Part shown: one piece after another, positions 1 to 43,884 of the stretch
Position numbering within the stretch: position 1 is the first letter of the stretch
How the letters are laid out: each line of letters begins with the position of its first letter
NCBI GenBank assembly: GCA_015478655.1
Contig: JADMIJ010000032.1
Coordinates: 1-43,884, forward strand
Direction: 5' to 3'
Length of the DNA stretch: 43,884 nucleotides
Origin: Acidimicrobiales bacterium
GTDB taxonomy: Bacteria; Actinomycetota; Acidimicrobiia; Acidimicrobiales; RAAP-2
Notes under the pieces: model-generated
The model's input: the letters and a program-made list of their open reading frames with translations, nothing else
Told to the model about the DNA's origin: nothing
The model's database searches: none
Program-made: the position numbers and the translations under genes

Positions 1-378
1 ATCCTCACAACGCTGGCTGCATATACCCAGCGGATCTCCGACTCAGGACACTAGGAGACCACCACGATGCGGTGAGCGCCGAGCTTTGGTTTCGCACCCA
101 AGCGAGGAGCGGCACGGTGGCAGCGAGCTATTCGGCGGGGCGCCTCGCGGCCGAACAGACCAGGTCACAGGTCGAATTGCGTCGTCGGTGGCGGTTGGTC
201 TGGCACCAACTGGACCAAAGGAAGCGGCGCCAATGGCTCTCGTGATGGCTGACGACGGGCCAGCGGACGGGCCCCCTCCGACAGTGACCTCGGATCCCTC
301 GCCCCGTGGATCTGAAACGTGGCCGAGGAAACCCTTCCTCCCACGGTGATCTGCCGGAGGGACGGGAAGATTTCGTGA
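1..378. other. Left-edge stretch with no supported gene
   Basis: No reading frame here has convincing protein character; an 87-codon frame on the plus strand (86-349) is low-complexity with no ribosome binding site and no recognisable domain. Bases 11-16 and 27-32 form a perfect 6-bp inverted repeat around a 10-nt loop, possibly the tail of a terminator for a gene outside the window. I see no DosR-type box in this stretch. Confidence 0.5.
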
Positions 379-828
379 TTACGAGCGGGCTGCCGGCACC
401 GGACTGTCGCGTTGGGCGAAGAGCACTTCTCTCTGGATCGGTCGGCTGAGGTCCCGGAGATCCGCTGCCAAGTCGACGATAAGGTCGTCCAATGCGATCA
501 TTCCGATGAATTGACCCCGGCGCAGCACTGCGAGCCTTCGGACCACGTGCGTTCGAAAGAGCCCGAAGGCGGCGTCCAAGTCGGCATCAGCATCAATGGA
601 AATCACTGGCGCGCTCATGACGCTGTCGATTCTGGCGTCGGTTGGCAAACCCTTGGCGAGGCCTCGCCGGACGAGATCGCGATCGGTTACGATTCCGATG
701 ACCTCCGTTCCATCGATGATGACGAGCGAACCGATGCCGCTCTGCTCCATGACGGTTGCAGCCTCGGAGATGGTTCGTTCTGGTGCGATACTCACATCTG
801 AGCGTCGAAGCCCTTCGACAGTCCGCAC
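379..828 (-). CDS. Two-CBS-domain protein, hypoxic response protein 1 (Rv2626c)-like
   Basis: About 149 residues from a GTG at 828 preceded by GGAAGGAG at 5-nt spacing; the frame extends further upstream but overlaps the next gene, so the internal GTG is preferred. Two CBS domains are visible: residues about 10-65 (with GIVTDRDLVRRGLAKG) and about 73-130 (VRRLAVLRRGQFIGMI). CBS pairs usually bind adenine nucleotides and act as sensors or regulators. The size and the TDRDLV..GLA signature match M. tuberculosis Rv2626c, a DosR-regulon member of unknown function. It lies 46 bp downstream of the DUF1918 gene on the same strand and is probably driven by the same box at 1137-1152. No extra catalytic domain is present. 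Confidence 0.85.
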   Translation of the reverse strand: MRTVEGLRRSDVSIAPERTISEAATVMEQSGIGSLVIIDGTEVIGIVTDRDLVRRGLAKGLPTDARIDSVMSAPVISIDADADLDAAFGLFRTHVVRRLAVLRRGQFIGMIALDDLIVDLAADLRDLSRPIQREVLFAQRDSPVPAARS

Positions 829-874
829 ATCTACTCCTTCCGGTGATGCCCTGATACGGGAACGGTGCCTGGAC

Positions 875-1075
875 TCAGGTTGGTCTGTGCTCGAAATGCT
901 GGATGCTGGCGTCGGAACCCGGGAAGAAGAGGGCTTCATGCCCACTGTCCCCCCATCGAACAAGATAGGGCGGTGCCCCGTCCGTTCCCCGAACCTCGAG
1001 AACTTCGCCGTCACGATCCGGCTCGCCCGAGTGGTGCCCGTGGATCACGATTCGATCACCCACGCTGGCCTGCAT
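875..1075 (-). CDS. DUF1918 family small protein (Rv0569-like)
   Basis: 66 residues starting MQASVGDRIVIHGHH; the ATG at 1075 follows GGAGG at good spacing, so the in-frame ATG at 1105 is not used here. The predicted transcription start (about 1103) also excludes the longer form. The signature GEPDRDGEVLEVRG followed by PPYLVRW and HE.LFFPG is that of DUF1918, a small beta-barrel-like actinobacterial family. M. tuberculosis Rv0569, a DosR-regulon gene, belongs to it. Function is unknown; a DNA/RNA-binding fold has been suggested for the family. First gene of a two-gene unit with the CBS protein. Confidence 0.87.
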   Translation of the reverse strand: MQASVGDRIVIHGHHSGEPDRDGEVLEVRGTDGAPPYLVRWGDSGHEALFFPGSDASIQHFEHRPT

Positions 1076-1109
1076 GATGCCCTCCTCCTCGTCCGTTGGT
1101 TCCATCTAC

Positions 1110-1152
1110 ATGGTCGGCTTTCGTCTGCCACATCGCTAGGGCCGAAAGACCC
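1110..1152 (-). promoter_or_regulatory. DosR-type box 1 and -10, for DUF1918-CBS operon
   Basis: The 16-nt box (1137-1152, read on the minus strand) is GGGTCTTTCGGCCCTA. The hexamer GACCAT begins 22 nt after the box end (1115-1110). The predicted start near 1103 gives a leader of about 28 nt to the DUF1918 ATG at 1075. The box family is DevR/DosR (mycobacterial core GGGAC...GTCCC); assignment to this DevR is inference. Confidence 0.75.
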
Positions 1153-1185
1153 CCTGATCATCCACTCGGGGAACTACGGGAATTC

Positions 1186-1228
1186 GGGACCTTCGGCACT
1201 CCCGACTGCTTGTGATGGGCATGAAACT
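1186..1228 (+). promoter_or_regulatory. DosR-type box 2 and weak -10, toward the P-type ATPase remnant
   Basis: Box GGGACCTTCGGCACTC at 1186-1201 with the weak hexamer GAAACT at 1223-1228. It lies 34 bp from box 1 in opposite orientation, forming a divergent pair. The gene served on the plus strand begins at 1426, leaving a leader of about 190 nt with no other supported gene in it. Confidence 0.55.
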
Positions 1229-1425
1229 GATGGGGATGGAACCCACCAAGGGCATGGCGCGGCCATTCGTCACGAGGCCGAATCCTTGCCGTTCTCCGAT
1301 CCCATCTCTCCAGCCCACCTATGAATGCGTTGGCGATGATCGCAGGCCGGAGGTCCCAATGAGCCCTCGGTCTTCGCCGGCACGGATACGACGCTGTCCC
1401 TCACGAGTGGGATACGAGGTGCTCG

Positions 1426-2271
1426 ATGGCTGCCATCCCTGAGACGCACACCCCCGCGGCGGGTAGCGGGTCGCGGCCGGACCATGGTGGTCTCTTCGTC
1501 GATGGGAGCCATCTGGTCCCCGACCCTGATGCGGACGTCGAGGTAGACGTATCGACGACTCCTCAGGGCGTGCCCCCACTTCGGGGTTTGAACTCAGCGG
1601 AGGCCGGCGAACGGCTTTCGATCGACGGTCCGAACCAACTCCCGAAGGCCCGACGCGTACCTGCTTGGCGCCGGTTCGCCAGCCAGTTGGTGCACTTCTT
1701 CGCCCTCATGCTGTGGGTCGCGGGCATCCTGGCCCTCCTGGCCGGCATGCCCGAGCTCGCTATTGCCATCTTCGCGGTAATTCTTGTCAACGGAGCGTTC
1801 GCCTTCGTTCAGGAGTCACGGGCCGAGAGGACTGCTGAGGGCCTGAAGGACCTGTTGCCCCGACGCGCATTCGTCGTCCGTGACGGACGACGGGATGAAA
1901 TCGATGCTGGCGATCTCGTGGTCGGTGATCTGGTCGTCCTCCGTTCCGGAGACAGAATTTCTGCCGACATGGAGGTTCTTGGCGCCGAAGGGCTCACCAT
2001 CGATACTTCGATGCTCACCGGAGAAAGCGCAGCCGTGTCCGTCGCCGAAGGAGAGCAGCTGTTTGCTGGTTGCTTCGTGGTCGGCGGAGAGGGCATGGCG
2101 AGGGTGCAGGCCGCTGGCGCACACACCCGACTGGCCTCGATTGCCGAGTCGACCCGAAAGGGTCGCCGTCCGCCCAGCCCACTAGAACGCGAATTCGGCA
2201 GAGGACGGCGGCGTCGTCCCGCGACTACTGCGAGCAGTCCCCGAGGACGAGGCCATCTCGCGGTCGGATGA
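1426..2271 (+). pseudogene. N-terminal remnant of a CtpF-like P2-type cation ATPase
   Basis: Starts at ATG 1426 (GAGGTG 5-10 nt upstream). The N-terminal cation-ATPase region is clear: GLNSAEAGERLSIDGPNQLP, a first membrane pair at residues about 85-130, and the actuator domain with DTSMLTGESAAV (TGES motif) and GCFVVGGEG. Homology stops near residue 250 at TRLASIAESTRKG..PLERE; the frame then becomes arginine-rich and ends at 2271. The phosphorylation loop (DKTGT), nucleotide-binding domain and the remaining helices are missing, so it cannot pump. CtpF (Rv1997) is a DosR-regulon ATPase in M. tuberculosis, so this looks like a decayed counterpart behind a retained box. Bases 2195-2310 hold another open frame that may be the tail of an unrelated gene brought in by the deletion. 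Confidence 0.8.
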
Positions 2272-2324
2272 CTGGGGGATTCGGCTGGACAGGTCGGACA
2301 GCTGAAGCTGCGCCGGTCCGAATC

Positions 2325-2367
2325 GGGACCTTTGGCCCTACGGATCGCCGCTAGATCGCCGTACCGT
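2325..2367 (+). promoter_or_regulatory. DosR-type box 3 and -10
   Basis: Box GGGACCTTTGGCCCTA at 2325-2340, among the best matches in the window. The -10-like TACCGT (2362-2367) is 22 nt after the box end, the same hexamer at the same distance as at box 11. Predicted start near 2374, a few nucleotides before the small gene at 2388. Confidence 0.8.
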
Positions 2368-2387
2368 CGCACTGGGAGGTGGTTGAT

Positions 2388-2627
2388 GTGGACGTGGAGT
2401 TCGCACTGGCGTTGGCGGTACGGGATTGGACGAGAGGGCACTGTCCGGATGAACCGCGAGTCGCGGACAAGGCCGTGATGTTGGCACTGAGTAGTTGCGC
2501 AGGCGGCGCATCGGTGGCAGAGGCATCTGAGCAGGCTCGTGCTTTCGTTTCCAGTTGGATCCGCCACCCAGCGCACCAGAGGCACCTAGGTGCGCGACAA
2601 ACCCATCAGCTCTTGGTGGCCTCGTGA
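2388..2627 (+). CDS. Small hypothetical protein
   Basis: About 79 residues. GTG 2388 follows GGGAGG at 8 nt; GTG 2379 is an alternative start nearly at the predicted 5' end of the transcript. The product is alanine-rich and helical (FALALAVRDWTRG, then SVAEASEQARAFVSSWIRHP) with two cysteines and no membrane segment or signal peptide. I do not recognise a family. Its position 48 nt after box 3 and its fit to local codon use support it as a real gene. The following coiled-coil gene at 2695 is on the same strand 67 bp on and probably cotranscribed. Confidence 0.6.
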   Translation: MDVEFALALAVRDWTRGHCPDEPRVADKAVMLALSSCAGGASVAEASEQARAFVSSWIRHPAHQRHLGARQTHQLLVAS

Positions 2628-2694
2628 ATCCCCCTCCGGGGAGTGGACCCCAAATGGAACGGTTGAACGAAGAACAAATTCAAGGAGGTCTGCA

Positions 2695-2853
2695 ATGGAA
2701 GTCGACGCCCAAGCACAGATGAGGCGGATAGATGAGCTTGAGCGGCGCGTCGAGTCCTTGGAGCACCGTCTGGTCACGCGGGATGTGCTGGATGACGAGA
2801 TCTGCAGCCTCGAGCGCCGACTACGAGAGGTCAGGGAGCTCTCTGAGGGCTAG
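2695..2853 (+). CDS. 52-residue coiled-coil protein
   Basis: ATG 2695 has a near-perfect AAGGAGGT 5 nt upstream. The product is almost entirely a charged heptad-repeat helix (IDELERRVESLEHRL ... SLERRLREVRELSEG), suggesting a dimeric coiled coil or an adaptor; no known domain. It is likely the second gene of the box-3 transcript. Longer in-frame versions extend upstream to 2590 but lack a binding site and overlap the preceding gene. Confidence 0.65.
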   Translation: MEVDAQAQMRRIDELERRVESLEHRLVTRDVLDDEICSLERRLREVRELSEG

Positions 2854-2860
2854 GTGTCAG

Positions 2861-2886
2861 GCTGACGAGTTCCGCTGACGAGTTCC
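2861..2886 (+). repeat. 13-bp tandem repeat (2 copies)
   Basis: GCTGACGAGTTCC occurs twice back to back (2861-2873, 2874-2886) just after the stop of the coiled-coil gene, in the gap before the convergent PNPOx-like gene. It looks like a slippage duplication. Confidence 0.85.
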
Positions 2887-2984
2887 TTAGTGGTTAGTCG
2901 TTTCACGAGGGAAATTTGGGTATCGAATCGGGTACGGCGTCGCTAAGAGTCTGGGCAAATACCCGCGCGATCGGGATGATCGGG

Positions 2985-3443
2985 CTAGAGCGGTGGCGGC
3001 TCGGGAAGTTCCACTTGCGGTCCCTCGCCGGCGATGCGGAACCTTCGACCGCTGATATTGGTCGCCTCGATGCGCACCAGGCGGAGGTCCATTGTTCCCC
3101 CCGACCAGGGCCCGATGGGGATCGATTTCGCCCTCGCATGTCCATCCTCGTCGCTCACCGCCGAGGCGACGCCTTGGAGCAGGACGCTCCAGCTGGTACC
3201 GCTCAGCGGCTCGTCCCCCTCGGCCTGAAAGGCCACGACAGCGCCTCGGGTGGCGGCATCCAGCTTTGTCCCGAGGATGGTACGAAAGAGCACCGATTCC
3301 CCGAAAAGCGTGAAGTACACCGGGAGGATGACGGGAAGGGCATCGATGCTGGCACCGATGCGCCCGACCGACGCGAGGCTCAAGAGCTCGAAGCACTCTG
3401 GCCGACCGAGGATCGCGCGCTCTGTTTCTCCGCTAGTTCCCAC
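2985..3443 (-). CDS. PNPOx-like flavin-binding protein (Rv0080 type)
   Basis: 152 residues from a GTG at 3443. Split-barrel pattern: CFELLSLASVGRIGASIDALPVILPVYFTLFG at the start, then a WSVLLQGVASAV strand and the C-terminal NISGRRFRI. This matches the pyridoxamine-5'-phosphate-oxidase-like family (Pyridox_ox_2 type), small proteins that bind FMN, FAD or F420; substrate is unknown. One of four members in this window. M. tuberculosis Rv0080 is a DosR-regulon relative. The predicted transcription start (3444) is one base from the GTG, and no ribosome binding site is visible, so the mRNA is probably leaderless. Confidence 0.8.
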   Translation of the reverse strand: MGTSGETERAILGRPECFELLSLASVGRIGASIDALPVILPVYFTLFGESVLFRTILGTKLDAATRGAVVAFQAEGDEPLSGTSWSVLLQGVASAVSDEDGHARAKSIPIGPWSGGTMDLRLVRIEATNISGRRFRIAGEGPQVELPEPPPL

Positions 3444-3450
3444 TTCAACG

Positions 3451-3493
3451 ACATTGGCGGATCGAGAAGGGGCCAGCTAGGGCCGAAAGTCCC
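3451..3493 (-). promoter_or_regulatory. DosR-type box 4 and -10 (leaderless promoter)
   Basis: Minus-strand box GGGACTTTCGGCCCTA at 3478-3493, with CAATGT at 3456-3451. Placing the hexamer at -12 to -7 puts +1 at 3444, next to the GTG at 3443. Confidence 0.8.
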
Positions 3494-3534
3494 AACGCAT
3501 CGATCGGCTCAGCGCTGTCGACTCGCCTCGCTGC

Positions 3535-4341
3535 TCAACCGATGGCTTCGACGTCGTGGTCGGTCGCCTGACCTTTGCGGGGCGGAGGATTCCGAGCGGC
3601 CTCCTCCTCGGCTCTGGCGCCGATGAGCACGAAGACTCCGATGAGTACCAGCCAGAAGTCGTAGAGGAAACCGGCGACAACCATGGCCGTTCCGAGGTAC
3701 CGGGCGATCCGACTGGCCAGAATCGTGGCCTCGAGGTGGCTCCGATGGTGCGCCAGGGCGGCGCGGAGGACCCGCCCACCGTCCATGGGCAAAGCGGGAA
3801 GTAAATTGAACGCCCCGAGGAGCAGGTTCAGCCAGCCCAAACGGACCCACCAGTTACCCACGAACAGGGTAGGGGGCCAGATGTGTGCCCCGGTCACCAG
3901 TCCGGCGACAAGGAGAAGTAGGCCGATGCCCAGGCTGATCAACGGGCCGACGATGGCCACGGCCAACTCATCATTGGGCGCCTTGGGCATCGTCTCCAGC
4001 TGCGACATCCCTCCCAATGGGAACAGGACGATGCCGAGGACATGGGCGCCCCGCCGTCGAGCCACGATGCAATGGGCAACCTCGTGGGCCACGACCGACG
4101 TGAAGAGAGCCACGATCCATGCCAGGCCGGAAACGACGGCACTCGCTCCCGCGCTCCAGTCCACGGCGGCCACCAAGGCGATGAGCAGGAAGAAGCTCCA
4201 GTGGAGCCTGATGGGGATGCCAGCCACTCGGCCGATCGAGAAGCTGTGCCCGTGACCGGCAACCGGCGTGTGCGGATTGGCTCGCTGCGACCGGCCTGCC
4301 GCCACTCCTTTCGGCTTCGGTGTCTCCTGCGTGCCCGACAT
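3535..4341 (-). CDS. M50 site-2-protease-family membrane metallopeptidase (Rip3-like)
   Basis: 268 residues from ATG 4341 (an ATG at 4350 is also in frame but overlaps the predicted -10). Zinc motif HEVAHC (H86, E87, H90) lies in a membrane segment, and the second signature NLLPALPMDGGRV supplies the third ligand. About six hydrophobic segments. Family members cut membrane-embedded substrates such as anti-sigma factors. The C-terminal CBS domains found in many relatives, and in Rv2625c of M. tuberculosis as I recall, are absent; the protein ends with a charged tail after the last helix. Box 5 lies immediately upstream. Rv2625c is a DosR-regulon gene next to the CBS protein Rv2626c; here both types occur within 4 kb. 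Confidence 0.85.
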   Translation of the reverse strand: MSGTQETPKPKGVAAGRSQRANPHTPVAGHGHSFSIGRVAGIPIRLHWSFFLLIALVAAVDWSAGASAVVSGLAWIVALFTSVVAHEVAHCIVARRRGAHVLGIVLFPLGGMSQLETMPKAPNDELAVAIVGPLISLGIGLLLLVAGLVTGAHIWPPTLFVGNWWVRLGWLNLLLGAFNLLPALPMDGGRVLRAALAHHRSHLEATILASRIARYLGTAMVVAGFLYDFWLVLIGVFVLIGARAEEEAARNPPPRKGQATDHDVEAIG

Positions 4342-4348
4342 AGTCACC

Positions 4349-4391
4349 ATCGTCCTCGACCTCTGAGCATCGGACCAGGGCCGAATGTCAT
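4349..4391 (-). promoter_or_regulatory. DosR-type box 5 (degenerate distal half) and -10
   Basis: Minus-strand box ATGACATTCGGCCCTG at 4376-4391: the start-proximal GGCCCT half is intact, the distal half is weak. GACGAT at 4354-4349 keeps the 22-nt phasing. Predicted +1 at 4342 abuts ATG 4341, so the transcript may be leaderless. Confidence 0.6.
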
Positions 4392-4443
4392 CACTGGAAC
4401 CGGCGCGCCGGCCTGCTCAAACCAAGGAAGACAGGTTGACGAT

Positions 4444-5442
4444 CTACTTCCCGTCGCGCATAACCAGCACCGGGCAGTGGGCGTTGCTCACGCAGTGTTC
4501 GCTCACCGACCCCAGCAACATGCCGGCGAATTCGCCGTGGCCCCGACTGCCGACCACCAGTAGGTCTGCTCCCTGGGAGGCCTCCACCAGCACGGGGGAA
4601 GGGTGGCCCTCGACGACGGTTGATGCGATCGACACGCCGGGGTGCGCCTCACGAATCGGCTGGAGAAGGTCGCCGAGCAGCTTCTCGCTCTCGTGTGTCG
4701 GGTCGTAGTCGGAGGGCACGGAGAGCGCCCATCCATAGCTGATAGGCCATTCCCACGTCATGAGGACCTTGAGGCCGGCTCCGGTGAGCTCAGCCTCTGT
4801 GGCTGCCCACTCCAGGGCGGCGATCGACGACTTCGAACCGTCGACGCCTACGACGATCCGGCGATCGGTTTCTGCGCTCGTGGTCATCAGCGCTCCCTCC
4901 TTTGGGAAATTGATGGTACCGGTTCCGGGCGGGATTCCGGACCTGTTCCGATCGGTGCCGTCGGTGGCAGGAGCCTGCCTGTGCTGGCCGACGACGATCA
5001 CCGGGCATCGCGCCAGCTGGACGCATCTCCGACTCACCGAACCGAGCAAGAGGCCTGTGAATCCGCCACGACCCCGCGAACCGACCACGAGGAGATCGGC
5101 CACAGCGCTCTCTTCGATGAGTACTGATTCTGGCAGGCCCGCATGAGTTCTGCTGGCGATCGCGAGCTCCGGAGCGATCCTTTTGGCCTGCGCGGTCGCC
5201 TCGTCGACGTGCTCCCGCATGACCCGGTTCACCTCTTTGACAGAGACAAAGACATGGCCCGGGCCGAAGGCAGTGACAATGGCGAGGACCGCACCCGTCA
5301 GCTGAGCCTGAGTGGCCGCCCACTCCAGGGCGGCCGTCGCATTGGCGGATCCGTCAACACCGACCGCGATCCGACGCGCGGTTCCAACATCTGTCCTATC
5401 AACGTTCTCTTTCGCCACTGCCTCTGGTCCTTTCGCACTCAT
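4444..5442 (-). CDS. Tandem universal stress protein (two USP domains)
   Basis: 332 residues. Domain 1 (about 23-152) starts RRIAVGVDGSANA and ends with the nucleotide-binding GSRGRGGFTGLLLGSVS; domain 2 (about 193-330) starts RRIVVGVDGSKSS and ends GSRGHGEFAGMLLGSVS. Both keep the G-2x-G-9x-G(S/T) motif of ATP-binding USPs. Start ATG 5442 follows AGGGGA. The linker contains an internal ATG (codon 186, base 4887) preceded by AAAGGAGGGAG, so the second domain may also be made alone or the gene may be a recent fusion of two. Tandem USPs (Rv1996, Rv2005c, Rv2623) are core DosR-regulon members in mycobacteria. Probably transcribed from box 6 together with the small gene at 5589-5705. Confidence 0.9.
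   Translation of the reverse strand: MSAKGPEAVAKENVDRTDVGTARRIAVGVDGSANATAALEWAATQAQLTGAVLAIVTAFGPGHVFVSVKEVNRVMREHVDEATAQAKRIAPELAIASRTHAGLPESVLIEESAVADLLVVGSRGRGGFTGLLLGSVSRRCVQLARCPVIVVGQHRQAPATDGTDRNRSGIPPGTGTINFPKEGALMTTSAETDRRIVVGVDGSKSSIAALEWAATEAELTGAGLKVLMTWEWPISYGWALSVPSDYDPTHESEKLLGDLLQPIREAHPGVSIASTVVEGHPSPVLVEASQGADLLVVGSRGHGEFAGMLLGSVSEHCVSNAHCPVLVMRDGK
4885..4903 (-). promoter_or_regulatory. Internal ribosome binding site and ATG inside tandem USP gene
   Basis: AAAGGAGGGAG (4903-4893 on the minus strand) is followed 5 nt later by an in-frame ATG at 4887, exactly at the boundary of the second USP domain. It is a stronger site than the one for the full-length protein. Confidence 0.65.
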
Positions 5443-5588
5443 TTGCTGGTTCCCCTGACCGGTGGCAGTCCAAGCTCACCAGCGACGCGTGAGACATCAC
5501 CGAACGGGTTCGAACGGTTCAGCTCCCGGCGCCACGGTGGTGCCCTCCGGCCCCTGGATGCTGCCGATGACCAGGCCCGTGGCCGACG

Positions 5589-5705
5589 TCAGCCCCAAGG
5601 CATGGCCTTCTCTTTGTTGCGTTGCGACAGAGGTTGGCCAGGGGATCTTGATCGATCGACTGGTGCGGATTGCTCCGGTGCCGGAGGCTTGGTGACGAGT
5701 GACAT
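5589..5705 (-). CDS. Small protein (38 aa), possibly the frameshifted start of a ~70-aa protein
   Basis: ATG 5705 follows GGGAGAACAG and lies about 49 nt after the predicted start of the box-6 transcript. The 38-residue product is proline-rich at its N-terminus (VTKPPAPEQSAPVDRSRS) and ends in KEKAMPWG. In another frame the coding pattern continues to 5497 (LTSATGLVIGSIQGPEGT then PFEPVR), which suggests that one base gained or lost near 5595-5610 split a protein of about 70 residues. No known family. It precedes the tandem USP gene by 146 bp, like the small gene at 9616 that precedes the other tandem USP. Confidence 0.5.
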   Translation of the reverse strand: MSLVTKPPAPEQSAPVDRSRSPGQPLSQRNKEKAMPWG

Positions 5706-5760
5706 CTGTTCTCCCTTTCCGGACGGAGTAGGTCCGATTCCGTGTTGGCCGTACAAGTGC

Positions 5761-5803
5761 AACGTACGGAAGGAAAGGAACAAGCAATAGGGGAAAAGGT
5801 CCC
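5761..5803 (-). promoter_or_regulatory. DosR-type box 6 and -10
   Basis: Minus-strand box GGGACCTTTTCCCCTA at 5788-5803 and TACGTT at 5766-5761 (TANNNT, 22-nt phasing). Drives the small ORF and presumably the tandem USP gene. It lies just downstream of the devS-like stop. Confidence 0.75.
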
Positions 5804-5874
5804 ATTCGCGATGAGCGCTGCCTTCGCGCTTTGCGCCTGCTGTTACCGACGACCCCGTTGGACCGCCAGAGGCA

Positions 5875-7065
5875 CTACTGACTGAGGGGTACCTGCCACA
5901 CGAGTACCGTCCCGCCACCGACCGGGCTGTCGACTTCGAACTGGCCGTGCAGCTTTTCGGCGCGCCGCCGCAGATTGCCCAGCCCGAGTCCGCCGCCCCC
6001 CGACTCCGACGCACCCATCCCGCGGCCGTCATCTTCAACCCGAAGTCGACAGTGACCATCGGTTGCGGTGACGACGACGGTGGCCATGGTGGCCTGGGCG
6101 TGACGCCCGATATTGGTGACCGCCTCCCGGATGACGGCCAGGAGGTGCTCGCCGACCAGGTCGGGGACGGCGGCATCGACGGGCCCTTCGAAAGAGGCGC
6201 GAACGTCGAAACCGACAACCGGCCTCAGGTCCTGCAACAGCGAGAGCACGTTGTCTCGGAGGCCCCGGCCGAGCCCATCCGATCCCAGCTCGAAGATGCT
6301 GGTCCGGACCTGCCGGATGGTGTCGTCGACGTCAGCGATCGTCGACTTCAACCGGTCCGTGTTGCGCAGTGCGGCCGGATTGGCCTCCATGCTTTGGAGC
6401 GACAGGCCGATTGCGAACAGGCGTTGGATGACCGTATCGTGCAGATCCCGGGCCATCCGGTCCCGCTCCTCGAAGATCGCCACTTCTTGGACTTGCGTAT
6501 GGAGGCGGGCGTTCTCGATGGCGATGCCTGCGGCTATCGCCAGAGCACCGACCAAGCCCTCGTCGTCACTGGTGAACTCTGACCACCCGATCTTGTCGGT
6601 GAGGTAGAGGTTGCCGTACACCTCACCCCGCACCTTGATGGGCACGCCCAGGAACGAGGTCATGGGGGGGTGATGGGGCGGGAAGCCGTAGCTGTCTGCG
6701 TGGGAGCTGAGCCGCGCCAACCGAATAGGCCGGGGGTCACTGAGGAGGAGGCCCAGCACGCCTTTGCCGGTCGGACGAGCACCGATTCTCTGTTCCTCCT
6801 CGGGGTCGAGACCTACGGTGATGAACTCTGACAGTGCGGTCCCGTCCTCGTTCAGTACCCCGAGGGCACCGTAACGGGCATTGGTGATGGAGCGTCCTTC
6901 GTCGATGATGTGCCTGAGCAAGGTGGGTAGGTCCAGGTCCGCCTCGAGCAACAGCGTTGCCTCCAGCACGCGCCGGAGCCTGGCTGGATCCTCTATCGAG
7001 TGGAAGGGCACGCTGGATCCTCCATCGATTGGTAGGGCACGGAGGCCTCCAACGATCCGGACCAC
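5875..7065 (-). CDS. devS: DevS/DosS-like sensor histidine kinase with one GAF domain
   Basis: 396 residues from GTG 7065; a GTG 18 codons further in, just after a GGAGG, is the better-supported start. One GAF domain (about 45-188) contains GFPPHHPPMTSFLGVP; its second histidine (H132) aligns with His149 of M. tuberculosis DevS, the proximal haem ligand. HisKA_3 dimerisation helix with phosphoacceptor H209 in ARDLHDTVIQRLFAIG, then an HATPase domain (EAVTNIGRHA, DDGRGM, GGLGLGNLRRRAE). DevS and DosT carry two GAF domains; this has only the haem-type one. No membrane segments, so it is a cytoplasmic sensor, likely of O2/NO/CO or redox state (inference). Divergent from devR; no DosR box upstream. 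Confidence 0.88.
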   Translation of the reverse strand: MVRIVGGLRALPIDGGSSVPFHSIEDPARLRRVLEATLLLEADLDLPTLLRHIIDEGRSITNARYGALGVLNEDGTALSEFITVGLDPEEEQRIGARPTGKGVLGLLLSDPRPIRLARLSSHADSYGFPPHHPPMTSFLGVPIKVRGEVYGNLYLTDKIGWSEFTSDDEGLVGALAIAAGIAIENARLHTQVQEVAIFEERDRMARDLHDTVIQRLFAIGLSLQSMEANPAALRNTDRLKSTIADVDDTIRQVRTSIFELGSDGLGRGLRDNVLSLLQDLRPVVGFDVRASFEGPVDAAVPDLVGEHLLAVIREAVTNIGRHAQATMATVVVTATDGHCRLRVEDDGRGMGASESGGGGLGLGNLRRRAEKLHGQFEVDSPVGGGTVLVWQVPLSQ

Positions 7066-7223
7066 TGATCCGGGCAGCTAAGGTACATTCGCACGGTCGT
7101 GTCGGGATACTACCGTGCTCGGCAGCGCCCAGGCAACGGTCGCCACCAGGTCAGGACGTCCAGGGTGGTCGTCTGACCCGCCTGGAATGACTGGCCGCCG
7201 TGGCCGAGTTTGGAGGATGGTCG

Positions 7224-7895
7224 TTGAGTATCAGGGTGTTCCTTCTCGACGATCATGAGATCGTGCGTACCGGACTCCGGTCGTTGTTCGAGACAGCGGA
7301 AGACTTTGCCGTGGTGGGCGAGGCAGCCACCGGTCAGGAGGCGCTGGATCGGATTCCCCCCGTCCGTCCTGACGTGGCCATCCTCGACGTGCGGCTGCCG
7401 GACGGGAGCGGCATCGAGGTCTGTCGGGAGATCCGATCGAGCTCGCCCGAGATCGCCTGCGTGATGTTGACCTCCTATGCAGACGACGAGGCCCTGTTCG
7501 CCGCCATTATGGCCGGCGCTGCGGGCTATGTCCTGAAGCAAGTTGGTGCGACGAGCCTCTTGGAGGACATTCGGCGGGTGGCCGGCGGTCAGTCGTTGCT
7601 CGACCCGGCACTGACCGAGCGCGTCCTCGAGCGAATGCGGGATCGACCCCACGAGGATCCTCTCTTGGCCAGCCTGACGTCTCAGGAGCGCAAGATCCTC
7701 GACCTCGTGGCCGAAGGTCAGACCAATCGTCAGATTGCCGCCACGCTCTACCTGGCCGAGAAGACGGTGAAGAACTACGTGTCCAACCTCTTGGCCAAGC
7801 TGGGCATGGAGCGACGGACACAGGCTGCCAGCTATGCCACGCGGATTGCCGAGCGTTCGGCTCAGGCACGTCGGACTGATGGCACCGGGACGTGA
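7224..7895 (+). CDS. devR: DevR/DosR-like NarL-family response regulator
   Basis: Receiver domain plus LuxR-type HTH, 223 residues from TTG 7224 (GGAGG 7 nt upstream; GTG 7200 is the longer option). The TTG start aligns with the start of M. tuberculosis DosR. Phospho-acceptor Asp55 lies in AILDVRLPDGSGIE. The recognition region EKTVKNYVSNLLAKLGMERR is essentially identical to mycobacterial DevR, including the Lys and Asn residues that contact GGGAC half-sites and the Thr residues involved in activation. This is strong reason to expect it to bind the sixteen boxes in the window. Its own promoter region (7066-7223) shows no box, unlike the autoregulated mycobacterial system. Confidence 0.95.
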   Translation: MSIRVFLLDDHEIVRTGLRSLFETAEDFAVVGEAATGQEALDRIPPVRPDVAILDVRLPDGSGIEVCREIRSSSPEIACVMLTSYADDEALFAAIMAGAAGYVLKQVGATSLLEDIRRVAGGQSLLDPALTERVLERMRDRPHEDPLLASLTSQERKILDLVAEGQTNRQIAATLYLAEKTVKNYVSNLLAKLGMERRTQAASYATRIAERSAQARRTDGTGT

Positions 7896-7929
7896 GGGTA
7901 CCCGCCCGAAGACACAGCCCCATTCGCGG

Positions 7930-8250
7930 CTACTCCAGAGGGATCCCTCGTGACGCCAGTACTCGCTCGAGGCGCCGTCGTTCGTCCTGAGGCGACCCAA
8001 AGCCCTCAGAGTCGCAGTCGATACCGAGCGATCGGGTATACCTGATCAGCGCCATGTCGTAGGCCATCTGATCCGCCAGCGCCGGCGTCGTCGAGGCCTG
8101 ACCGGATGGCGACCGCTGACTCCAGATCACCTCATGCCGGCGCCGGACCAACTGGGCCAACGCCTCGGCGCCCGACGGTGCGCCCTCCGACTGGTCTTGT
8201 GCCCGGAGCGCGGCATCAAGAAGGTCGCTGTAGAGAGACCTGGGAGGCAT
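7930..8250 (-). CDS. Conserved-looking hypothetical protein
   Basis: 106 residues from ATG 8250 with GGAAGG 5 nt upstream; a longer in-frame extension overlaps the preceding gene and is not used. Soluble and helical; features are AEALAQLVRRRHEVIW, ADQMAYDMALIRYTRSLGI and a C-terminal ERVLASRGIPLE. I do not recognise a family. Second gene, 61 bp after the gene at 8312-8677, so both are probably expressed from box 7. It ends 34 bp from the devR stop (convergent). Confidence 0.7.
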   Translation of the reverse strand: MPPRSLYSDLLDAALRAQDQSEGAPSGAEALAQLVRRRHEVIWSQRSPSGQASTTPALADQMAYDMALIRYTRSLGIDCDSEGFGSPQDERRRLERVLASRGIPLE

Positions 8251-8311
8251 CGCGGCCTTCCTTCGAGAGATCGAATCGATCACGACGGCGGCGACGCACC
8301 GGAGGCGGGCC

Positions 8312-8677
8312 TCACGTGCTGTCGCGACTGCAACGCAGCGCCGCCTCGGCAGCATCGTATGCACTGCGGAGATCTCGCAGCAGCTGTTCCAACCCCAGAC
8401 GCAGTGAGCTGAGATTGGAATCGGCGTCGTCGCCAAGGTCGCTGAGGCGCGACCGCGCCGCCAGGTAGACGTTCTGCGTGGTGTCGAGACGCTTGCGAAT
8501 CTCGTCTCGGATGTCCAGGTTGGCCAGATCGAGTTGCACCAGCAACTCGTCGATCTTCGCCCGCCACTCATCGAGCGTCAGTCCCATCTGTTCGATGGCG
8601 CTGCGCTCTGACTCTGCCCCCGACCCCATGTGCTCGGTGTGCCCGGCACCCTTCTCGCTTGTTGCAACTTTGGGCAT
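8312..8677 (-). CDS. Helical hypothetical protein
   Basis: 121 residues from ATG 8677, which has GGAGGAGGAG just upstream. The first 30 residues are polar and probably disordered. The rest forms long amphipathic helices (LDEWRAKIDELLVQLDLA, RKRLDTTQNVYLAARSRL, SLRLGLEQLLRDLRSAYD), as in a helical bundle or apolipoprotein-like protein. No signal peptide or membrane segment. Family unknown. Predicted start of transcription from box 7 (about 8702) leaves a 25-nt leader. Confidence 0.72.
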   Translation of the reverse strand: MPKVATSEKGAGHTEHMGSGAESERSAIEQMGLTLDEWRAKIDELLVQLDLANLDIRDEIRKRLDTTQNVYLAARSRLSDLGDDADSNLSSLRLGLEQLLRDLRSAYDAAEAALRCSRDST

Positions 8678-8708
8678 CGTGAACTCCTCCTCCGATCGAT
8701 CTCCATCC

Positions 8709-8751
8709 ATGGTGTCGGAGTGATGCCCGCACAGGTAGGGCCAAACGTCCC
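8709..8751 (-). promoter_or_regulatory. DosR-type box 7 and -10
   Basis: Minus-strand box GGGACGTTTGGCCCTA at 8736-8751 with CACCAT at 8714-8709. Back-to-back with box 8 (24 bp apart) in a divergent promoter. Confidence 0.8.
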
Positions 8752-8775
8752 GACCGGCTCCCACCGATGTCCTGA

Positions 8776-8818
8776 AGGACCTTTGGCCCTGGTCGCACGA
8801 TCTCGGTCGTGGTCACCT
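8776..8818 (+). promoter_or_regulatory. DosR-type box 8, weak -10
   Basis: Box AGGACCTTTGGCCCTG at 8776-8791; hexamer at the expected distance is TCACCT (8813-8818), a poor -10 lacking A in position 2. The next supported start is 9033, leaving an unusually long leader of about 200 nt in which I find no convincing gene. Confidence 0.65.
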
Positions 8819-9032
8819 GGCTCTGTGAGCGGAACAAGGGCTCGGTGCCGGTGATGATTGGGCGACCGCAGTCCGTCGACGCCAGGGTGGGAGTGGTTGG
8901 CTGCTTTCGGAGACCTCGAGGTGCTGGCAGCCCTCGAACGGCTGCCGTCCTCCTCAGGTGGCCAGCTGACCGGGGCAGGTCAGGGATGAAACGCATCGGC
9001 ACCGACTCTCGACTGGCTTGGGTTGTGGCCAG

Positions 9033-9455
9033 ATGAGCCGGTCCGGATCCAATGGACATCTGGAGGTCCTCGACCGAACTGAGTGCGTGCAGTTCCTGGC
9101 TGGGCAGGGAGTCGGTCGGGTCGCTGGCACCGTCGAGGGGCGTCCGGTGATCCTTCCGGTCAACTATGCAGTGGTGGGGGATGCCGTCTTGGTTCGAGCG
9201 CGGCGGGGTGGTGACCTCGACAGGATCACGTGCGACACCGTGGTGGCTTTCGAGGTCGATGGCAGTGACAGCATCTATCACGAGGGCTGGAGCGTGCTGG
9301 TCGTCGGTCGATCCGCCCATGTCACGGACCCAGCTGAGCTCGACGCGCTCCGAAGCCTGCGCCTCCTGTCCTGGGCAGGCGAGGGACGGGACCTCTTCAT
9401 CCGCATCGTCCTTGACGACGTCACCGGTCGACGCATCCACCACCTCGAGCCCTGA
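9033..9455 (+). CDS. PNPOx-like flavin-binding protein
   Basis: 140 residues from ATG 9033 (GTG and other starts lie 5 codons upstream). Same family and layout as the protein at 2985-3443: ECVQFLAGQGVGRVAGTVEG, VILPVNYAVVGD, then GWSVLVVGRSAHV and C-terminal VTGRRIHHLEP. The conserved P-V-N-Y strand and WSVL strand form the split-barrel core that binds FMN/F420 in the family. Substrate unknown. Probable target of box 8. Its stop codon lies inside a 10-bp inverted repeat (9442-9480). Confidence 0.8.
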   Translation: MSRSGSNGHLEVLDRTECVQFLAGQGVGRVAGTVEGRPVILPVNYAVVGDAVLVRARRGGDLDRITCDTVVAFEVDGSDSIYHEGWSVLVVGRSAHVTDPAELDALRSLRLLSWAGEGRDLFIRIVLDDVTGRRIHHLEP

Positions 9456-9480
9456 GTGATGCAAATGGATGGCTCGAGGT
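9442..9480 (+). terminator. 10-bp perfect inverted repeat over the stop codon
   Basis: ACCTCGAGCC (9442-9451) pairs perfectly with GGCTCGAGGT (9471-9480) around a 19-nt loop that contains the TGA at 9453. No T-tract follows, so it may be a Rho-dependent or attenuating hairpin rather than a classical terminator. It separates this gene from box 9. Confidence 0.45.
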
Positions 9481-9529
9481 CCGCACCGGTGCTGCTCAGT
9501 TCAGCTCCGGCGACCACAACCCGATCCGC

Positions 9530-9572
9530 GGGACCTTTGGCCCTATGCGGTCGCCTCGGAGAGGCATCCAAT
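9530..9572 (+). promoter_or_regulatory. DosR-type box 9 and -10
   Basis: Box GGGACCTTTGGCCCTA at 9530-9545, identical to box 3. Hexamer TCCAAT at 9567-9572. Predicted +1 near 9579; first start codon at 9616. Confidence 0.8.
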
Positions 9573-9615
9573 TGATGTGACGGCAGCATGTGCTGTGCGG
9601 CAGGAGGAGGGCACC

Positions 9616-9774
9616 ATGAGTGCGAACAAGAACCGGCACCAGGGCGCACAGGGCGGTCACTCGACCAGAGTGGCGCTGAGTCCCTATTTCATCGAAGACG
9701 TCGCCTTGACGCCCAGCGAGTTGGCCCGGGCGCGTGTCACCGACATCAGCGTCGTCGCTCTCCGTCAGTCGTGA
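9616..9774 (+). CDS. 52-aa small protein upstream of tandem USP
   Basis: ATG 9616 follows GGAGGAGG at 5-6 nt. The N-terminus is basic and polar (SANKNRHQGAQGGHSTR); the rest, ALSPYFIEDVALTPSELARA, is followed by VTDISVVAL. No membrane segment, no recognised family. It begins 37 nt after the predicted box-9 transcription start and its stop is 25 bp before the USP gene, so the two are surely cotranscribed. Confidence 0.68.
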   Translation: MSANKNRHQGAQGGHSTRVALSPYFIEDVALTPSELARARVTDISVVALRQS

Positions 9775-9799
9775 CCCCTTGAGAAGGGAAGGGGGTGCC

Positions 9800-10756
9800 A
9801 TGCCGCAGAACGACCACCAACGCGACACGCAGACCGTTCTGGTCGGCGTCGATGGTTCGGAGCATTCGCGGCAGGCCCTGAAGTGGGCTGCCGACGAGGC
9901 GAAACGAAGAGGAGCGCTCCTCAGGATCATCTATGCCGAGCTCAAGGAGCCCAAGAACCTACCGGCCTGGTATGAGCCTGGTTCATCCGACCTTTCACCG
10001 GGGCAGGCGATTGTCGACGACGCCTATGGGTTGGTGGCGACTCGCCACCCCTCGGTGGTGGCGCGGGCTGAAGTCGCCGAGAGCCCGGCTGCGCTTGCGC
10101 TCACCGCGGCCAGCAGGTCGGCTGAGCTCTTGGTGGTCGGAGCCCGCGGCAGGGGTGGCTTCGAGGAGCTGCTGCTCGGCTCAGTGAGTGATCGGTGCAT
10201 CCAGCATGCCGGCTGTCCCGTGGTCGTCGTCCATGCAGACCCAGACGACCGCCCGTTGCGAGCGGTCCCGCCTCGAATCGTGGTCGGTATCGATGGCTCG
10301 GCCGGATCCACCCGGGCCCTGCGGTGGGCGCTGGACGAGGCGAAGTTGCGGTCAGCGTCTGTCGAGGCTGCCTTTGTCTGGCAGTACCCTCCGACAGGCG
10401 CATTCGCGTTGGGTCCGGCTCGGGGCTACGAAGTGGTCAGCCGGGAGATCATCGATGCCGCCAAGGAGTCAGCAGAGACGTGGGCACCGGAGGTCCCTTT
10501 CACGGCCGAGGCACGTTTCGACGGTACCGTTCCGGCTCTCCTCGACGCGTCCCGGGAAGCCGATCTCCTGGTCGTCGGGTCTCGGGGTCACGCAGGGTTC
10601 AAGCATGCGCTCCTGGGGTCGGTCGCTCATCAGTGCGCCCGCCATGCCCATTGTGCAGTGGCCATCACCCGGCCAGGAGTTGGCGAGGAGGACTCGGCAA
10701 CGACTCCCCCGGTCATCGGGGAGGCGATTGACCTCCATGGCGCCGTTCACTCCTAG
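9800..10756 (+). CDS. Tandem universal stress protein
   Basis: 318 residues from ATG 9800 (GAAGGGGG upstream); the frame is open for 22 more codons but overlaps the preceding small gene. Domain 1 (about 10-145): TVLVGVDGSEHS ... GARGRGGFEELLLGSVS; domain 2 (about 155-295): RIVVGIDGSAGS ... GSRGHAGFKHALLGSVA. Both retain the ATP-binding glycine motif. The last 20 residues form an acidic tail. Expected role is as in the tandem USPs of the mycobacterial DosR regulon (ATP binding, growth slowing; inference). In the box-9 unit; the next operon begins only 78 bp on and shows no box, so read-through is possible. Confidence 0.9.
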   Translation: MPQNDHQRDTQTVLVGVDGSEHSRQALKWAADEAKRRGALLRIIYAELKEPKNLPAWYEPGSSDLSPGQAIVDDAYGLVATRHPSVVARAEVAESPAALALTAASRSAELLVVGARGRGGFEELLLGSVSDRCIQHAGCPVVVVHADPDDRPLRAVPPRIVVGIDGSAGSTRALRWALDEAKLRSASVEAAFVWQYPPTGAFALGPARGYEVVSREIIDAAKESAETWAPEVPFTAEARFDGTVPALLDASREADLLVVGSRGHAGFKHALLGSVAHQCARHAHCAVAITRPGVGEEDSATTPPVIGEAIDLHGAVHS

Positions 10757-10834
10757 CCTGGGCGGCCTCCCCGTCGCCAGCGAATCGAATGGTCACAGTC
10801 GAAGGGCACCACCGTGCAGGAGCAGAGGGCGTCG

Positions 10835-11488
10835 ATGAATAACGTTGGAGACCTGGGGCGCCGACTGGCGGAGCGCCGAGGCCAACTCGGACTGACCGAG
10901 GAACAAGTCGCCAGCCGGGCCGGAATGAGTCCCACCTACATCCGCGTCCTGGAGTCGAGCCCATCACCAGTGGTGTCGGCCGCAGCCCTGTGGAGGCTGG
11001 CCGACGCCCTCGAAACGTCAGTGGACGACATCAGTGGGAGCGGGATGGCCGCTCCTCCGGGCCGCGGAGATCCATCGGATCGACCGGACCTCGGGCATCT
11101 GAGCATTGAAGAATGCAACGCATTGGTCGCACCCGGGGGAGTAGGGCGTTTCGTCTTCGTTGACCAACGCGGACCAGCGGCGCTGCCGGTGAACTTTCGT
11201 GTCCTGGACGGAGACATTGTCTTCCGCACCAAGTCGGAGGCCGCGTTTCTTGCTGATCCATTGCGTAGAGAGGTCTCCTTCGAAGTCGACCATCTCGACG
11301 AAGCCCTGACCGAGGGTTGGAGCGTCCTGTTCACCGGTCAAGGCCATGTCATCGTCGACCCGGCCGAGCGGGACCGTGCCCGAACCCTGGGCGTCGCTCC
11401 TTGGGCCGGCGGTGAGCGCGAGGCCTACGTCCGCTTGGTGCCGCGGAAGGTCACCGGTCGTCGCATCAGGCGGTCTGGGGATGGCTGA
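10835..11488 (+). CDS. XRE-type HTH / PNPOx-like fusion protein
   Basis: 217 residues from ATG 10835 (AGAGGG 5 nt upstream; GTG 10814 is an alternative). Residues about 8-68 are a Cro/C1-type HTH: LGRRLAERRGQLGLTEEQVA followed by SRAGMSPTYIRVLES and the ALWRLADALETSVDD helix. Residues about 85-215 are the PNPOx-like barrel: GVGRFVFVDQRGPAALPVNF, GWSVLFTGQGHV and VTGRRIRR. Such fusions occur in actinobacteria and could be flavin- or F420-responsive regulators (inference). It heads the HTH-PNPOx / GNAT / HDAC / USP operon; its stop overlaps the GNAT start by 8 bp. Confidence 0.85.
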   Translation: MNNVGDLGRRLAERRGQLGLTEEQVASRAGMSPTYIRVLESSPSPVVSAAALWRLADALETSVDDISGSGMAAPPGRGDPSDRPDLGHLSIEECNALVAPGGVGRFVFVDQRGPAALPVNFRVLDGDIVFRTKSEAAFLADPLRREVSFEVDHLDEALTEGWSVLFTGQGHVIVDPAERDRARTLGVAPWAGGEREAYVRLVPRKVTGRRIRRSGDG

Positions 11489-12119
11489 TACCAAGAGGCA
11501 AGGTGATCCACAACACCAAGCTGGCCGCTATCCCAGCGAGTTGGCCGGCGACGTCGAGACGATTGGAGGGGTGACGGTCCACCTGCGGCCTATCCGTGCT
11601 GATGATGGCGGTCGCCTGCAGGAGTTTCACGAGCATCTTTCTCCGGAGTCGGTCTACCGTCGGTTCTTTTTCATGCATCGGAAGTTGTCGGTGGCCGAGA
11701 CGGAACGGTTCACCCACGTCGACTACGTGGACCGGCTGGCTCTCGTCGCTGAGCACGCCGGTCGACTGGTGGCAGTTGGTCGCTATGAGCGGCTTCCCGG
11801 GACTGCAGATGCCGAAGTGGCCTTTGTGGTGGCCGACGAGTTGCAACATCAGGGGATCGGGACAATCTTGCTCGAACATCTGGCCGAGGCGGCCCTGAAG
11901 AACGGCGTGACCGCCTTTGTCGCCCAGACGTTGTCGGAGAACCGCGACATGCTCGACGTCTTCATGAACTCGGGGTTCCATGTGACATCGACTAGGGAGC
12001 ATGGGACGGTCAACGTTCGATTCCCGATCGAGCCTGACGATGCCTATCGCTCGGCCTTCGCTGAGCGCCATCATCCGGAAGCTGATGAGCACTCCCAAGC
12101 CATGGCCCCACCATGCTGA
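11481..12119 (+). CDS. GNAT-family N-acetyltransferase (Pat-like GNAT domain)
   Basis: 212 residues from ATG 11481, overlapping the upstream stop. GNAT fold at about 28-195: VTVHLRPIRADDGGRLQEFH, SPESVYRRFFF, EVAFVVADELQHQGIGTILLEHLAEAA with the acetyl-CoA-binding Q/R-x-x-G-x-G/A motif as QHQGIG, then SENRDMLDVFMNSGF. This resembles the GNAT domain of actinobacterial Pat/AcuA-type protein lysine acetyltransferases, here without a cyclic-nucleotide or ADP-forming CoA-ligase domain. Its stop overlaps the start of the HDAC-family gene (ATGCTGA). The pairing suggests the two work on the same substrate, for example an acyl-CoA or acetate enzyme; this is inference. Confidence 0.82.
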   Translation: MADTKRQGDPQHQAGRYPSELAGDVETIGGVTVHLRPIRADDGGRLQEFHEHLSPESVYRRFFFMHRKLSVAETERFTHVDYVDRLALVAEHAGRLVAVGRYERLPGTADAEVAFVVADELQHQGIGTILLEHLAEAALKNGVTAFVAQTLSENRDMLDVFMNSGFHVTSTREHGTVNVRFPIEPDDAYRSAFAERHHPEADEHSQAMAPPC

Positions 12120-13165
12120 TCGTGAGCGGGCCTGCGGGGGGAGGTGAGCACATCGGGGTCGACCACCCCGAGCGACCGGGGCGGATTGGAGCCGTGATGG
12201 CGGGTGTCGACGACCTGCACCTTGGCACCGATCTGCACATCCTGGCGCCGGTTGCTGCTGATGTGGCCCAGATGGCCCGGGTTCATGACCTTCGTTATCT
12301 CGAAGAGTTGGAGGCCTTCTGCCACGCCGGCGGCGGCAGTCTCGATCCTGACACCTATGCCACGCCCGACTCGTGGTCGACCGCCAGGCTGGCGGCTGGT
12401 GCGGGACTGGGAGCAGTCGACGCGCTGCGAGAGGTGGACGATGGCGTGGCCTTCGTCGCCGCCCGCCCGCCCGGTCACCACGCGCTCCGTGATCGTGCCA
12501 TGGGGTTCTGCCTGCTCAACAACATTGCCATCACGGCTGCGGCGCTCGTGGCCAGCAACGAACGGGTCCTCATCGTCGACTGGGATGTCCACCATGGCAA
12601 CGGCACCCAGGCGATTTTTTGGGACGACCCCAATGTCCTGTATGTCTCCACTCACCAGTGGCCGCTGTTCCCGGGGAGTGGGGCCGCAGGTGAGATTGGG
12701 GGCGCCGCCGGCTTGGGCCAGACCGTCAACATTCCGCTCCCCGCCAAGGCCACCGGCGATGTGGTCCGTCGAGCGATTGAAGAGGTGGCTCTCCCCGTCA
12801 TCGACGATTTCGAGCCGACCTGGGTGCTCGTCTCGGCGGGGTTTGACGCTCATCGAGACGATCCCCTGGCCGACCTTGGTCTCTCGAGTGGCGACTTTGC
12901 CGAACTGGCGAGACTGGTGGCTGGTCTTGCGCCTCGGCCGGGTCGACTCGCCCTCTTCCTCGAGGGCGGGTACGACTTGGATGCATTGCGGATGTCGGTG
13001 GCCACAACGCTGGGAGCGCTCCTCGGTGGCATCTACCAACCCGAGGACCCGACCTTCGGTGGGCCAGGAATGGAGTTGGTGGACCAAGCCCGGGAAGCAC
13101 GGGTCGTCGCCCATCGACGGGCGCTGGATCGGGCGCTCAGCCAGGGACATGTCCAGTGGCCCTGA
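12113..13165 (+). CDS. Histone-deacetylase-family (AcuC-type) zinc deacetylase
   Basis: 350 residues. Catalytic signatures are intact: RPPGHHA (H122, H123), the zinc site DWDVHHGNGTQ (D158, H160), and SAGFDAHRDDPLADL with the third zinc Asp. FLEGGYDL near the C-terminus carries the usual glycine loop. This is the full length of bacterial HDAC/AcuC/acetylpolyamine-deacetylase proteins. Cytoplasmic, no signal. In Bacillus, AcuC reverses AcuA acetylation of acetyl-CoA synthetase; here a GNAT gene overlaps by 7 bp upstream, and a USP gene overlaps by 10 bp downstream. Acetylpolyamine deacetylase activity is the alternative. Confidence 0.88.
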   Translation: MLIVSGPAGGGEHIGVDHPERPGRIGAVMAGVDDLHLGTDLHILAPVAADVAQMARVHDLRYLEELEAFCHAGGGSLDPDTYATPDSWSTARLAAGAGLGAVDALREVDDGVAFVAARPPGHHALRDRAMGFCLLNNIAITAAALVASNERVLIVDWDVHHGNGTQAIFWDDPNVLYVSTHQWPLFPGSGAAGEIGGAAGLGQTVNIPLPAKATGDVVRRAIEEVALPVIDDFEPTWVLVSAGFDAHRDDPLADLGLSSGDFAELARLVAGLAPRPGRLALFLEGGYDLDALRMSVATTLGALLGGIYQPEDPTFGGPGMELVDQAREARVVAHRRALDRALSQGHVQWP

Positions 13166-13581
13166 TCCGGACGATCGCGGTCGGCTTCGACGGGTCACCG
13201 GATGTGGAACCTGCGGTCCGCTGGTCCATCGATCTGGCGAAGCAGATCGGAGGTGAGGTCGTCGTGGTGCATGCAATCGGTCTGCTCGAGCATGCCGCTC
13301 AGCCGGGAATCATCGCCGAACTCGAAAAAGCCGTGCGGGACCTCTCCCGGGAGCGAGGGATCGAACCGGCTCAAGTCCACTGGCATCCGGTCGACGGGGA
13401 CCCATGCTCGGCGCTCATCCGTGTGGCGAGCGCTCCCGTAGCCGCAGACCTCATCGTCGTGGGCTCGCGCGGCCAAGGTGCGCATTCCGGTCTCCTTCTT
13501 GGTAGCACCAGTCTCGAACTGGCGGAACGCACGACCATTCCACTGGTGATCGTGCCAATGGCGGGGCCAGACCCAGACTAG
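13156..13581 (+). CDS. Single-domain universal stress protein
   Basis: 141 residues from GTG 13156, overlapping the HDAC stop by 10 bp. TIAVGFDGSPDVEPAVRWSI at the start and GSRGQGAHSGLLLGSTS at the end give one complete ATP-binding USP domain. Last gene of the HTH-PNPOx/GNAT/HDAC/USP operon. The stop codon lies within the first copy of a 21-bp tandem repeat. Confidence 0.9.
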   Translation: MALIRTIAVGFDGSPDVEPAVRWSIDLAKQIGGEVVVVHAIGLLEHAAQPGIIAELEKAVRDLSRERGIEPAQVHWHPVDGDPCSALIRVASAPVAADLIVVGSRGQGAHSGLLLGSTSLELAERTTIPLVIVPMAGPDPD

Positions 13582-13609
13582 GAATCGACAGACCCAGACT
13601 AGGAATCGA
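13568..13609 (+). repeat. 21-bp tandem duplication at the USP stop codon
   Basis: CAGACCCAGACTAGGAATCG plus A is present twice in direct succession (13568-13588, 13589-13609). The first copy includes the last codons and TAG stop of the USP gene, so the duplication follows the gene end; the length is a multiple of three. Confidence 0.9.
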
Positions 13610-13624
13610 CGGCTCTGGTCCGCC

Positions 13625-16283
13625 TCATGGCCGATCCCGTGCGGTGGTCGAAGGGCTGGTCATGATGGTGGTACCGGGCTGGCACCACGTCGGCGGCTGA
13701 GCGGCGACCTGGACGAGGACGGGTTCGTGGCAAGTGATGGCCACGCGGTGGTGCTCGGCCCGGACGCCCACGTGCTTCCCTCCGAAGCGAAATGTGAGGC
13801 CGAGCGCGCTCCAGCTGTCAGGGAGGCAGGGGTTGACGACCAGCCTCCCTTGCGCAGCCTTCAGGCCGATGAAGCCGAAGGCCAGGGCCTGCCACACTCC
13901 GCCCATGGTGGCCAGATGCAGGCCTTCGGCGGTGGTGCCGGTGAGATCGTCCAGGTCGAGCCGAGCCGCAGTGCGGAACAATTCGAGCGCCTCCTCCGGC
14001 TGGCCGGCCCCGCGCCAGGAGTGATGCGTGGATTGCCGGGGAGAGCGAGCTTCCGTGCGCCGTCCGGGGACCATAGAAATCCAGGCACGGCTGGAGCGAC
14101 CCGTCCACCACCTCTCCTGGCACAAGATGGTGGAGCATGAGCACATCCGCCTGTTTGATGAGCTGCGAACCCGACACCCGCTCGGCCCCCAGCAGTACGT
14201 CGGCGGCGACCGGCGGCGGGGCAACCTGGGAGATCAGCAGCGGCTCCAATTCGAAGTAGCCGGTGAACTGTTCGTAGAGGGCTCGTTCAGGGTTCCAGCC
14301 GTCGAGCAATCCGTCGGCCAGTTCTCGCCAGAGGGCTGGTTCTTGATCGCCATCGGACTGGACAAGGAGCTCCGCACCGCGGCGAAGGTTCCAGCGTGCC
14401 ATGACGTTCGTATAGGCGTTGTCGTCCACGAGCTGGTGGTACTCGTCGGGGCCCATCACGCCGTCAATGTGACCACTGCCGTCTTCATCGACCCGAATGC
14501 GGCTGGCCCAGTATCGGGCGGTGTCGACCAGGAGGTCACGGCCGGCCCCGACCAGAAACGAAGCATCGCCCGTCCACGCCGCGTACTGTGCCGCCGCCCA
14601 AGCCACGTCGGCCGCGATGTGCTCCTCGTGAGCGCCGGTCGTGATGGCGATGCGCTCGTTGTGTTTTCCCCGCGCCGTCCGGGGCGTGACGTCTCTCCCG
14701 TCGCCAGCCGACTCCCAGGGGAATCGGGCACCAGCCAGGCCTTGCGCTGAGGCTGCGATGCGAGCCGCCGGGAGACGGCGGATCCGGTACTCGAGCATGG
14801 CTCGGGCGGCAGCAGGCCGAAGGGCGGCCAGGGCCGGTAGCACGAAGACGTCGGCATCCCAGAAGACGTGACCGGCGTAGCCCCGACCGGTCAGACCACG
14901 GGCCCCCACCGCGGTTTCCCCGGTGTCACCGGCCGCACTGAGGAGATGGAACACCGCGAAGCGGGCCGCCAACTCCATCTCGGGGTCGCCTTCGATCACC
15001 ACGCCGGCATCTTCCCAGCGGTGAGCCCAGGTCGATCGGTGTTGGGCGAGCAAGGCGTCGAACCCGACGGCGTCAATCTGTGCCAGCCGGTCCAGGGCCT
15101 CGTCCGTCCTGCCGGCGACGGGAGGGCCGGCGACCCAAGTGGCCATCCGCTCGATCACTCGGCGACCTGGGGCAGTGACCACTCGGTCTCGGGCGGCAAC
15201 GGTGATCTGCGATCCGGCGTGGTCGGTCGAGGCGGCCGATGGATCGCCGCGGCGTACTCGTTCGAATCCAACCGCCTCCACCGGAGGCCGGAGAGGCTCA
15301 CCGGGTTCGAGATGGAGCGGGGATGACTCGGCTCGGAGCGCCATGGCGTGTGGCGACCCGGCCGAGACGAACCGCATCGACCTCACTCCATCTGCCTCCG
15401 GGTCCATACGGACAAGGGTGCCGCCGCGCAAGTCGAGCACGCGGCTGGCGGTCTTCCGACCGTCGACGCCCGGTCGATCGAGCCCGGTCCAGAGGGGACC
15501 CGGCAGGAGGTGACCGTCCCAGGTGTAGACGCCGTTCACGAGCAGCAAGGGCGCCGTGCCATCGCCATCCTCCTCGGTGGACGCTCGCACCCCGACAAAG
15601 CCATTTCCGAGGGTGCCGAGTGCCTCGGCGAGCCGGTCTTCCTCGGGAAGGGTCGGCAGAGGAACCACCCAGGTCGGGTCGAGATCGATGTTCGGCACTC
15701 GGAGCGCCGCGCGGCGCGATAGTTGGTCGTCGAGCAATTCGATCAACCGGGGTGGACCTCCCCTGACGTGCACGACCCGCTCGGGTACGGTCCCCGATTC
15801 CATTCCGATCGAGACGACCACGGCACGGGAGAAGGCATCGACCAAGCGATGGCGGCGACCGCCTCGCATGTCCCCGCCCCCGAAATCGCCATCACAGACG
15901 AGCACCAGTTCACCTGTGATTCCCCGTCGAGCGAGCCAGTCGGCCGCCCAGGCCGCAGCATCCGCCTTGTCGGTCAGGGCACGAGCCGGATCGGGGCTGT
16001 CGATCTCTCGCGGCACGAGCTGGGGCCCGGTGGAGGTGACGGTATGGATCTCGGCGCCCTGACTGGAACAAAGGTGCAGTTGACCTGCACCGTGGGGTCT
16101 GGCCCGAAGCCGCGCCTCGACGGTGTCGACGTGGCTGGTCACGATGACCACGTGGACCCCCGCAGCGCACAGCGCTTCGATTCGCGCCCGCAGCTGGGAT
16201 GCATCCGCCCGGCGATCGAGCCCGATCGTGCCATCCCAGTCGAGCACGATTGCCTCGAACGTCTGAAGAGCCTTTTCGTTCAC
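13625..16283 (-). CDS. HAD / glycoside hydrolase family 65 disaccharide phosphorylase, frameshifted near C-terminus
   Basis: About 885 residues if repaired. N-terminal HAD phosphatase-like domain (residues 1-190; LDWDGTIG carries the DxD), then a full GH65 protein: N-terminal beta domain, (alpha/alpha)6 barrel with the acid Glu at about 613 in GVMGPDEYH, phosphate-loop THGSSLS-type sequence AHGSSLSPAIHASLLA, and C-terminal beta domain (NPCLPDSWSALGLTFRFGGK). Reading shifts frame at a C4 run at 14008-14011 (G4 on the coding strand); removing one base restores LARAGQPEEALELFRTAARL. Without repair the protein loses the last ~130 residues. The HAD-GH65 layout matches M. tuberculosis Rv2006 (otsB1), a DosR-regulon gene. 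Likely reaction: phosphorolysis of trehalose, maltose or a similar alpha-glucoside, feeding glucose-1-phosphate. Start GTG 16283, 91 bp after the phosphoketolase stop. Confidence 0.85.
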
Positions 16284-16374
16284 CTGGCCGTGACCGGGGG
16301 AGCGGGGAACGCGGTCAGGCGCAGACGGCGGTCATCCGGCTCTGTGTCAGACCTGGCGATCAGCTCGGGCATGG

Positions 16375-18780
16375 CTACCCAAGGTCCCTTGTTCCACTCC
16401 AACGCCAGGCAGCGATCTCAGGTGGATCCTCCCCGTGCTCTCGCCCGTAGCGCCGGGCGTCGAGCCGTGCGTCGATCATTCGCTGCCGCAAGGAAGCGGT
16501 GCGAGGGCCGAGTCCCGGGACCCGGTCGAGCACGTCGATGACCAGGTGGAACCGATCAAGGTCGTTGAGCATCACCATGTCGAACGGAGTGGTCGTCGTT
16601 CCTTCCTCCTTGTATCCGCGGACGTGGATGTTGTCGTGGTTGGCGCGCCGGTAGGTCAGTCGGTGGATGAGCAGCGGGTAGCCGTGGTACGCGAAGATCA
16701 CCGGCCGGTCAGCCGTGAAGAGGGTGTCGAATTCACGATCGGATAGGCCATGAGGGTGTTCGGTGTCCGGCTCGAGCCGCATCAGGTCGACCACGTTCAC
16801 CACGCGCACCTTTAGGTCGGGCAGGTGCTCGCGGAGGAGCTGCACGGCGGCCAGTGTTTCGAGTGTCGGAATGTCGCCGCAACAGGCCATGACCACGTCG
16901 GGAACCGAGTCGCCGTTGTCCGAGGCAAAGGACCAGATGCCGAGCCCGGTGGTGCAATGGTCGAGCGCCTCGTCCATGGTCAACCAGTCATGCTGTGGTT
17001 GCTTGCCGGCAACGATGACATTGACATAGTTTCGGCTTCGCAGGCAGTGGTCGGCGACCGATAGCAGGCAATTGGTGTCTGGTGGGAAGTACACCCGAAC
17101 GATCTGCGCCTTCTTGTTGACGACGTGGTCGATGAAGCCTGGATCTTGATGGGAGAACCCGTTGTTGTCCTGTCTCCACACGTGACTTGAGAGCAGGTAG
17201 TTCAGAGAGGCGATGGGACGCCGCCACGGAACCTCTGCGCTGACCTTCAGCCACTTCGCATGCTGATTGAACATCGAGTCGACGATGTGGATGAACGCCT
17301 CATAGCAATTCAACAGACCGTGCCTCCCGGTGAGGAGGTACCCCTCGAGCCACCCCTCGCATTGGTGCTCGGAGAGGGTCTCCATGACTCGTCCGTCGGG
17401 AGCCAGGTGATCGTCACCGGCGCGAAGTTCGGCGTCCCAGGTCCGGTCGGTGACCTCGAACACGTCCTGAAGGCGGTTGGACGAGGTCTCGTCCGGCCCG
17501 AACAGCCGGAAGGTGGTCGGATTGGCCCGGATGACGTCCCGGAGGAAGCCGCCGAGCACGTGTGTTGCCTCGCGCATCACGGACCCGGGGCTCGGGACGT
17601 CGACGGCATAGTCGCAGAAGTCGGGAAGGTCGAGATCGGAGAGGAGAAGACCGCCGTTGCCGTGGGGATTGGCGCTCATCCGCCGTTCACCAGAGGGAGG
17701 TAGCGCCATGACGCTGTCGTTCGGCCGGCCGTCGCTGTCAAAGAGCTCCTCGGGGCGGTAGCTGCGGAGCCATGCCTCGAGCTGGGCCAGGTGTTCGGGA
17801 TTGGTGCGGACCCCGGCCAAAGGAAGTTGGTGGGAACGGAACGTGCCCTCCACCGGAAGCCCATCGACCACCTTGGGACCGGTCCAGCCCTTGGGCGTGC
17901 GCAGGATGAGCATCGGCCATGTCGGCCGCGAGCGGACTCCTCCGGAACGGGCGGAATCCTGGATCTCGTGGATCTCGGTGAAGATGGCGTCGAGGGCGGT
18001 AGCCATGCGACGGTGCACGACCATCGGGTCTTCCCCATCGAAGCCGCCCTCGACGAGGACCGGCCTGTATCCGTAACCGGTGAACAGGGAGAGGAGCTCG
18101 ACCGTGGGGATCCGGGCCAGTACGGTCGGCGCCGCGATCTTGTAGCCGTTGAGGTGGAGGATCGGGAGGACGACGCCGTCGTGGCGGGGATCGAGGAACT
18201 TGTTCGAGTGCCACCCGGTGGCCGCCGGCCCCGTCTCGGCCTCACCGTCCCCCACCACACAGGCCACGACGAGGTTGGGGTTGTCGAACGCAGCGCCGAA
18301 GGCGTGGCTCAGCGCGTACCCCAATTCACCTCCCTCGTGGATGGATCCCGGGGTTCCCGGGCTGCAGTGGCTGGGGATCCCGCCGGGGAACGAGAACTGG
18401 CGGAACAGCCGAGCCATCCCCACCCCGTCTCGCGGCACGTGGGGGAAGCGCTCGCTGTAGGTACCCTCCAGCCAGGTATTTGCGACGACCGCCGGTCCAC
18501 CGTGACCCGGCCCGCAGACGAAGAGGGCGTCGAGCTCCCGAACCTTGATGCACCGGCTCAGATGGGCGTAGAGGAAGTTGAGCCCTGGGCTGGTTCCCCA
18601 GTGACCGAGCAACCGGGGTTTGATGTCCTCGGGAACGAGTGGCCGTTGCAGCAGCGGATTGCCCATCAGATAGATCTGGCCCGCGGTGAGGTAGTTGGCG
18701 GCCCGAAAATAGGCGTCGAGTTGGCGCAGATCGTCCTCGTCGGTTTGGATGGGAGATCGCGGAAGATCGGTGGAGGTCAT
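16375..18780 (-). CDS. xfp: Xylulose-5-P/fructose-6-P phosphoketolase
   Basis: 801 residues from ATG 18780 (GAGGTG upstream); normal family length. TPP-binding [19 protein letters not shown], the substrate region [20 protein letters not shown], and C-terminal phosphoketolase domain with [20 protein letters not shown]. Splits xylulose-5-phosphate (or fructose-6-phosphate) with phosphate to acetyl-phosphate plus glyceraldehyde-3-phosphate (or erythrose-4-phosphate). The divergent neighbour is acetate kinase, which turns acetyl-phosphate into acetate and ATP. With the GH65 phosphorylase downstream this makes an oxygen-independent sugar-to-acetate ATP route. No DosR box is visible in the 79-bp divergent gap. 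Confidence 0.95.
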
Positions 18781-18859
18781 CGGCCACACCTCGGCTCTGT
18801 CGCTGGATCGGTACTCGTCACGGCGTCGGCCTGGCGAAGGAATCTGGCAAGGTGGGCAG

Positions 18860-19954
18860 GTGCAGATCCTCGTCGTCAACGCCGGATCCAGCAGTCTGAA
18901 GCTGAGGCTGTTGGATGACGCCGACCATCTGGTGGTGTCGACCGAACTTCCCCAGCAGGACCCCTCGAAGCTGAGCTCGGCCCTGAGGACGTTCCTTGAC
19001 GAGAACCCGGGCGTGGCGGCGGTCGGCCACCGGATCGTCCATGGTGGCTCGGCGTTCAAGGAGCCCGTCCTCCTCGACGACGATGCCGATGCCATCCTCG
19101 AGGCGCTGGCCGATCTGGCCCCGCTGCACAACCCGGCCGGTCTGGCCGCCGTTCATGCCATCAGAGCCCTTCGACCCGGTCTTCCCCAGATCGCCTGCTT
19201 CGACACTGCGTTCCATGCCGACATGCCGGCCAGGGCCTCCACCTACGCCATACCTCGCCGGTGGCGGGAGCAGTGGGGCATTCGACGCTTCGGATTCCAC
19301 GGCCTCAGCCACTCCTGGGCCAGCCGCCGGGCCGGCGAGCTGCTCCAGCGCCGGCGCGGACAGCTCCGTCTGGTGACGGCCCATCTCGGCGCCGGCGCCT
19401 CGCTGGCCGCGGTGGCCTTCGGTCACTCGGTCGACACGACCATGGGGTTTACCCCGCTGGAGGGACTGGTGATGTCGACCCGCTCCGGCAGCGTCGACCC
19501 CGGACTGGTTCTTTGGGTCCAGCGCCACGGTGGGCTGTCGACCGATGACGTCCAGGAGGCTCTCGAGCGGGATTCGGGACTGCGGGGACTCTGGGGAGGG
19601 TCCGGTGATCTCCGCGAGGTGATCGCAGCCATGGATGCGGGGGACCAGGACGCCCGTTTGGCCTACGAGGTCTATGTGTACCGGATCCAGACCAGCGTGG
19701 CCGCCATGTGCGCGGCAATGGGCGGGATGGATGGGCTGGTGTTCACCGGTGGCGCCGGCGAAGCATCTCCCCGATTGCGGGCCGACACGTGTGATGGCCT
19801 CGCCTTTCTCGGTGTGACGCTGGAAGCCTCGGGAAACGGTGCAATCCGAAAGGACGGTCTGCTCTCTCCGGAGGGCGGACTCCCAGCCGTACTCGTCGTC
19901 CATGCACGCGAAGATCTCGAAATCGCTCGCCACGTGCGTGAGCTGCTCGGATAA
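18860..19954 (+). CDS. ackA: Acetate kinase
   Basis: 364 residues from GTG 18860 (AAGGTGG upstream); slightly shorter than the usual 395-400. Starts [19 protein letters not shown]. Other signatures: [64 protein letters not shown] and [13 protein letters not shown], covering both family signatures and the catalytic Asp and Arg. Converts acetyl-phosphate + ADP to acetate + ATP. Divergently paired with phosphoketolase, and no phosphotransacetylase gene is present here, consistent with acetyl-phosphate coming from phosphoketolase. Confidence 0.95.
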
Positions 19955-19981
19955 GACGCTGCCGTTCATCGTGGACCAGCC

Positions 19982-20404
19982 CTAGCGGGTTCGTTGCACG
20001 TCGAAACGACGTCCGGTGACGGTGTCCGGGCGGATGACCATCACCATGTCTCCGGGTTCGGGGACGAGGGGGATGGCCGCCGCGGCCAGCTCCACCTCGG
20101 TCGGTGATTCGATCAGCGTCGCCAGCCCTCGGACCAGCACGCTCCAGGCGATGCCCGCCCCGGTGTCGACTTGGTCGACCTCGAAGGCGACCAGTTGACC
20201 GGCCGCTGTGCTCGAGAGGAAGCCCGCCCCTACCCGGGCCAGTATCCGGCCGTCATGGAATGTGAAGTTCACCGGAAGGACCACTGGGGCCTGGTCGGTC
20301 GCGATTCCCAGTCGACCGACTCCGCCCTCCTTGGCCCGCAGGGCCAGCAGTCGCCTGCACTCGACGGCGGGAAGCACCGTCGAGCCCTTGCCGTCTATCC
20401 ACAT
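19982..20404 (-). CDS. PNPOx-like flavin-binding protein
   Basis: 140 residues from ATG 20404. CRRLLALRAKEGGVGRLGIA, VVLPVNFTFHDGRIL, AWSVLVRGLATLI and the C-terminal VTGRRFDV match the other PNPOx-like proteins in this window. Likely FMN/F420 binding; substrate unknown. The predicted +1 from box 10 coincides with the A of this ATG, so the mRNA is probably leaderless. It is convergent with acetate kinase (27 bp apart). Confidence 0.82.
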   Translation of the reverse strand: MWIDGKGSTVLPAVECRRLLALRAKEGGVGRLGIATDQAPVVLPVNFTFHDGRILARVGAGFLSSTAAGQLVAFEVDQVDTGAGIAWSVLVRGLATLIESPTEVELAAAAIPLVPEPGDMVMVIRPDTVTGRRFDVQRTR

Positions 20405-20410
20405 GTAACA

Positions 20411-20453
20411 ACCTTGGCACCGATGGAGCGTGGAAACTAGGGACTATTGACCC
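20411..20453 (-). promoter_or_regulatory. DosR-type box 10 and -10 (leaderless promoter)
   Basis: Minus-strand box GGGTCAATAGTCCCTA at 20438-20453, close to a true palindrome, with CAAGGT at 20416-20411. +1 falls on base 20404, the first base of the PNPOx-like start codon. Divergent partner of box 11. Confidence 0.75.
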
Positions 20454-20520
20454 CACTGCCGCGAAGTGCCCCTGCTGCACCGATCGAGGACGTGGGTATG
20501 CCTGAGAGGCAGGCGCCGAA

Positions 20521-20563
20521 TGGACCTTCGGCCCTATCCGCACCTCCTCATACTTCCTACCGT
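20521..20563 (+). promoter_or_regulatory. DosR-type box 11 and -10
   Basis: Box TGGACCTTCGGCCCTA at 20521-20536; TACCGT at 20558-20563, the same hexamer and distance as box 3. Predicted +1 near 20570, leader of about 69 nt to the alcohol dehydrogenase. Confidence 0.8.
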
Positions 20564-20638
20564 TGACTGTGAGAGAAGCAACGGAGGGCGCAAGCATGCG
20601 CCCGGTGCCGGCACCAGCAGGCGATGAAAGAGGGTCCG

Positions 20639-21652
20639 ATGAAGGCAGCAGTGGTCCACGCATTCGACCGGCCGTTGAAGGTCGAAGAGGTGCCGACGCC
20701 GGATCCTGGCCATGGTCAGGTGACGGTGAAGATGGAGGCCTGCGGGTTGTGTCACACGGACATCCACGCCTCCCATGGGGACTGGCCGGTGAAGCCCAAC
20801 CCGCCGTTCATTCCCGGGCACGAGGGTGTCGGCATTGTGGAACGGATCGGTCCAGGCGTGGTCAATCTGGACGAGGGGGACAGGGTGGCGATCCCCTGGC
20901 TCGGCTATGCCTGTGGTGCCTGCGAGCACTGTGCTTCGGGGCGGGAGACCCTTTGCCTCAATCAACGAAACTCCGGTTACTCGGTCGACGGTGCCTACGC
21001 CGAGTATGCGCTGGCCGAGGCGGCGTTCGTGGGCCGGGTCCCCGAGGGCCTCGACCCGATGGACGCAGCGCCCCTGACCTGTGCGGGGGTGACCACCTAC
21101 AAGGCGGTCAAGGTGTCCGGGGCCCGGTCATCGGATCTGGTGGCCGTCTACGGGATCGGCGGATTGGGGCACCTGGCCGTGCAGTATGCGCGCATCGCCG
21201 GCGCCTCCGTGGCCGCCGTCGATCTCGTCGACTCCAAGCTTCGTCTGGCACGAGAGCTGGGTGCCGAGTGCACCGTGAATGCGACGACCGAAGATCCGGT
21301 GGAGGTCATCCAAGCCCTGGGTGGCGCTGACCAGGCCATTGTCCTGGCTGTGTCCCCGAGCGCCTGCGAGCAGGCCTTCAGGAGCCTCAAGCGAGGTGGG
21401 ACGCTGGTGCTTGTCGGACTTCCGGCCGAGAACCACATTCGGCTACCAATCTTCGAGACCGTACTGCAGGGAATCACCGTCACCGGATCGATTGTCGGCA
21501 CCCGGGTCGACCTTGCCGAGACGTTCCAGCTCCATTCCGACGGGCGGACCCGCGTGGTGCGGGAGACCCGCCGCCTCGGCGATGTCAATGAGTCCTTCGA
21601 GGAGATCGAAAAGGGCGACGTCGACGCCCGACTCGTGTTCGACTTCCGCTGA
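20639..21652 (+). CDS. Zinc-dependent alcohol dehydrogenase (AdhP/AdhA type)
   Basis: 337 residues from ATG 20639 (AAGAGGG upstream). Catalytic zinc ligands Cys38 (ACGLCHTD) and His61-Glu62 (PGHEGVG); structural zinc Cys92, Cys95, Cys98, Cys106; Rossmann motif VYGIGGLGHLAVQYA with the NAD-type acidic residue in AAVDLVDSKL. Interconverts a primary alcohol and aldehyde with NAD(H). Behind box 11 and followed 97 bp later by a transporter. With the aldehyde dehydrogenase at 23496 it could handle ethanol/acetaldehyde or fatty alcohol/aldehyde; the wax ester synthase nearby makes the second possible. Confidence 0.93.
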   Translation: MKAAVVHAFDRPLKVEEVPTPDPGHGQVTVKMEACGLCHTDIHASHGDWPVKPNPPFIPGHEGVGIVERIGPGVVNLDEGDRVAIPWLGYACGACEHCASGRETLCLNQRNSGYSVDGAYAEYALAEAAFVGRVPEGLDPMDAAPLTCAGVTTYKAVKVSGARSSDLVAVYGIGGLGHLAVQYARIAGASVAAVDLVDSKLRLARELGAECTVNATTEDPVEVIQALGGADQAIVLAVSPSACEQAFRSLKRGGTLVLVGLPAENHIRLPIFETVLQGITVTGSIVGTRVDLAETFQLHSDGRTRVVRETRRLGDVNESFEEIEKGDVDARLVFDFR

Positions 21653-21749
21653 GCACCTTTCGGACCAGTTCGGTCGGGCCGGTCGAGCCAGTCCCGTCAA
21701 CGGTGCTGGGCGATTGCATCCCTGGTCGGCGCGGGTACATGGTGATCCT

Positions 21750-23342
21750 GTGACTGGCGACCTGTCACCCGTGGGAACCTCGAAGCGCCGTCGATGGGCC
21801 ACGCTGGCCGTGTTGTGCGTCACCCTGCTCCTCATCAGCTTGGACAACACCGTCCTCAACGTGGCCCTCCCCTCGGTCGTCCGGAGCCTCGGTGCCAGCT
21901 CCAGCCAGTTGCAGTGGATGGTCGACGCCTATGCGGTTGTCTTTGCCGGGCTCCTGCTCTCGCTCGGGGCGTTGGGCGACCGGGTGGGCCGGAAATGGGT
22001 CTTCATCGCCGGCCTGGTGGTCTTCGGGGGTGGCTCGGCATTCGCTGCCTGGTCGGGAAGCCCGGACCGTCTGACCCTCGCTCGCGCCGTGATGGGGATC
22101 GGTGCGGCCGCCCTCATGCCATGCACCCTGTCGATCCTCACCAATGTGTTCACTCACGAGAGAGACCGTGTGCGTGCCATCGGGATATGGTCGGGCACCA
22201 CCGGGCTCGGCGTGGCCCTCGGCCCGATTCTCGGTGGGTTTCTTTTGGCTCATTTCTGGTGGGGGTCGGTCTTTCTGGTCAACCTGCCGGTTGCCGTCGT
22301 CGGAGTGGTGGCCGCCATCTGGCTGGTGCCCAACTCGAAGAACCCCTCATCGACGCGACCTGACCCCGTCGGTGCCGGGCTGTCGATCCTGGGTCTCGGG
22401 CTGCTGCTATGGGGGATCATCGAGGCGCCTGGTCGGGGTTGGTCCTCACCACTGATTGCAGGCGCGTTGGCGGCAGCCGGAGTGGTCATTGCGTCCTTCC
22501 TCCTATGGGAGCGGCGCATCGACCACCCGATGCTGCCCCTGCGATTCTTTGCCCGGCGGCGCTACAGCGTGGCCATCGGGGCCCTGGCGCTCGTGCTCTT
22601 CGCCCTGCTCGGCATGTTCTTCCTGATGACCCAGTACCTGCAGTTCGTCTTGGGATACAGCCCGCTCGAAGCCGGAATTCGGATCGCGCCCGTGGCGTTG
22701 GCTTTGCTCGTCATCGCGCCCATGTCGGTCATCGTCGCTCACCGTGTCGGCACGAAGTACGTGGTCACCGGTGGCCTGGCCATGATCGCCCTGGGGCTTG
22801 CTCTGCTGTCCCGGACCACGGTGACCGGGACCTACCGCGATTGCATCGGGCCCTTTCTGTTGCTGGGCATCGGCGTGGCCCTGGCCCTCGCTCCCTGCAC
22901 CGAATCCGTGATGGGATCGATTCCCAAAGAGGAGGCGGGCGTCGGATCCGCCACCAACGACACAGCAATGCAGGTCGGCGGAGCCCTGGGGGTTGGCGTC
23001 CTGGGAACGGTGCTCAACCTGCACTATCAGCACGCCATGGCGTCTGCGACCACCCTTGCCGGTGTGCCGGCGTACGTCCAGAAGCTCATCGATAGCTCAC
23101 TCGGGGGCGCCCTGGTCGTGGCCCAGCGTGCACCGAAGAAGGAAGGCGTCGCGCTCGCGGTCCTGGCCCGGCACGCGTTCGTATCCGGCATGGATCAGGC
23201 CCTGGTGATCGCCACCGTGGTGGTCGGAATCGCGGCCGTCCTCGTCGTCGTCCTCCTCCCGAATCGCGGCCCGAGTCCCGGTGGCGAGGATCGACCGATG
23301 GCAGATCGTGGCCAACCCCAGCTCGCCTCCGAACTGGGATGA
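21750..23342 (+). CDS. DHA2-family (14-TM) MFS exporter
   Basis: About 530 residues from GTG 21750. Motif A as LGALGDRVGRKWVF, motif D1-like LDNTVLNVALPSV, motif C region GPILGGFLL, and 14 hydrophobic segments as in EmrB/QacA drug or solute:H+ antiporters. Substrate unknown. It sits 97 bp after the alcohol dehydrogenase and probably shares its transcript, so it may export a fermentation or stress product. The upstream frame is open far into the alcohol dehydrogenase gene but has no coding character there. Confidence 0.88.
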   Translation: MTGDLSPVGTSKRRRWATLAVLCVTLLLISLDNTVLNVALPSVVRSLGASSSQLQWMVDAYAVVFAGLLLSLGALGDRVGRKWVFIAGLVVFGGGSAFAAWSGSPDRLTLARAVMGIGAAALMPCTLSILTNVFTHERDRVRAIGIWSGTTGLGVALGPILGGFLLAHFWWGSVFLVNLPVAVVGVVAAIWLVPNSKNPSSTRPDPVGAGLSILGLGLLLWGIIEAPGRGWSSPLIAGALAAAGVVIASFLLWERRIDHPMLPLRFFARRRYSVAIGALALVLFALLGMFFLMTQYLQFVLGYSPLEAGIRIAPVALALLVIAPMSVIVAHRVGTKYVVTGGLAMIALGLALLSRTTVTGTYRDCIGPFLLLGIGVALALAPCTESVMGSIPKEEAGVGSATNDTAMQVGGALGVGVLGTVLNLHYQHAMASATTLAGVPAYVQKLIDSSLGGALVVAQRAPKKEGVALAVLARHAFVSGMDQALVIATVVVGIAAVLVVVLLPNRGPSPGGEDRPMADRGQPQLASELG

Positions 23343-23373
23343 CCCGGGCGCCCAGGTGCCACCCTGCTCGGTC

Positions 23374-23416
23374 AGGACTTTTGGCCCTAGCCCCGACGCG
23401 ACGGTTTCCGTACGGT
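23374..23416 (+). promoter_or_regulatory. DosR-type box 12 and -10
   Basis: Box AGGACTTTTGGCCCTA at 23374-23389; TACGGT at 23411-23416 (22-nt phasing). Predicted +1 near 23423, about 73 nt before the aldehyde dehydrogenase ATG. Confidence 0.8.
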
Positions 23417-23495
23417 GGAAACCAGAACGACAGGCCGGATTGTCCCGACCCCGGAGCGTTCCAGCGACGGAATTTATGAAATGCGAGGCAGCGCT

Positions 23496-25064
23496 ATGAC
23501 GATGACGAAAGACGCAGTCGCAACCGAGGTCGCCTCGGCGCAGGGCACGTTCGTGGCGCCGGGGCGCGCCGGCAGCGTGGTGGAAGTGAAGCCCCGCTAC
23601 GACAACTTCATCGGCGGCGCCTGGGTCGCCCCTGTGAAGGGGCGGTACATGATGAACCTAAGTCCGGTCAACGGATTGCCATTCTGCGAGGTGGCAAAGT
23701 CGACGGCCGAGGACGTGGAGTTGGCTCTCGACGCCGCCCATCGGGCCAAGGATGCCTGGGGCGAGAGCTCGCTCACCGAGCGAGCCGCTGTGCTCAACCG
23801 CATCGCCGACGCCATCGAGGCCAACCTCGAAATGCTGGCTGTCGCAGAATCGTGGGAGAACGGCAAGCCGGTCCGTGAGACGCTGGCGGCGGACATCCCC
23901 CTGGCTGTCGACCATTTCCGCTATTTCGCCGGCGCCACTCGGTCGCTCGAGGGCCATTCCACCGAGATCGACAAGGACACCGTCGCCTACCACTTCCACG
24001 AGCCGTTGGGCGTGGTCGGCCAGATCATCCCCTTCAACTTCCCGCTTCTGATGGCCGCATGGAAGATCGCACCCGCCCTTGCCGCCGGCAACTGCACGGT
24101 CGTCAAGCCCGCCTCGCCCACCCCGTGGTCGATCCTCAAACTGGCCGAAGTGATCGGGGACGTGGTGCCCTCCGGAGTGATCAACATCGTGACCGGTCCC
24201 GGTGGCGAGATCGGGAAGGCCCTGGCATCAAGCCCGCGAATCGCCAAGATCGGATTCACCGGCGAGACGACCACCGGACGACTGATCATGCAGTACGCGG
24301 CTGAGAACCTCATCCCTTCCACTGTGGAGCTGGGCGGGAAGTCCCCCAACATTTTCTTTGCCGACGTGATGGATGAGGACGACGAATTCTTGGACAAGGC
24401 GATTGAGGGCCTGGTCCTCTACGCGTTCAACAAGGGCGAAGTGTGCACGTGCCCGTCCCGGGCGCTGATCCACGAGTCGATCTACGACCGGTTCATGGAG
24501 CGTTGCCTCGATCGGATCCGGTTGATCACCCAGGGAAACCCGCTCGACCCGAACACGATGATCGGACCTCAGGTCTCGAAGCAGCAGATCGAGAAGATCG
24601 CCTCCTACGTCGACATCGGTCTCCAAGAGGGCGCTGAGTGCCTCATCGGAGGGAAGGAGGCCGAGCTCGGAGGGGACCTCGAGGGCGGCTACTACTTCGA
24701 GCCCACGGTGCTGAAGGGTCACAACAAGATGCGGGTCTTCCAAGAGGAGATCTTTGGCCCCGTCCTCGCCGTGACCACCTTCAAGGACGAGGCGGACGCC
24801 GTGGCCATCGCCAACGACACGCTGTATGGCCTGGGTGCCGGCGTGTGGACCCGCAACGGCAACGTCGCCTACCGGATGGGTCGGGCTATCAAGGCCGGAA
24901 GGGTGTGGACCAACTGCTACCACCTCTATCCCGCCGGGGCCGCCTTCGGCGGCTACAAGATCTCGGGCGTCGGGCGGGAGAACCACCAGATGATGTTGGA
25001 GCACTACTCCCAGACCAAGAACCTCTTGGTCAGCTACAGCACGAAGCCTCTGGGGTTCTTCTGA
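23496..25064 (+). CDS. NAD-dependent aldehyde dehydrogenase (ExaC/AldB type)
   Basis: 522 residues from ATG 23496 (GAGG 9 nt upstream). Features: [29 protein letters not shown], general base E278 in ELGGKSPN, catalytic Cys317 in [12 protein letters not shown], and EEIFGPVL. The FNKGEVCTC signature and a following DUF779 gene are typical of acetaldehyde dehydrogenase II. Oxidises acetaldehyde or longer aldehydes to the acid with NAD+. Forms a unit with DUF779 (14 bp apart), ended by a hairpin at 25462. Confidence 0.94.
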
Positions 25065-25078
25065 ACCGACCTCCGGGC

Positions 25079-25450
25079 ATGGACGACCGGATCAGCGTGC
25101 CCCGCGTGGTGGCCACCCCGGCAGCACTCGAGGCAGTGACGCGTTTGGTCGCCGAACGAGGGCCGATCATGCTCTTCCAGTCGGGAGGGTGTTGCGACGG
25201 CAGCCTCCCGATGTGCTTCGACGACGGCGAGTTGGTGGTCGGTGACCGGGATGTCCTGCTCGGGACGGTCGGTGGGTGTCCGTTCTACATCGACGGACGC
25301 CAGTACGAGGTGTGGAAGCACACCCAGCTCATTGTCGACGTGGGCGAAGGAGCGCCCGAGGGCTTCTCCCTCCCGGCCGGCGAGGATGGCCACTTTGTCA
25401 CTCGGTCCCGAGCCTTCGCCGACTCCGAACGGGTGGCGGAGAAGGATTGA
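25079..25450 (+). CDS. DUF779 family protein
   Basis: 123 residues from ATG 25079. Family signature FQSGGCCDGSLPMCF followed by LLGTVGGCPFYIDGRQYEVW and HTQLIVDV; four or five conserved cysteines suggest metal binding. DUF779 genes regularly follow aldehyde dehydrogenases of the ExaC/AldB type, as here; the biochemical role is unknown, perhaps maturation or protection of the enzyme. Confidence 0.92.
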   Translation: MDDRISVPRVVATPAALEAVTRLVAERGPIMLFQSGGCCDGSLPMCFDDGELVVGDRDVLLGTVGGCPFYIDGRQYEVWKHTQLIVDVGEGAPEGFSLPAGEDGHFVTRSRAFADSERVAEKD

Positions 25451-25461
25451 CACGGTCTTCG

Positions 25462-25480
25462 GCGAGGGCGGGACCCTCGC
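25462..25480 (+). terminator. Candidate hairpin after DUF779
   Basis: GCGAGGG and CCCTCGC form a perfect 7-bp GC stem around CGGGA, 11 bp after the DUF779 stop. No T-run follows. It precedes box 13 and could insulate the next unit. Confidence 0.4.
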
Positions 25481-25520
25481 AGGAGGTCGATCCGGACTCT
25501 CATCGGCCGCCGTTCATGTG

Positions 25521-25563
25521 GGGACCTTTGGCACTGGTTCAGCGCCCCCAGTGACCCCATAAT
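25521..25563 (+). promoter_or_regulatory. DosR-type box 13 with strong -10
   Basis: Box GGGACCTTTGGCACTG at 25521-25536; CATAAT at 25558-25563 is the best -10 in the series and sits at the same 22-nt step. Predicted +1 near 25570, 12 nt before the WS/DGAT ATG. Confidence 0.85.
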
Positions 25564-25581
25564 TGGGTTGGGGAGTGGTCA

Positions 25582-26964
25582 ATGAGCGATGAGCGCGTAC
25601 GTGTCACCGACACGATGAGTGGTTCCGACGCCTTGCTGTGGACTGTCGGCCGGGACCCAGTGCTGCGGCCGACGGTGGTTGCGGTGATGGTCCTGGACCG
25701 CTCCCCTTGCTGGGGCGATGTCCAAGCTCGGATGGCCACGCTTGTCGAGTTCGTCCCCAGGCTGAGATCTCGTGCCGTGACGCGCCCAATGGGCCGCGGT
25801 AGGCCCCAATTCGTGACTGACGACCATTTCGATCTCGACTTCCACCTCCGACGCATCGGTCTGCCCGCCGATTCAACCTTCAGGCAGGTGCTCGACCTGG
25901 CCCAGGTGATGGCGGCCAGAGGGTTCGATGCAGAGCTCCCGCCCTGGGAGGCGGTCCTCATCGAGGGTGTGGACGGCGAGCGTGCCGCCATAGTCATCAA
26001 GCTGCACCACGCGCTCGTTGACGGAGTCGGGGGCATCGCCGTCCTGATGCATCTTCTGGACCGAGCCCGCCATCCATCGCCCGAGGGGGCCTCGGCGCCC
26101 GAGCCGACGCCGCAACGTGCACCTCCTGGGCTCCTCCAGCGTCTGCCGAAGCCGGGTCAGATCATCGACTCCATGGCGCAAGTCGCCAGGCATCCCATCG
26201 ACCAGCTGGAGCAGGTCATGGCCACGGTGGCCTCCGCGGCGCGCTTGCTGGCCCCTGCCGGCAGGCCGATCTCCCGGCTCATGACCCAACGTGGCTTCAA
26301 GAGAGGGTTCGAGGTGATCGACCTCGCACCCGACGCCCTGCGCCAGGCCGCCACCGCAACAGGCGGAACCCTCAACGACGTGTTCGTGGCTGGGGTCGTT
26401 CGTGGTCTGACGCTCTACCACCAACGGCACGGTGTGAGCATCGCCGGGCTGAGAGCCTTGATGCCGGTCAGTGTCCGCGCCGCCAACGACCCAGAAGGAG
26501 GAAACCACTTCGTGCCCGCCCGCTTCGTGGTTCCGGCTGCAGCGGACCCCGCCGAGTGCGTGCGCGAGGTGCACCGGATTGCAGGGTCGTGGAAGCACGC
26601 GCCGGGGCTCGCAGTGAGCGACGCACTGGCCATCGGAATGGGCTTGCTGCCAGATCCCCTTGTCACCGCCATGTGGGGCTCGATGCTGAAGGGCGGCGAC
26701 TTCTGTGTGACGAACGTCCCCGGTCCGCCGTTCGAGACCTATCTCGCCGGAGCCCGAGTCGAGCGCATGTATGCCTTTGCGCCTCCTTCGGGAGCGGCGG
26801 TGAACGTCTCGCTGGTCACCACGTCCGATCGGGCGTGCGTCGGCATCGTCGTCGACCGCGATGCGATTCCCGACGGTCCGGAACTGGCCGCCTGTCTGGC
26901 CGATGGTTTCGAGGAGATCGTTCACCTTGCAGACGACCCCACGCTTGATCGGCAGCCATCGTGA
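25582..26964 (+). CDS. Wax ester synthase / diacylglycerol acyltransferase (Tgs1-like)
   Basis: 460 residues from ATG 25582 (GGGGAG upstream). Active-site HHxxxDG as LHHALVDGVGG (H142, H143, D147). C-terminal NVPGPPF.TYLAGARVERMY is the second family motif. Esterifies diacylglycerol or fatty alcohols with acyl-CoA to make triacylglycerol or wax ester stores, at the membrane or lipid droplet. Tgs1 (Rv3130c) is the main TAG synthase of the M. tuberculosis DosR regulon, so box 13 in front of this gene fits. The stop overlaps the start of a decayed second copy (GTGA). Confidence 0.92.
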   Translation: MSDERVRVTDTMSGSDALLWTVGRDPVLRPTVVAVMVLDRSPCWGDVQARMATLVEFVPRLRSRAVTRPMGRGRPQFVTDDHFDLDFHLRRIGLPADSTFRQVLDLAQVMAARGFDAELPPWEAVLIEGVDGERAAIVIKLHHALVDGVGGIAVLMHLLDRARHPSPEGASAPEPTPQRAPPGLLQRLPKPGQIIDSMAQVARHPIDQLEQVMATVASAARLLAPAGRPISRLMTQRGFKRGFEVIDLAPDALRQAATATGGTLNDVFVAGVVRGLTLYHQRHGVSIAGLRALMPVSVRAANDPEGGNHFVPARFVVPAAADPAECVREVHRIAGSWKHAPGLAVSDALAIGMGLLPDPLVTAMWGSMLKGGDFCVTNVPGPPFETYLAGARVERMYAFAPPSGAAVNVSLVTTSDRACVGIVVDRDAIPDGPELAACLADGFEEIVHLADDPTLDRQPS

Positions 26965-27443
26965 GCGCGGCCGTTCAGTTGCTCTCCCCCCTCGAGGCAG
27001 GCTTCCTGTACTTGGAGTCGGCACGGACGCCGATGCACATGGGTTCGGTTGGCATCTTCGAAGGTGCCCCCTCCGTGACCGGCACGGGAGACTGCGTGTT
27101 GGGGCCGTCCGGGCCGAGATCGAGAGCCGCCTGCATCTGGTGCCGAAGGTCCGCCGACGTGTGCGGCTCTCGAGCCTCGGCCTGGCCGCTCCGGCGTGGG
27201 TGGACGATCCCCTGTTCGACCTGGCCAATCACGTCCGTGAAACCACACTACGGGCGCCTATGGCGGGCAACTGACGGTGGGCCTGCTTGCCGACCCCGAG
27301 GCGTGCCGGACCTCGACGTGTTGGCGGCTGGCATCGGTCAGGCGTTCTCCGAGTTGGTCGCTGCCGCGGGCGTTCGAAGCGGCGGCTCACCCGAAGAGGC
27401 AGTTGAAACCGGGATTGGTGTACAGGGAGGTTCGTCGTCATGA
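26961..27443 (+). pseudogene. Degenerate second WS/DGAT gene
   Basis: The first ~40 codons from GTG 26961 read LSPLEAGFLYLESARTPMHM, a normal WS/DGAT start. The pattern then jumps to another frame at about 27090 (IESRLHLVPKVRRRVRL, WVDDPLFDLANHV), ends near 27274, and only a C-terminal piece (about 27300-27443, IGQAFSELVAAAGV) remains. The central ~300 residues including HHxxxDG are missing, so it is inactive. It overlaps the intact paralogue upstream and the acyl-CoA synthetase start downstream, so it once belonged to the same operon. Confidence 0.8.
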
Positions 27444-29032
27444 AAGAGCTCGTCTACCCCAGGCTCCTGTTGCCACGCCTCGAGCAGCTAGGCGACAAGG
27501 TGGCATTCATCGACGTGACCGGTGATGGCATTCGCTACCAGGGCACCTTCGCCAACCACCTGGACCGTCTGCAGAAGCTGGCGAGTGCCATGCGGAGCGA
27601 GCTCGGTGTGACCCCTGGCGACCGGTTCGGGGTGCTGGCCACGAATGGTCATGAATTCATCGAGCTCTATCACGCGGCCATGTTCGGCGCGGGAATCATC
27701 AACCCGCTCAACATCCGTTTCACCGCTGCCGAGCTGGCCTACGTCCTCAACGACTCCGGTTCCAGGGTGGTTTTCACCGATCCGGTGTTCGCCTCGCTTC
27801 TCGATCGCGCCCGCCAGGAGGGGGCCAAGGTCGACAAGGTCATCGTCTTCGGCGAGTCAGGTGGCGGCACGGCCGGACTGGACGGCGACACGCTCGGCTA
27901 TGAAGAGGTCGTGGCGGCCGGCGAGCCGATCATGCCACCGGAGCCAGAAGAGAACGATGCCGCGATTCTCATGTACACCGGGGGGACGACGGGCTTCCCC
28001 AAGGGTGCACTGCTCGAGCAGCGGGCCGAGGTGCTCAACGTGTACCACGTTCTGGCCGAGATAGGGCTGCGCGAGGATCGGCGCTTCTTGTTCCAGTCAC
28101 CCATGTTCCACGCCGCGCTGGTGGCCGGCGTCCTCGGTATCCCCGCCACCGGAGCCACCTCGGTGACGATACCGTTGTTCGATCCCGGGTTGGTCGTAGA
28201 CGTCATCGAGGGTCAGAAGATTGACACGACGATGGTGATCCCGGTCATGCTGTCGATGCTGGAGCAAGTCGAAGGCTTCAGGCCAGAACGTATGCGGTCG
28301 TTGCGTCAACTGGTCTACGGCGCCTCTCCGATTTCGCAGGACCTCATTGGTCGATGGCTGAAGATGCTGCCTGAGACGGACTTCATCCAGGGATACGGCA
28401 TGACTGAGGCGGCTTCGGCCCTGACCTTCCTGGGCCCCGAGGACCACCGGCGCGGTGGTGACGTTCTGACCACTGCGGGCAGAGCCCTGTTCGGTGTCGA
28501 GTTGCGCGTGACCGATTCACTCGGCAACATCCTCCCACTGGGAGAGGCCGGGGAGGTATGCGCCCGTGGCGGCAACCTCATGCGCGAGTACTGGATGAGG
28601 CCGGAAGAGACGACAACGGTGATGCGTGACGGGTGGTATCGAACGGGAGACATGGGATTCATCGACGACGACGGCCTCTTGCACCTCACTGATCGAATGA
28701 AGGACATGATCGTCACGGGCGGGGAGAACGTCTACTCGATCGAGGTGGAGAACGCCCTTTCTTCTCATCCTGCCGTGCAAGAGGTCGCGGTGATCGGGAT
28801 TCCGAGCGACAAATGGGGGGAGGCGGTGCACGCCATCGTGGTCCTCCACCAGGGGATGAGGGCGTCGGCCGAGGAGTTGATCGAGTACGCCCGCCAGTTC
28901 CTCGCCGGGTTCAAGGTCCCGAAATCGGTCGAGTTCCAGGACGGTCCGCTTCCGCTGTCCGGTGCGTTCAAGCCGCTCAAGCGCGAGCTGAGGCGTGGTT
29001 TTTGGGAGGGTCACGAACGCCACGTGAGCTGA
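27440..29032 (+). CDS. Fatty-acyl-CoA synthetase (FadD type)
   Basis: 530 residues from ATG 27440 (GGGAGG 9 nt upstream). ANL superfamily motifs: P-loop YTGGTTGFPKGALL, GYGMTEAA, DGWYRTGDMGFIDDDG, hinge-type RMKDMIVTGGENVY and the C-terminal catalytic Lys region GAFKPLKRELR. Activates a fatty acid to acyl-CoA via acyl-AMP. In the WS/DGAT transcript, so it likely supplies acyl-CoA for storage lipid synthesis. A clear terminator follows. Confidence 0.93.
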   Translation: MKELVYPRLLLPRLEQLGDKVAFIDVTGDGIRYQGTFANHLDRLQKLASAMRSELGVTPGDRFGVLATNGHEFIELYHAAMFGAGIINPLNIRFTAAELAYVLNDSGSRVVFTDPVFASLLDRARQEGAKVDKVIVFGESGGGTAGLDGDTLGYEEVVAAGEPIMPPEPEENDAAILMYTGGTTGFPKGALLEQRAEVLNVYHVLAEIGLREDRRFLFQSPMFHAALVAGVLGIPATGATSVTIPLFDPGLVVDVIEGQKIDTTMVIPVMLSMLEQVEGFRPERMRSLRQLVYGASPISQDLIGRWLKMLPETDFIQGYGMTEAASALTFLGPEDHRRGGDVLTTAGRALFGVELRVTDSLGNILPLGEAGEVCARGGNLMREYWMRPEETTTVMRDGWYRTGDMGFIDDDGLLHLTDRMKDMIVTGGENVYSIEVENALSSHPAVQEVAVIGIPSDKWGEAVHAIVVLHQGMRASAEELIEYARQFLAGFKVPKSVEFQDGPLPLSGAFKPLKRELRRGFWEGHERHVS

Positions 29033-29066
29033 TTCCGCGCGTCCCTCGGGAGCGGAATCGTTTTCC
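29031..29066 (+). terminator. Rho-independent-type terminator after acyl-CoA synthetase
   Basis: GATTCCGC (29031-29038) and GCGGAATC (29052-29059) form a perfect 8-bp stem with a 13-nt loop, starting within the stop codon and followed by GTTTTCC. It would end the box-13 operon. Confidence 0.6.
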
Positions 29067-29149
29067 GAGGTCCACCGGTACCAACTTCAATTGGACAGGT
29101 CACGATGGGTCGAGCCTGCTCGTGAGCATCCGCTGCGTGTGGAAGGATC

Positions 29150-30610
29150 GTGGCGTTGACCACGGCCAAACATGACGCACCCGAGTATTCCGTACGCCAG
29201 ATCGAGGTCCCCGCCAGCGCCCTGTCGCGCCTGGAACCACTCATCGGGGTTGAACGCTACCGCGCGCTTCGAACGGCGGCGGCGCAGGCCAGTCGGTTGC
29301 TCGAGGGATCGACAGTTTGGAATGTGAGCTCGACCGCTGCGGGCGGCGGAGTGGCCGAGATGCTTCAGATACTGGTGGGCTATACGCTCGACGCCAACAT
29401 CGATATTCGGTGGCTGGTGATGAGCGGAGACCCCGAGTTCTTCGCCATCACCAAGCGGATCCACAATCGACTTCACGGAGCAGCCGGGGACACGGGCCGC
29501 CTCTCCGCCAACGAGAAGGCTCACTACGAGAATGTGACGGCTGCCAACGCCGGGAGCATGATGAGCCGTGTTGGTCGCGGCGACGTGGTCCTCCTTCACG
29601 ATCCGCAAACGGCCGGCATGTCGGCACCACTCGCCGAGGCAGGAGCTCGGGTGATCTGGCGATGCCACATCGGGCGCGAGGATGAGAACGAGTGGACCGA
29701 GGAGGCCTGGTCGTTTCTTCGGCCCCACCTTGCTCCCTGCGATGCGTATGTCTTCTCCTTGCGCGAGTACGTCCCCTCGTGGATGGACGAGTCCAAGGTC
29801 CGGGTGATCCCTCCATCCATCGACCCTTTCTCACCGAAGAACCAGGAGATGTCGGCGGAAAACGTGACGCTCACGCTGGGTCGGATCGGTCTCCTCCCCG
29901 GGAGTGGCAACGGGTCTCCGGGCTTGTTCACCCGTGGCAACGGGGTATCGGGACGAGTCGAACGGCCGGCGGCGATCCTGTCCGAAGGCGGGTCGCCCTT
30001 GCGGCCAGAGGTCCCGCTGGTGGTCCAGGTTTCCCGGTGGGACCGATTGAAGGACATGGCTGGGGTCATGCGGGGGTTTGCCGCGGGAGTGCCAGGCCGT
30101 ATTGGCGCTCATCTGGCCCTCGTGGGCCCCTCCGTGGCTGACGTTGCTGACGACCCCGAAGGCGCCCAGGTGTACGCCGAGTGCGCGGCGATCTGGGAGG
30201 ACCTGCCCGTCGAGGCACGCCGGTTGGTGACACTGGTCACCCTGCCGATGGAGGACATCGACGAGAACGCGGCAATGGTCAACGCCATCCAACGCCATGC
30301 GACCGTGATCGTCCAGAAGAGCCTGGTGGAAGGCTTCGGGCTCACGGTTGCTGAGGGTATGTGGAAGGCCAAGGCCGTGGTGGCCTCGAGCATCGGCGGT
30401 ATCACCGCCCAGATTGTTCCCGGAACCGGCATCCTGTTGGAGGACTCTTCGGACCTCACCTTCTTCGGAGCCACGCTTGTCGAACTCCTGGCCCGTCCCG
30501 GCGAGATCAGCGCCCTCGGCGCACGTGCCCGCCAGCACGTGCTCGAAAGTTATGTGGGTGACCAGCACCTGGTTCTCTTCGCACAGCTGATTGCCTCGCT
30601 GTCCCGGTGA
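29150..30610 (+). CDS. GT4 trehalose synthase (TreT-like)
   Basis: 486 residues from GTG 29150 (TTG 29156 has better spacing to GGAAGG). TreT-type features: GSTVWNVSSTAAGGGVAEML near the N-terminus, HDPQTAGM, RCHIGREDENEWTEEAW, donor-binding VVQVSRWDRLKDM and the EX7E motif in EGFGLTVAEGM. These enzymes reversibly make trehalose from NDP-glucose and glucose. An insertion at about 240-285 (glycine/serine-rich, GLLPGSGNGSPG) is not typical. No box was found in the 117-bp upstream gap, which begins with the terminator. Fits with the GH65 phosphorylase as a trehalose synthesis/breakdown pair, by inference. Confidence 0.85.
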   Translation: MALTTAKHDAPEYSVRQIEVPASALSRLEPLIGVERYRALRTAAAQASRLLEGSTVWNVSSTAAGGGVAEMLQILVGYTLDANIDIRWLVMSGDPEFFAITKRIHNRLHGAAGDTGRLSANEKAHYENVTAANAGSMMSRVGRGDVVLLHDPQTAGMSAPLAEAGARVIWRCHIGREDENEWTEEAWSFLRPHLAPCDAYVFSLREYVPSWMDESKVRVIPPSIDPFSPKNQEMSAENVTLTLGRIGLLPGSGNGSPGLFTRGNGVSGRVERPAAILSEGGSPLRPEVPLVVQVSRWDRLKDMAGVMRGFAAGVPGRIGAHLALVGPSVADVADDPEGAQVYAECAAIWEDLPVEARRLVTLVTLPMEDIDENAAMVNAIQRHATVIVQKSLVEGFGLTVAEGMWKAKAVVASSIGGITAQIVPGTGILLEDSSDLTFFGATLVELLARPGEISALGARARQHVLESYVGDQHLVLFAQLIASLSR

Positions 30611-30698
30611 AGATCGAGGCAGTGGCGCGCTCCGGCCCACCGGCACAAGGACCCGAACCGCCTGTGCCCAGGGATAGCCGGCCCGGGCAGCTCAGGGT

Positions 30699-31688
30699 TC
30701 AGCAGGGGTCTGTTTCCCGGCCGGGCGGGGTGAGTCCCCGGTACGCCTCCAGCGGCCCGAGCTCGCCGTTCACGACCCGGTTGATCATGGCGCATATCGG
30801 CAGATCGAGATGGTGGCGCTCTGCCAGTTCGAGCGCCACGGATGCGGTATTGACTCCTTCGGCAACCATATGCATCTCCCCCAGGACCTCCTCCAGCGCG
30901 CGACCTCGACCCAGCTGCTCGCCCACGGCACGGTTGCGGCCGTAGGGGCTCATGCAGGTGACGATCAGATCACCCATGCCGGCCAACCCGGCGAAGGTGG
31001 CCGGTTGAGCGCCCATGGCCACACCGAGCCGTGTGAGCTCGGCCAATCCCCGTGACATGACCGCCGCCCGCGTGTTGTCGCCTACGCCCAGACCCTCGCC
31101 GATCCCGGTGGCGATGGCGATCACGTTTTTCAGGGCGCCGCCCATCTCGCACCCGACGACGTCGTCGTTGAGGTACACGCGAAAGACGCCTCGGGTGAAG
31201 ACCGCCTGAATGGCGTTGGCCACTTCGAGGTCATCGGTGGCAATCACCGCTGCAGCTGCCTTTCCCGCCATGATCTCCCAGGCGATGTTGGGACCGGTCA
31301 AGGCGGCCACCGGGTGCCCCGGTATCACCTCCCTGATCACCTCGGTCATTCGTAGGAGCGATCCACGCTCGAGGCCCTTGGAGAGGCTGACGATTGGTAT
31401 CCAATGTCGGATGTACTCAACGGCCTCCTCGAGGACGCATCGGAACCCCGAAGTCGGCACGCCGATGACGAGAAGGTCGGCGTCACCAGCGGCCTCTCCG
31501 ATCAACGGGGTGGCCGACAGCTCGACGGGCAGATCGAAACCGGGCAGGTATTTCGGATTGACATGGTCCACGGTCACCGACTTGGCGACCTCGGGATCTC
31601 GTGCCCACAGCACGGTGTCGTGCCGTGGCGCCACCAAGGAGGCCAGCGTCGTACCCCAGGAGCCTGCGCCGAGCACCCCGATCCTCAT
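30699..31688 (-). CDS. gpsA: NAD(P)-dependent glycerol-3-phosphate dehydrogenase
   Basis: 329 residues from ATG 31688. N-terminal Rossmann motif GVLGAGSWGTTLA, SLSKGLE, the GPNIAWEI substrate loop, catalytic Lys in GCEMGGALKNVIAIA, and the C-terminal GMGDLIVTCMSPYGRNR. Reduces dihydroxyacetone phosphate to sn-glycerol-3-phosphate, the backbone for phospholipid and triacylglycerol. Convergent with the trehalose synthase; 47 bp downstream of the cytochrome operon on the same strand, so it may be read with it. Confidence 0.95.
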   Translation of the reverse strand: MRIGVLGAGSWGTTLASLVAPRHDTVLWARDPEVAKSVTVDHVNPKYLPGFDLPVELSATPLIGEAAGDADLLVIGVPTSGFRCVLEEAVEYIRHWIPIVSLSKGLERGSLLRMTEVIREVIPGHPVAALTGPNIAWEIMAGKAAAAVIATDDLEVANAIQAVFTRGVFRVYLNDDVVGCEMGGALKNVIAIATGIGEGLGVGDNTRAAVMSRGLAELTRLGVAMGAQPATFAGLAGMGDLIVTCMSPYGRNRAVGEQLGRGRALEEVLGEMHMVAEGVNTASVALELAERHHLDLPICAMINRVVNGELGPLEAYRGLTPPGRETDPC

Positions 31689-31735
31689 TCAGCACCAGCC
31701 TCGTGGCCCAGGGTCATGAGCGGCATACGGGAGCC

Positions 31736-32782
31736 CTACGCCGTACTGGACACTGGTGACGGAGGTGGAGCCGCGGTCGGCCCCTTTCCGGTAACGGCCT
31801 TTGCCGAGATATCCCGGTAGTGCTGTCGCCAGATAAGGCGGTAGATCCGGGTCCAGCGCGGGATCGAGCGAAGTCCGGGGATGAAGGGAACCAAGGCCAA
31901 CAGCAAGGTCAGGACCATCATGATGCCCCAGACCTGGAGATCGGCGTTCGACGAGGTCTTCATCGGTGGCACCTGGTACCAGAGGGTGTACAACCACAGC
32001 CAGGCCTGTCCCGGGTAGCTGCCCGTCTCGTTCATCATCCCCCACTGGCTCCCGGAGAGGTGCTGGCCCTGGGCCAGATTGGCCAGGTAGGTGCCATCGG
32101 CGATGAACAGCAGCGGCTTGGTGTAGTCGGTGCTGTAGAACTGGCGGGAGCTGAGCAAGGCACCGTCCAGAGCCCCGCTGCGGGCCATCGAGGTCAGGGA
32201 ACTGATCATCGGGCCGACCGGACCGTATGGACCCCGGGGGATCTTCAGCGCACCCCGGTCAAATGTCGCATCGGCTACAGCCTTTTCGTAGGCGGTCGTC
32301 CACTTCGCCTGCTGGTCGGGCGAAGCAGAGGTGTAGGAAGTGACTGCGGCTTGCAGCTGCGGCTGATCAGGGAGCGTCCTCAGCGGTGCAATTACGTAGT
32401 CGTTGGCGGTGTCGATCGGATGGTGCACACCCAACCAATGGTTTGGAGAGAACGGACCTATCGACTGGGCTGTTCCCGCAGTGTTGTATGGCGGACCGTA
32501 CGTAGCGATGGCGCTGGTGCCGTCGAGCTCGGTGATGGCCGTCTGGGCGAAATCGACCGCGTCGGAGGTCGACCACGACTTCACGGTCACCGGCTTGTCG
32601 TCCGGCGAGGAGAAGATGACGGCCAGGCCTGCCACAAGAACCGATACCACCACGAGGGCGATCAGGAACTCCTTGACCAGATCGTAGGGGAGGTACTTCC
32701 CGTGCCATTCCTCGACGTCACGGTCCGGGTTGAAGCGTCGACGGCGACGGGACCCGCCGGAGGCGCCTGCCGCGACCGTCAT
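31736..32782 (-). CDS. Membrane subunit of cytochrome b6-like complex (subunit IV-like with large extracytoplasmic domain)
   Basis: 348 residues from ATG 32782, overlapping the cytochrome b stop (ATGA). After a basic N-terminus, KYLPYDLVKEFLIALVVVSV starts TM1 (about 35-60). A ~200-residue domain without cysteines or haem motif follows, then WLWLYTLWYQVPPM and a second hydrophobic segment (about 285-310) ending PFIPGLRSIPRW. The two ends resemble cytochrome b6f subunit IV/cytochrome b C-terminal helices, with the quinone-site PEWY region replaced; this reading is tentative. No CxxCH, so it is not a cytochrome c. Third gene of the operon behind box 14. Confidence 0.6.
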   Translation of the reverse strand: MTVAAGASGGSRRRRRFNPDRDVEEWHGKYLPYDLVKEFLIALVVVSVLVAGLAVIFSSPDDKPVTVKSWSTSDAVDFAQTAITELDGTSAIATYGPPYNTAGTAQSIGPFSPNHWLGVHHPIDTANDYVIAPLRTLPDQPQLQAAVTSYTSASPDQQAKWTTAYEKAVADATFDRGALKIPRGPYGPVGPMISSLTSMARSGALDGALLSSRQFYSTDYTKPLLFIADGTYLANLAQGQHLSGSQWGMMNETGSYPGQAWLWLYTLWYQVPPMKTSSNADLQVWGIMMVLTLLLALVPFIPGLRSIPRWTRIYRLIWRQHYRDISAKAVTGKGPTAAPPPSPVSSTA

Positions 32783-33516
32783 GACCGGCCCTCAGTGGGG
32801 ACTGCCTGGCTGTTGGGACCTACTTCTCCCTGGCTGTCGGGAGTTCCCTTTGCTTCTGTTGCCGGTGCGTCAGGTGGTGCAAAGGGGGGCACCACGCCGC
32901 GGAGGCGCACCAACAGGACGTGCACGCCCACTAGCGCCACGACTACCAGTGGGAGGAGGACGATGTGCCACATGAGCATCTGGCCGAAGTTGGTGACGTT
33001 GAAGATGGCCCCGGCCCCGGTCGAGTTGATCCCGTCCTTGGCCTGGGTGCTGACCCACTGGGAGTCGAAGTTCTGCTGGGACAGGTATCCGGTGAAGGCA
33101 GCGCCGACCGACACCACGAAGGAGACCACACCGGTGATCCACGTGGCCCGTCGCCGGCCACGCCACGCCGCCATGAAGAACTTGCCCCACAGATGGACGA
33201 CCATGGCGAAGAAGAAGACCTCGACGCTCCACATATGGAGGGAGTTCACGAAGAGCCCCGTGGTCGACAGGTGCCACCACGACGGCCCGAAGATGGCCAA
33301 GACCAATCCGGTGACTATGACCACCCCCAGTGCCGAGAGGGTCAGGGCCCCGAAGACATAGATCCACGAGGCGACATACGCGGGCTGGCGGTCCGGCATC
33401 AGGCGCTCGGGCGGTAGTGCGGCCACGGCAGCACCACGGAGTTTGGCGGATAGCTGGTGAGAGTCTTCAGGCAGGCCAGCTCCGCTTTCCACGGGGGTCT
33501 CGGTGCCTGTGGTCAT
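32779..33516 (-). CDS. Cytochrome b6-type dihaem subunit
   Basis: 245 residues from ATG 33516, which overlaps the preceding stop. Four transmembrane segments. Haem ligands H94 and H108 (NSLHMWSVEVFFFAMVVHLW) and H184 and H199 (MLMWHIVLLPLVVVALVGVH): spacings of 14 and 15 residues, the b6 pattern rather than the bc1 pattern of 14 and 14. GYLSQQNFDSQW follows helix C where the quinol-site cd region lies. C-terminal tail is disordered. It lacks the C-terminal half of cytochrome b, supplied perhaps by the next gene. No Rieske or cytochrome c gene is in the window, so the electron acceptor is unknown. Confidence 0.85.
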   Translation of the reverse strand: MTTGTETPVESGAGLPEDSHQLSAKLRGAAVAALPPERLMPDRQPAYVASWIYVFGALTLSALGVVIVTGLVLAIFGPSWWHLSTTGLFVNSLHMWSVEVFFFAMVVHLWGKFFMAAWRGRRRATWITGVVSFVVSVGAAFTGYLSQQNFDSQWVSTQAKDGINSTGAGAIFNVTNFGQMLMWHIVLLPLVVVALVGVHVLLVRLRGVVPPFAPPDAPATEAKGTPDSQGEVGPNSQAVPTEGRS

Positions 33517-33704
33517 CGTCCACGGCCCCCATGCCGCCGGAACGGGATGAGGATGGCGGCGAAGAAGACGATCACCATGAGTCCGATGACGACCAGGTTG
33601 GCCACGGAGATCTGGATGAATCCCCAGTGGACGTACTTTCCGGGTCCGGTCAGGTTGATCAGACTCCCGACCAGGCTGTCTTTGACTGCTCCAAGCATTT
33701 GCAC
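33513..33704 (-). CDS. 63-aa single-TM subunit of the cytochrome b operon
   Basis: GTG 33704 follows AGGAGGT at 7 nt, the best binding site of the operon. One membrane helix (about 30-54: ISVANLVVIGLMVIVFFAAI) after an N-terminal amphipathic stretch, ending in PFRRHGGRGR. No family recognised; size and position suggest a small accessory subunit. Stop overlaps the cytochrome b start. Confidence 0.75.
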   Translation of the reverse strand: MQMLGAVKDSLVGSLINLTGPGKYVHWGFIQISVANLVVIGLMVIVFFAAILIPFRRHGGRGR

Positions 33705-33724
33705 TATGTGACCTCCTGGTATGG

Positions 33725-33767
33725 AGGCTAGGGACGTAGGGGAGGGGCGACCAGGGTCGAAGGTCCC
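33725..33767 (-). promoter_or_regulatory. DosR-type box 14 and -10, for cytochrome operon
   Basis: Minus-strand box GGGACCTTCGACCCTG at 33752-33767; TAGCCT (TANNNT) at 33730-33725. Predicted +1 near 33718, 14 nt before the GTG at 33704. Confidence 0.78.
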
Positions 33768-33840
33768 CGAAATTCGGGTCGATGCCGTCGATCAAGAGAT
33801 TCCTCTCCAGGTTCGTCCAAATGAAGAGCCGCCGGAACTC

Positions 33841-33883
33841 GGGACTATCGGCCCTGGCGCCATGCCCGGGACCACGCCACGCT
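33841..33883 (+). promoter_or_regulatory. DosR-type box 15 and weak -10
   Basis: Box GGGACTATCGGCCCTG at 33841-33856; CACGCT at 33878-33883. Oriented toward the plus-strand gene at 34132 with a long leader (about 240 nt). Confidence 0.6.
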
Positions 33884-34131
33884 GGTCTGATGGACCGTGT
33901 TTCGACCGCACCAGGTATCGGTGGCCCTGAGGGCATGGCGGTTCAGGTGCACACGAGTTCGGGCACAATCCAACGTGTTGGTCTCTCTGGACGATGAGTG
34001 CCTTGATTCACTTCATTGCTCGCAACGTGGTATGTGACCCCGCGTCTCCATCAGCAGCAAGCGGTAGCAATGACGACGACCGAGGGGCCACGAACGACCA
34101 GGCCTCCGGATCCACGGAGAACGGCGATTCC

Positions 34132-34606
34132 ATGATCGAAATCGATGAAATTGTCGATCGCTGGTCCAATCTGCGCCACGAAGCAGCCAAGAGGGAAGCC
34201 CAGGCTGAGGCTGAGAGGGAGCGGTTCGTACAGGCCTTCCAAGACATCACACACGCGGTAATACGGCCGGCCATGGAAATGGCAATCGAACGCCTTCGAC
34301 AAGACGGCGGCGGCGGCTTCATCGAACAACACGAGGTGGACGTCCTTCACAAGCCGCGGGTGACGTTGTGGATGTCGCTGGACGGTGAGATCTCTGGCTC
34401 GCCCCGTCAGGACTTGAACCCATTCCTGCAACTGGACGCGAATGCAGCCCACCGGGATCGACGTCTGGGAGGGCGACATGGTGGACAAATCGGGTTCGAG
34501 CACAGCGACGGGCCCTTGGGACTTGACCGAAGTGTCTTCCGATGGCGTCATCGAAAGAATCATTGGCATCCTTCGGCGCGCCGCGACCCACGGGGTGTCA
34601 GCCTGA
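34132..34606 (+). CDS. Hypothetical protein, interrupted by a frameshift
   Basis: ATG 34132 (GGAGAA upstream). N-terminal ~45 residues form a charged helix (WSNLRHEAAKREAQAEAERE), followed by AFQDITHAVIRPAMEMAIER and a beta-rich part (VTLWMSLDGEISG, LNPFLQLDAN). At about 34436-34450 the coding pattern shifts by one base into the frame ending TGA 34604-34606: TGIDVWEGDMV, WDLTEVSSDGVIERIIGILR. The unshifted frame runs into arginine/histidine-rich sequence to 34620. Repaired length is about 157 residues. No family recognised. Behind box 15; the SQR operon starts 130 bp on. Confidence 0.6.
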
Positions 34607-34667
34607 GCAAGTGGGTTTGACCAACTCCAAGCTCGTCTTCTCTGGGGGACGCTGACACCGCACTGAT

Positions 34668-34710
34668 GGGACTTTGTCCCCTACCAGCTTCAGGGAGTGC
34701 CTGGCACTCT
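34668..34710 (+). promoter_or_regulatory. DosR-type box 16 and -10, for the sulfur operon
   Basis: Box GGGACTTTGTCCCCTA at 34668-34683, nearly palindromic and closest to the mycobacterial GGGACT...GTCCC form; CACTCT at 34705-34710. Predicted +1 near 34717, 19 nt before the SQR GTG. Confidence 0.75.
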
Positions 34711-34735
34711 GGTTGGAGAGGATCGGAGACAACTG

Positions 34736-35998
34736 GTGCATCGAATCGTCATCTTGGGGGGTGGAAAGGGCGGGACATTGGCCGCCAATCGCCTGAGGAA
34801 GGCATACGGCCTCAACGAGGCATCGGTCACCGTCGTCGATCAGGACGACCAACACATCTACCAACCTGGTTTGCTGTTCGTCCCGTTCGGGCTCACCCAT
34901 TCCGAGGACATTGTCCGTCCTCGCGGACGCCAGCTTCACCGCGGCATCGACTATCGGACCTCGGCGATCATCCATGTGGACCTCGCAGGACAGTCAGTGC
35001 AATTGGCGGACGGGAGCGAGCTCTCCTATGACGTCCTGGTCGTGGCGACGGGCGCGGTCCTGGCACCCGATGAGACCGAGGGTCTCACCGGGCCGGGCTG
35101 GATGGAGAAGGTCTTCACGTTCTACACACCGGAGGGGGCCGCAGCGCTCGAAGAGGCGTTGGCCGTATTCGACGGCGGCCGCCTGGTCGTCAATGTCGTC
35201 GAGATGCCGATCAAGTGCCCGGTGGCGCCACTCGAGTTCTGCTTCCTGGCGGACTGGTACTTCCACGAGCGGGGTATCCGCGACCGGGTCGAGCTGACGT
35301 TCGTCACCCCCCTCGATGCCGCCTTCACCAAGCCCGTCGCCGCCAATCACCTCGGTGGCCTGCTCGAACAGCGAGGAATCGAGCTGGTCACCGAATTCAA
35401 CACCGGCGAGGTCGACGGGACCGGCGGGCGGCTGGTGTCCTTCGATGGGCGGGAGGTGCCGTTCGACCTTGCGGTTGTGATTCCGCTCCACAATGGTGCC
35501 TCCTACGTGGCCCGGTCCGAGGGACTCGGCGATGCGCTGGGGTTCGTAGTCACCGATACGCACACGCTGCAGGCCGCAGTGGCTCCCAACGTGTTCGCAC
35601 TGGGGGACGCAGCGTCCCTTCCGGTCTCTAAAGCCGGCTCAGTCACCCACTTCGAGGGTGAGGTCCTCGTCGAGAACATCAGGCGCTTTCTCGATGGCGA
35701 GCCGCTGGATGCGTCGTATGACGGCCACGCCAACTGCTTCATCAAGACCGGCTTTTCCAAGGCCATGCTCATCGATTTCAACTACGACGTCGAGCCCCTA
35801 CCGGGTCACTACCCAGGTCTCGTTGGTCTGCCCCTGTTGAAGGAATCCCATCTGAACCATCTGGGAAAGCTGATGTTCCAGTGGCTCTACTGGCACAGTC
35901 TCCTGCCGGGACGGGACATACCAGGTATCAGCAGCGCCATGCCCCTCGGGGGCAAGCTGCAGGCCCTCGAGTCCAACGTCAAGGAGCGTGTGTCATGA
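34736..35998 (+). CDS. sqr: Sulfide:quinone oxidoreductase-like flavoprotein
   Basis: 420 residues from GTG 34736 (GGAGA 6 nt upstream). FAD motif VILGGGKGGTLAANRL; LVVATGAVLAPDE; C-terminal FAD region VFALGDAASLPVSKAG. Cys161 (IKCPVAPLEF) and Cys334 (GHANCFIKTG) sit where SQR keeps its redox pair; the third cysteine of some types is missing (Cys169 is nearby). C-terminal ending HLGKLMFQWLYWHSLLPG looks like the amphipathic membrane anchor of SQR. Expected reaction: sulfide to sulfane sulfur, electrons to menaquinone. First gene of a four-gene operon; stop overlaps the next start (ATGA). Confidence 0.85.
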   Translation: MHRIVILGGGKGGTLAANRLRKAYGLNEASVTVVDQDDQHIYQPGLLFVPFGLTHSEDIVRPRGRQLHRGIDYRTSAIIHVDLAGQSVQLADGSELSYDVLVVATGAVLAPDETEGLTGPGWMEKVFTFYTPEGAAALEEALAVFDGGRLVVNVVEMPIKCPVAPLEFCFLADWYFHERGIRDRVELTFVTPLDAAFTKPVAANHLGGLLEQRGIELVTEFNTGEVDGTGGRLVSFDGREVPFDLAVVIPLHNGASYVARSEGLGDALGFVVTDTHTLQAAVAPNVFALGDAASLPVSKAGSVTHFEGEVLVENIRRFLDGEPLDASYDGHANCFIKTGFSKAMLIDFNYDVEPLPGHYPGLVGLPLLKESHLNHLGKLMFQWLYWHSLLPGRDIPGISSAMPLGGKLQALESNVKERVS

Positions 35999-36312
35999 CT
36001 ATCGACACCATTGCCGGAGTCCAAATCGAGTCCGACGAGGAGGGATTCCTCGTCGATCCCACCCAGTGGAACGACGAGGTGGCCGTTGAGATCGCCCGCC
36101 GCGAAGGTATCGACCCGTTGACCGACCGCCATTGGCAGGTCATCCGCTTCATGCGATCCGAGTACGAGACCAAAGGCACCGGGCCCACCGTCCGCGCACT
36201 CGGCAAGACATCAGGCGTCTCCATCAAAGAGCTCTATCAACTCTTCCCGAAAGGTCCGGCGAAGCTGGCCGCCAAGATCGCTGGCATCCCGAAGCCTCGC
36301 GGCTGCATCTGA
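35995..36312 (+). CDS. TusE/DsrC-family sulfur carrier protein
   Basis: 105 residues. Begins MTIDTIAGVQIESDEEGFLV; WNDEVAVEIARREGI, LTDRHWQVIRFMRSEYE, and C-terminal AGIPKPRGCI with the penultimate Cys104 that carries persulfide in DsrC/TusE. The second DsrC cysteine about ten residues before is an alanine (KLAAKIAG), so it is of the single-cysteine TusE type and cannot form the DsrC trisulfide/disulfide. No dsrAB in the window. Likely receives sulfane sulfur from the SQR or DsrE-like partner. Confidence 0.88.
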   Translation: MTIDTIAGVQIESDEEGFLVDPTQWNDEVAVEIARREGIDPLTDRHWQVIRFMRSEYETKGTGPTVRALGKTSGVSIKELYQLFPKGPAKLAAKIAGIPKPRGCI

Positions 36313-36344
36313 TTCCCAGTAGGTCGACAAAGGAGCAAGAACCG

Positions 36345-36811
36345 ATGGGCGAAGGCATTACGAAGGTCTCGATCATCATCTCCAAGGGCTCGCTGGAGGG
36401 CATCTATCCCGGCCTCATCATGGCCAACGGTGCGCGAGCCGAGGGGATGACGCCAACTTGTTCTTTACCTTCTTCGGCTTGGACGCCATCCATGCCAAGC
36501 GCCTCGAGCACATCAAGGTGGCCGCGGTCGGAAACCCGGGGATGCACATGGCCAGCCTGATCGGCGTCCTTCCGGGCATGTCAGCGATTGCCACCCACAT
36601 GATCGAGAAGAAGATGGAACAGATCGACATCCCGAATCTTCCTGAGTTCATGGAGATGGTCGCGGACACCGGGTGCGGCATCTACGCCTGCAAAGCCTCG
36701 GTCGACCTCTTCGGGTTTGCCAAGGACGACTTCATCGACCAGGTTCAGGACATCATCACCGTGGGCGAGTTCTACGAGAAGGCTGCCGGCGGGGAGATCA
36801 TCTTCACATGA
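36345..36811 (+). CDS. DsrE/DsrF-like sulfurtransferase, frameshifted
   Basis: ATG 36345 with AAAGGAG upstream. ITKVSIIISKGSLEGIYPGL then GARAEGM reads in one frame; from about 36450 coding continues in another: FFTFFGLDAIHAKRLEHIK, ADTGCGIYACKASVDLFG, VGEFYEKAAGG. Adding one G after GGGATG (about 36447) restores GMDANLFFTFFG and gives ~155 residues. The Cys in GIYACKAS is the conserved DsrE persulfide site. Stop overlaps the next start (ATGA). Either a sequencing deletion or a recent knock-out of one step in the sulfur relay. Confidence 0.82.
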
Positions 36812-38493
36812 CAGTGACCGTCACGGGACCGCCATTGCGCGTCGTCATCGTCGGCGGGGTCGCCGGAGGAATGTCGACCGCCACGCGCCTTCGTCGGCTC
36901 GACGAGTCCGCCACGATCACGGTGATCGAACGATCGGGCCATGTCTCCTATGCCAACTGCGGCCTTCCGTACTTCGTCGGCGGGGTGATCGAGGACGAGG
37001 GTGACCTGTTGCTCCAGACCCCTGAACGTCTCTTCGAGCGATTCCGGCTCGACGTCAGGGTCGACTGCGAGGTCGTCGGCATCGATGCCGCCAACCGTGA
37101 GGTGACCACTCGTTCTACAGTCGATGGTCGAACCGAGCCGATCGGGTACGACAGACTGGTGCTGAGCCCGGGCGCACTTCCGGTCCGACCACCGATACCC
37201 GGTTTTGACCGGGTGCGTGTGCTCCGGACCGTGGAAGATGCCGAACGGCTCGCAGCCGACGTCACGGGTCGACCGGCCACTGCCGTGGTCATCGGGGCGG
37301 GGTTCATCGGGCTCGAGACGGCAGAGAATCTTGCCCACCAGTCGATCGCTGTGACGGTCGTCGAGGCGGCAGACCAGGTCCTGGCTCCGCTCGACCCCGA
37401 ACTTGCCATCCTGGTGGCTGCTGAGCTCGCTTCCAAGGGCATCGTTGTCGAGACCGGCGTGGCCGTGTCCAAGATCACCCCCAACGGGGTTGGCCTGGCT
37501 GATGGCCGGATGATCCCCGGCGAGCTCGTGGTCGGATCCATAGGCGTTCGCCCCGATGTCCGCTTGGCAGAGATGGCCGGTCTCGCCCTCAGCGCACACG
37601 GCGGCATCGCCGTCGATGAGTTCAATCGAACCAGTGAGCCAGACATCTATGCCGTCGGTGACGCCGTTGAGAAGGATGACTGGGTGGGTGGTGGCCACTC
37701 GCTGATCGCCCTCGCCAATATCGCCAACCGCCAGGGTCGACGTGTCGCCGACCACATCTGCGGCCTTCCCGTAGCGGGATCGCCCTCGCTCGGGACGGCA
37801 ATTGTGAAAGTGTTCGACCTCGCCGCCGCCTCCACCGGATGGAATGAGAAGCGGCTGATGGCTGAGGGACGCCGCTACCGAGTCATCCACTCACATCCGA
37901 TGAGCCACGCCGGCTACTACCCGGGAGCCCAACCGATGTCGCTCAAGCTTCTCTTCGACCCCGATGACGGCTCCATTCTCGGGGCCCAGGCGGTTGGGAA
38001 GGGCGGCGTGGACAAGCGCATCGACGTCATCGCAACCGCAATTACGGGAGGCATCACTGCCGATGGGCTCGCCGATCTGGAGCTCGCCTACTCACCCCCG
38101 TTCTCATCGGCCAAGGATCCGGTCAACATGCTCGGATACATGGCGGAGAACGTGCGCACCGGCGCCTGCGACGTCGTCGCATACGGCGAGCTCCAGGAGT
38201 TGACGGAGTCGGGCTGGACCCTGATCGACGTTCGAACCAGCGAGGAACATGAACGGGGCGCCATCCCCGGCTCTGTCAACCTCCCGCTCGACCACCTGCG
38301 GGAAGAGGTGGTCGAGGCCAAGGGTCCCATTGTCGTCTACTGCGAAGTCGGCCAACGGGGACACACGGCGACGTCGCTCCTGCACGAGTTAGGGATCGAG
38401 GCACGCAACCTCGATGGTGGCTATCGCACCTGGCTCGCCGCGGACGCGGCCCGATGGCGCGAGCCGCTTCGTCTCGTCAAACAGATGTTGTAG
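36808..38493 (+). CDS. CoA-disulfide/persulfide reductase with C-terminal rhodanese domain
   Basis: 561 residues from ATG 36808. FAD domain VVIVGGVAGGMSTATRLRR; active Cys51 in YANCGLPYFVGG, the single-Cys site of CoA-disulfide reductases; NAD(P)H motif VVIGAGFIGLETAENL; FAD motif DIYAVGDAVE; dimerisation domain to about 450; rhodanese domain about 455-550 with Cys512 in VVYCEVGQRGH. Fusions of this type (CoADR-RHD, NADH persulfide reductase Npsr) reduce CoA or protein persulfides with NADH, releasing sulfide. Next to SQR it could close a sulfide/persulfide cycle. Last gene of the operon. Confidence 0.92.
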   Translation: MTVTVTGPPLRVVIVGGVAGGMSTATRLRRLDESATITVIERSGHVSYANCGLPYFVGGVIEDEGDLLLQTPERLFERFRLDVRVDCEVVGIDAANREVTTRSTVDGRTEPIGYDRLVLSPGALPVRPPIPGFDRVRVLRTVEDAERLAADVTGRPATAVVIGAGFIGLETAENLAHQSIAVTVVEAADQVLAPLDPELAILVAAELASKGIVVETGVAVSKITPNGVGLADGRMIPGELVVGSIGVRPDVRLAEMAGLALSAHGGIAVDEFNRTSEPDIYAVGDAVEKDDWVGGGHSLIALANIANRQGRRVADHICGLPVAGSPSLGTAIVKVFDLAAASTGWNEKRLMAEGRRYRVIHSHPMSHAGYYPGAQPMSLKLLFDPDDGSILGAQAVGKGGVDKRIDVIATAITGGITADGLADLELAYSPPFSSAKDPVNMLGYMAENVRTGACDVVAYGELQELTESGWTLIDVRTSEEHERGAIPGSVNLPLDHLREEVVEAKGPIVVYCEVGQRGHTATSLLHELGIEARNLDGGYRTWLAADAARWREPLRLVKQML

Positions 38494-38580
38494 CGAGCGC
38501 TTCGATGAGCTGAGGGAAGCGGATGGCTCGGCATCGTGATAGCAGCAGATCAGAGGTTTTCGGTGGCAGAGGAGAGACGG

Positions 38581-39211
38581 GTGAGGTTGCGCAATGCGCT
38601 ATTGATCAATTTCGCAGTCGTGGCTGGCGGAGCGGCATGCTATTGGGCCTTTTGGCGTACCCCTTGCTTGACGTGGGGCGCCACCAGCGGAGAGGCCCAG
38701 CAGTCCTTGCCGGGTGACGATCTGATTCCGGCTCCGGACCTGCTCTCGACAAGAGCGGTCACCGTCGATGCCCCTCCATCAGCGATCTGGCCCTGGCTGA
38801 TGCAGATGGGAAGCGGCAAGGGCGGCGTGTACACCTACGACTGGATCGAGAACGTGCTCGGGCTGAACATGCACAGTGCCGACAGGATCCTTCCCGAATT
38901 CCAGGACAGAAAGGTCGGCGATGTTGAACAACTGGGGAAGTCCGGTCCGCGCTTACGGGTGGAAGTCCTCGATGCGGAGGCGGACGATGGTCCTGCATTC
39001 GGAGGACGGCAACTGGGTCTGGGCATTCTGCCTCCTACCCCTCGGTCCAGACCAGACACGCCTGGTCAGCCGTAACCGAATCATCACGCCCGGGGCTTCC
39101 GCTGTGCAGCGTGTGTTCCAAACCCTCGTCATGGAGCCCGGCAGCTTGATCATGGAGCGGAAGATGCTCTTGGGCATCAAGCAGCGGGCCGAGTCGCTCG
39201 CCGGCTCGTGA
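38581..39211 (+). CDS. SRPBCC-like membrane-anchored protein, frameshifted
   Basis: GTG 38581 follows GAGGAG; an earlier GTG at 38536 is possible. One N-terminal membrane helix (LLINFAVVAGGAACYWAF), then an SRPBCC/START-like fold: VTVDAPPSAIWPWLMQMG, GGVYTYDWIENVLGL and DVEQLGKSGPRLRVEVLD. Coding then moves one frame at about 38965-38985 and continues LHSEDGNWVWAFCLLPL, TRLVSRNRI, FQTLVMEPGSLIMERKMLLG to 39211 (about 210 residues repaired). No box upstream; 87 bp after the sulfur operon. Function unknown, possibly ligand binding. Confidence 0.72.
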
Positions 39212-39281
39212 GTGTCGAACCCGGAGATCGGAGAAGCAAAGCCATGGGCACCGGCAGATCCTCGAAACTGGTGACAGAGAC

Positions 39282-39953
39282 CTAGTCGTCGTTCGTATTG
39301 AAAGCGGTCTTCGCAGCAGAGGCGACTCCCTTATTGATGAGTGGGTGGGAGTAGATATCGAGTAGAGCGAGAGCCACGAGTCGATCACCTTCGGGTTCGA
39401 ACATATCGGTGCCTAGCACTCGGGACACGTGCTCGTGAAGCAGCGGGATGCCTGCTGCCATGGCGCTGACAAGTGCTGCTCGGATCCTTCGATCGACGAG
39501 GGGTGGATCGGAGCGGGCGTCGTCGGCGCGAGCAAGCCATTGCTCAGTCAGTGTCACCATCCCGTCGAAGATCGTCCCCACGGTGCTGGATCCATCGGCC
39601 AGGGATCGTGCCACATACCGACCGAACCGATTCGACGTGCGCCGGGTGCTGGCCGAACTGCTCGGATCGGCGATGAGCTGCGCGTTGAGGCTGTGTAGCG
39701 ATTCGACGACGTACTCGTCGCAGGCAGCACGCAGCAAGTCCTTCGACCCGTAGTGGTGTCGGAGTAGGCCTGGTGACACGCCGGCGGTCCTGGCGATACT
39801 CCGGATGGTGGCACGCTCGTACCCCTCCTCGGCGAAGTGCTTGAGGGCTGCTTCGCGAATCCTGGCGCGAGCCGTGAGGTCCTCGAACGCCACGGTGCCC
39901 TCGTTGAACGAGCGCAACGACGGAGGGCCGGGTTCTATCGGGTCGGTTGTCAT
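39282..39953 (-). CDS. TetR-family transcriptional regulator
   Basis: 223 residues from ATG 39953, overlapping the permease stop (ATGA). HTH at about 28-75: REAALKHFAEEGYERATIRS, IARTAGVSPGLLRHHYGSKD. Ligand-binding C-terminal helices follow. Third gene of an ABC transporter operon, so probably a local repressor of the exporter. A perfect palindrome upstream of the operon (42527-42544) is the likely operator. Confidence 0.92.
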   Translation of the reverse strand: MTTDPIEPGPPSLRSFNEGTVAFEDLTARARIREAALKHFAEEGYERATIRSIARTAGVSPGLLRHHYGSKDLLRAACDEYVVESLHSLNAQLIADPSSSASTRRTSNRFGRYVARSLADGSSTVGTIFDGMVTLTEQWLARADDARSDPPLVDRRIRAALVSAMAAGIPLLHEHVSRVLGTDMFEPEGDRLVALALLDIYSHPLINKGVASAAKTAFNTNDD

Positions 39954-41596
39954 TCGCCTTGTAGGTCCCGTCGCCTGAAGGCGAATCCTCCGAGAAGCGC
40001 ACCCGCGACCCCGATGGCGGTCATGACACCGTTTGCCTCCCAGTGGGGCTGCACGGCAGGGGCAGATGCCATCTGGTGGAAGACCGAGGTGTCCAGCACC
40101 CAGTGGTTGGCGGCGCCGATGCCACCCACGATGACGACGAGCAACGACCAGCCCAGCAGTGTGTAGACGACGATGGTCGTGGCCCGGGGACGTACCCCGA
40201 AGGTCAGGACACCTATTCCGAAGATCGTGATCGCCGGTGGGACGAGATTCAAGCCGGCCACCAGCAAGGTGGTGAAGTGCACCCCGGCGTGCTGGCTGGC
40301 GGCACCAATCCATGTGAAGGCCCCCGCCCCCACGCCGGCCACCACGAGCACGGCAATGGCCACGAGGACCCTTCGTCCGAGCCACGATGAACGAGAGACC
40401 GGGCGGACCAGGAGGTGGTCGAGTCTGCCTTCAGATTCCTCTGATCGCGCCGCGGTGAGCTGGCCGGTGGCGAGGAAGGCGACCAGTACTGCCAGGACCA
40501 GGAAGCAGACGCCGAGCACGGCATCGGCGCCGGTCCCCCCTGCGCCGAGCTTCGAGAACACCTGTTGCACCGATGACCCCGAGATCGTGCCACCGGCCGA
40601 CTTGGCGATGAGCCCAAACAATATTCCCGAGGCAGCTATCGCTACCCACCAGCCGACGACGGTGGGCCGCACCATCCGGATTGCGAGTCCGGTGGGCCCG
40701 GAGAGCAGCCGCAGGTGGGGGCGGCGACTGGCCCGGTCCGGTACGGTGCTCGCCCCGACGTCGCGGTTGCCGGCGAGGCGCACGGCGACGACTGCCAAGA
40801 GCGCGGTAAAGGCGGCGATCGGAAGGAGGGCAAGCGGTTGAGGCGAAGTGAGGGGTTGGAGTTCCTCTACCCAGCCGAGCGGTGAGGCCCAGATCAGTGC
40901 GTGCAGGCCCACTCCGGCGTCAGCGATCATCCGGACGGCGTAGCACACGCCGAGGAACGAAGCGGCATAGGTGGCGGCCTGGCGTCGGGTTGGAGCGAGC
41001 TGACTGGTGAGGGCACCGGCCGCCAGGAACATGACCGCCGGCGCCACCATGGCGAGGGCGAAGTACAGCACCGGTCCTGCCGGAATGTCCACCTTGGAGT
41101 CCAGGCCGGTGAGGACGGTGATGACCGCGGTGAGTGCCCAGAGCATGAACACGCCGATGCCCAGACCCCCGAGCGCTTGGATGGCGGCACCCCTTCGGGT
41201 GGTCTGGCCGGCGAGCAGGATCTCCCACCGTCCGTTGTCCTCCTGGCCCCGCAGCAGCCTGGTACTGGTCAGGAGGCCCCAGACGGCGCCAAGGATGATC
41301 AGCGTCATGGAGATCTTGAAGACGGTGAAGCCGGCCACCGTCTGGAGTTGGGGAGCGGGGCCGAAGAGGGCGCTTGTTGCCTTGTTCGATCCGTACGCAG
41401 CCGCCAGGGCGTCCCGCTGAGCTTGTGTTTTGTAGATGGTCGTATAGCTGATGGCCGACCAAGCGATGGCGATGCCGAAGATGTAGCCCCAGATGATCGC
41501 GGAGCGGACAGCTCTGCGGGTAGTCAGGTCGGCGACCACGCGGCCGGGCGACCGCCCTATCGGGACCGGAGTCCGCACGGCGGGCTCAGCGGTCAA
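39950..41596 (-). CDS. ABC-2-type exporter permease (two-half)
   Basis: 548 residues from TTG 41596, overlapping the ATPase stop (TTGA). About 12 hydrophobic segments in two similar halves, with EDNGRWEILLAGQTTRR after TM2-3 and ESEGRLDHLLVRPVSRSSW in the second half, the repeat typical of double-length actinobacterial multidrug ABC permeases. Pairs with the ATPase upstream. Substrate unknown, probably a drug or lipid. Confidence 0.88.
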   Translation of the reverse strand: MTAEPAVRTPVPIGRSPGRVVADLTTRRAVRSAIIWGYIFGIAIAWSAISYTTIYKTQAQRDALAAAYGSNKATSALFGPAPQLQTVAGFTVFKISMTLIILGAVWGLLTSTRLLRGQEDNGRWEILLAGQTTRRGAAIQALGGLGIGVFMLWALTAVITVLTGLDSKVDIPAGPVLYFALAMVAPAVMFLAAGALTSQLAPTRRQAATYAASFLGVCYAVRMIADAGVGLHALIWASPLGWVEELQPLTSPQPLALLPIAAFTALLAVVAVRLAGNRDVGASTVPDRASRRPHLRLLSGPTGLAIRMVRPTVVGWWVAIAASGILFGLIAKSAGGTISGSSVQQVFSKLGAGGTGADAVLGVCFLVLAVLVAFLATGQLTAARSEESEGRLDHLLVRPVSRSSWLGRRVLVAIAVLVVAGVGAGAFTWIGAASQHAGVHFTTLLVAGLNLVPPAITIFGIGVLTFGVRPRATTIVVYTLLGWSLLVVIVGGIGAANHWVLDTSVFHQMASAPAVQPHWEANGVMTAIGVAGALLGGFAFRRRDLQGE

Positions 41597-42501
41597 GATT
41601 GCGTCTCGCCTCCTTGGCCGTACCCACCGTACAGGGCGAGAAACAGCTCCTCCAGCGACGGCTCGCGGCTGAGCAGCTTGGTGACGCCGGCCGTGGCCAG
41701 GACCTTCAGCAACGGCTCGATCGAGTCACGGACATGGCAGCGTAGGACCCGGCCGTCCACCTGCACTGCGCTCACTCCTGGCACACCGGACAAATCGGGG
41801 ACCGCACCATCGAGGGTCGCTTCGACGCTCACTGCGCTGAGATGTCGCATCTCAGTCAGCGTGCCCATCTCGACGAGCTTCCCCGCTCGGAGGATGCCGA
41901 CCCGGTCACAGAGGGCCTCCACCTCGCTCATGATGTGTGAGGAGAGGAAAACCGTCTGGCCAAGGTCGCGAGCCTCACGGATGCTGTGGCGAAACGCCTG
42001 CTCCATGAGCGGATCGAGCCCGCTGGTCGGTTCGTCGAGGACGAGCAGGTCGGGGCGGGCCATCAAGGCGCCGATCAGAATGACCTTCTGGCGGTTCCCC
42101 TTGGAGTAGGCCCGGATCTTCTTGGTGGGGTCGAGTTCGAATCGGGCGACCAGTTCGTCCCGGTAGGCCTCGTCCACCTGACCCTGGACTCGTCCGAGCA
42201 GGTGAAGGGTCTCGGCGCCGGTGAGTGACGGCCACAGATTTGCCTCTCCGGCCACGAAGGCCAGGCGCCGATGCGTCTCGACTGGCTGTCGCTGGCAGTC
42301 GAGGCCGAAGATCTCGCCGCGCCCTTCAGATGGGAGGATGAGCCCCAGAAGCAGGCGGATGGTCGTGGTCTTTCCGGCGCCGTTGGGCCCGAGGAATCCG
42401 ACCACTTCACCCTGAGAGACGTCGAGGTCGAGATGGTCGAGGGCGGCCACGCCGCCGTAGCGCTTGGTGAGGCCCTCGGTGTGAATGGCGGTGGCTCCCA
42501 T
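41593..42501 (-). CDS. ABC transporter ATPase (drug-exporter type)
   Basis: 302 residues from ATG 42501 (AGGAGGG 10 nt upstream; a 12-codon extension upstream runs into the operator). Walker A GPNGAGKTTT, signature as YSKGNRQKVILIGALM (SKGNRQ in place of LSGGQ, as in this subclass), Walker B LLVLDEPTSGLDP, H-loop SSHIM. C-terminal DUF4162-like extension. Energises the two-half permease. Confidence 0.93.
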   Translation of the reverse strand: MGATAIHTEGLTKRYGGVAALDHLDLDVSQGEVVGFLGPNGAGKTTTIRLLLGLILPSEGRGEIFGLDCQRQPVETHRRLAFVAGEANLWPSLTGAETLHLLGRVQGQVDEAYRDELVARFELDPTKKIRAYSKGNRQKVILIGALMARPDLLVLDEPTSGLDPLMEQAFRHSIREARDLGQTVFLSSHIMSEVEALCDRVGILRAGKLVEMGTLTEMRHLSAVSVEATLDGAVPDLSGVPGVSAVQVDGRVLRCHVRDSIEPLLKVLATAGVTKLLSREPSLEELFLALYGGYGQGGETQS

Positions 42502-42837
42502 GGCGGTTGCCCTCCTAAAGCTCCGCACTATACACACATATAGTCAGCTTTATGCATGTATTGCAGGGCGGCGACAGCCCGACTCCACGATCCAATCAGC
42601 ACGCCCGTCGGCAACACCGGACCGGGCATCGACTCAACGAAGCCGCTCGATTTCGTTGGTCAAAGTGTTGTTCCGTCATTCCTCCGTTTGGGACAGATAA
42701 ACCGGATCGCCTGCCGCAGGCGGCATGCGTCATGCCAGGCGCATTTCAATTGGTGAGCCTTGAGCACCCCGCTGACCAGTATCGTTGTGAGTCAGCGGCG
42801 ACGAAGCTGCTGAACTGCCGATGCCGACTGGGTCAGA
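42502..42837. other. Intergenic gap with TetR operator; otherwise no gene seen
   Basis: 336 bp between two minus-strand genes. It holds the palindrome at 42527-42544; overlapping short frames on the plus strand lack binding sites and coding pattern. GC is lower around 42525-42560. Confidence 0.6.
42527..42544. promoter_or_regulatory. Perfect palindrome, candidate TetR operator
   Basis: ACTATA-CACACA-TATAGT, an 18-bp inverted repeat with 6-bp perfect arms, ends 26 bp upstream of the ATPase start. The arms also resemble -10 elements, so repressor binding would block initiation. The operon encodes its own TetR regulator as its third gene. Confidence 0.6.
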
Positions 42838-43683
42838 TCAGCGGACGAGCTCGACGAGACCGTTCTTGATCACGGTGTGCTCGCCACAGCTGGCCTCGAG
42901 AGCGAAGCCGTGATCAGGTCGCTCGAAGATCTTCACCTTCAGATCGCGGCCCAGGAATGCCGGAGCGGCGAATCGGACGGCTACTCGGCGGAGCCGCCTC
43001 GGATCACCGTCGGCCACCGTGTCGGTCGCGGCACGAACACAGAGGGCCATCGTGCACAGTCCGTGAAGGAACGGGGCCGCAACTCCACTGCGCCGAGCTC
43101 CATCCACGCTGAAGTGGTGTTCGCTATGGTCCCCAGAGACTTGGGCGTAGCGGCGCGCCATGACCTCGTCGATCCGTACCACGTCCTCTGCCACCATCCT
43201 GGCCTCCTCGCCGCTGGAGAATGAGTAGTCAGGGAGTTCGGGTCCTGTGGGCTCAGCCGTAGTGCCGAGGAGGACCGTCGTCCACCACTGTTCTGCTACA
43301 AGGTCATCACGATCGTCCAGAATCCTGTGGTGCAGGGTCACGCGGAGATTGTCACCCGAAGAGCGAGCGCTGTGTGTCTCGACGAAGATGCGGAGCTTCT
43401 CGTCCGAGGAGATCGGTCGGTGCAGCAGAAGGTCGTGCTGGCCGTGAACACCGCTGCGTGCCGCAGAGAAGACATCGCCGGGCACCAGCTCCGTGATTGC
43501 TGCGAGCTGAGCGCGATAGACCTGCGTCGCGACCATGCTGGGCGGCACCAAACGGCCATTGCCGAAATGCTGGTTGGTGTCCCGGGTCGCCTCAGCGAAC
43601 TGACGAACCAACTCTGAGCTCAGAGGCAACTCGAGGGGACCGAATTTGTCTCCGGCGCGCAACGTGTTGCTGGGCACGATCAA
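42838..43683 (-). CDS. MaoC-like double-hotdog dehydratase/hydratase
   Basis: 281 residues from TTG 43683 (GTG 43677 is an alternative; no clear binding site). N-terminal hotdog: KFGPLELPLSSELVRQFAEAT. C-terminal MaoC hotdog with YAQVSGDHSEHHFSVDGAR and FLHGLCTMALC, whose Asp and His form the hydratase dyad. Likely (R)-specific enoyl-CoA or 3-hydroxyacyl hydratase in fatty acid or related metabolism. No operon partner in the window. Confidence 0.82.
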   Translation of the reverse strand: MIVPSNTLRAGDKFGPLELPLSSELVRQFAEATRDTNQHFGNGRLVPPSMVATQVYRAQLAAITELVPGDVFSAARSGVHGQHDLLLHRPISSDEKLRIFVETHSARSSGDNLRVTLHHRILDDRDDLVAEQWWTTVLLGTTAEPTGPELPDYSFSSGEEARMVAEDVVRIDEVMARRYAQVSGDHSEHHFSVDGARRSGVAAPFLHGLCTMALCVRAATDTVADGDPRRLRRVAVRFAAPAFLGRDLKVKIFERPDHGFALEASCGEHTVIKNGLVELVR

Positions 43684-43875
43684 TCATTGAACCAGACGAT
43701 CGAAGGTTGGCCAAGTGTCGACTACCTGCAGCACCTCCGTCGATCAGAAAGAGTGGGGCAAACTCCGCCCAGGTGCATTGGTGTTGGCCCTGTGGGTGCC
43801 GAGAACGCTATCCGACCGCACTATCTAGTGTGTGGTGACACGTAAATAGCCGCGCGATAGGGGTAGGATGGAGCT

Positions 43876-43884
43876 ATGGCCCGT
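43876..43884 (+). CDS. First codons of a gene running off the right edge
   Basis: ATG GCC CGT at the very end, preceded by GGATGGAG at 5 nt. Only three codons are visible, so no product can be assigned. Upstream (43820-43860) is less GC-rich and may hold its promoter. Confidence 0.45.

What the first reader, a model, noticed from the sequence alone, without database searches (positions are those of the whole stretch)
1110..34710. Sixteen phased DosR-type promoters: box end to -10 is 22 nt in every case
Seen: 16 boxes of the form GGGAC-N-GGCCCTA precede transcription units. Counting by hand, the hexamer starting 22 nt after the last base of the 16-mer has T at position 6 in 16/16 and A at position 2 in 14/16 (TACCGT twice, TACGGT, CATAAT, TAGCCT, TACGTT among them). 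This fixed register puts the box centre near -41.5, a class II activator geometry, and argues that nearly all the boxes are functional. Known: DevR/DosR binds GGGAC half-sites, and the DevR here has an identical recognition helix.
Basis: partly seen in the sequence, partly recalled or inferred. Interest (0 to 1): 0.9.

Follow-up and report, generated by a model that had tools for sequence, protein, structure and literature searches.

The report
DosR-type hypoxia regulon in soil Acidimicrobiales
A soil actinobacterium distantly related to mycobacteria appears to carry sixteen low-oxygen-response promoters in about 34 kb, each with a regulator site at a set distance from the promoter's -10 element, much as reported for the dormancy regulon of mycobacteria.

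Summary
All 16 lie outside genes. Outside the window, all 10 exact boxes of this genome are in register, but 5 at 22 nt and 5 at 23; of 34 one-mismatch boxes only 9 are. In relatives it is 26 at 22 and 4 at 23 of 33. In 11 aligned orthologous promoters 15 of 16 box columns, 1 of 21 spacer columns and 3 of 6 hexamer columns are conserved.

The window encodes a DevR ortholog, a kinase with a DevS-type GAF domain, stress proteins and a WS/DGAT. It is best read as a DosR/DevR regulon with class II promoters (box centre near -42.5), in Acidimicrobiales judging by named relatives.

That geometry is published for mycobacteria, so this is a new member of a known kind. Differences: tandem boxes rare, no near-consensus box at devR or its kinase gene, a single-GAF kinase, a 22-or-23-nt register. 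Binding, start sites and hypoxic induction were not tested.

The parts
1110..1152 (-). box GGGTCTTTCGGCCCTA + 21 nt + GACCAT; before DUF1918 (875-1105) and a CBS-domain gene (379-828/1014)
   Evidence: predicted +1 at 1103, ATG at 1105
1186..1228 (+). box GGGACCTTCGGCACTC + GAAACT; divergent partner of 1152-; upstream of a P-type ATPase N-terminal fragment (1426-2271)
2325..2367 (+). box GGGACCTTTGGCCCTA + TACCGT; no clear gene downstream (82-codon ORF at 2379-2627, no Pfam hit)
3451..3493 (-). box GGGACTTTCGGCCCTA + CAATGT; PNPOx-like gene 2985-3443, GTG 1 nt after the predicted +1
4349..4391 (-). box ATGACATTCGGCCCTG + GACGAT; M50 peptidase gene 3535-4341, ATG 1 nt after the predicted +1
5761..5803 (-). 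box GGGACCTTTTCCCCTA + TACGTT; universal stress protein gene 4444-5442, leader about 312 nt
8709..8751 (-). box GGGACGTTTGGCCCTA + CACCAT; sll1863-family stress gene 8312-8677; conserved in orthologs
8776..8818 (+). box AGGACCTTTGGCCCTG + TCACCT (A2 missing); divergent partner; PNPOx-like gene 9033-9455
9530..9572 (+). box GGGACCTTTGGCCCTA + TCCAAT (A2 missing); likely operon USP - HTH/PNPOx - GNAT - histone-deacetylase-like - USP (9800-13581)
20411..20453 (-). box GGGTCAATAGTCCCTA + CAAGGT (weakest box); PNPOx-like gene 19982-20404, ATG at the predicted +1
20521..20563 (+). box TGGACCTTCGGCCCTA + TACCGT; zinc alcohol dehydrogenase 20639-21652 and MFS 21750-23342
23374..23416 (+). box AGGACTTTTGGCCCTA + TACGGT; aldehyde dehydrogenase 23496-25064 and DUF779 25079-25450
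25521..25563 (+). box GGGACCTTTGGCACTG + CATAAT; WS/DGAT wax ester/triacylglycerol synthase 25582-26964, then AMP-binding enzyme 27440-29032
33725..33767 (-). box GGGACCTTCGACCCTG + TAGCCT; small ORF 33513-33704 and cytochrome b-like 32779-33516
33841..33883 (+). box GGGACTATCGGCCCTG + CACGCT; divergent partner of 33767-; downstream gene uncertain
34668..34710 (+). box GGGACTTTGTCCCCTA + CACTCT; pyridine nucleotide-disulphide oxidoreductase 34736-35998, leader 19 nt
7224..7895 (+). DevR/DosR ortholog (receiver + LuxR/GerE HTH); no box of 8 bits or more upstream
5875..7011 (-). histidine kinase: one GAF domain (DevS GAF-A-like) + HisKA_3 + HATPase; no box of 8 bits or more upstream

Best explanation
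A DosR/DevR-type low-oxygen regulon. When the oxygen (or NO/CO) state of the kinase's GAF haem changes, the kinase phosphorylates DevR (inferred). DevR~P binds the asymmetric dyad GGGAC-N4-GGCCCTA (inferred from recognition helix and box). The promoter-proximal half-site takes the place of the -35 element, 21-22 nt before a YANNNT-like -10, so DevR contacts sigma and RNA polymerase as a class II activator centred near -42.5, and transcription starts about 7 nt after the -10, in some genes at the start codon itself (register shown from sequence; contacts and start inferred). The targets encode stress proteins and enzymes of fermentative redox balance and lipid storage (functions inferred from families).
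For: Box-only matrix finds exactly the 16, 14 with the -10 at 22 nt. Register outside the window: 10 of 10 exact boxes of this genome (5 at 22, 5 at 23) and 30 of 33 boxes of relatives (26 at 22, 4 at 23). Spacer unconserved while box and hexamer ends are kept. All 16 outside genes. DevR best PDB relative is M. tuberculosis DevR, E 1.2e-65; kinase GAF best relative is DevS, E 5e-44. Box-DevR co-occurrence p 8e-8. Gene content overlaps the OsdR list: USPs, PNPOx, PPDK, hemerythrin (PMC5069765, passages). Predicted +1 within 2 nt of the start codon of four Pfam-supported genes (875-1105, 2985-3443, 3535-4341, 19982-20404).
Against: No binding, start-site or expression data. Two of 16 lack A2. 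Of 34 one-mismatch boxes elsewhere in this genome 25 show neither register, including all 14 boxes with fewer than two A/T in N4; many are probably chance matches. The exact boxes outside the window split evenly between 22 and 23, so the register is not rigid. devR and its kinase gene have no near-consensus box, unlike mycobacterial devR. Three box-positive genomes of the order lack a strong DevR match. Box 2325+ has no clear gene. No clear register in the other loci, mostly Streptomyces and kin. The leaderless signal over 59 phased promoters is modest: ATG or GTG 7-8 nt after T6 in 14, but also 7 at 5 nt and 6 at 20 nt.
Confidence: 0.88

Rival explanations
1. The boxes are sites of a different NarL/FixJ-family regulator of this genome, not of the DevR at 7224.
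For: The genome holds 21 matches to the DevR query; a response regulator lies directly downstream of a boxed GAF kinase on contig C78; three genomes have exact boxes without a strong DevR match.
Against: The next best match in this genome scores 154 bits against 486. The C78 regulator lacks the DevR recognition helix; the other paralogs' helices were not read. Boxes co-occur with DevR orthologs, and 14 of the 41 extended-pattern matches of the genome are on the devR contig.
Confidence: 0.07
2. The box plus hexamer is a promoter of an alternative sigma factor, the box holding its -35 element, with no activator.
For: The box is oriented: T at position 15 in all of 72 boxes and A at 16 in 0.75 (partly set by how boxes were chosen), without a matching TA on the upstream side, where T reaches 0.42 and A 0.10.
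Against: GGCCCTA ends 21-22 nt before the hexamer, too far for usual -35/-10 spacing (general knowledge). The distal half-site GGGAC is conserved too (partly set by how boxes were chosen). The 16-mer is a dyad like published DevR/OsdR sites (PMC5069765, PMC6448022, passages).
Confidence: 0.03
3. The boxes are real DevR sites but the A..T register is chance or a by-product of the reader's choice of boxes.
Against: Blind matrix recovery, exact boxes elsewhere 10 of 10 in register, chance of 14 of 16 is 7e-20, spacer diverged while both ends are kept.
Confidence: 0.01

Closest known systems
DosR/DevR dormancy regulon of Mycobacterium tuberculosis (DevR, DevS/DosT)
   Same: DevR ortholog with nearly the same recognition helix; GAF kinase of DevS type; GGGAC dyad box; start-proximal site overlapping the -35 element, likened to class II CRP promoters (PMC5360333, PMC3029386, passages); USP genes.
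   Different: Tandem same-direction second boxes rare: 13 of 72 boxes have a second site 15-60 nt upstream, 10 facing the other way (7 distinct divergent pairs) and 3 tandem, whereas two or more cooperative sites are described for M. tuberculosis; no near-consensus box at devR or the adjacent kinase; one GAF domain (that DevS and DosT have two is recalled).
OsdR/OsdK regulon of Streptomyces coelicolor
   Same: Orthologous two-component system; targets include USPs, PNPOx, PPDK, hemerythrin and alcohol dehydrogenase (PMC5069765, passages).
   Different: Published consensus is the symmetric AGGGCCGATCGGCCCT; osdR has its own predicted box; box positions in the table rows I saw run from -47 to -295; the box here is asymmetric and at 22 or 23 nt from the -10.

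Membership tests
DosR/DevR regulon | NarL-family regulator orthologous to DevR with its recognition helix | tested here: met
   3c3w best hit, one change in LAEKTVKNYVSxLLAKL; 69% identical to the DevR-like proteins of L061 (Streptacidiphilus) and L069 (Saccharothrix)
DosR/DevR regulon | Sensor kinase with a DevS/DosT-type GAF domain | tested here: met
   GAF matches DevS GAF-A, E 5e-44; one GAF only
DosR/DevR regulon | Haem binding by that GAF domain | not tested
   His in HHPPM and Tyr in NLYLTDK align to DevS; that these are the haem ligand and distal Tyr is recalled
DosR/DevR regulon | Dyad box with GGGAC half-site upstream of regulon genes | tested here: met
   stringent mycobacterial consensus GGGACTTNNGNCCCT (PMC6448022, passage)
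DosR/DevR regulon | Start-proximal box overlaps the -35 element | tested here: met
   By register to the -10; transcription starts not measured
DosR/DevR regulon | Core targets such as USPs and triacylglycerol synthase | tested here: met
   USP, WS/DGAT, CBS, M50, PNPOx and P-type ATPase fragment
DosR/DevR regulon | Common but not defining: two or more cooperative boxes per promoter | tested here: inconclusive
   3 of 72 boxes with a tandem second site; cryptic weak sites not excluded. A promoter with a single recognised box is known in M. tuberculosis (PMC5360333, passage).
DosR/DevR regulon | Common but not defining: devR autoregulated through a box | tested here: not met
   Within 400 nt upstream the best 16-mer has 3-5 mismatches in 39 of 39 DevR hits, and 2-5 in 35 of 36 kinase hits (one had no sequence). 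M. avium dosR has a motif but was not among its strongly induced genes, about 4-fold by RT-qPCR (PMC11876180, passage).
DosR/DevR regulon | Induction by hypoxia, NO or CO through DevR~P | not testable with these tools
   needs RNA and protein experiments

The most novel reading that the evidence does not exclude
Acidimicrobiia keep a minimal form of the DosR switch: one oriented box, 22 or 23 nt from the -10, is enough; neighbouring boxes mostly serve divergent promoters; and feedback runs through the sensor (a second DevS/DosT-like kinase gene on contig C78 has its own exact box) rather than through devR. Tandem cooperative boxes and devR autoregulation would then be additions in mycobacteria.
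Probability: 0.35. Interest if true: 0.6.

Novelty: new member of a known kind. Interest (0 to 1): 0.45.

Why it matters
It carries the dormancy regulon best known from tuberculosis into uncultured soil bacteria of another class, with dozens of natural promoter variants that define box, spacing and -10 by comparison alone. That makes single-site DevR activation and the ancestral purpose of the regulon (hypoxic survival in soil, with fermentation and lipid storage) testable without a pathogen. The refined 43/44-nt signature can help predict DevR targets in unstudied genomes, where the box alone gives many chance matches.

Tried and rejected
Sampling noise: rejected by blind matrix recovery and independent sets. 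Alternative-sigma promoter: disfavoured on spacing and dyad. Tandem second box at a fixed spacing: not found. The first test (71 boxes) showed no peak; a more sensitive one (72 boxes) found 13 with a second site against 1 in the reversed control, which resolved into 10 divergent and 3 tandem sites. Register in the other loci, mostly Streptomyces and Kitasatospora but with some Acidimicrobiales such as L076: inconclusive; GGGACNNNNGNCCC gave 8 of 64 at 23 but 10 of 64 at 46, in related sequences. My first set of own-genome boxes outside the window was a picked one: all 10 exact but 15 of 34 one-mismatch boxes, leaning to A/T-rich centres, chosen before the downstream letters were seen. Its rates (12 of 25, 11 of 23, at 22 nt) are replaced by the complete set, in which 1 of the 19 added boxes is in register. 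A non-coding RNA after box 2325+: no Rfam match in the window, no terminator-like site in 2250-3050. Homologs of ORF 33994-34620: none in 20 relatives. Literature: no held paper has both 'acidimicrobi' and 'dosr' or 'dormancy survival regulator'. (devR) was badly set (whole words) and says nothing. The DevR promoter-layout paper I recall as Chauhan 2011 was not held. An earlier count gave 61 rows and control 7; the recount is 62 and 6.
Full report
What was claimed. Sixteen GGGAC-N4-GGCCCTA boxes, each followed 22 nt later by a hexamer with T6 (16 of 16) and A2 (14 of 16), read as DosR-type class II promoters.

Check of the observation. The loose pattern alone is barely above chance, 84 matches against 66 in shuffles, so selection had to be excluded. 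Twenty dinucleotide shuffles give a mean of 1.6 at 10 bits and 0.3 at 14 bits. All 16 lie outside my gene models, in the 12% of 16-mer positions that are intergenic, and the binomial chance of A2 with T6 in 14 of 16 at a given offset is 7e-20 (gene models partly by hand).

Independence and register. In boxes chosen without the hexamer, NANNNT peaks at 22 nt: 13 of 18 in the window and 26 of 33 in relatives, against means of 0.37 and 0.79 and maxima of 2 and 4 at offsets other than 21-23. For this genome outside the window the first set was picked, so I completed it: all 44 places with 0-1 mismatch. All 10 exact boxes are in register, 5 at 22 nt and 5 at 23; of 34 one-mismatch boxes 8 are at 22, 1 at 23 and 25 at neither. 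With at least two A/T in N4 it is 19 of 30, with fewer 0 of 14. Over all 44, offset 22 has 13 and 23 has 6; offsets other than 21-23 average 0.88, maximum 4. In relatives the exclusive classes are 26 at 22, 4 at 23 and 3 at neither. So a good box lies 22 or 23 nt from the -10, and the strict 22 is a feature of the window. Three loci of the relatives' set (L050, L052, L054) have titles that do not name Acidimicrobiia; L054 gave 2 of the 33 boxes.

A whole-genome search with box + 21 nt + YANNNT, up to 3 mismatches, gives 41 matches against 8 for the reversed pattern, 14 of them in the window. Across 198 genomes of the order, an exact box with A..T at 22 occurs in 41 genomes (62 rows, reversed control 6) and at 23 in 26 genomes (33 rows, control 2).

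Footprint by evolution. All 15 have a 0-1 mismatch box in register (13 at 22, 2 at 23, where the choice among candidate boxes favoured ones in register; the mismatch counts were rechecked without that). Aligned with the window, 11 promoters keep 15 of 16 box columns and 3 of 6 hexamer columns in at least 10 rows, but 1 of 21 spacer columns, 0 of 10 upstream and 0 of 32 downstream. The PNPOx queries of the window (paralogs that hit overlapping loci) gave boxes of up to 3 mismatches in register in 9 of 11, 9 of 11 and 9 of 10 hits, under the same favouring choice.

What the box looks like. In the relatives' 33 boxes it reads GGGAC-s-TTC-GGCCCTA-cc; then position 38 is C 0.55 or G 0.30, 39 A 0.79, 43 T 0.82 and 50 A 0.61. 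Position 50 is 7 nt after T6, a fair place for the start, which puts the dyad centre (7.5) at -42.5. The logo shows no TTGACA-like element. In the window the predicted start lies within 2 nt of the start codon for DUF1918 (875-1105), PNPOx (2985-3443), M50 (3535-4341) and PNPOx (19982-20404), and leaders are 12, 19 and 25 nt for WS/DGAT, the oxidoreductase at 34736 and sll1863. Over 59 phased promoters ATG or GTG begins 7 or 8 nt after T6 in 14, but single positions elsewhere reach 7, so leaderless starts are suggested, not shown.

Regulator and sensor. DevR 7224-7895 has M. tuberculosis DevR as best solved relative (E 1.2e-65), with the recognition helix kept except one Arg to Asn change. The kinase 5875-7011 has one GAF domain closest to DevS GAF-A (E 5e-44), then HisKA_3 and HATPase; that the aligned His and Tyr are haem-contact residues is recalled. 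The next best DevR match in this genome scores 154 bits against 486. In 197 other genomes of the order, an exact GGGACNTTYGGCCCTA occurs in 33 of 105 with a DevR match of E up to 1e-59 and in 3 of 92 without (counted by hand; cut-off placed in the gap seen in the data; Fisher p 8e-8; genome size not controlled). The exact box is found 56 times against 5 for the reversed pattern.

The regulon. Besides the genes in the parts list, boxes elsewhere in the genome precede genes for GAPDH, pyruvate phosphate dikinase, a 4Fe-4S protein, a P-type ATPase with a hemerythrin domain, a P-type ATPase with cupredoxin domains, a phosphoketolase-like ORF (N-terminal domain only), a second DevS/DosT-like GAF kinase, and small membrane proteins. 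These resemble the OsdR list of S. coelicolor: USPs, PPDK, PNPOx, hemerythrin, alcohol dehydrogenase (PMC5069765, passages). Fermentative redox balance and lipid storage under low oxygen is inference from families.

Where it differs from mycobacteria. (1) Of 72 boxes (window 16, rest from the sets fetched), 13 have a second site 15-60 nt upstream; 10 face the other way (7 distinct pairs) and 3 are tandem. In M. tuberculosis two or more cooperative sites were described as important (PMC3029386, passages), with a single recognised site at DrrS (PMC5360333, passages). My test may miss cryptic weak sites. (2) Within 400 nt upstream the best 16-mer has 3-5 mismatches in 39 of 39 DevR hits and 2-5 in 35 of 36 kinase hits, the other having no upstream sequence to test. 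(3) One GAF domain.

Organism. Named relatives with the closest DevR (up to 85% identity) are Acidimicrobiaceae and Acidimicrobiales metagenome bins, several named palsa or bog.

Novelty. The class II layout and the box are published for mycobacteria and a counterpart for Streptomyces. No held paper has both 'acidimicrobi' and 'dosr'. I file it as a new member of a known kind, with variant features that need experiments.

Noticed in passing
window 1426-2271 and 2325-2985: P-type ATPase gene holds only the N-terminal part (E1-E2 profile 2-114 of 181) and is followed by one of the strongest boxes (2325+) with no clear gene: a truncated target, a small protein (2379-2627) or an RNA.
   Followed up: partly
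L131 (own genome C78:3000-9000): Divergent exact boxes, both in the 23-nt register, lie between a second DevS/DosT-like GAF kinase (followed by a regulator without the DevR helix) and a phosphoketolase-like ORF with only the N-terminal domain; feedback on the sensor side is possible.
   Followed up: partly
own genome, exact boxes outside the window: Exact boxes elsewhere split 5 to 5 between the 22- and 23-nt registers, while none of the window's 16 is at 23; why the cluster around devR keeps to 22 is unexplained.
   Followed up: partly
window 9800-13581: Likely operon USP - HTH/PNPOx fusion - GNAT - histone-deacetylase-like - USP downstream of box 9530+.
   Followed up: no
window 13818-19954: Phosphoketolase (with a GH65 gene) and acetate kinase genes are divergent with overlapping starts in my gene models and have no box of 8 bits or more between them, although the cluster around them does.
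   Followed up: no
L133:691-3246 (own genome C103): P-type ATPase with a C-terminal hemerythrin domain behind a box, leader 14 nt by prediction.
   Followed up: no
window 33994-34620: ORF after box 33841+ has no homolog in 20 relatives; an ORF on the other strand (34051-34563) scores as coding, so the true gene is uncertain.
   Followed up: partly
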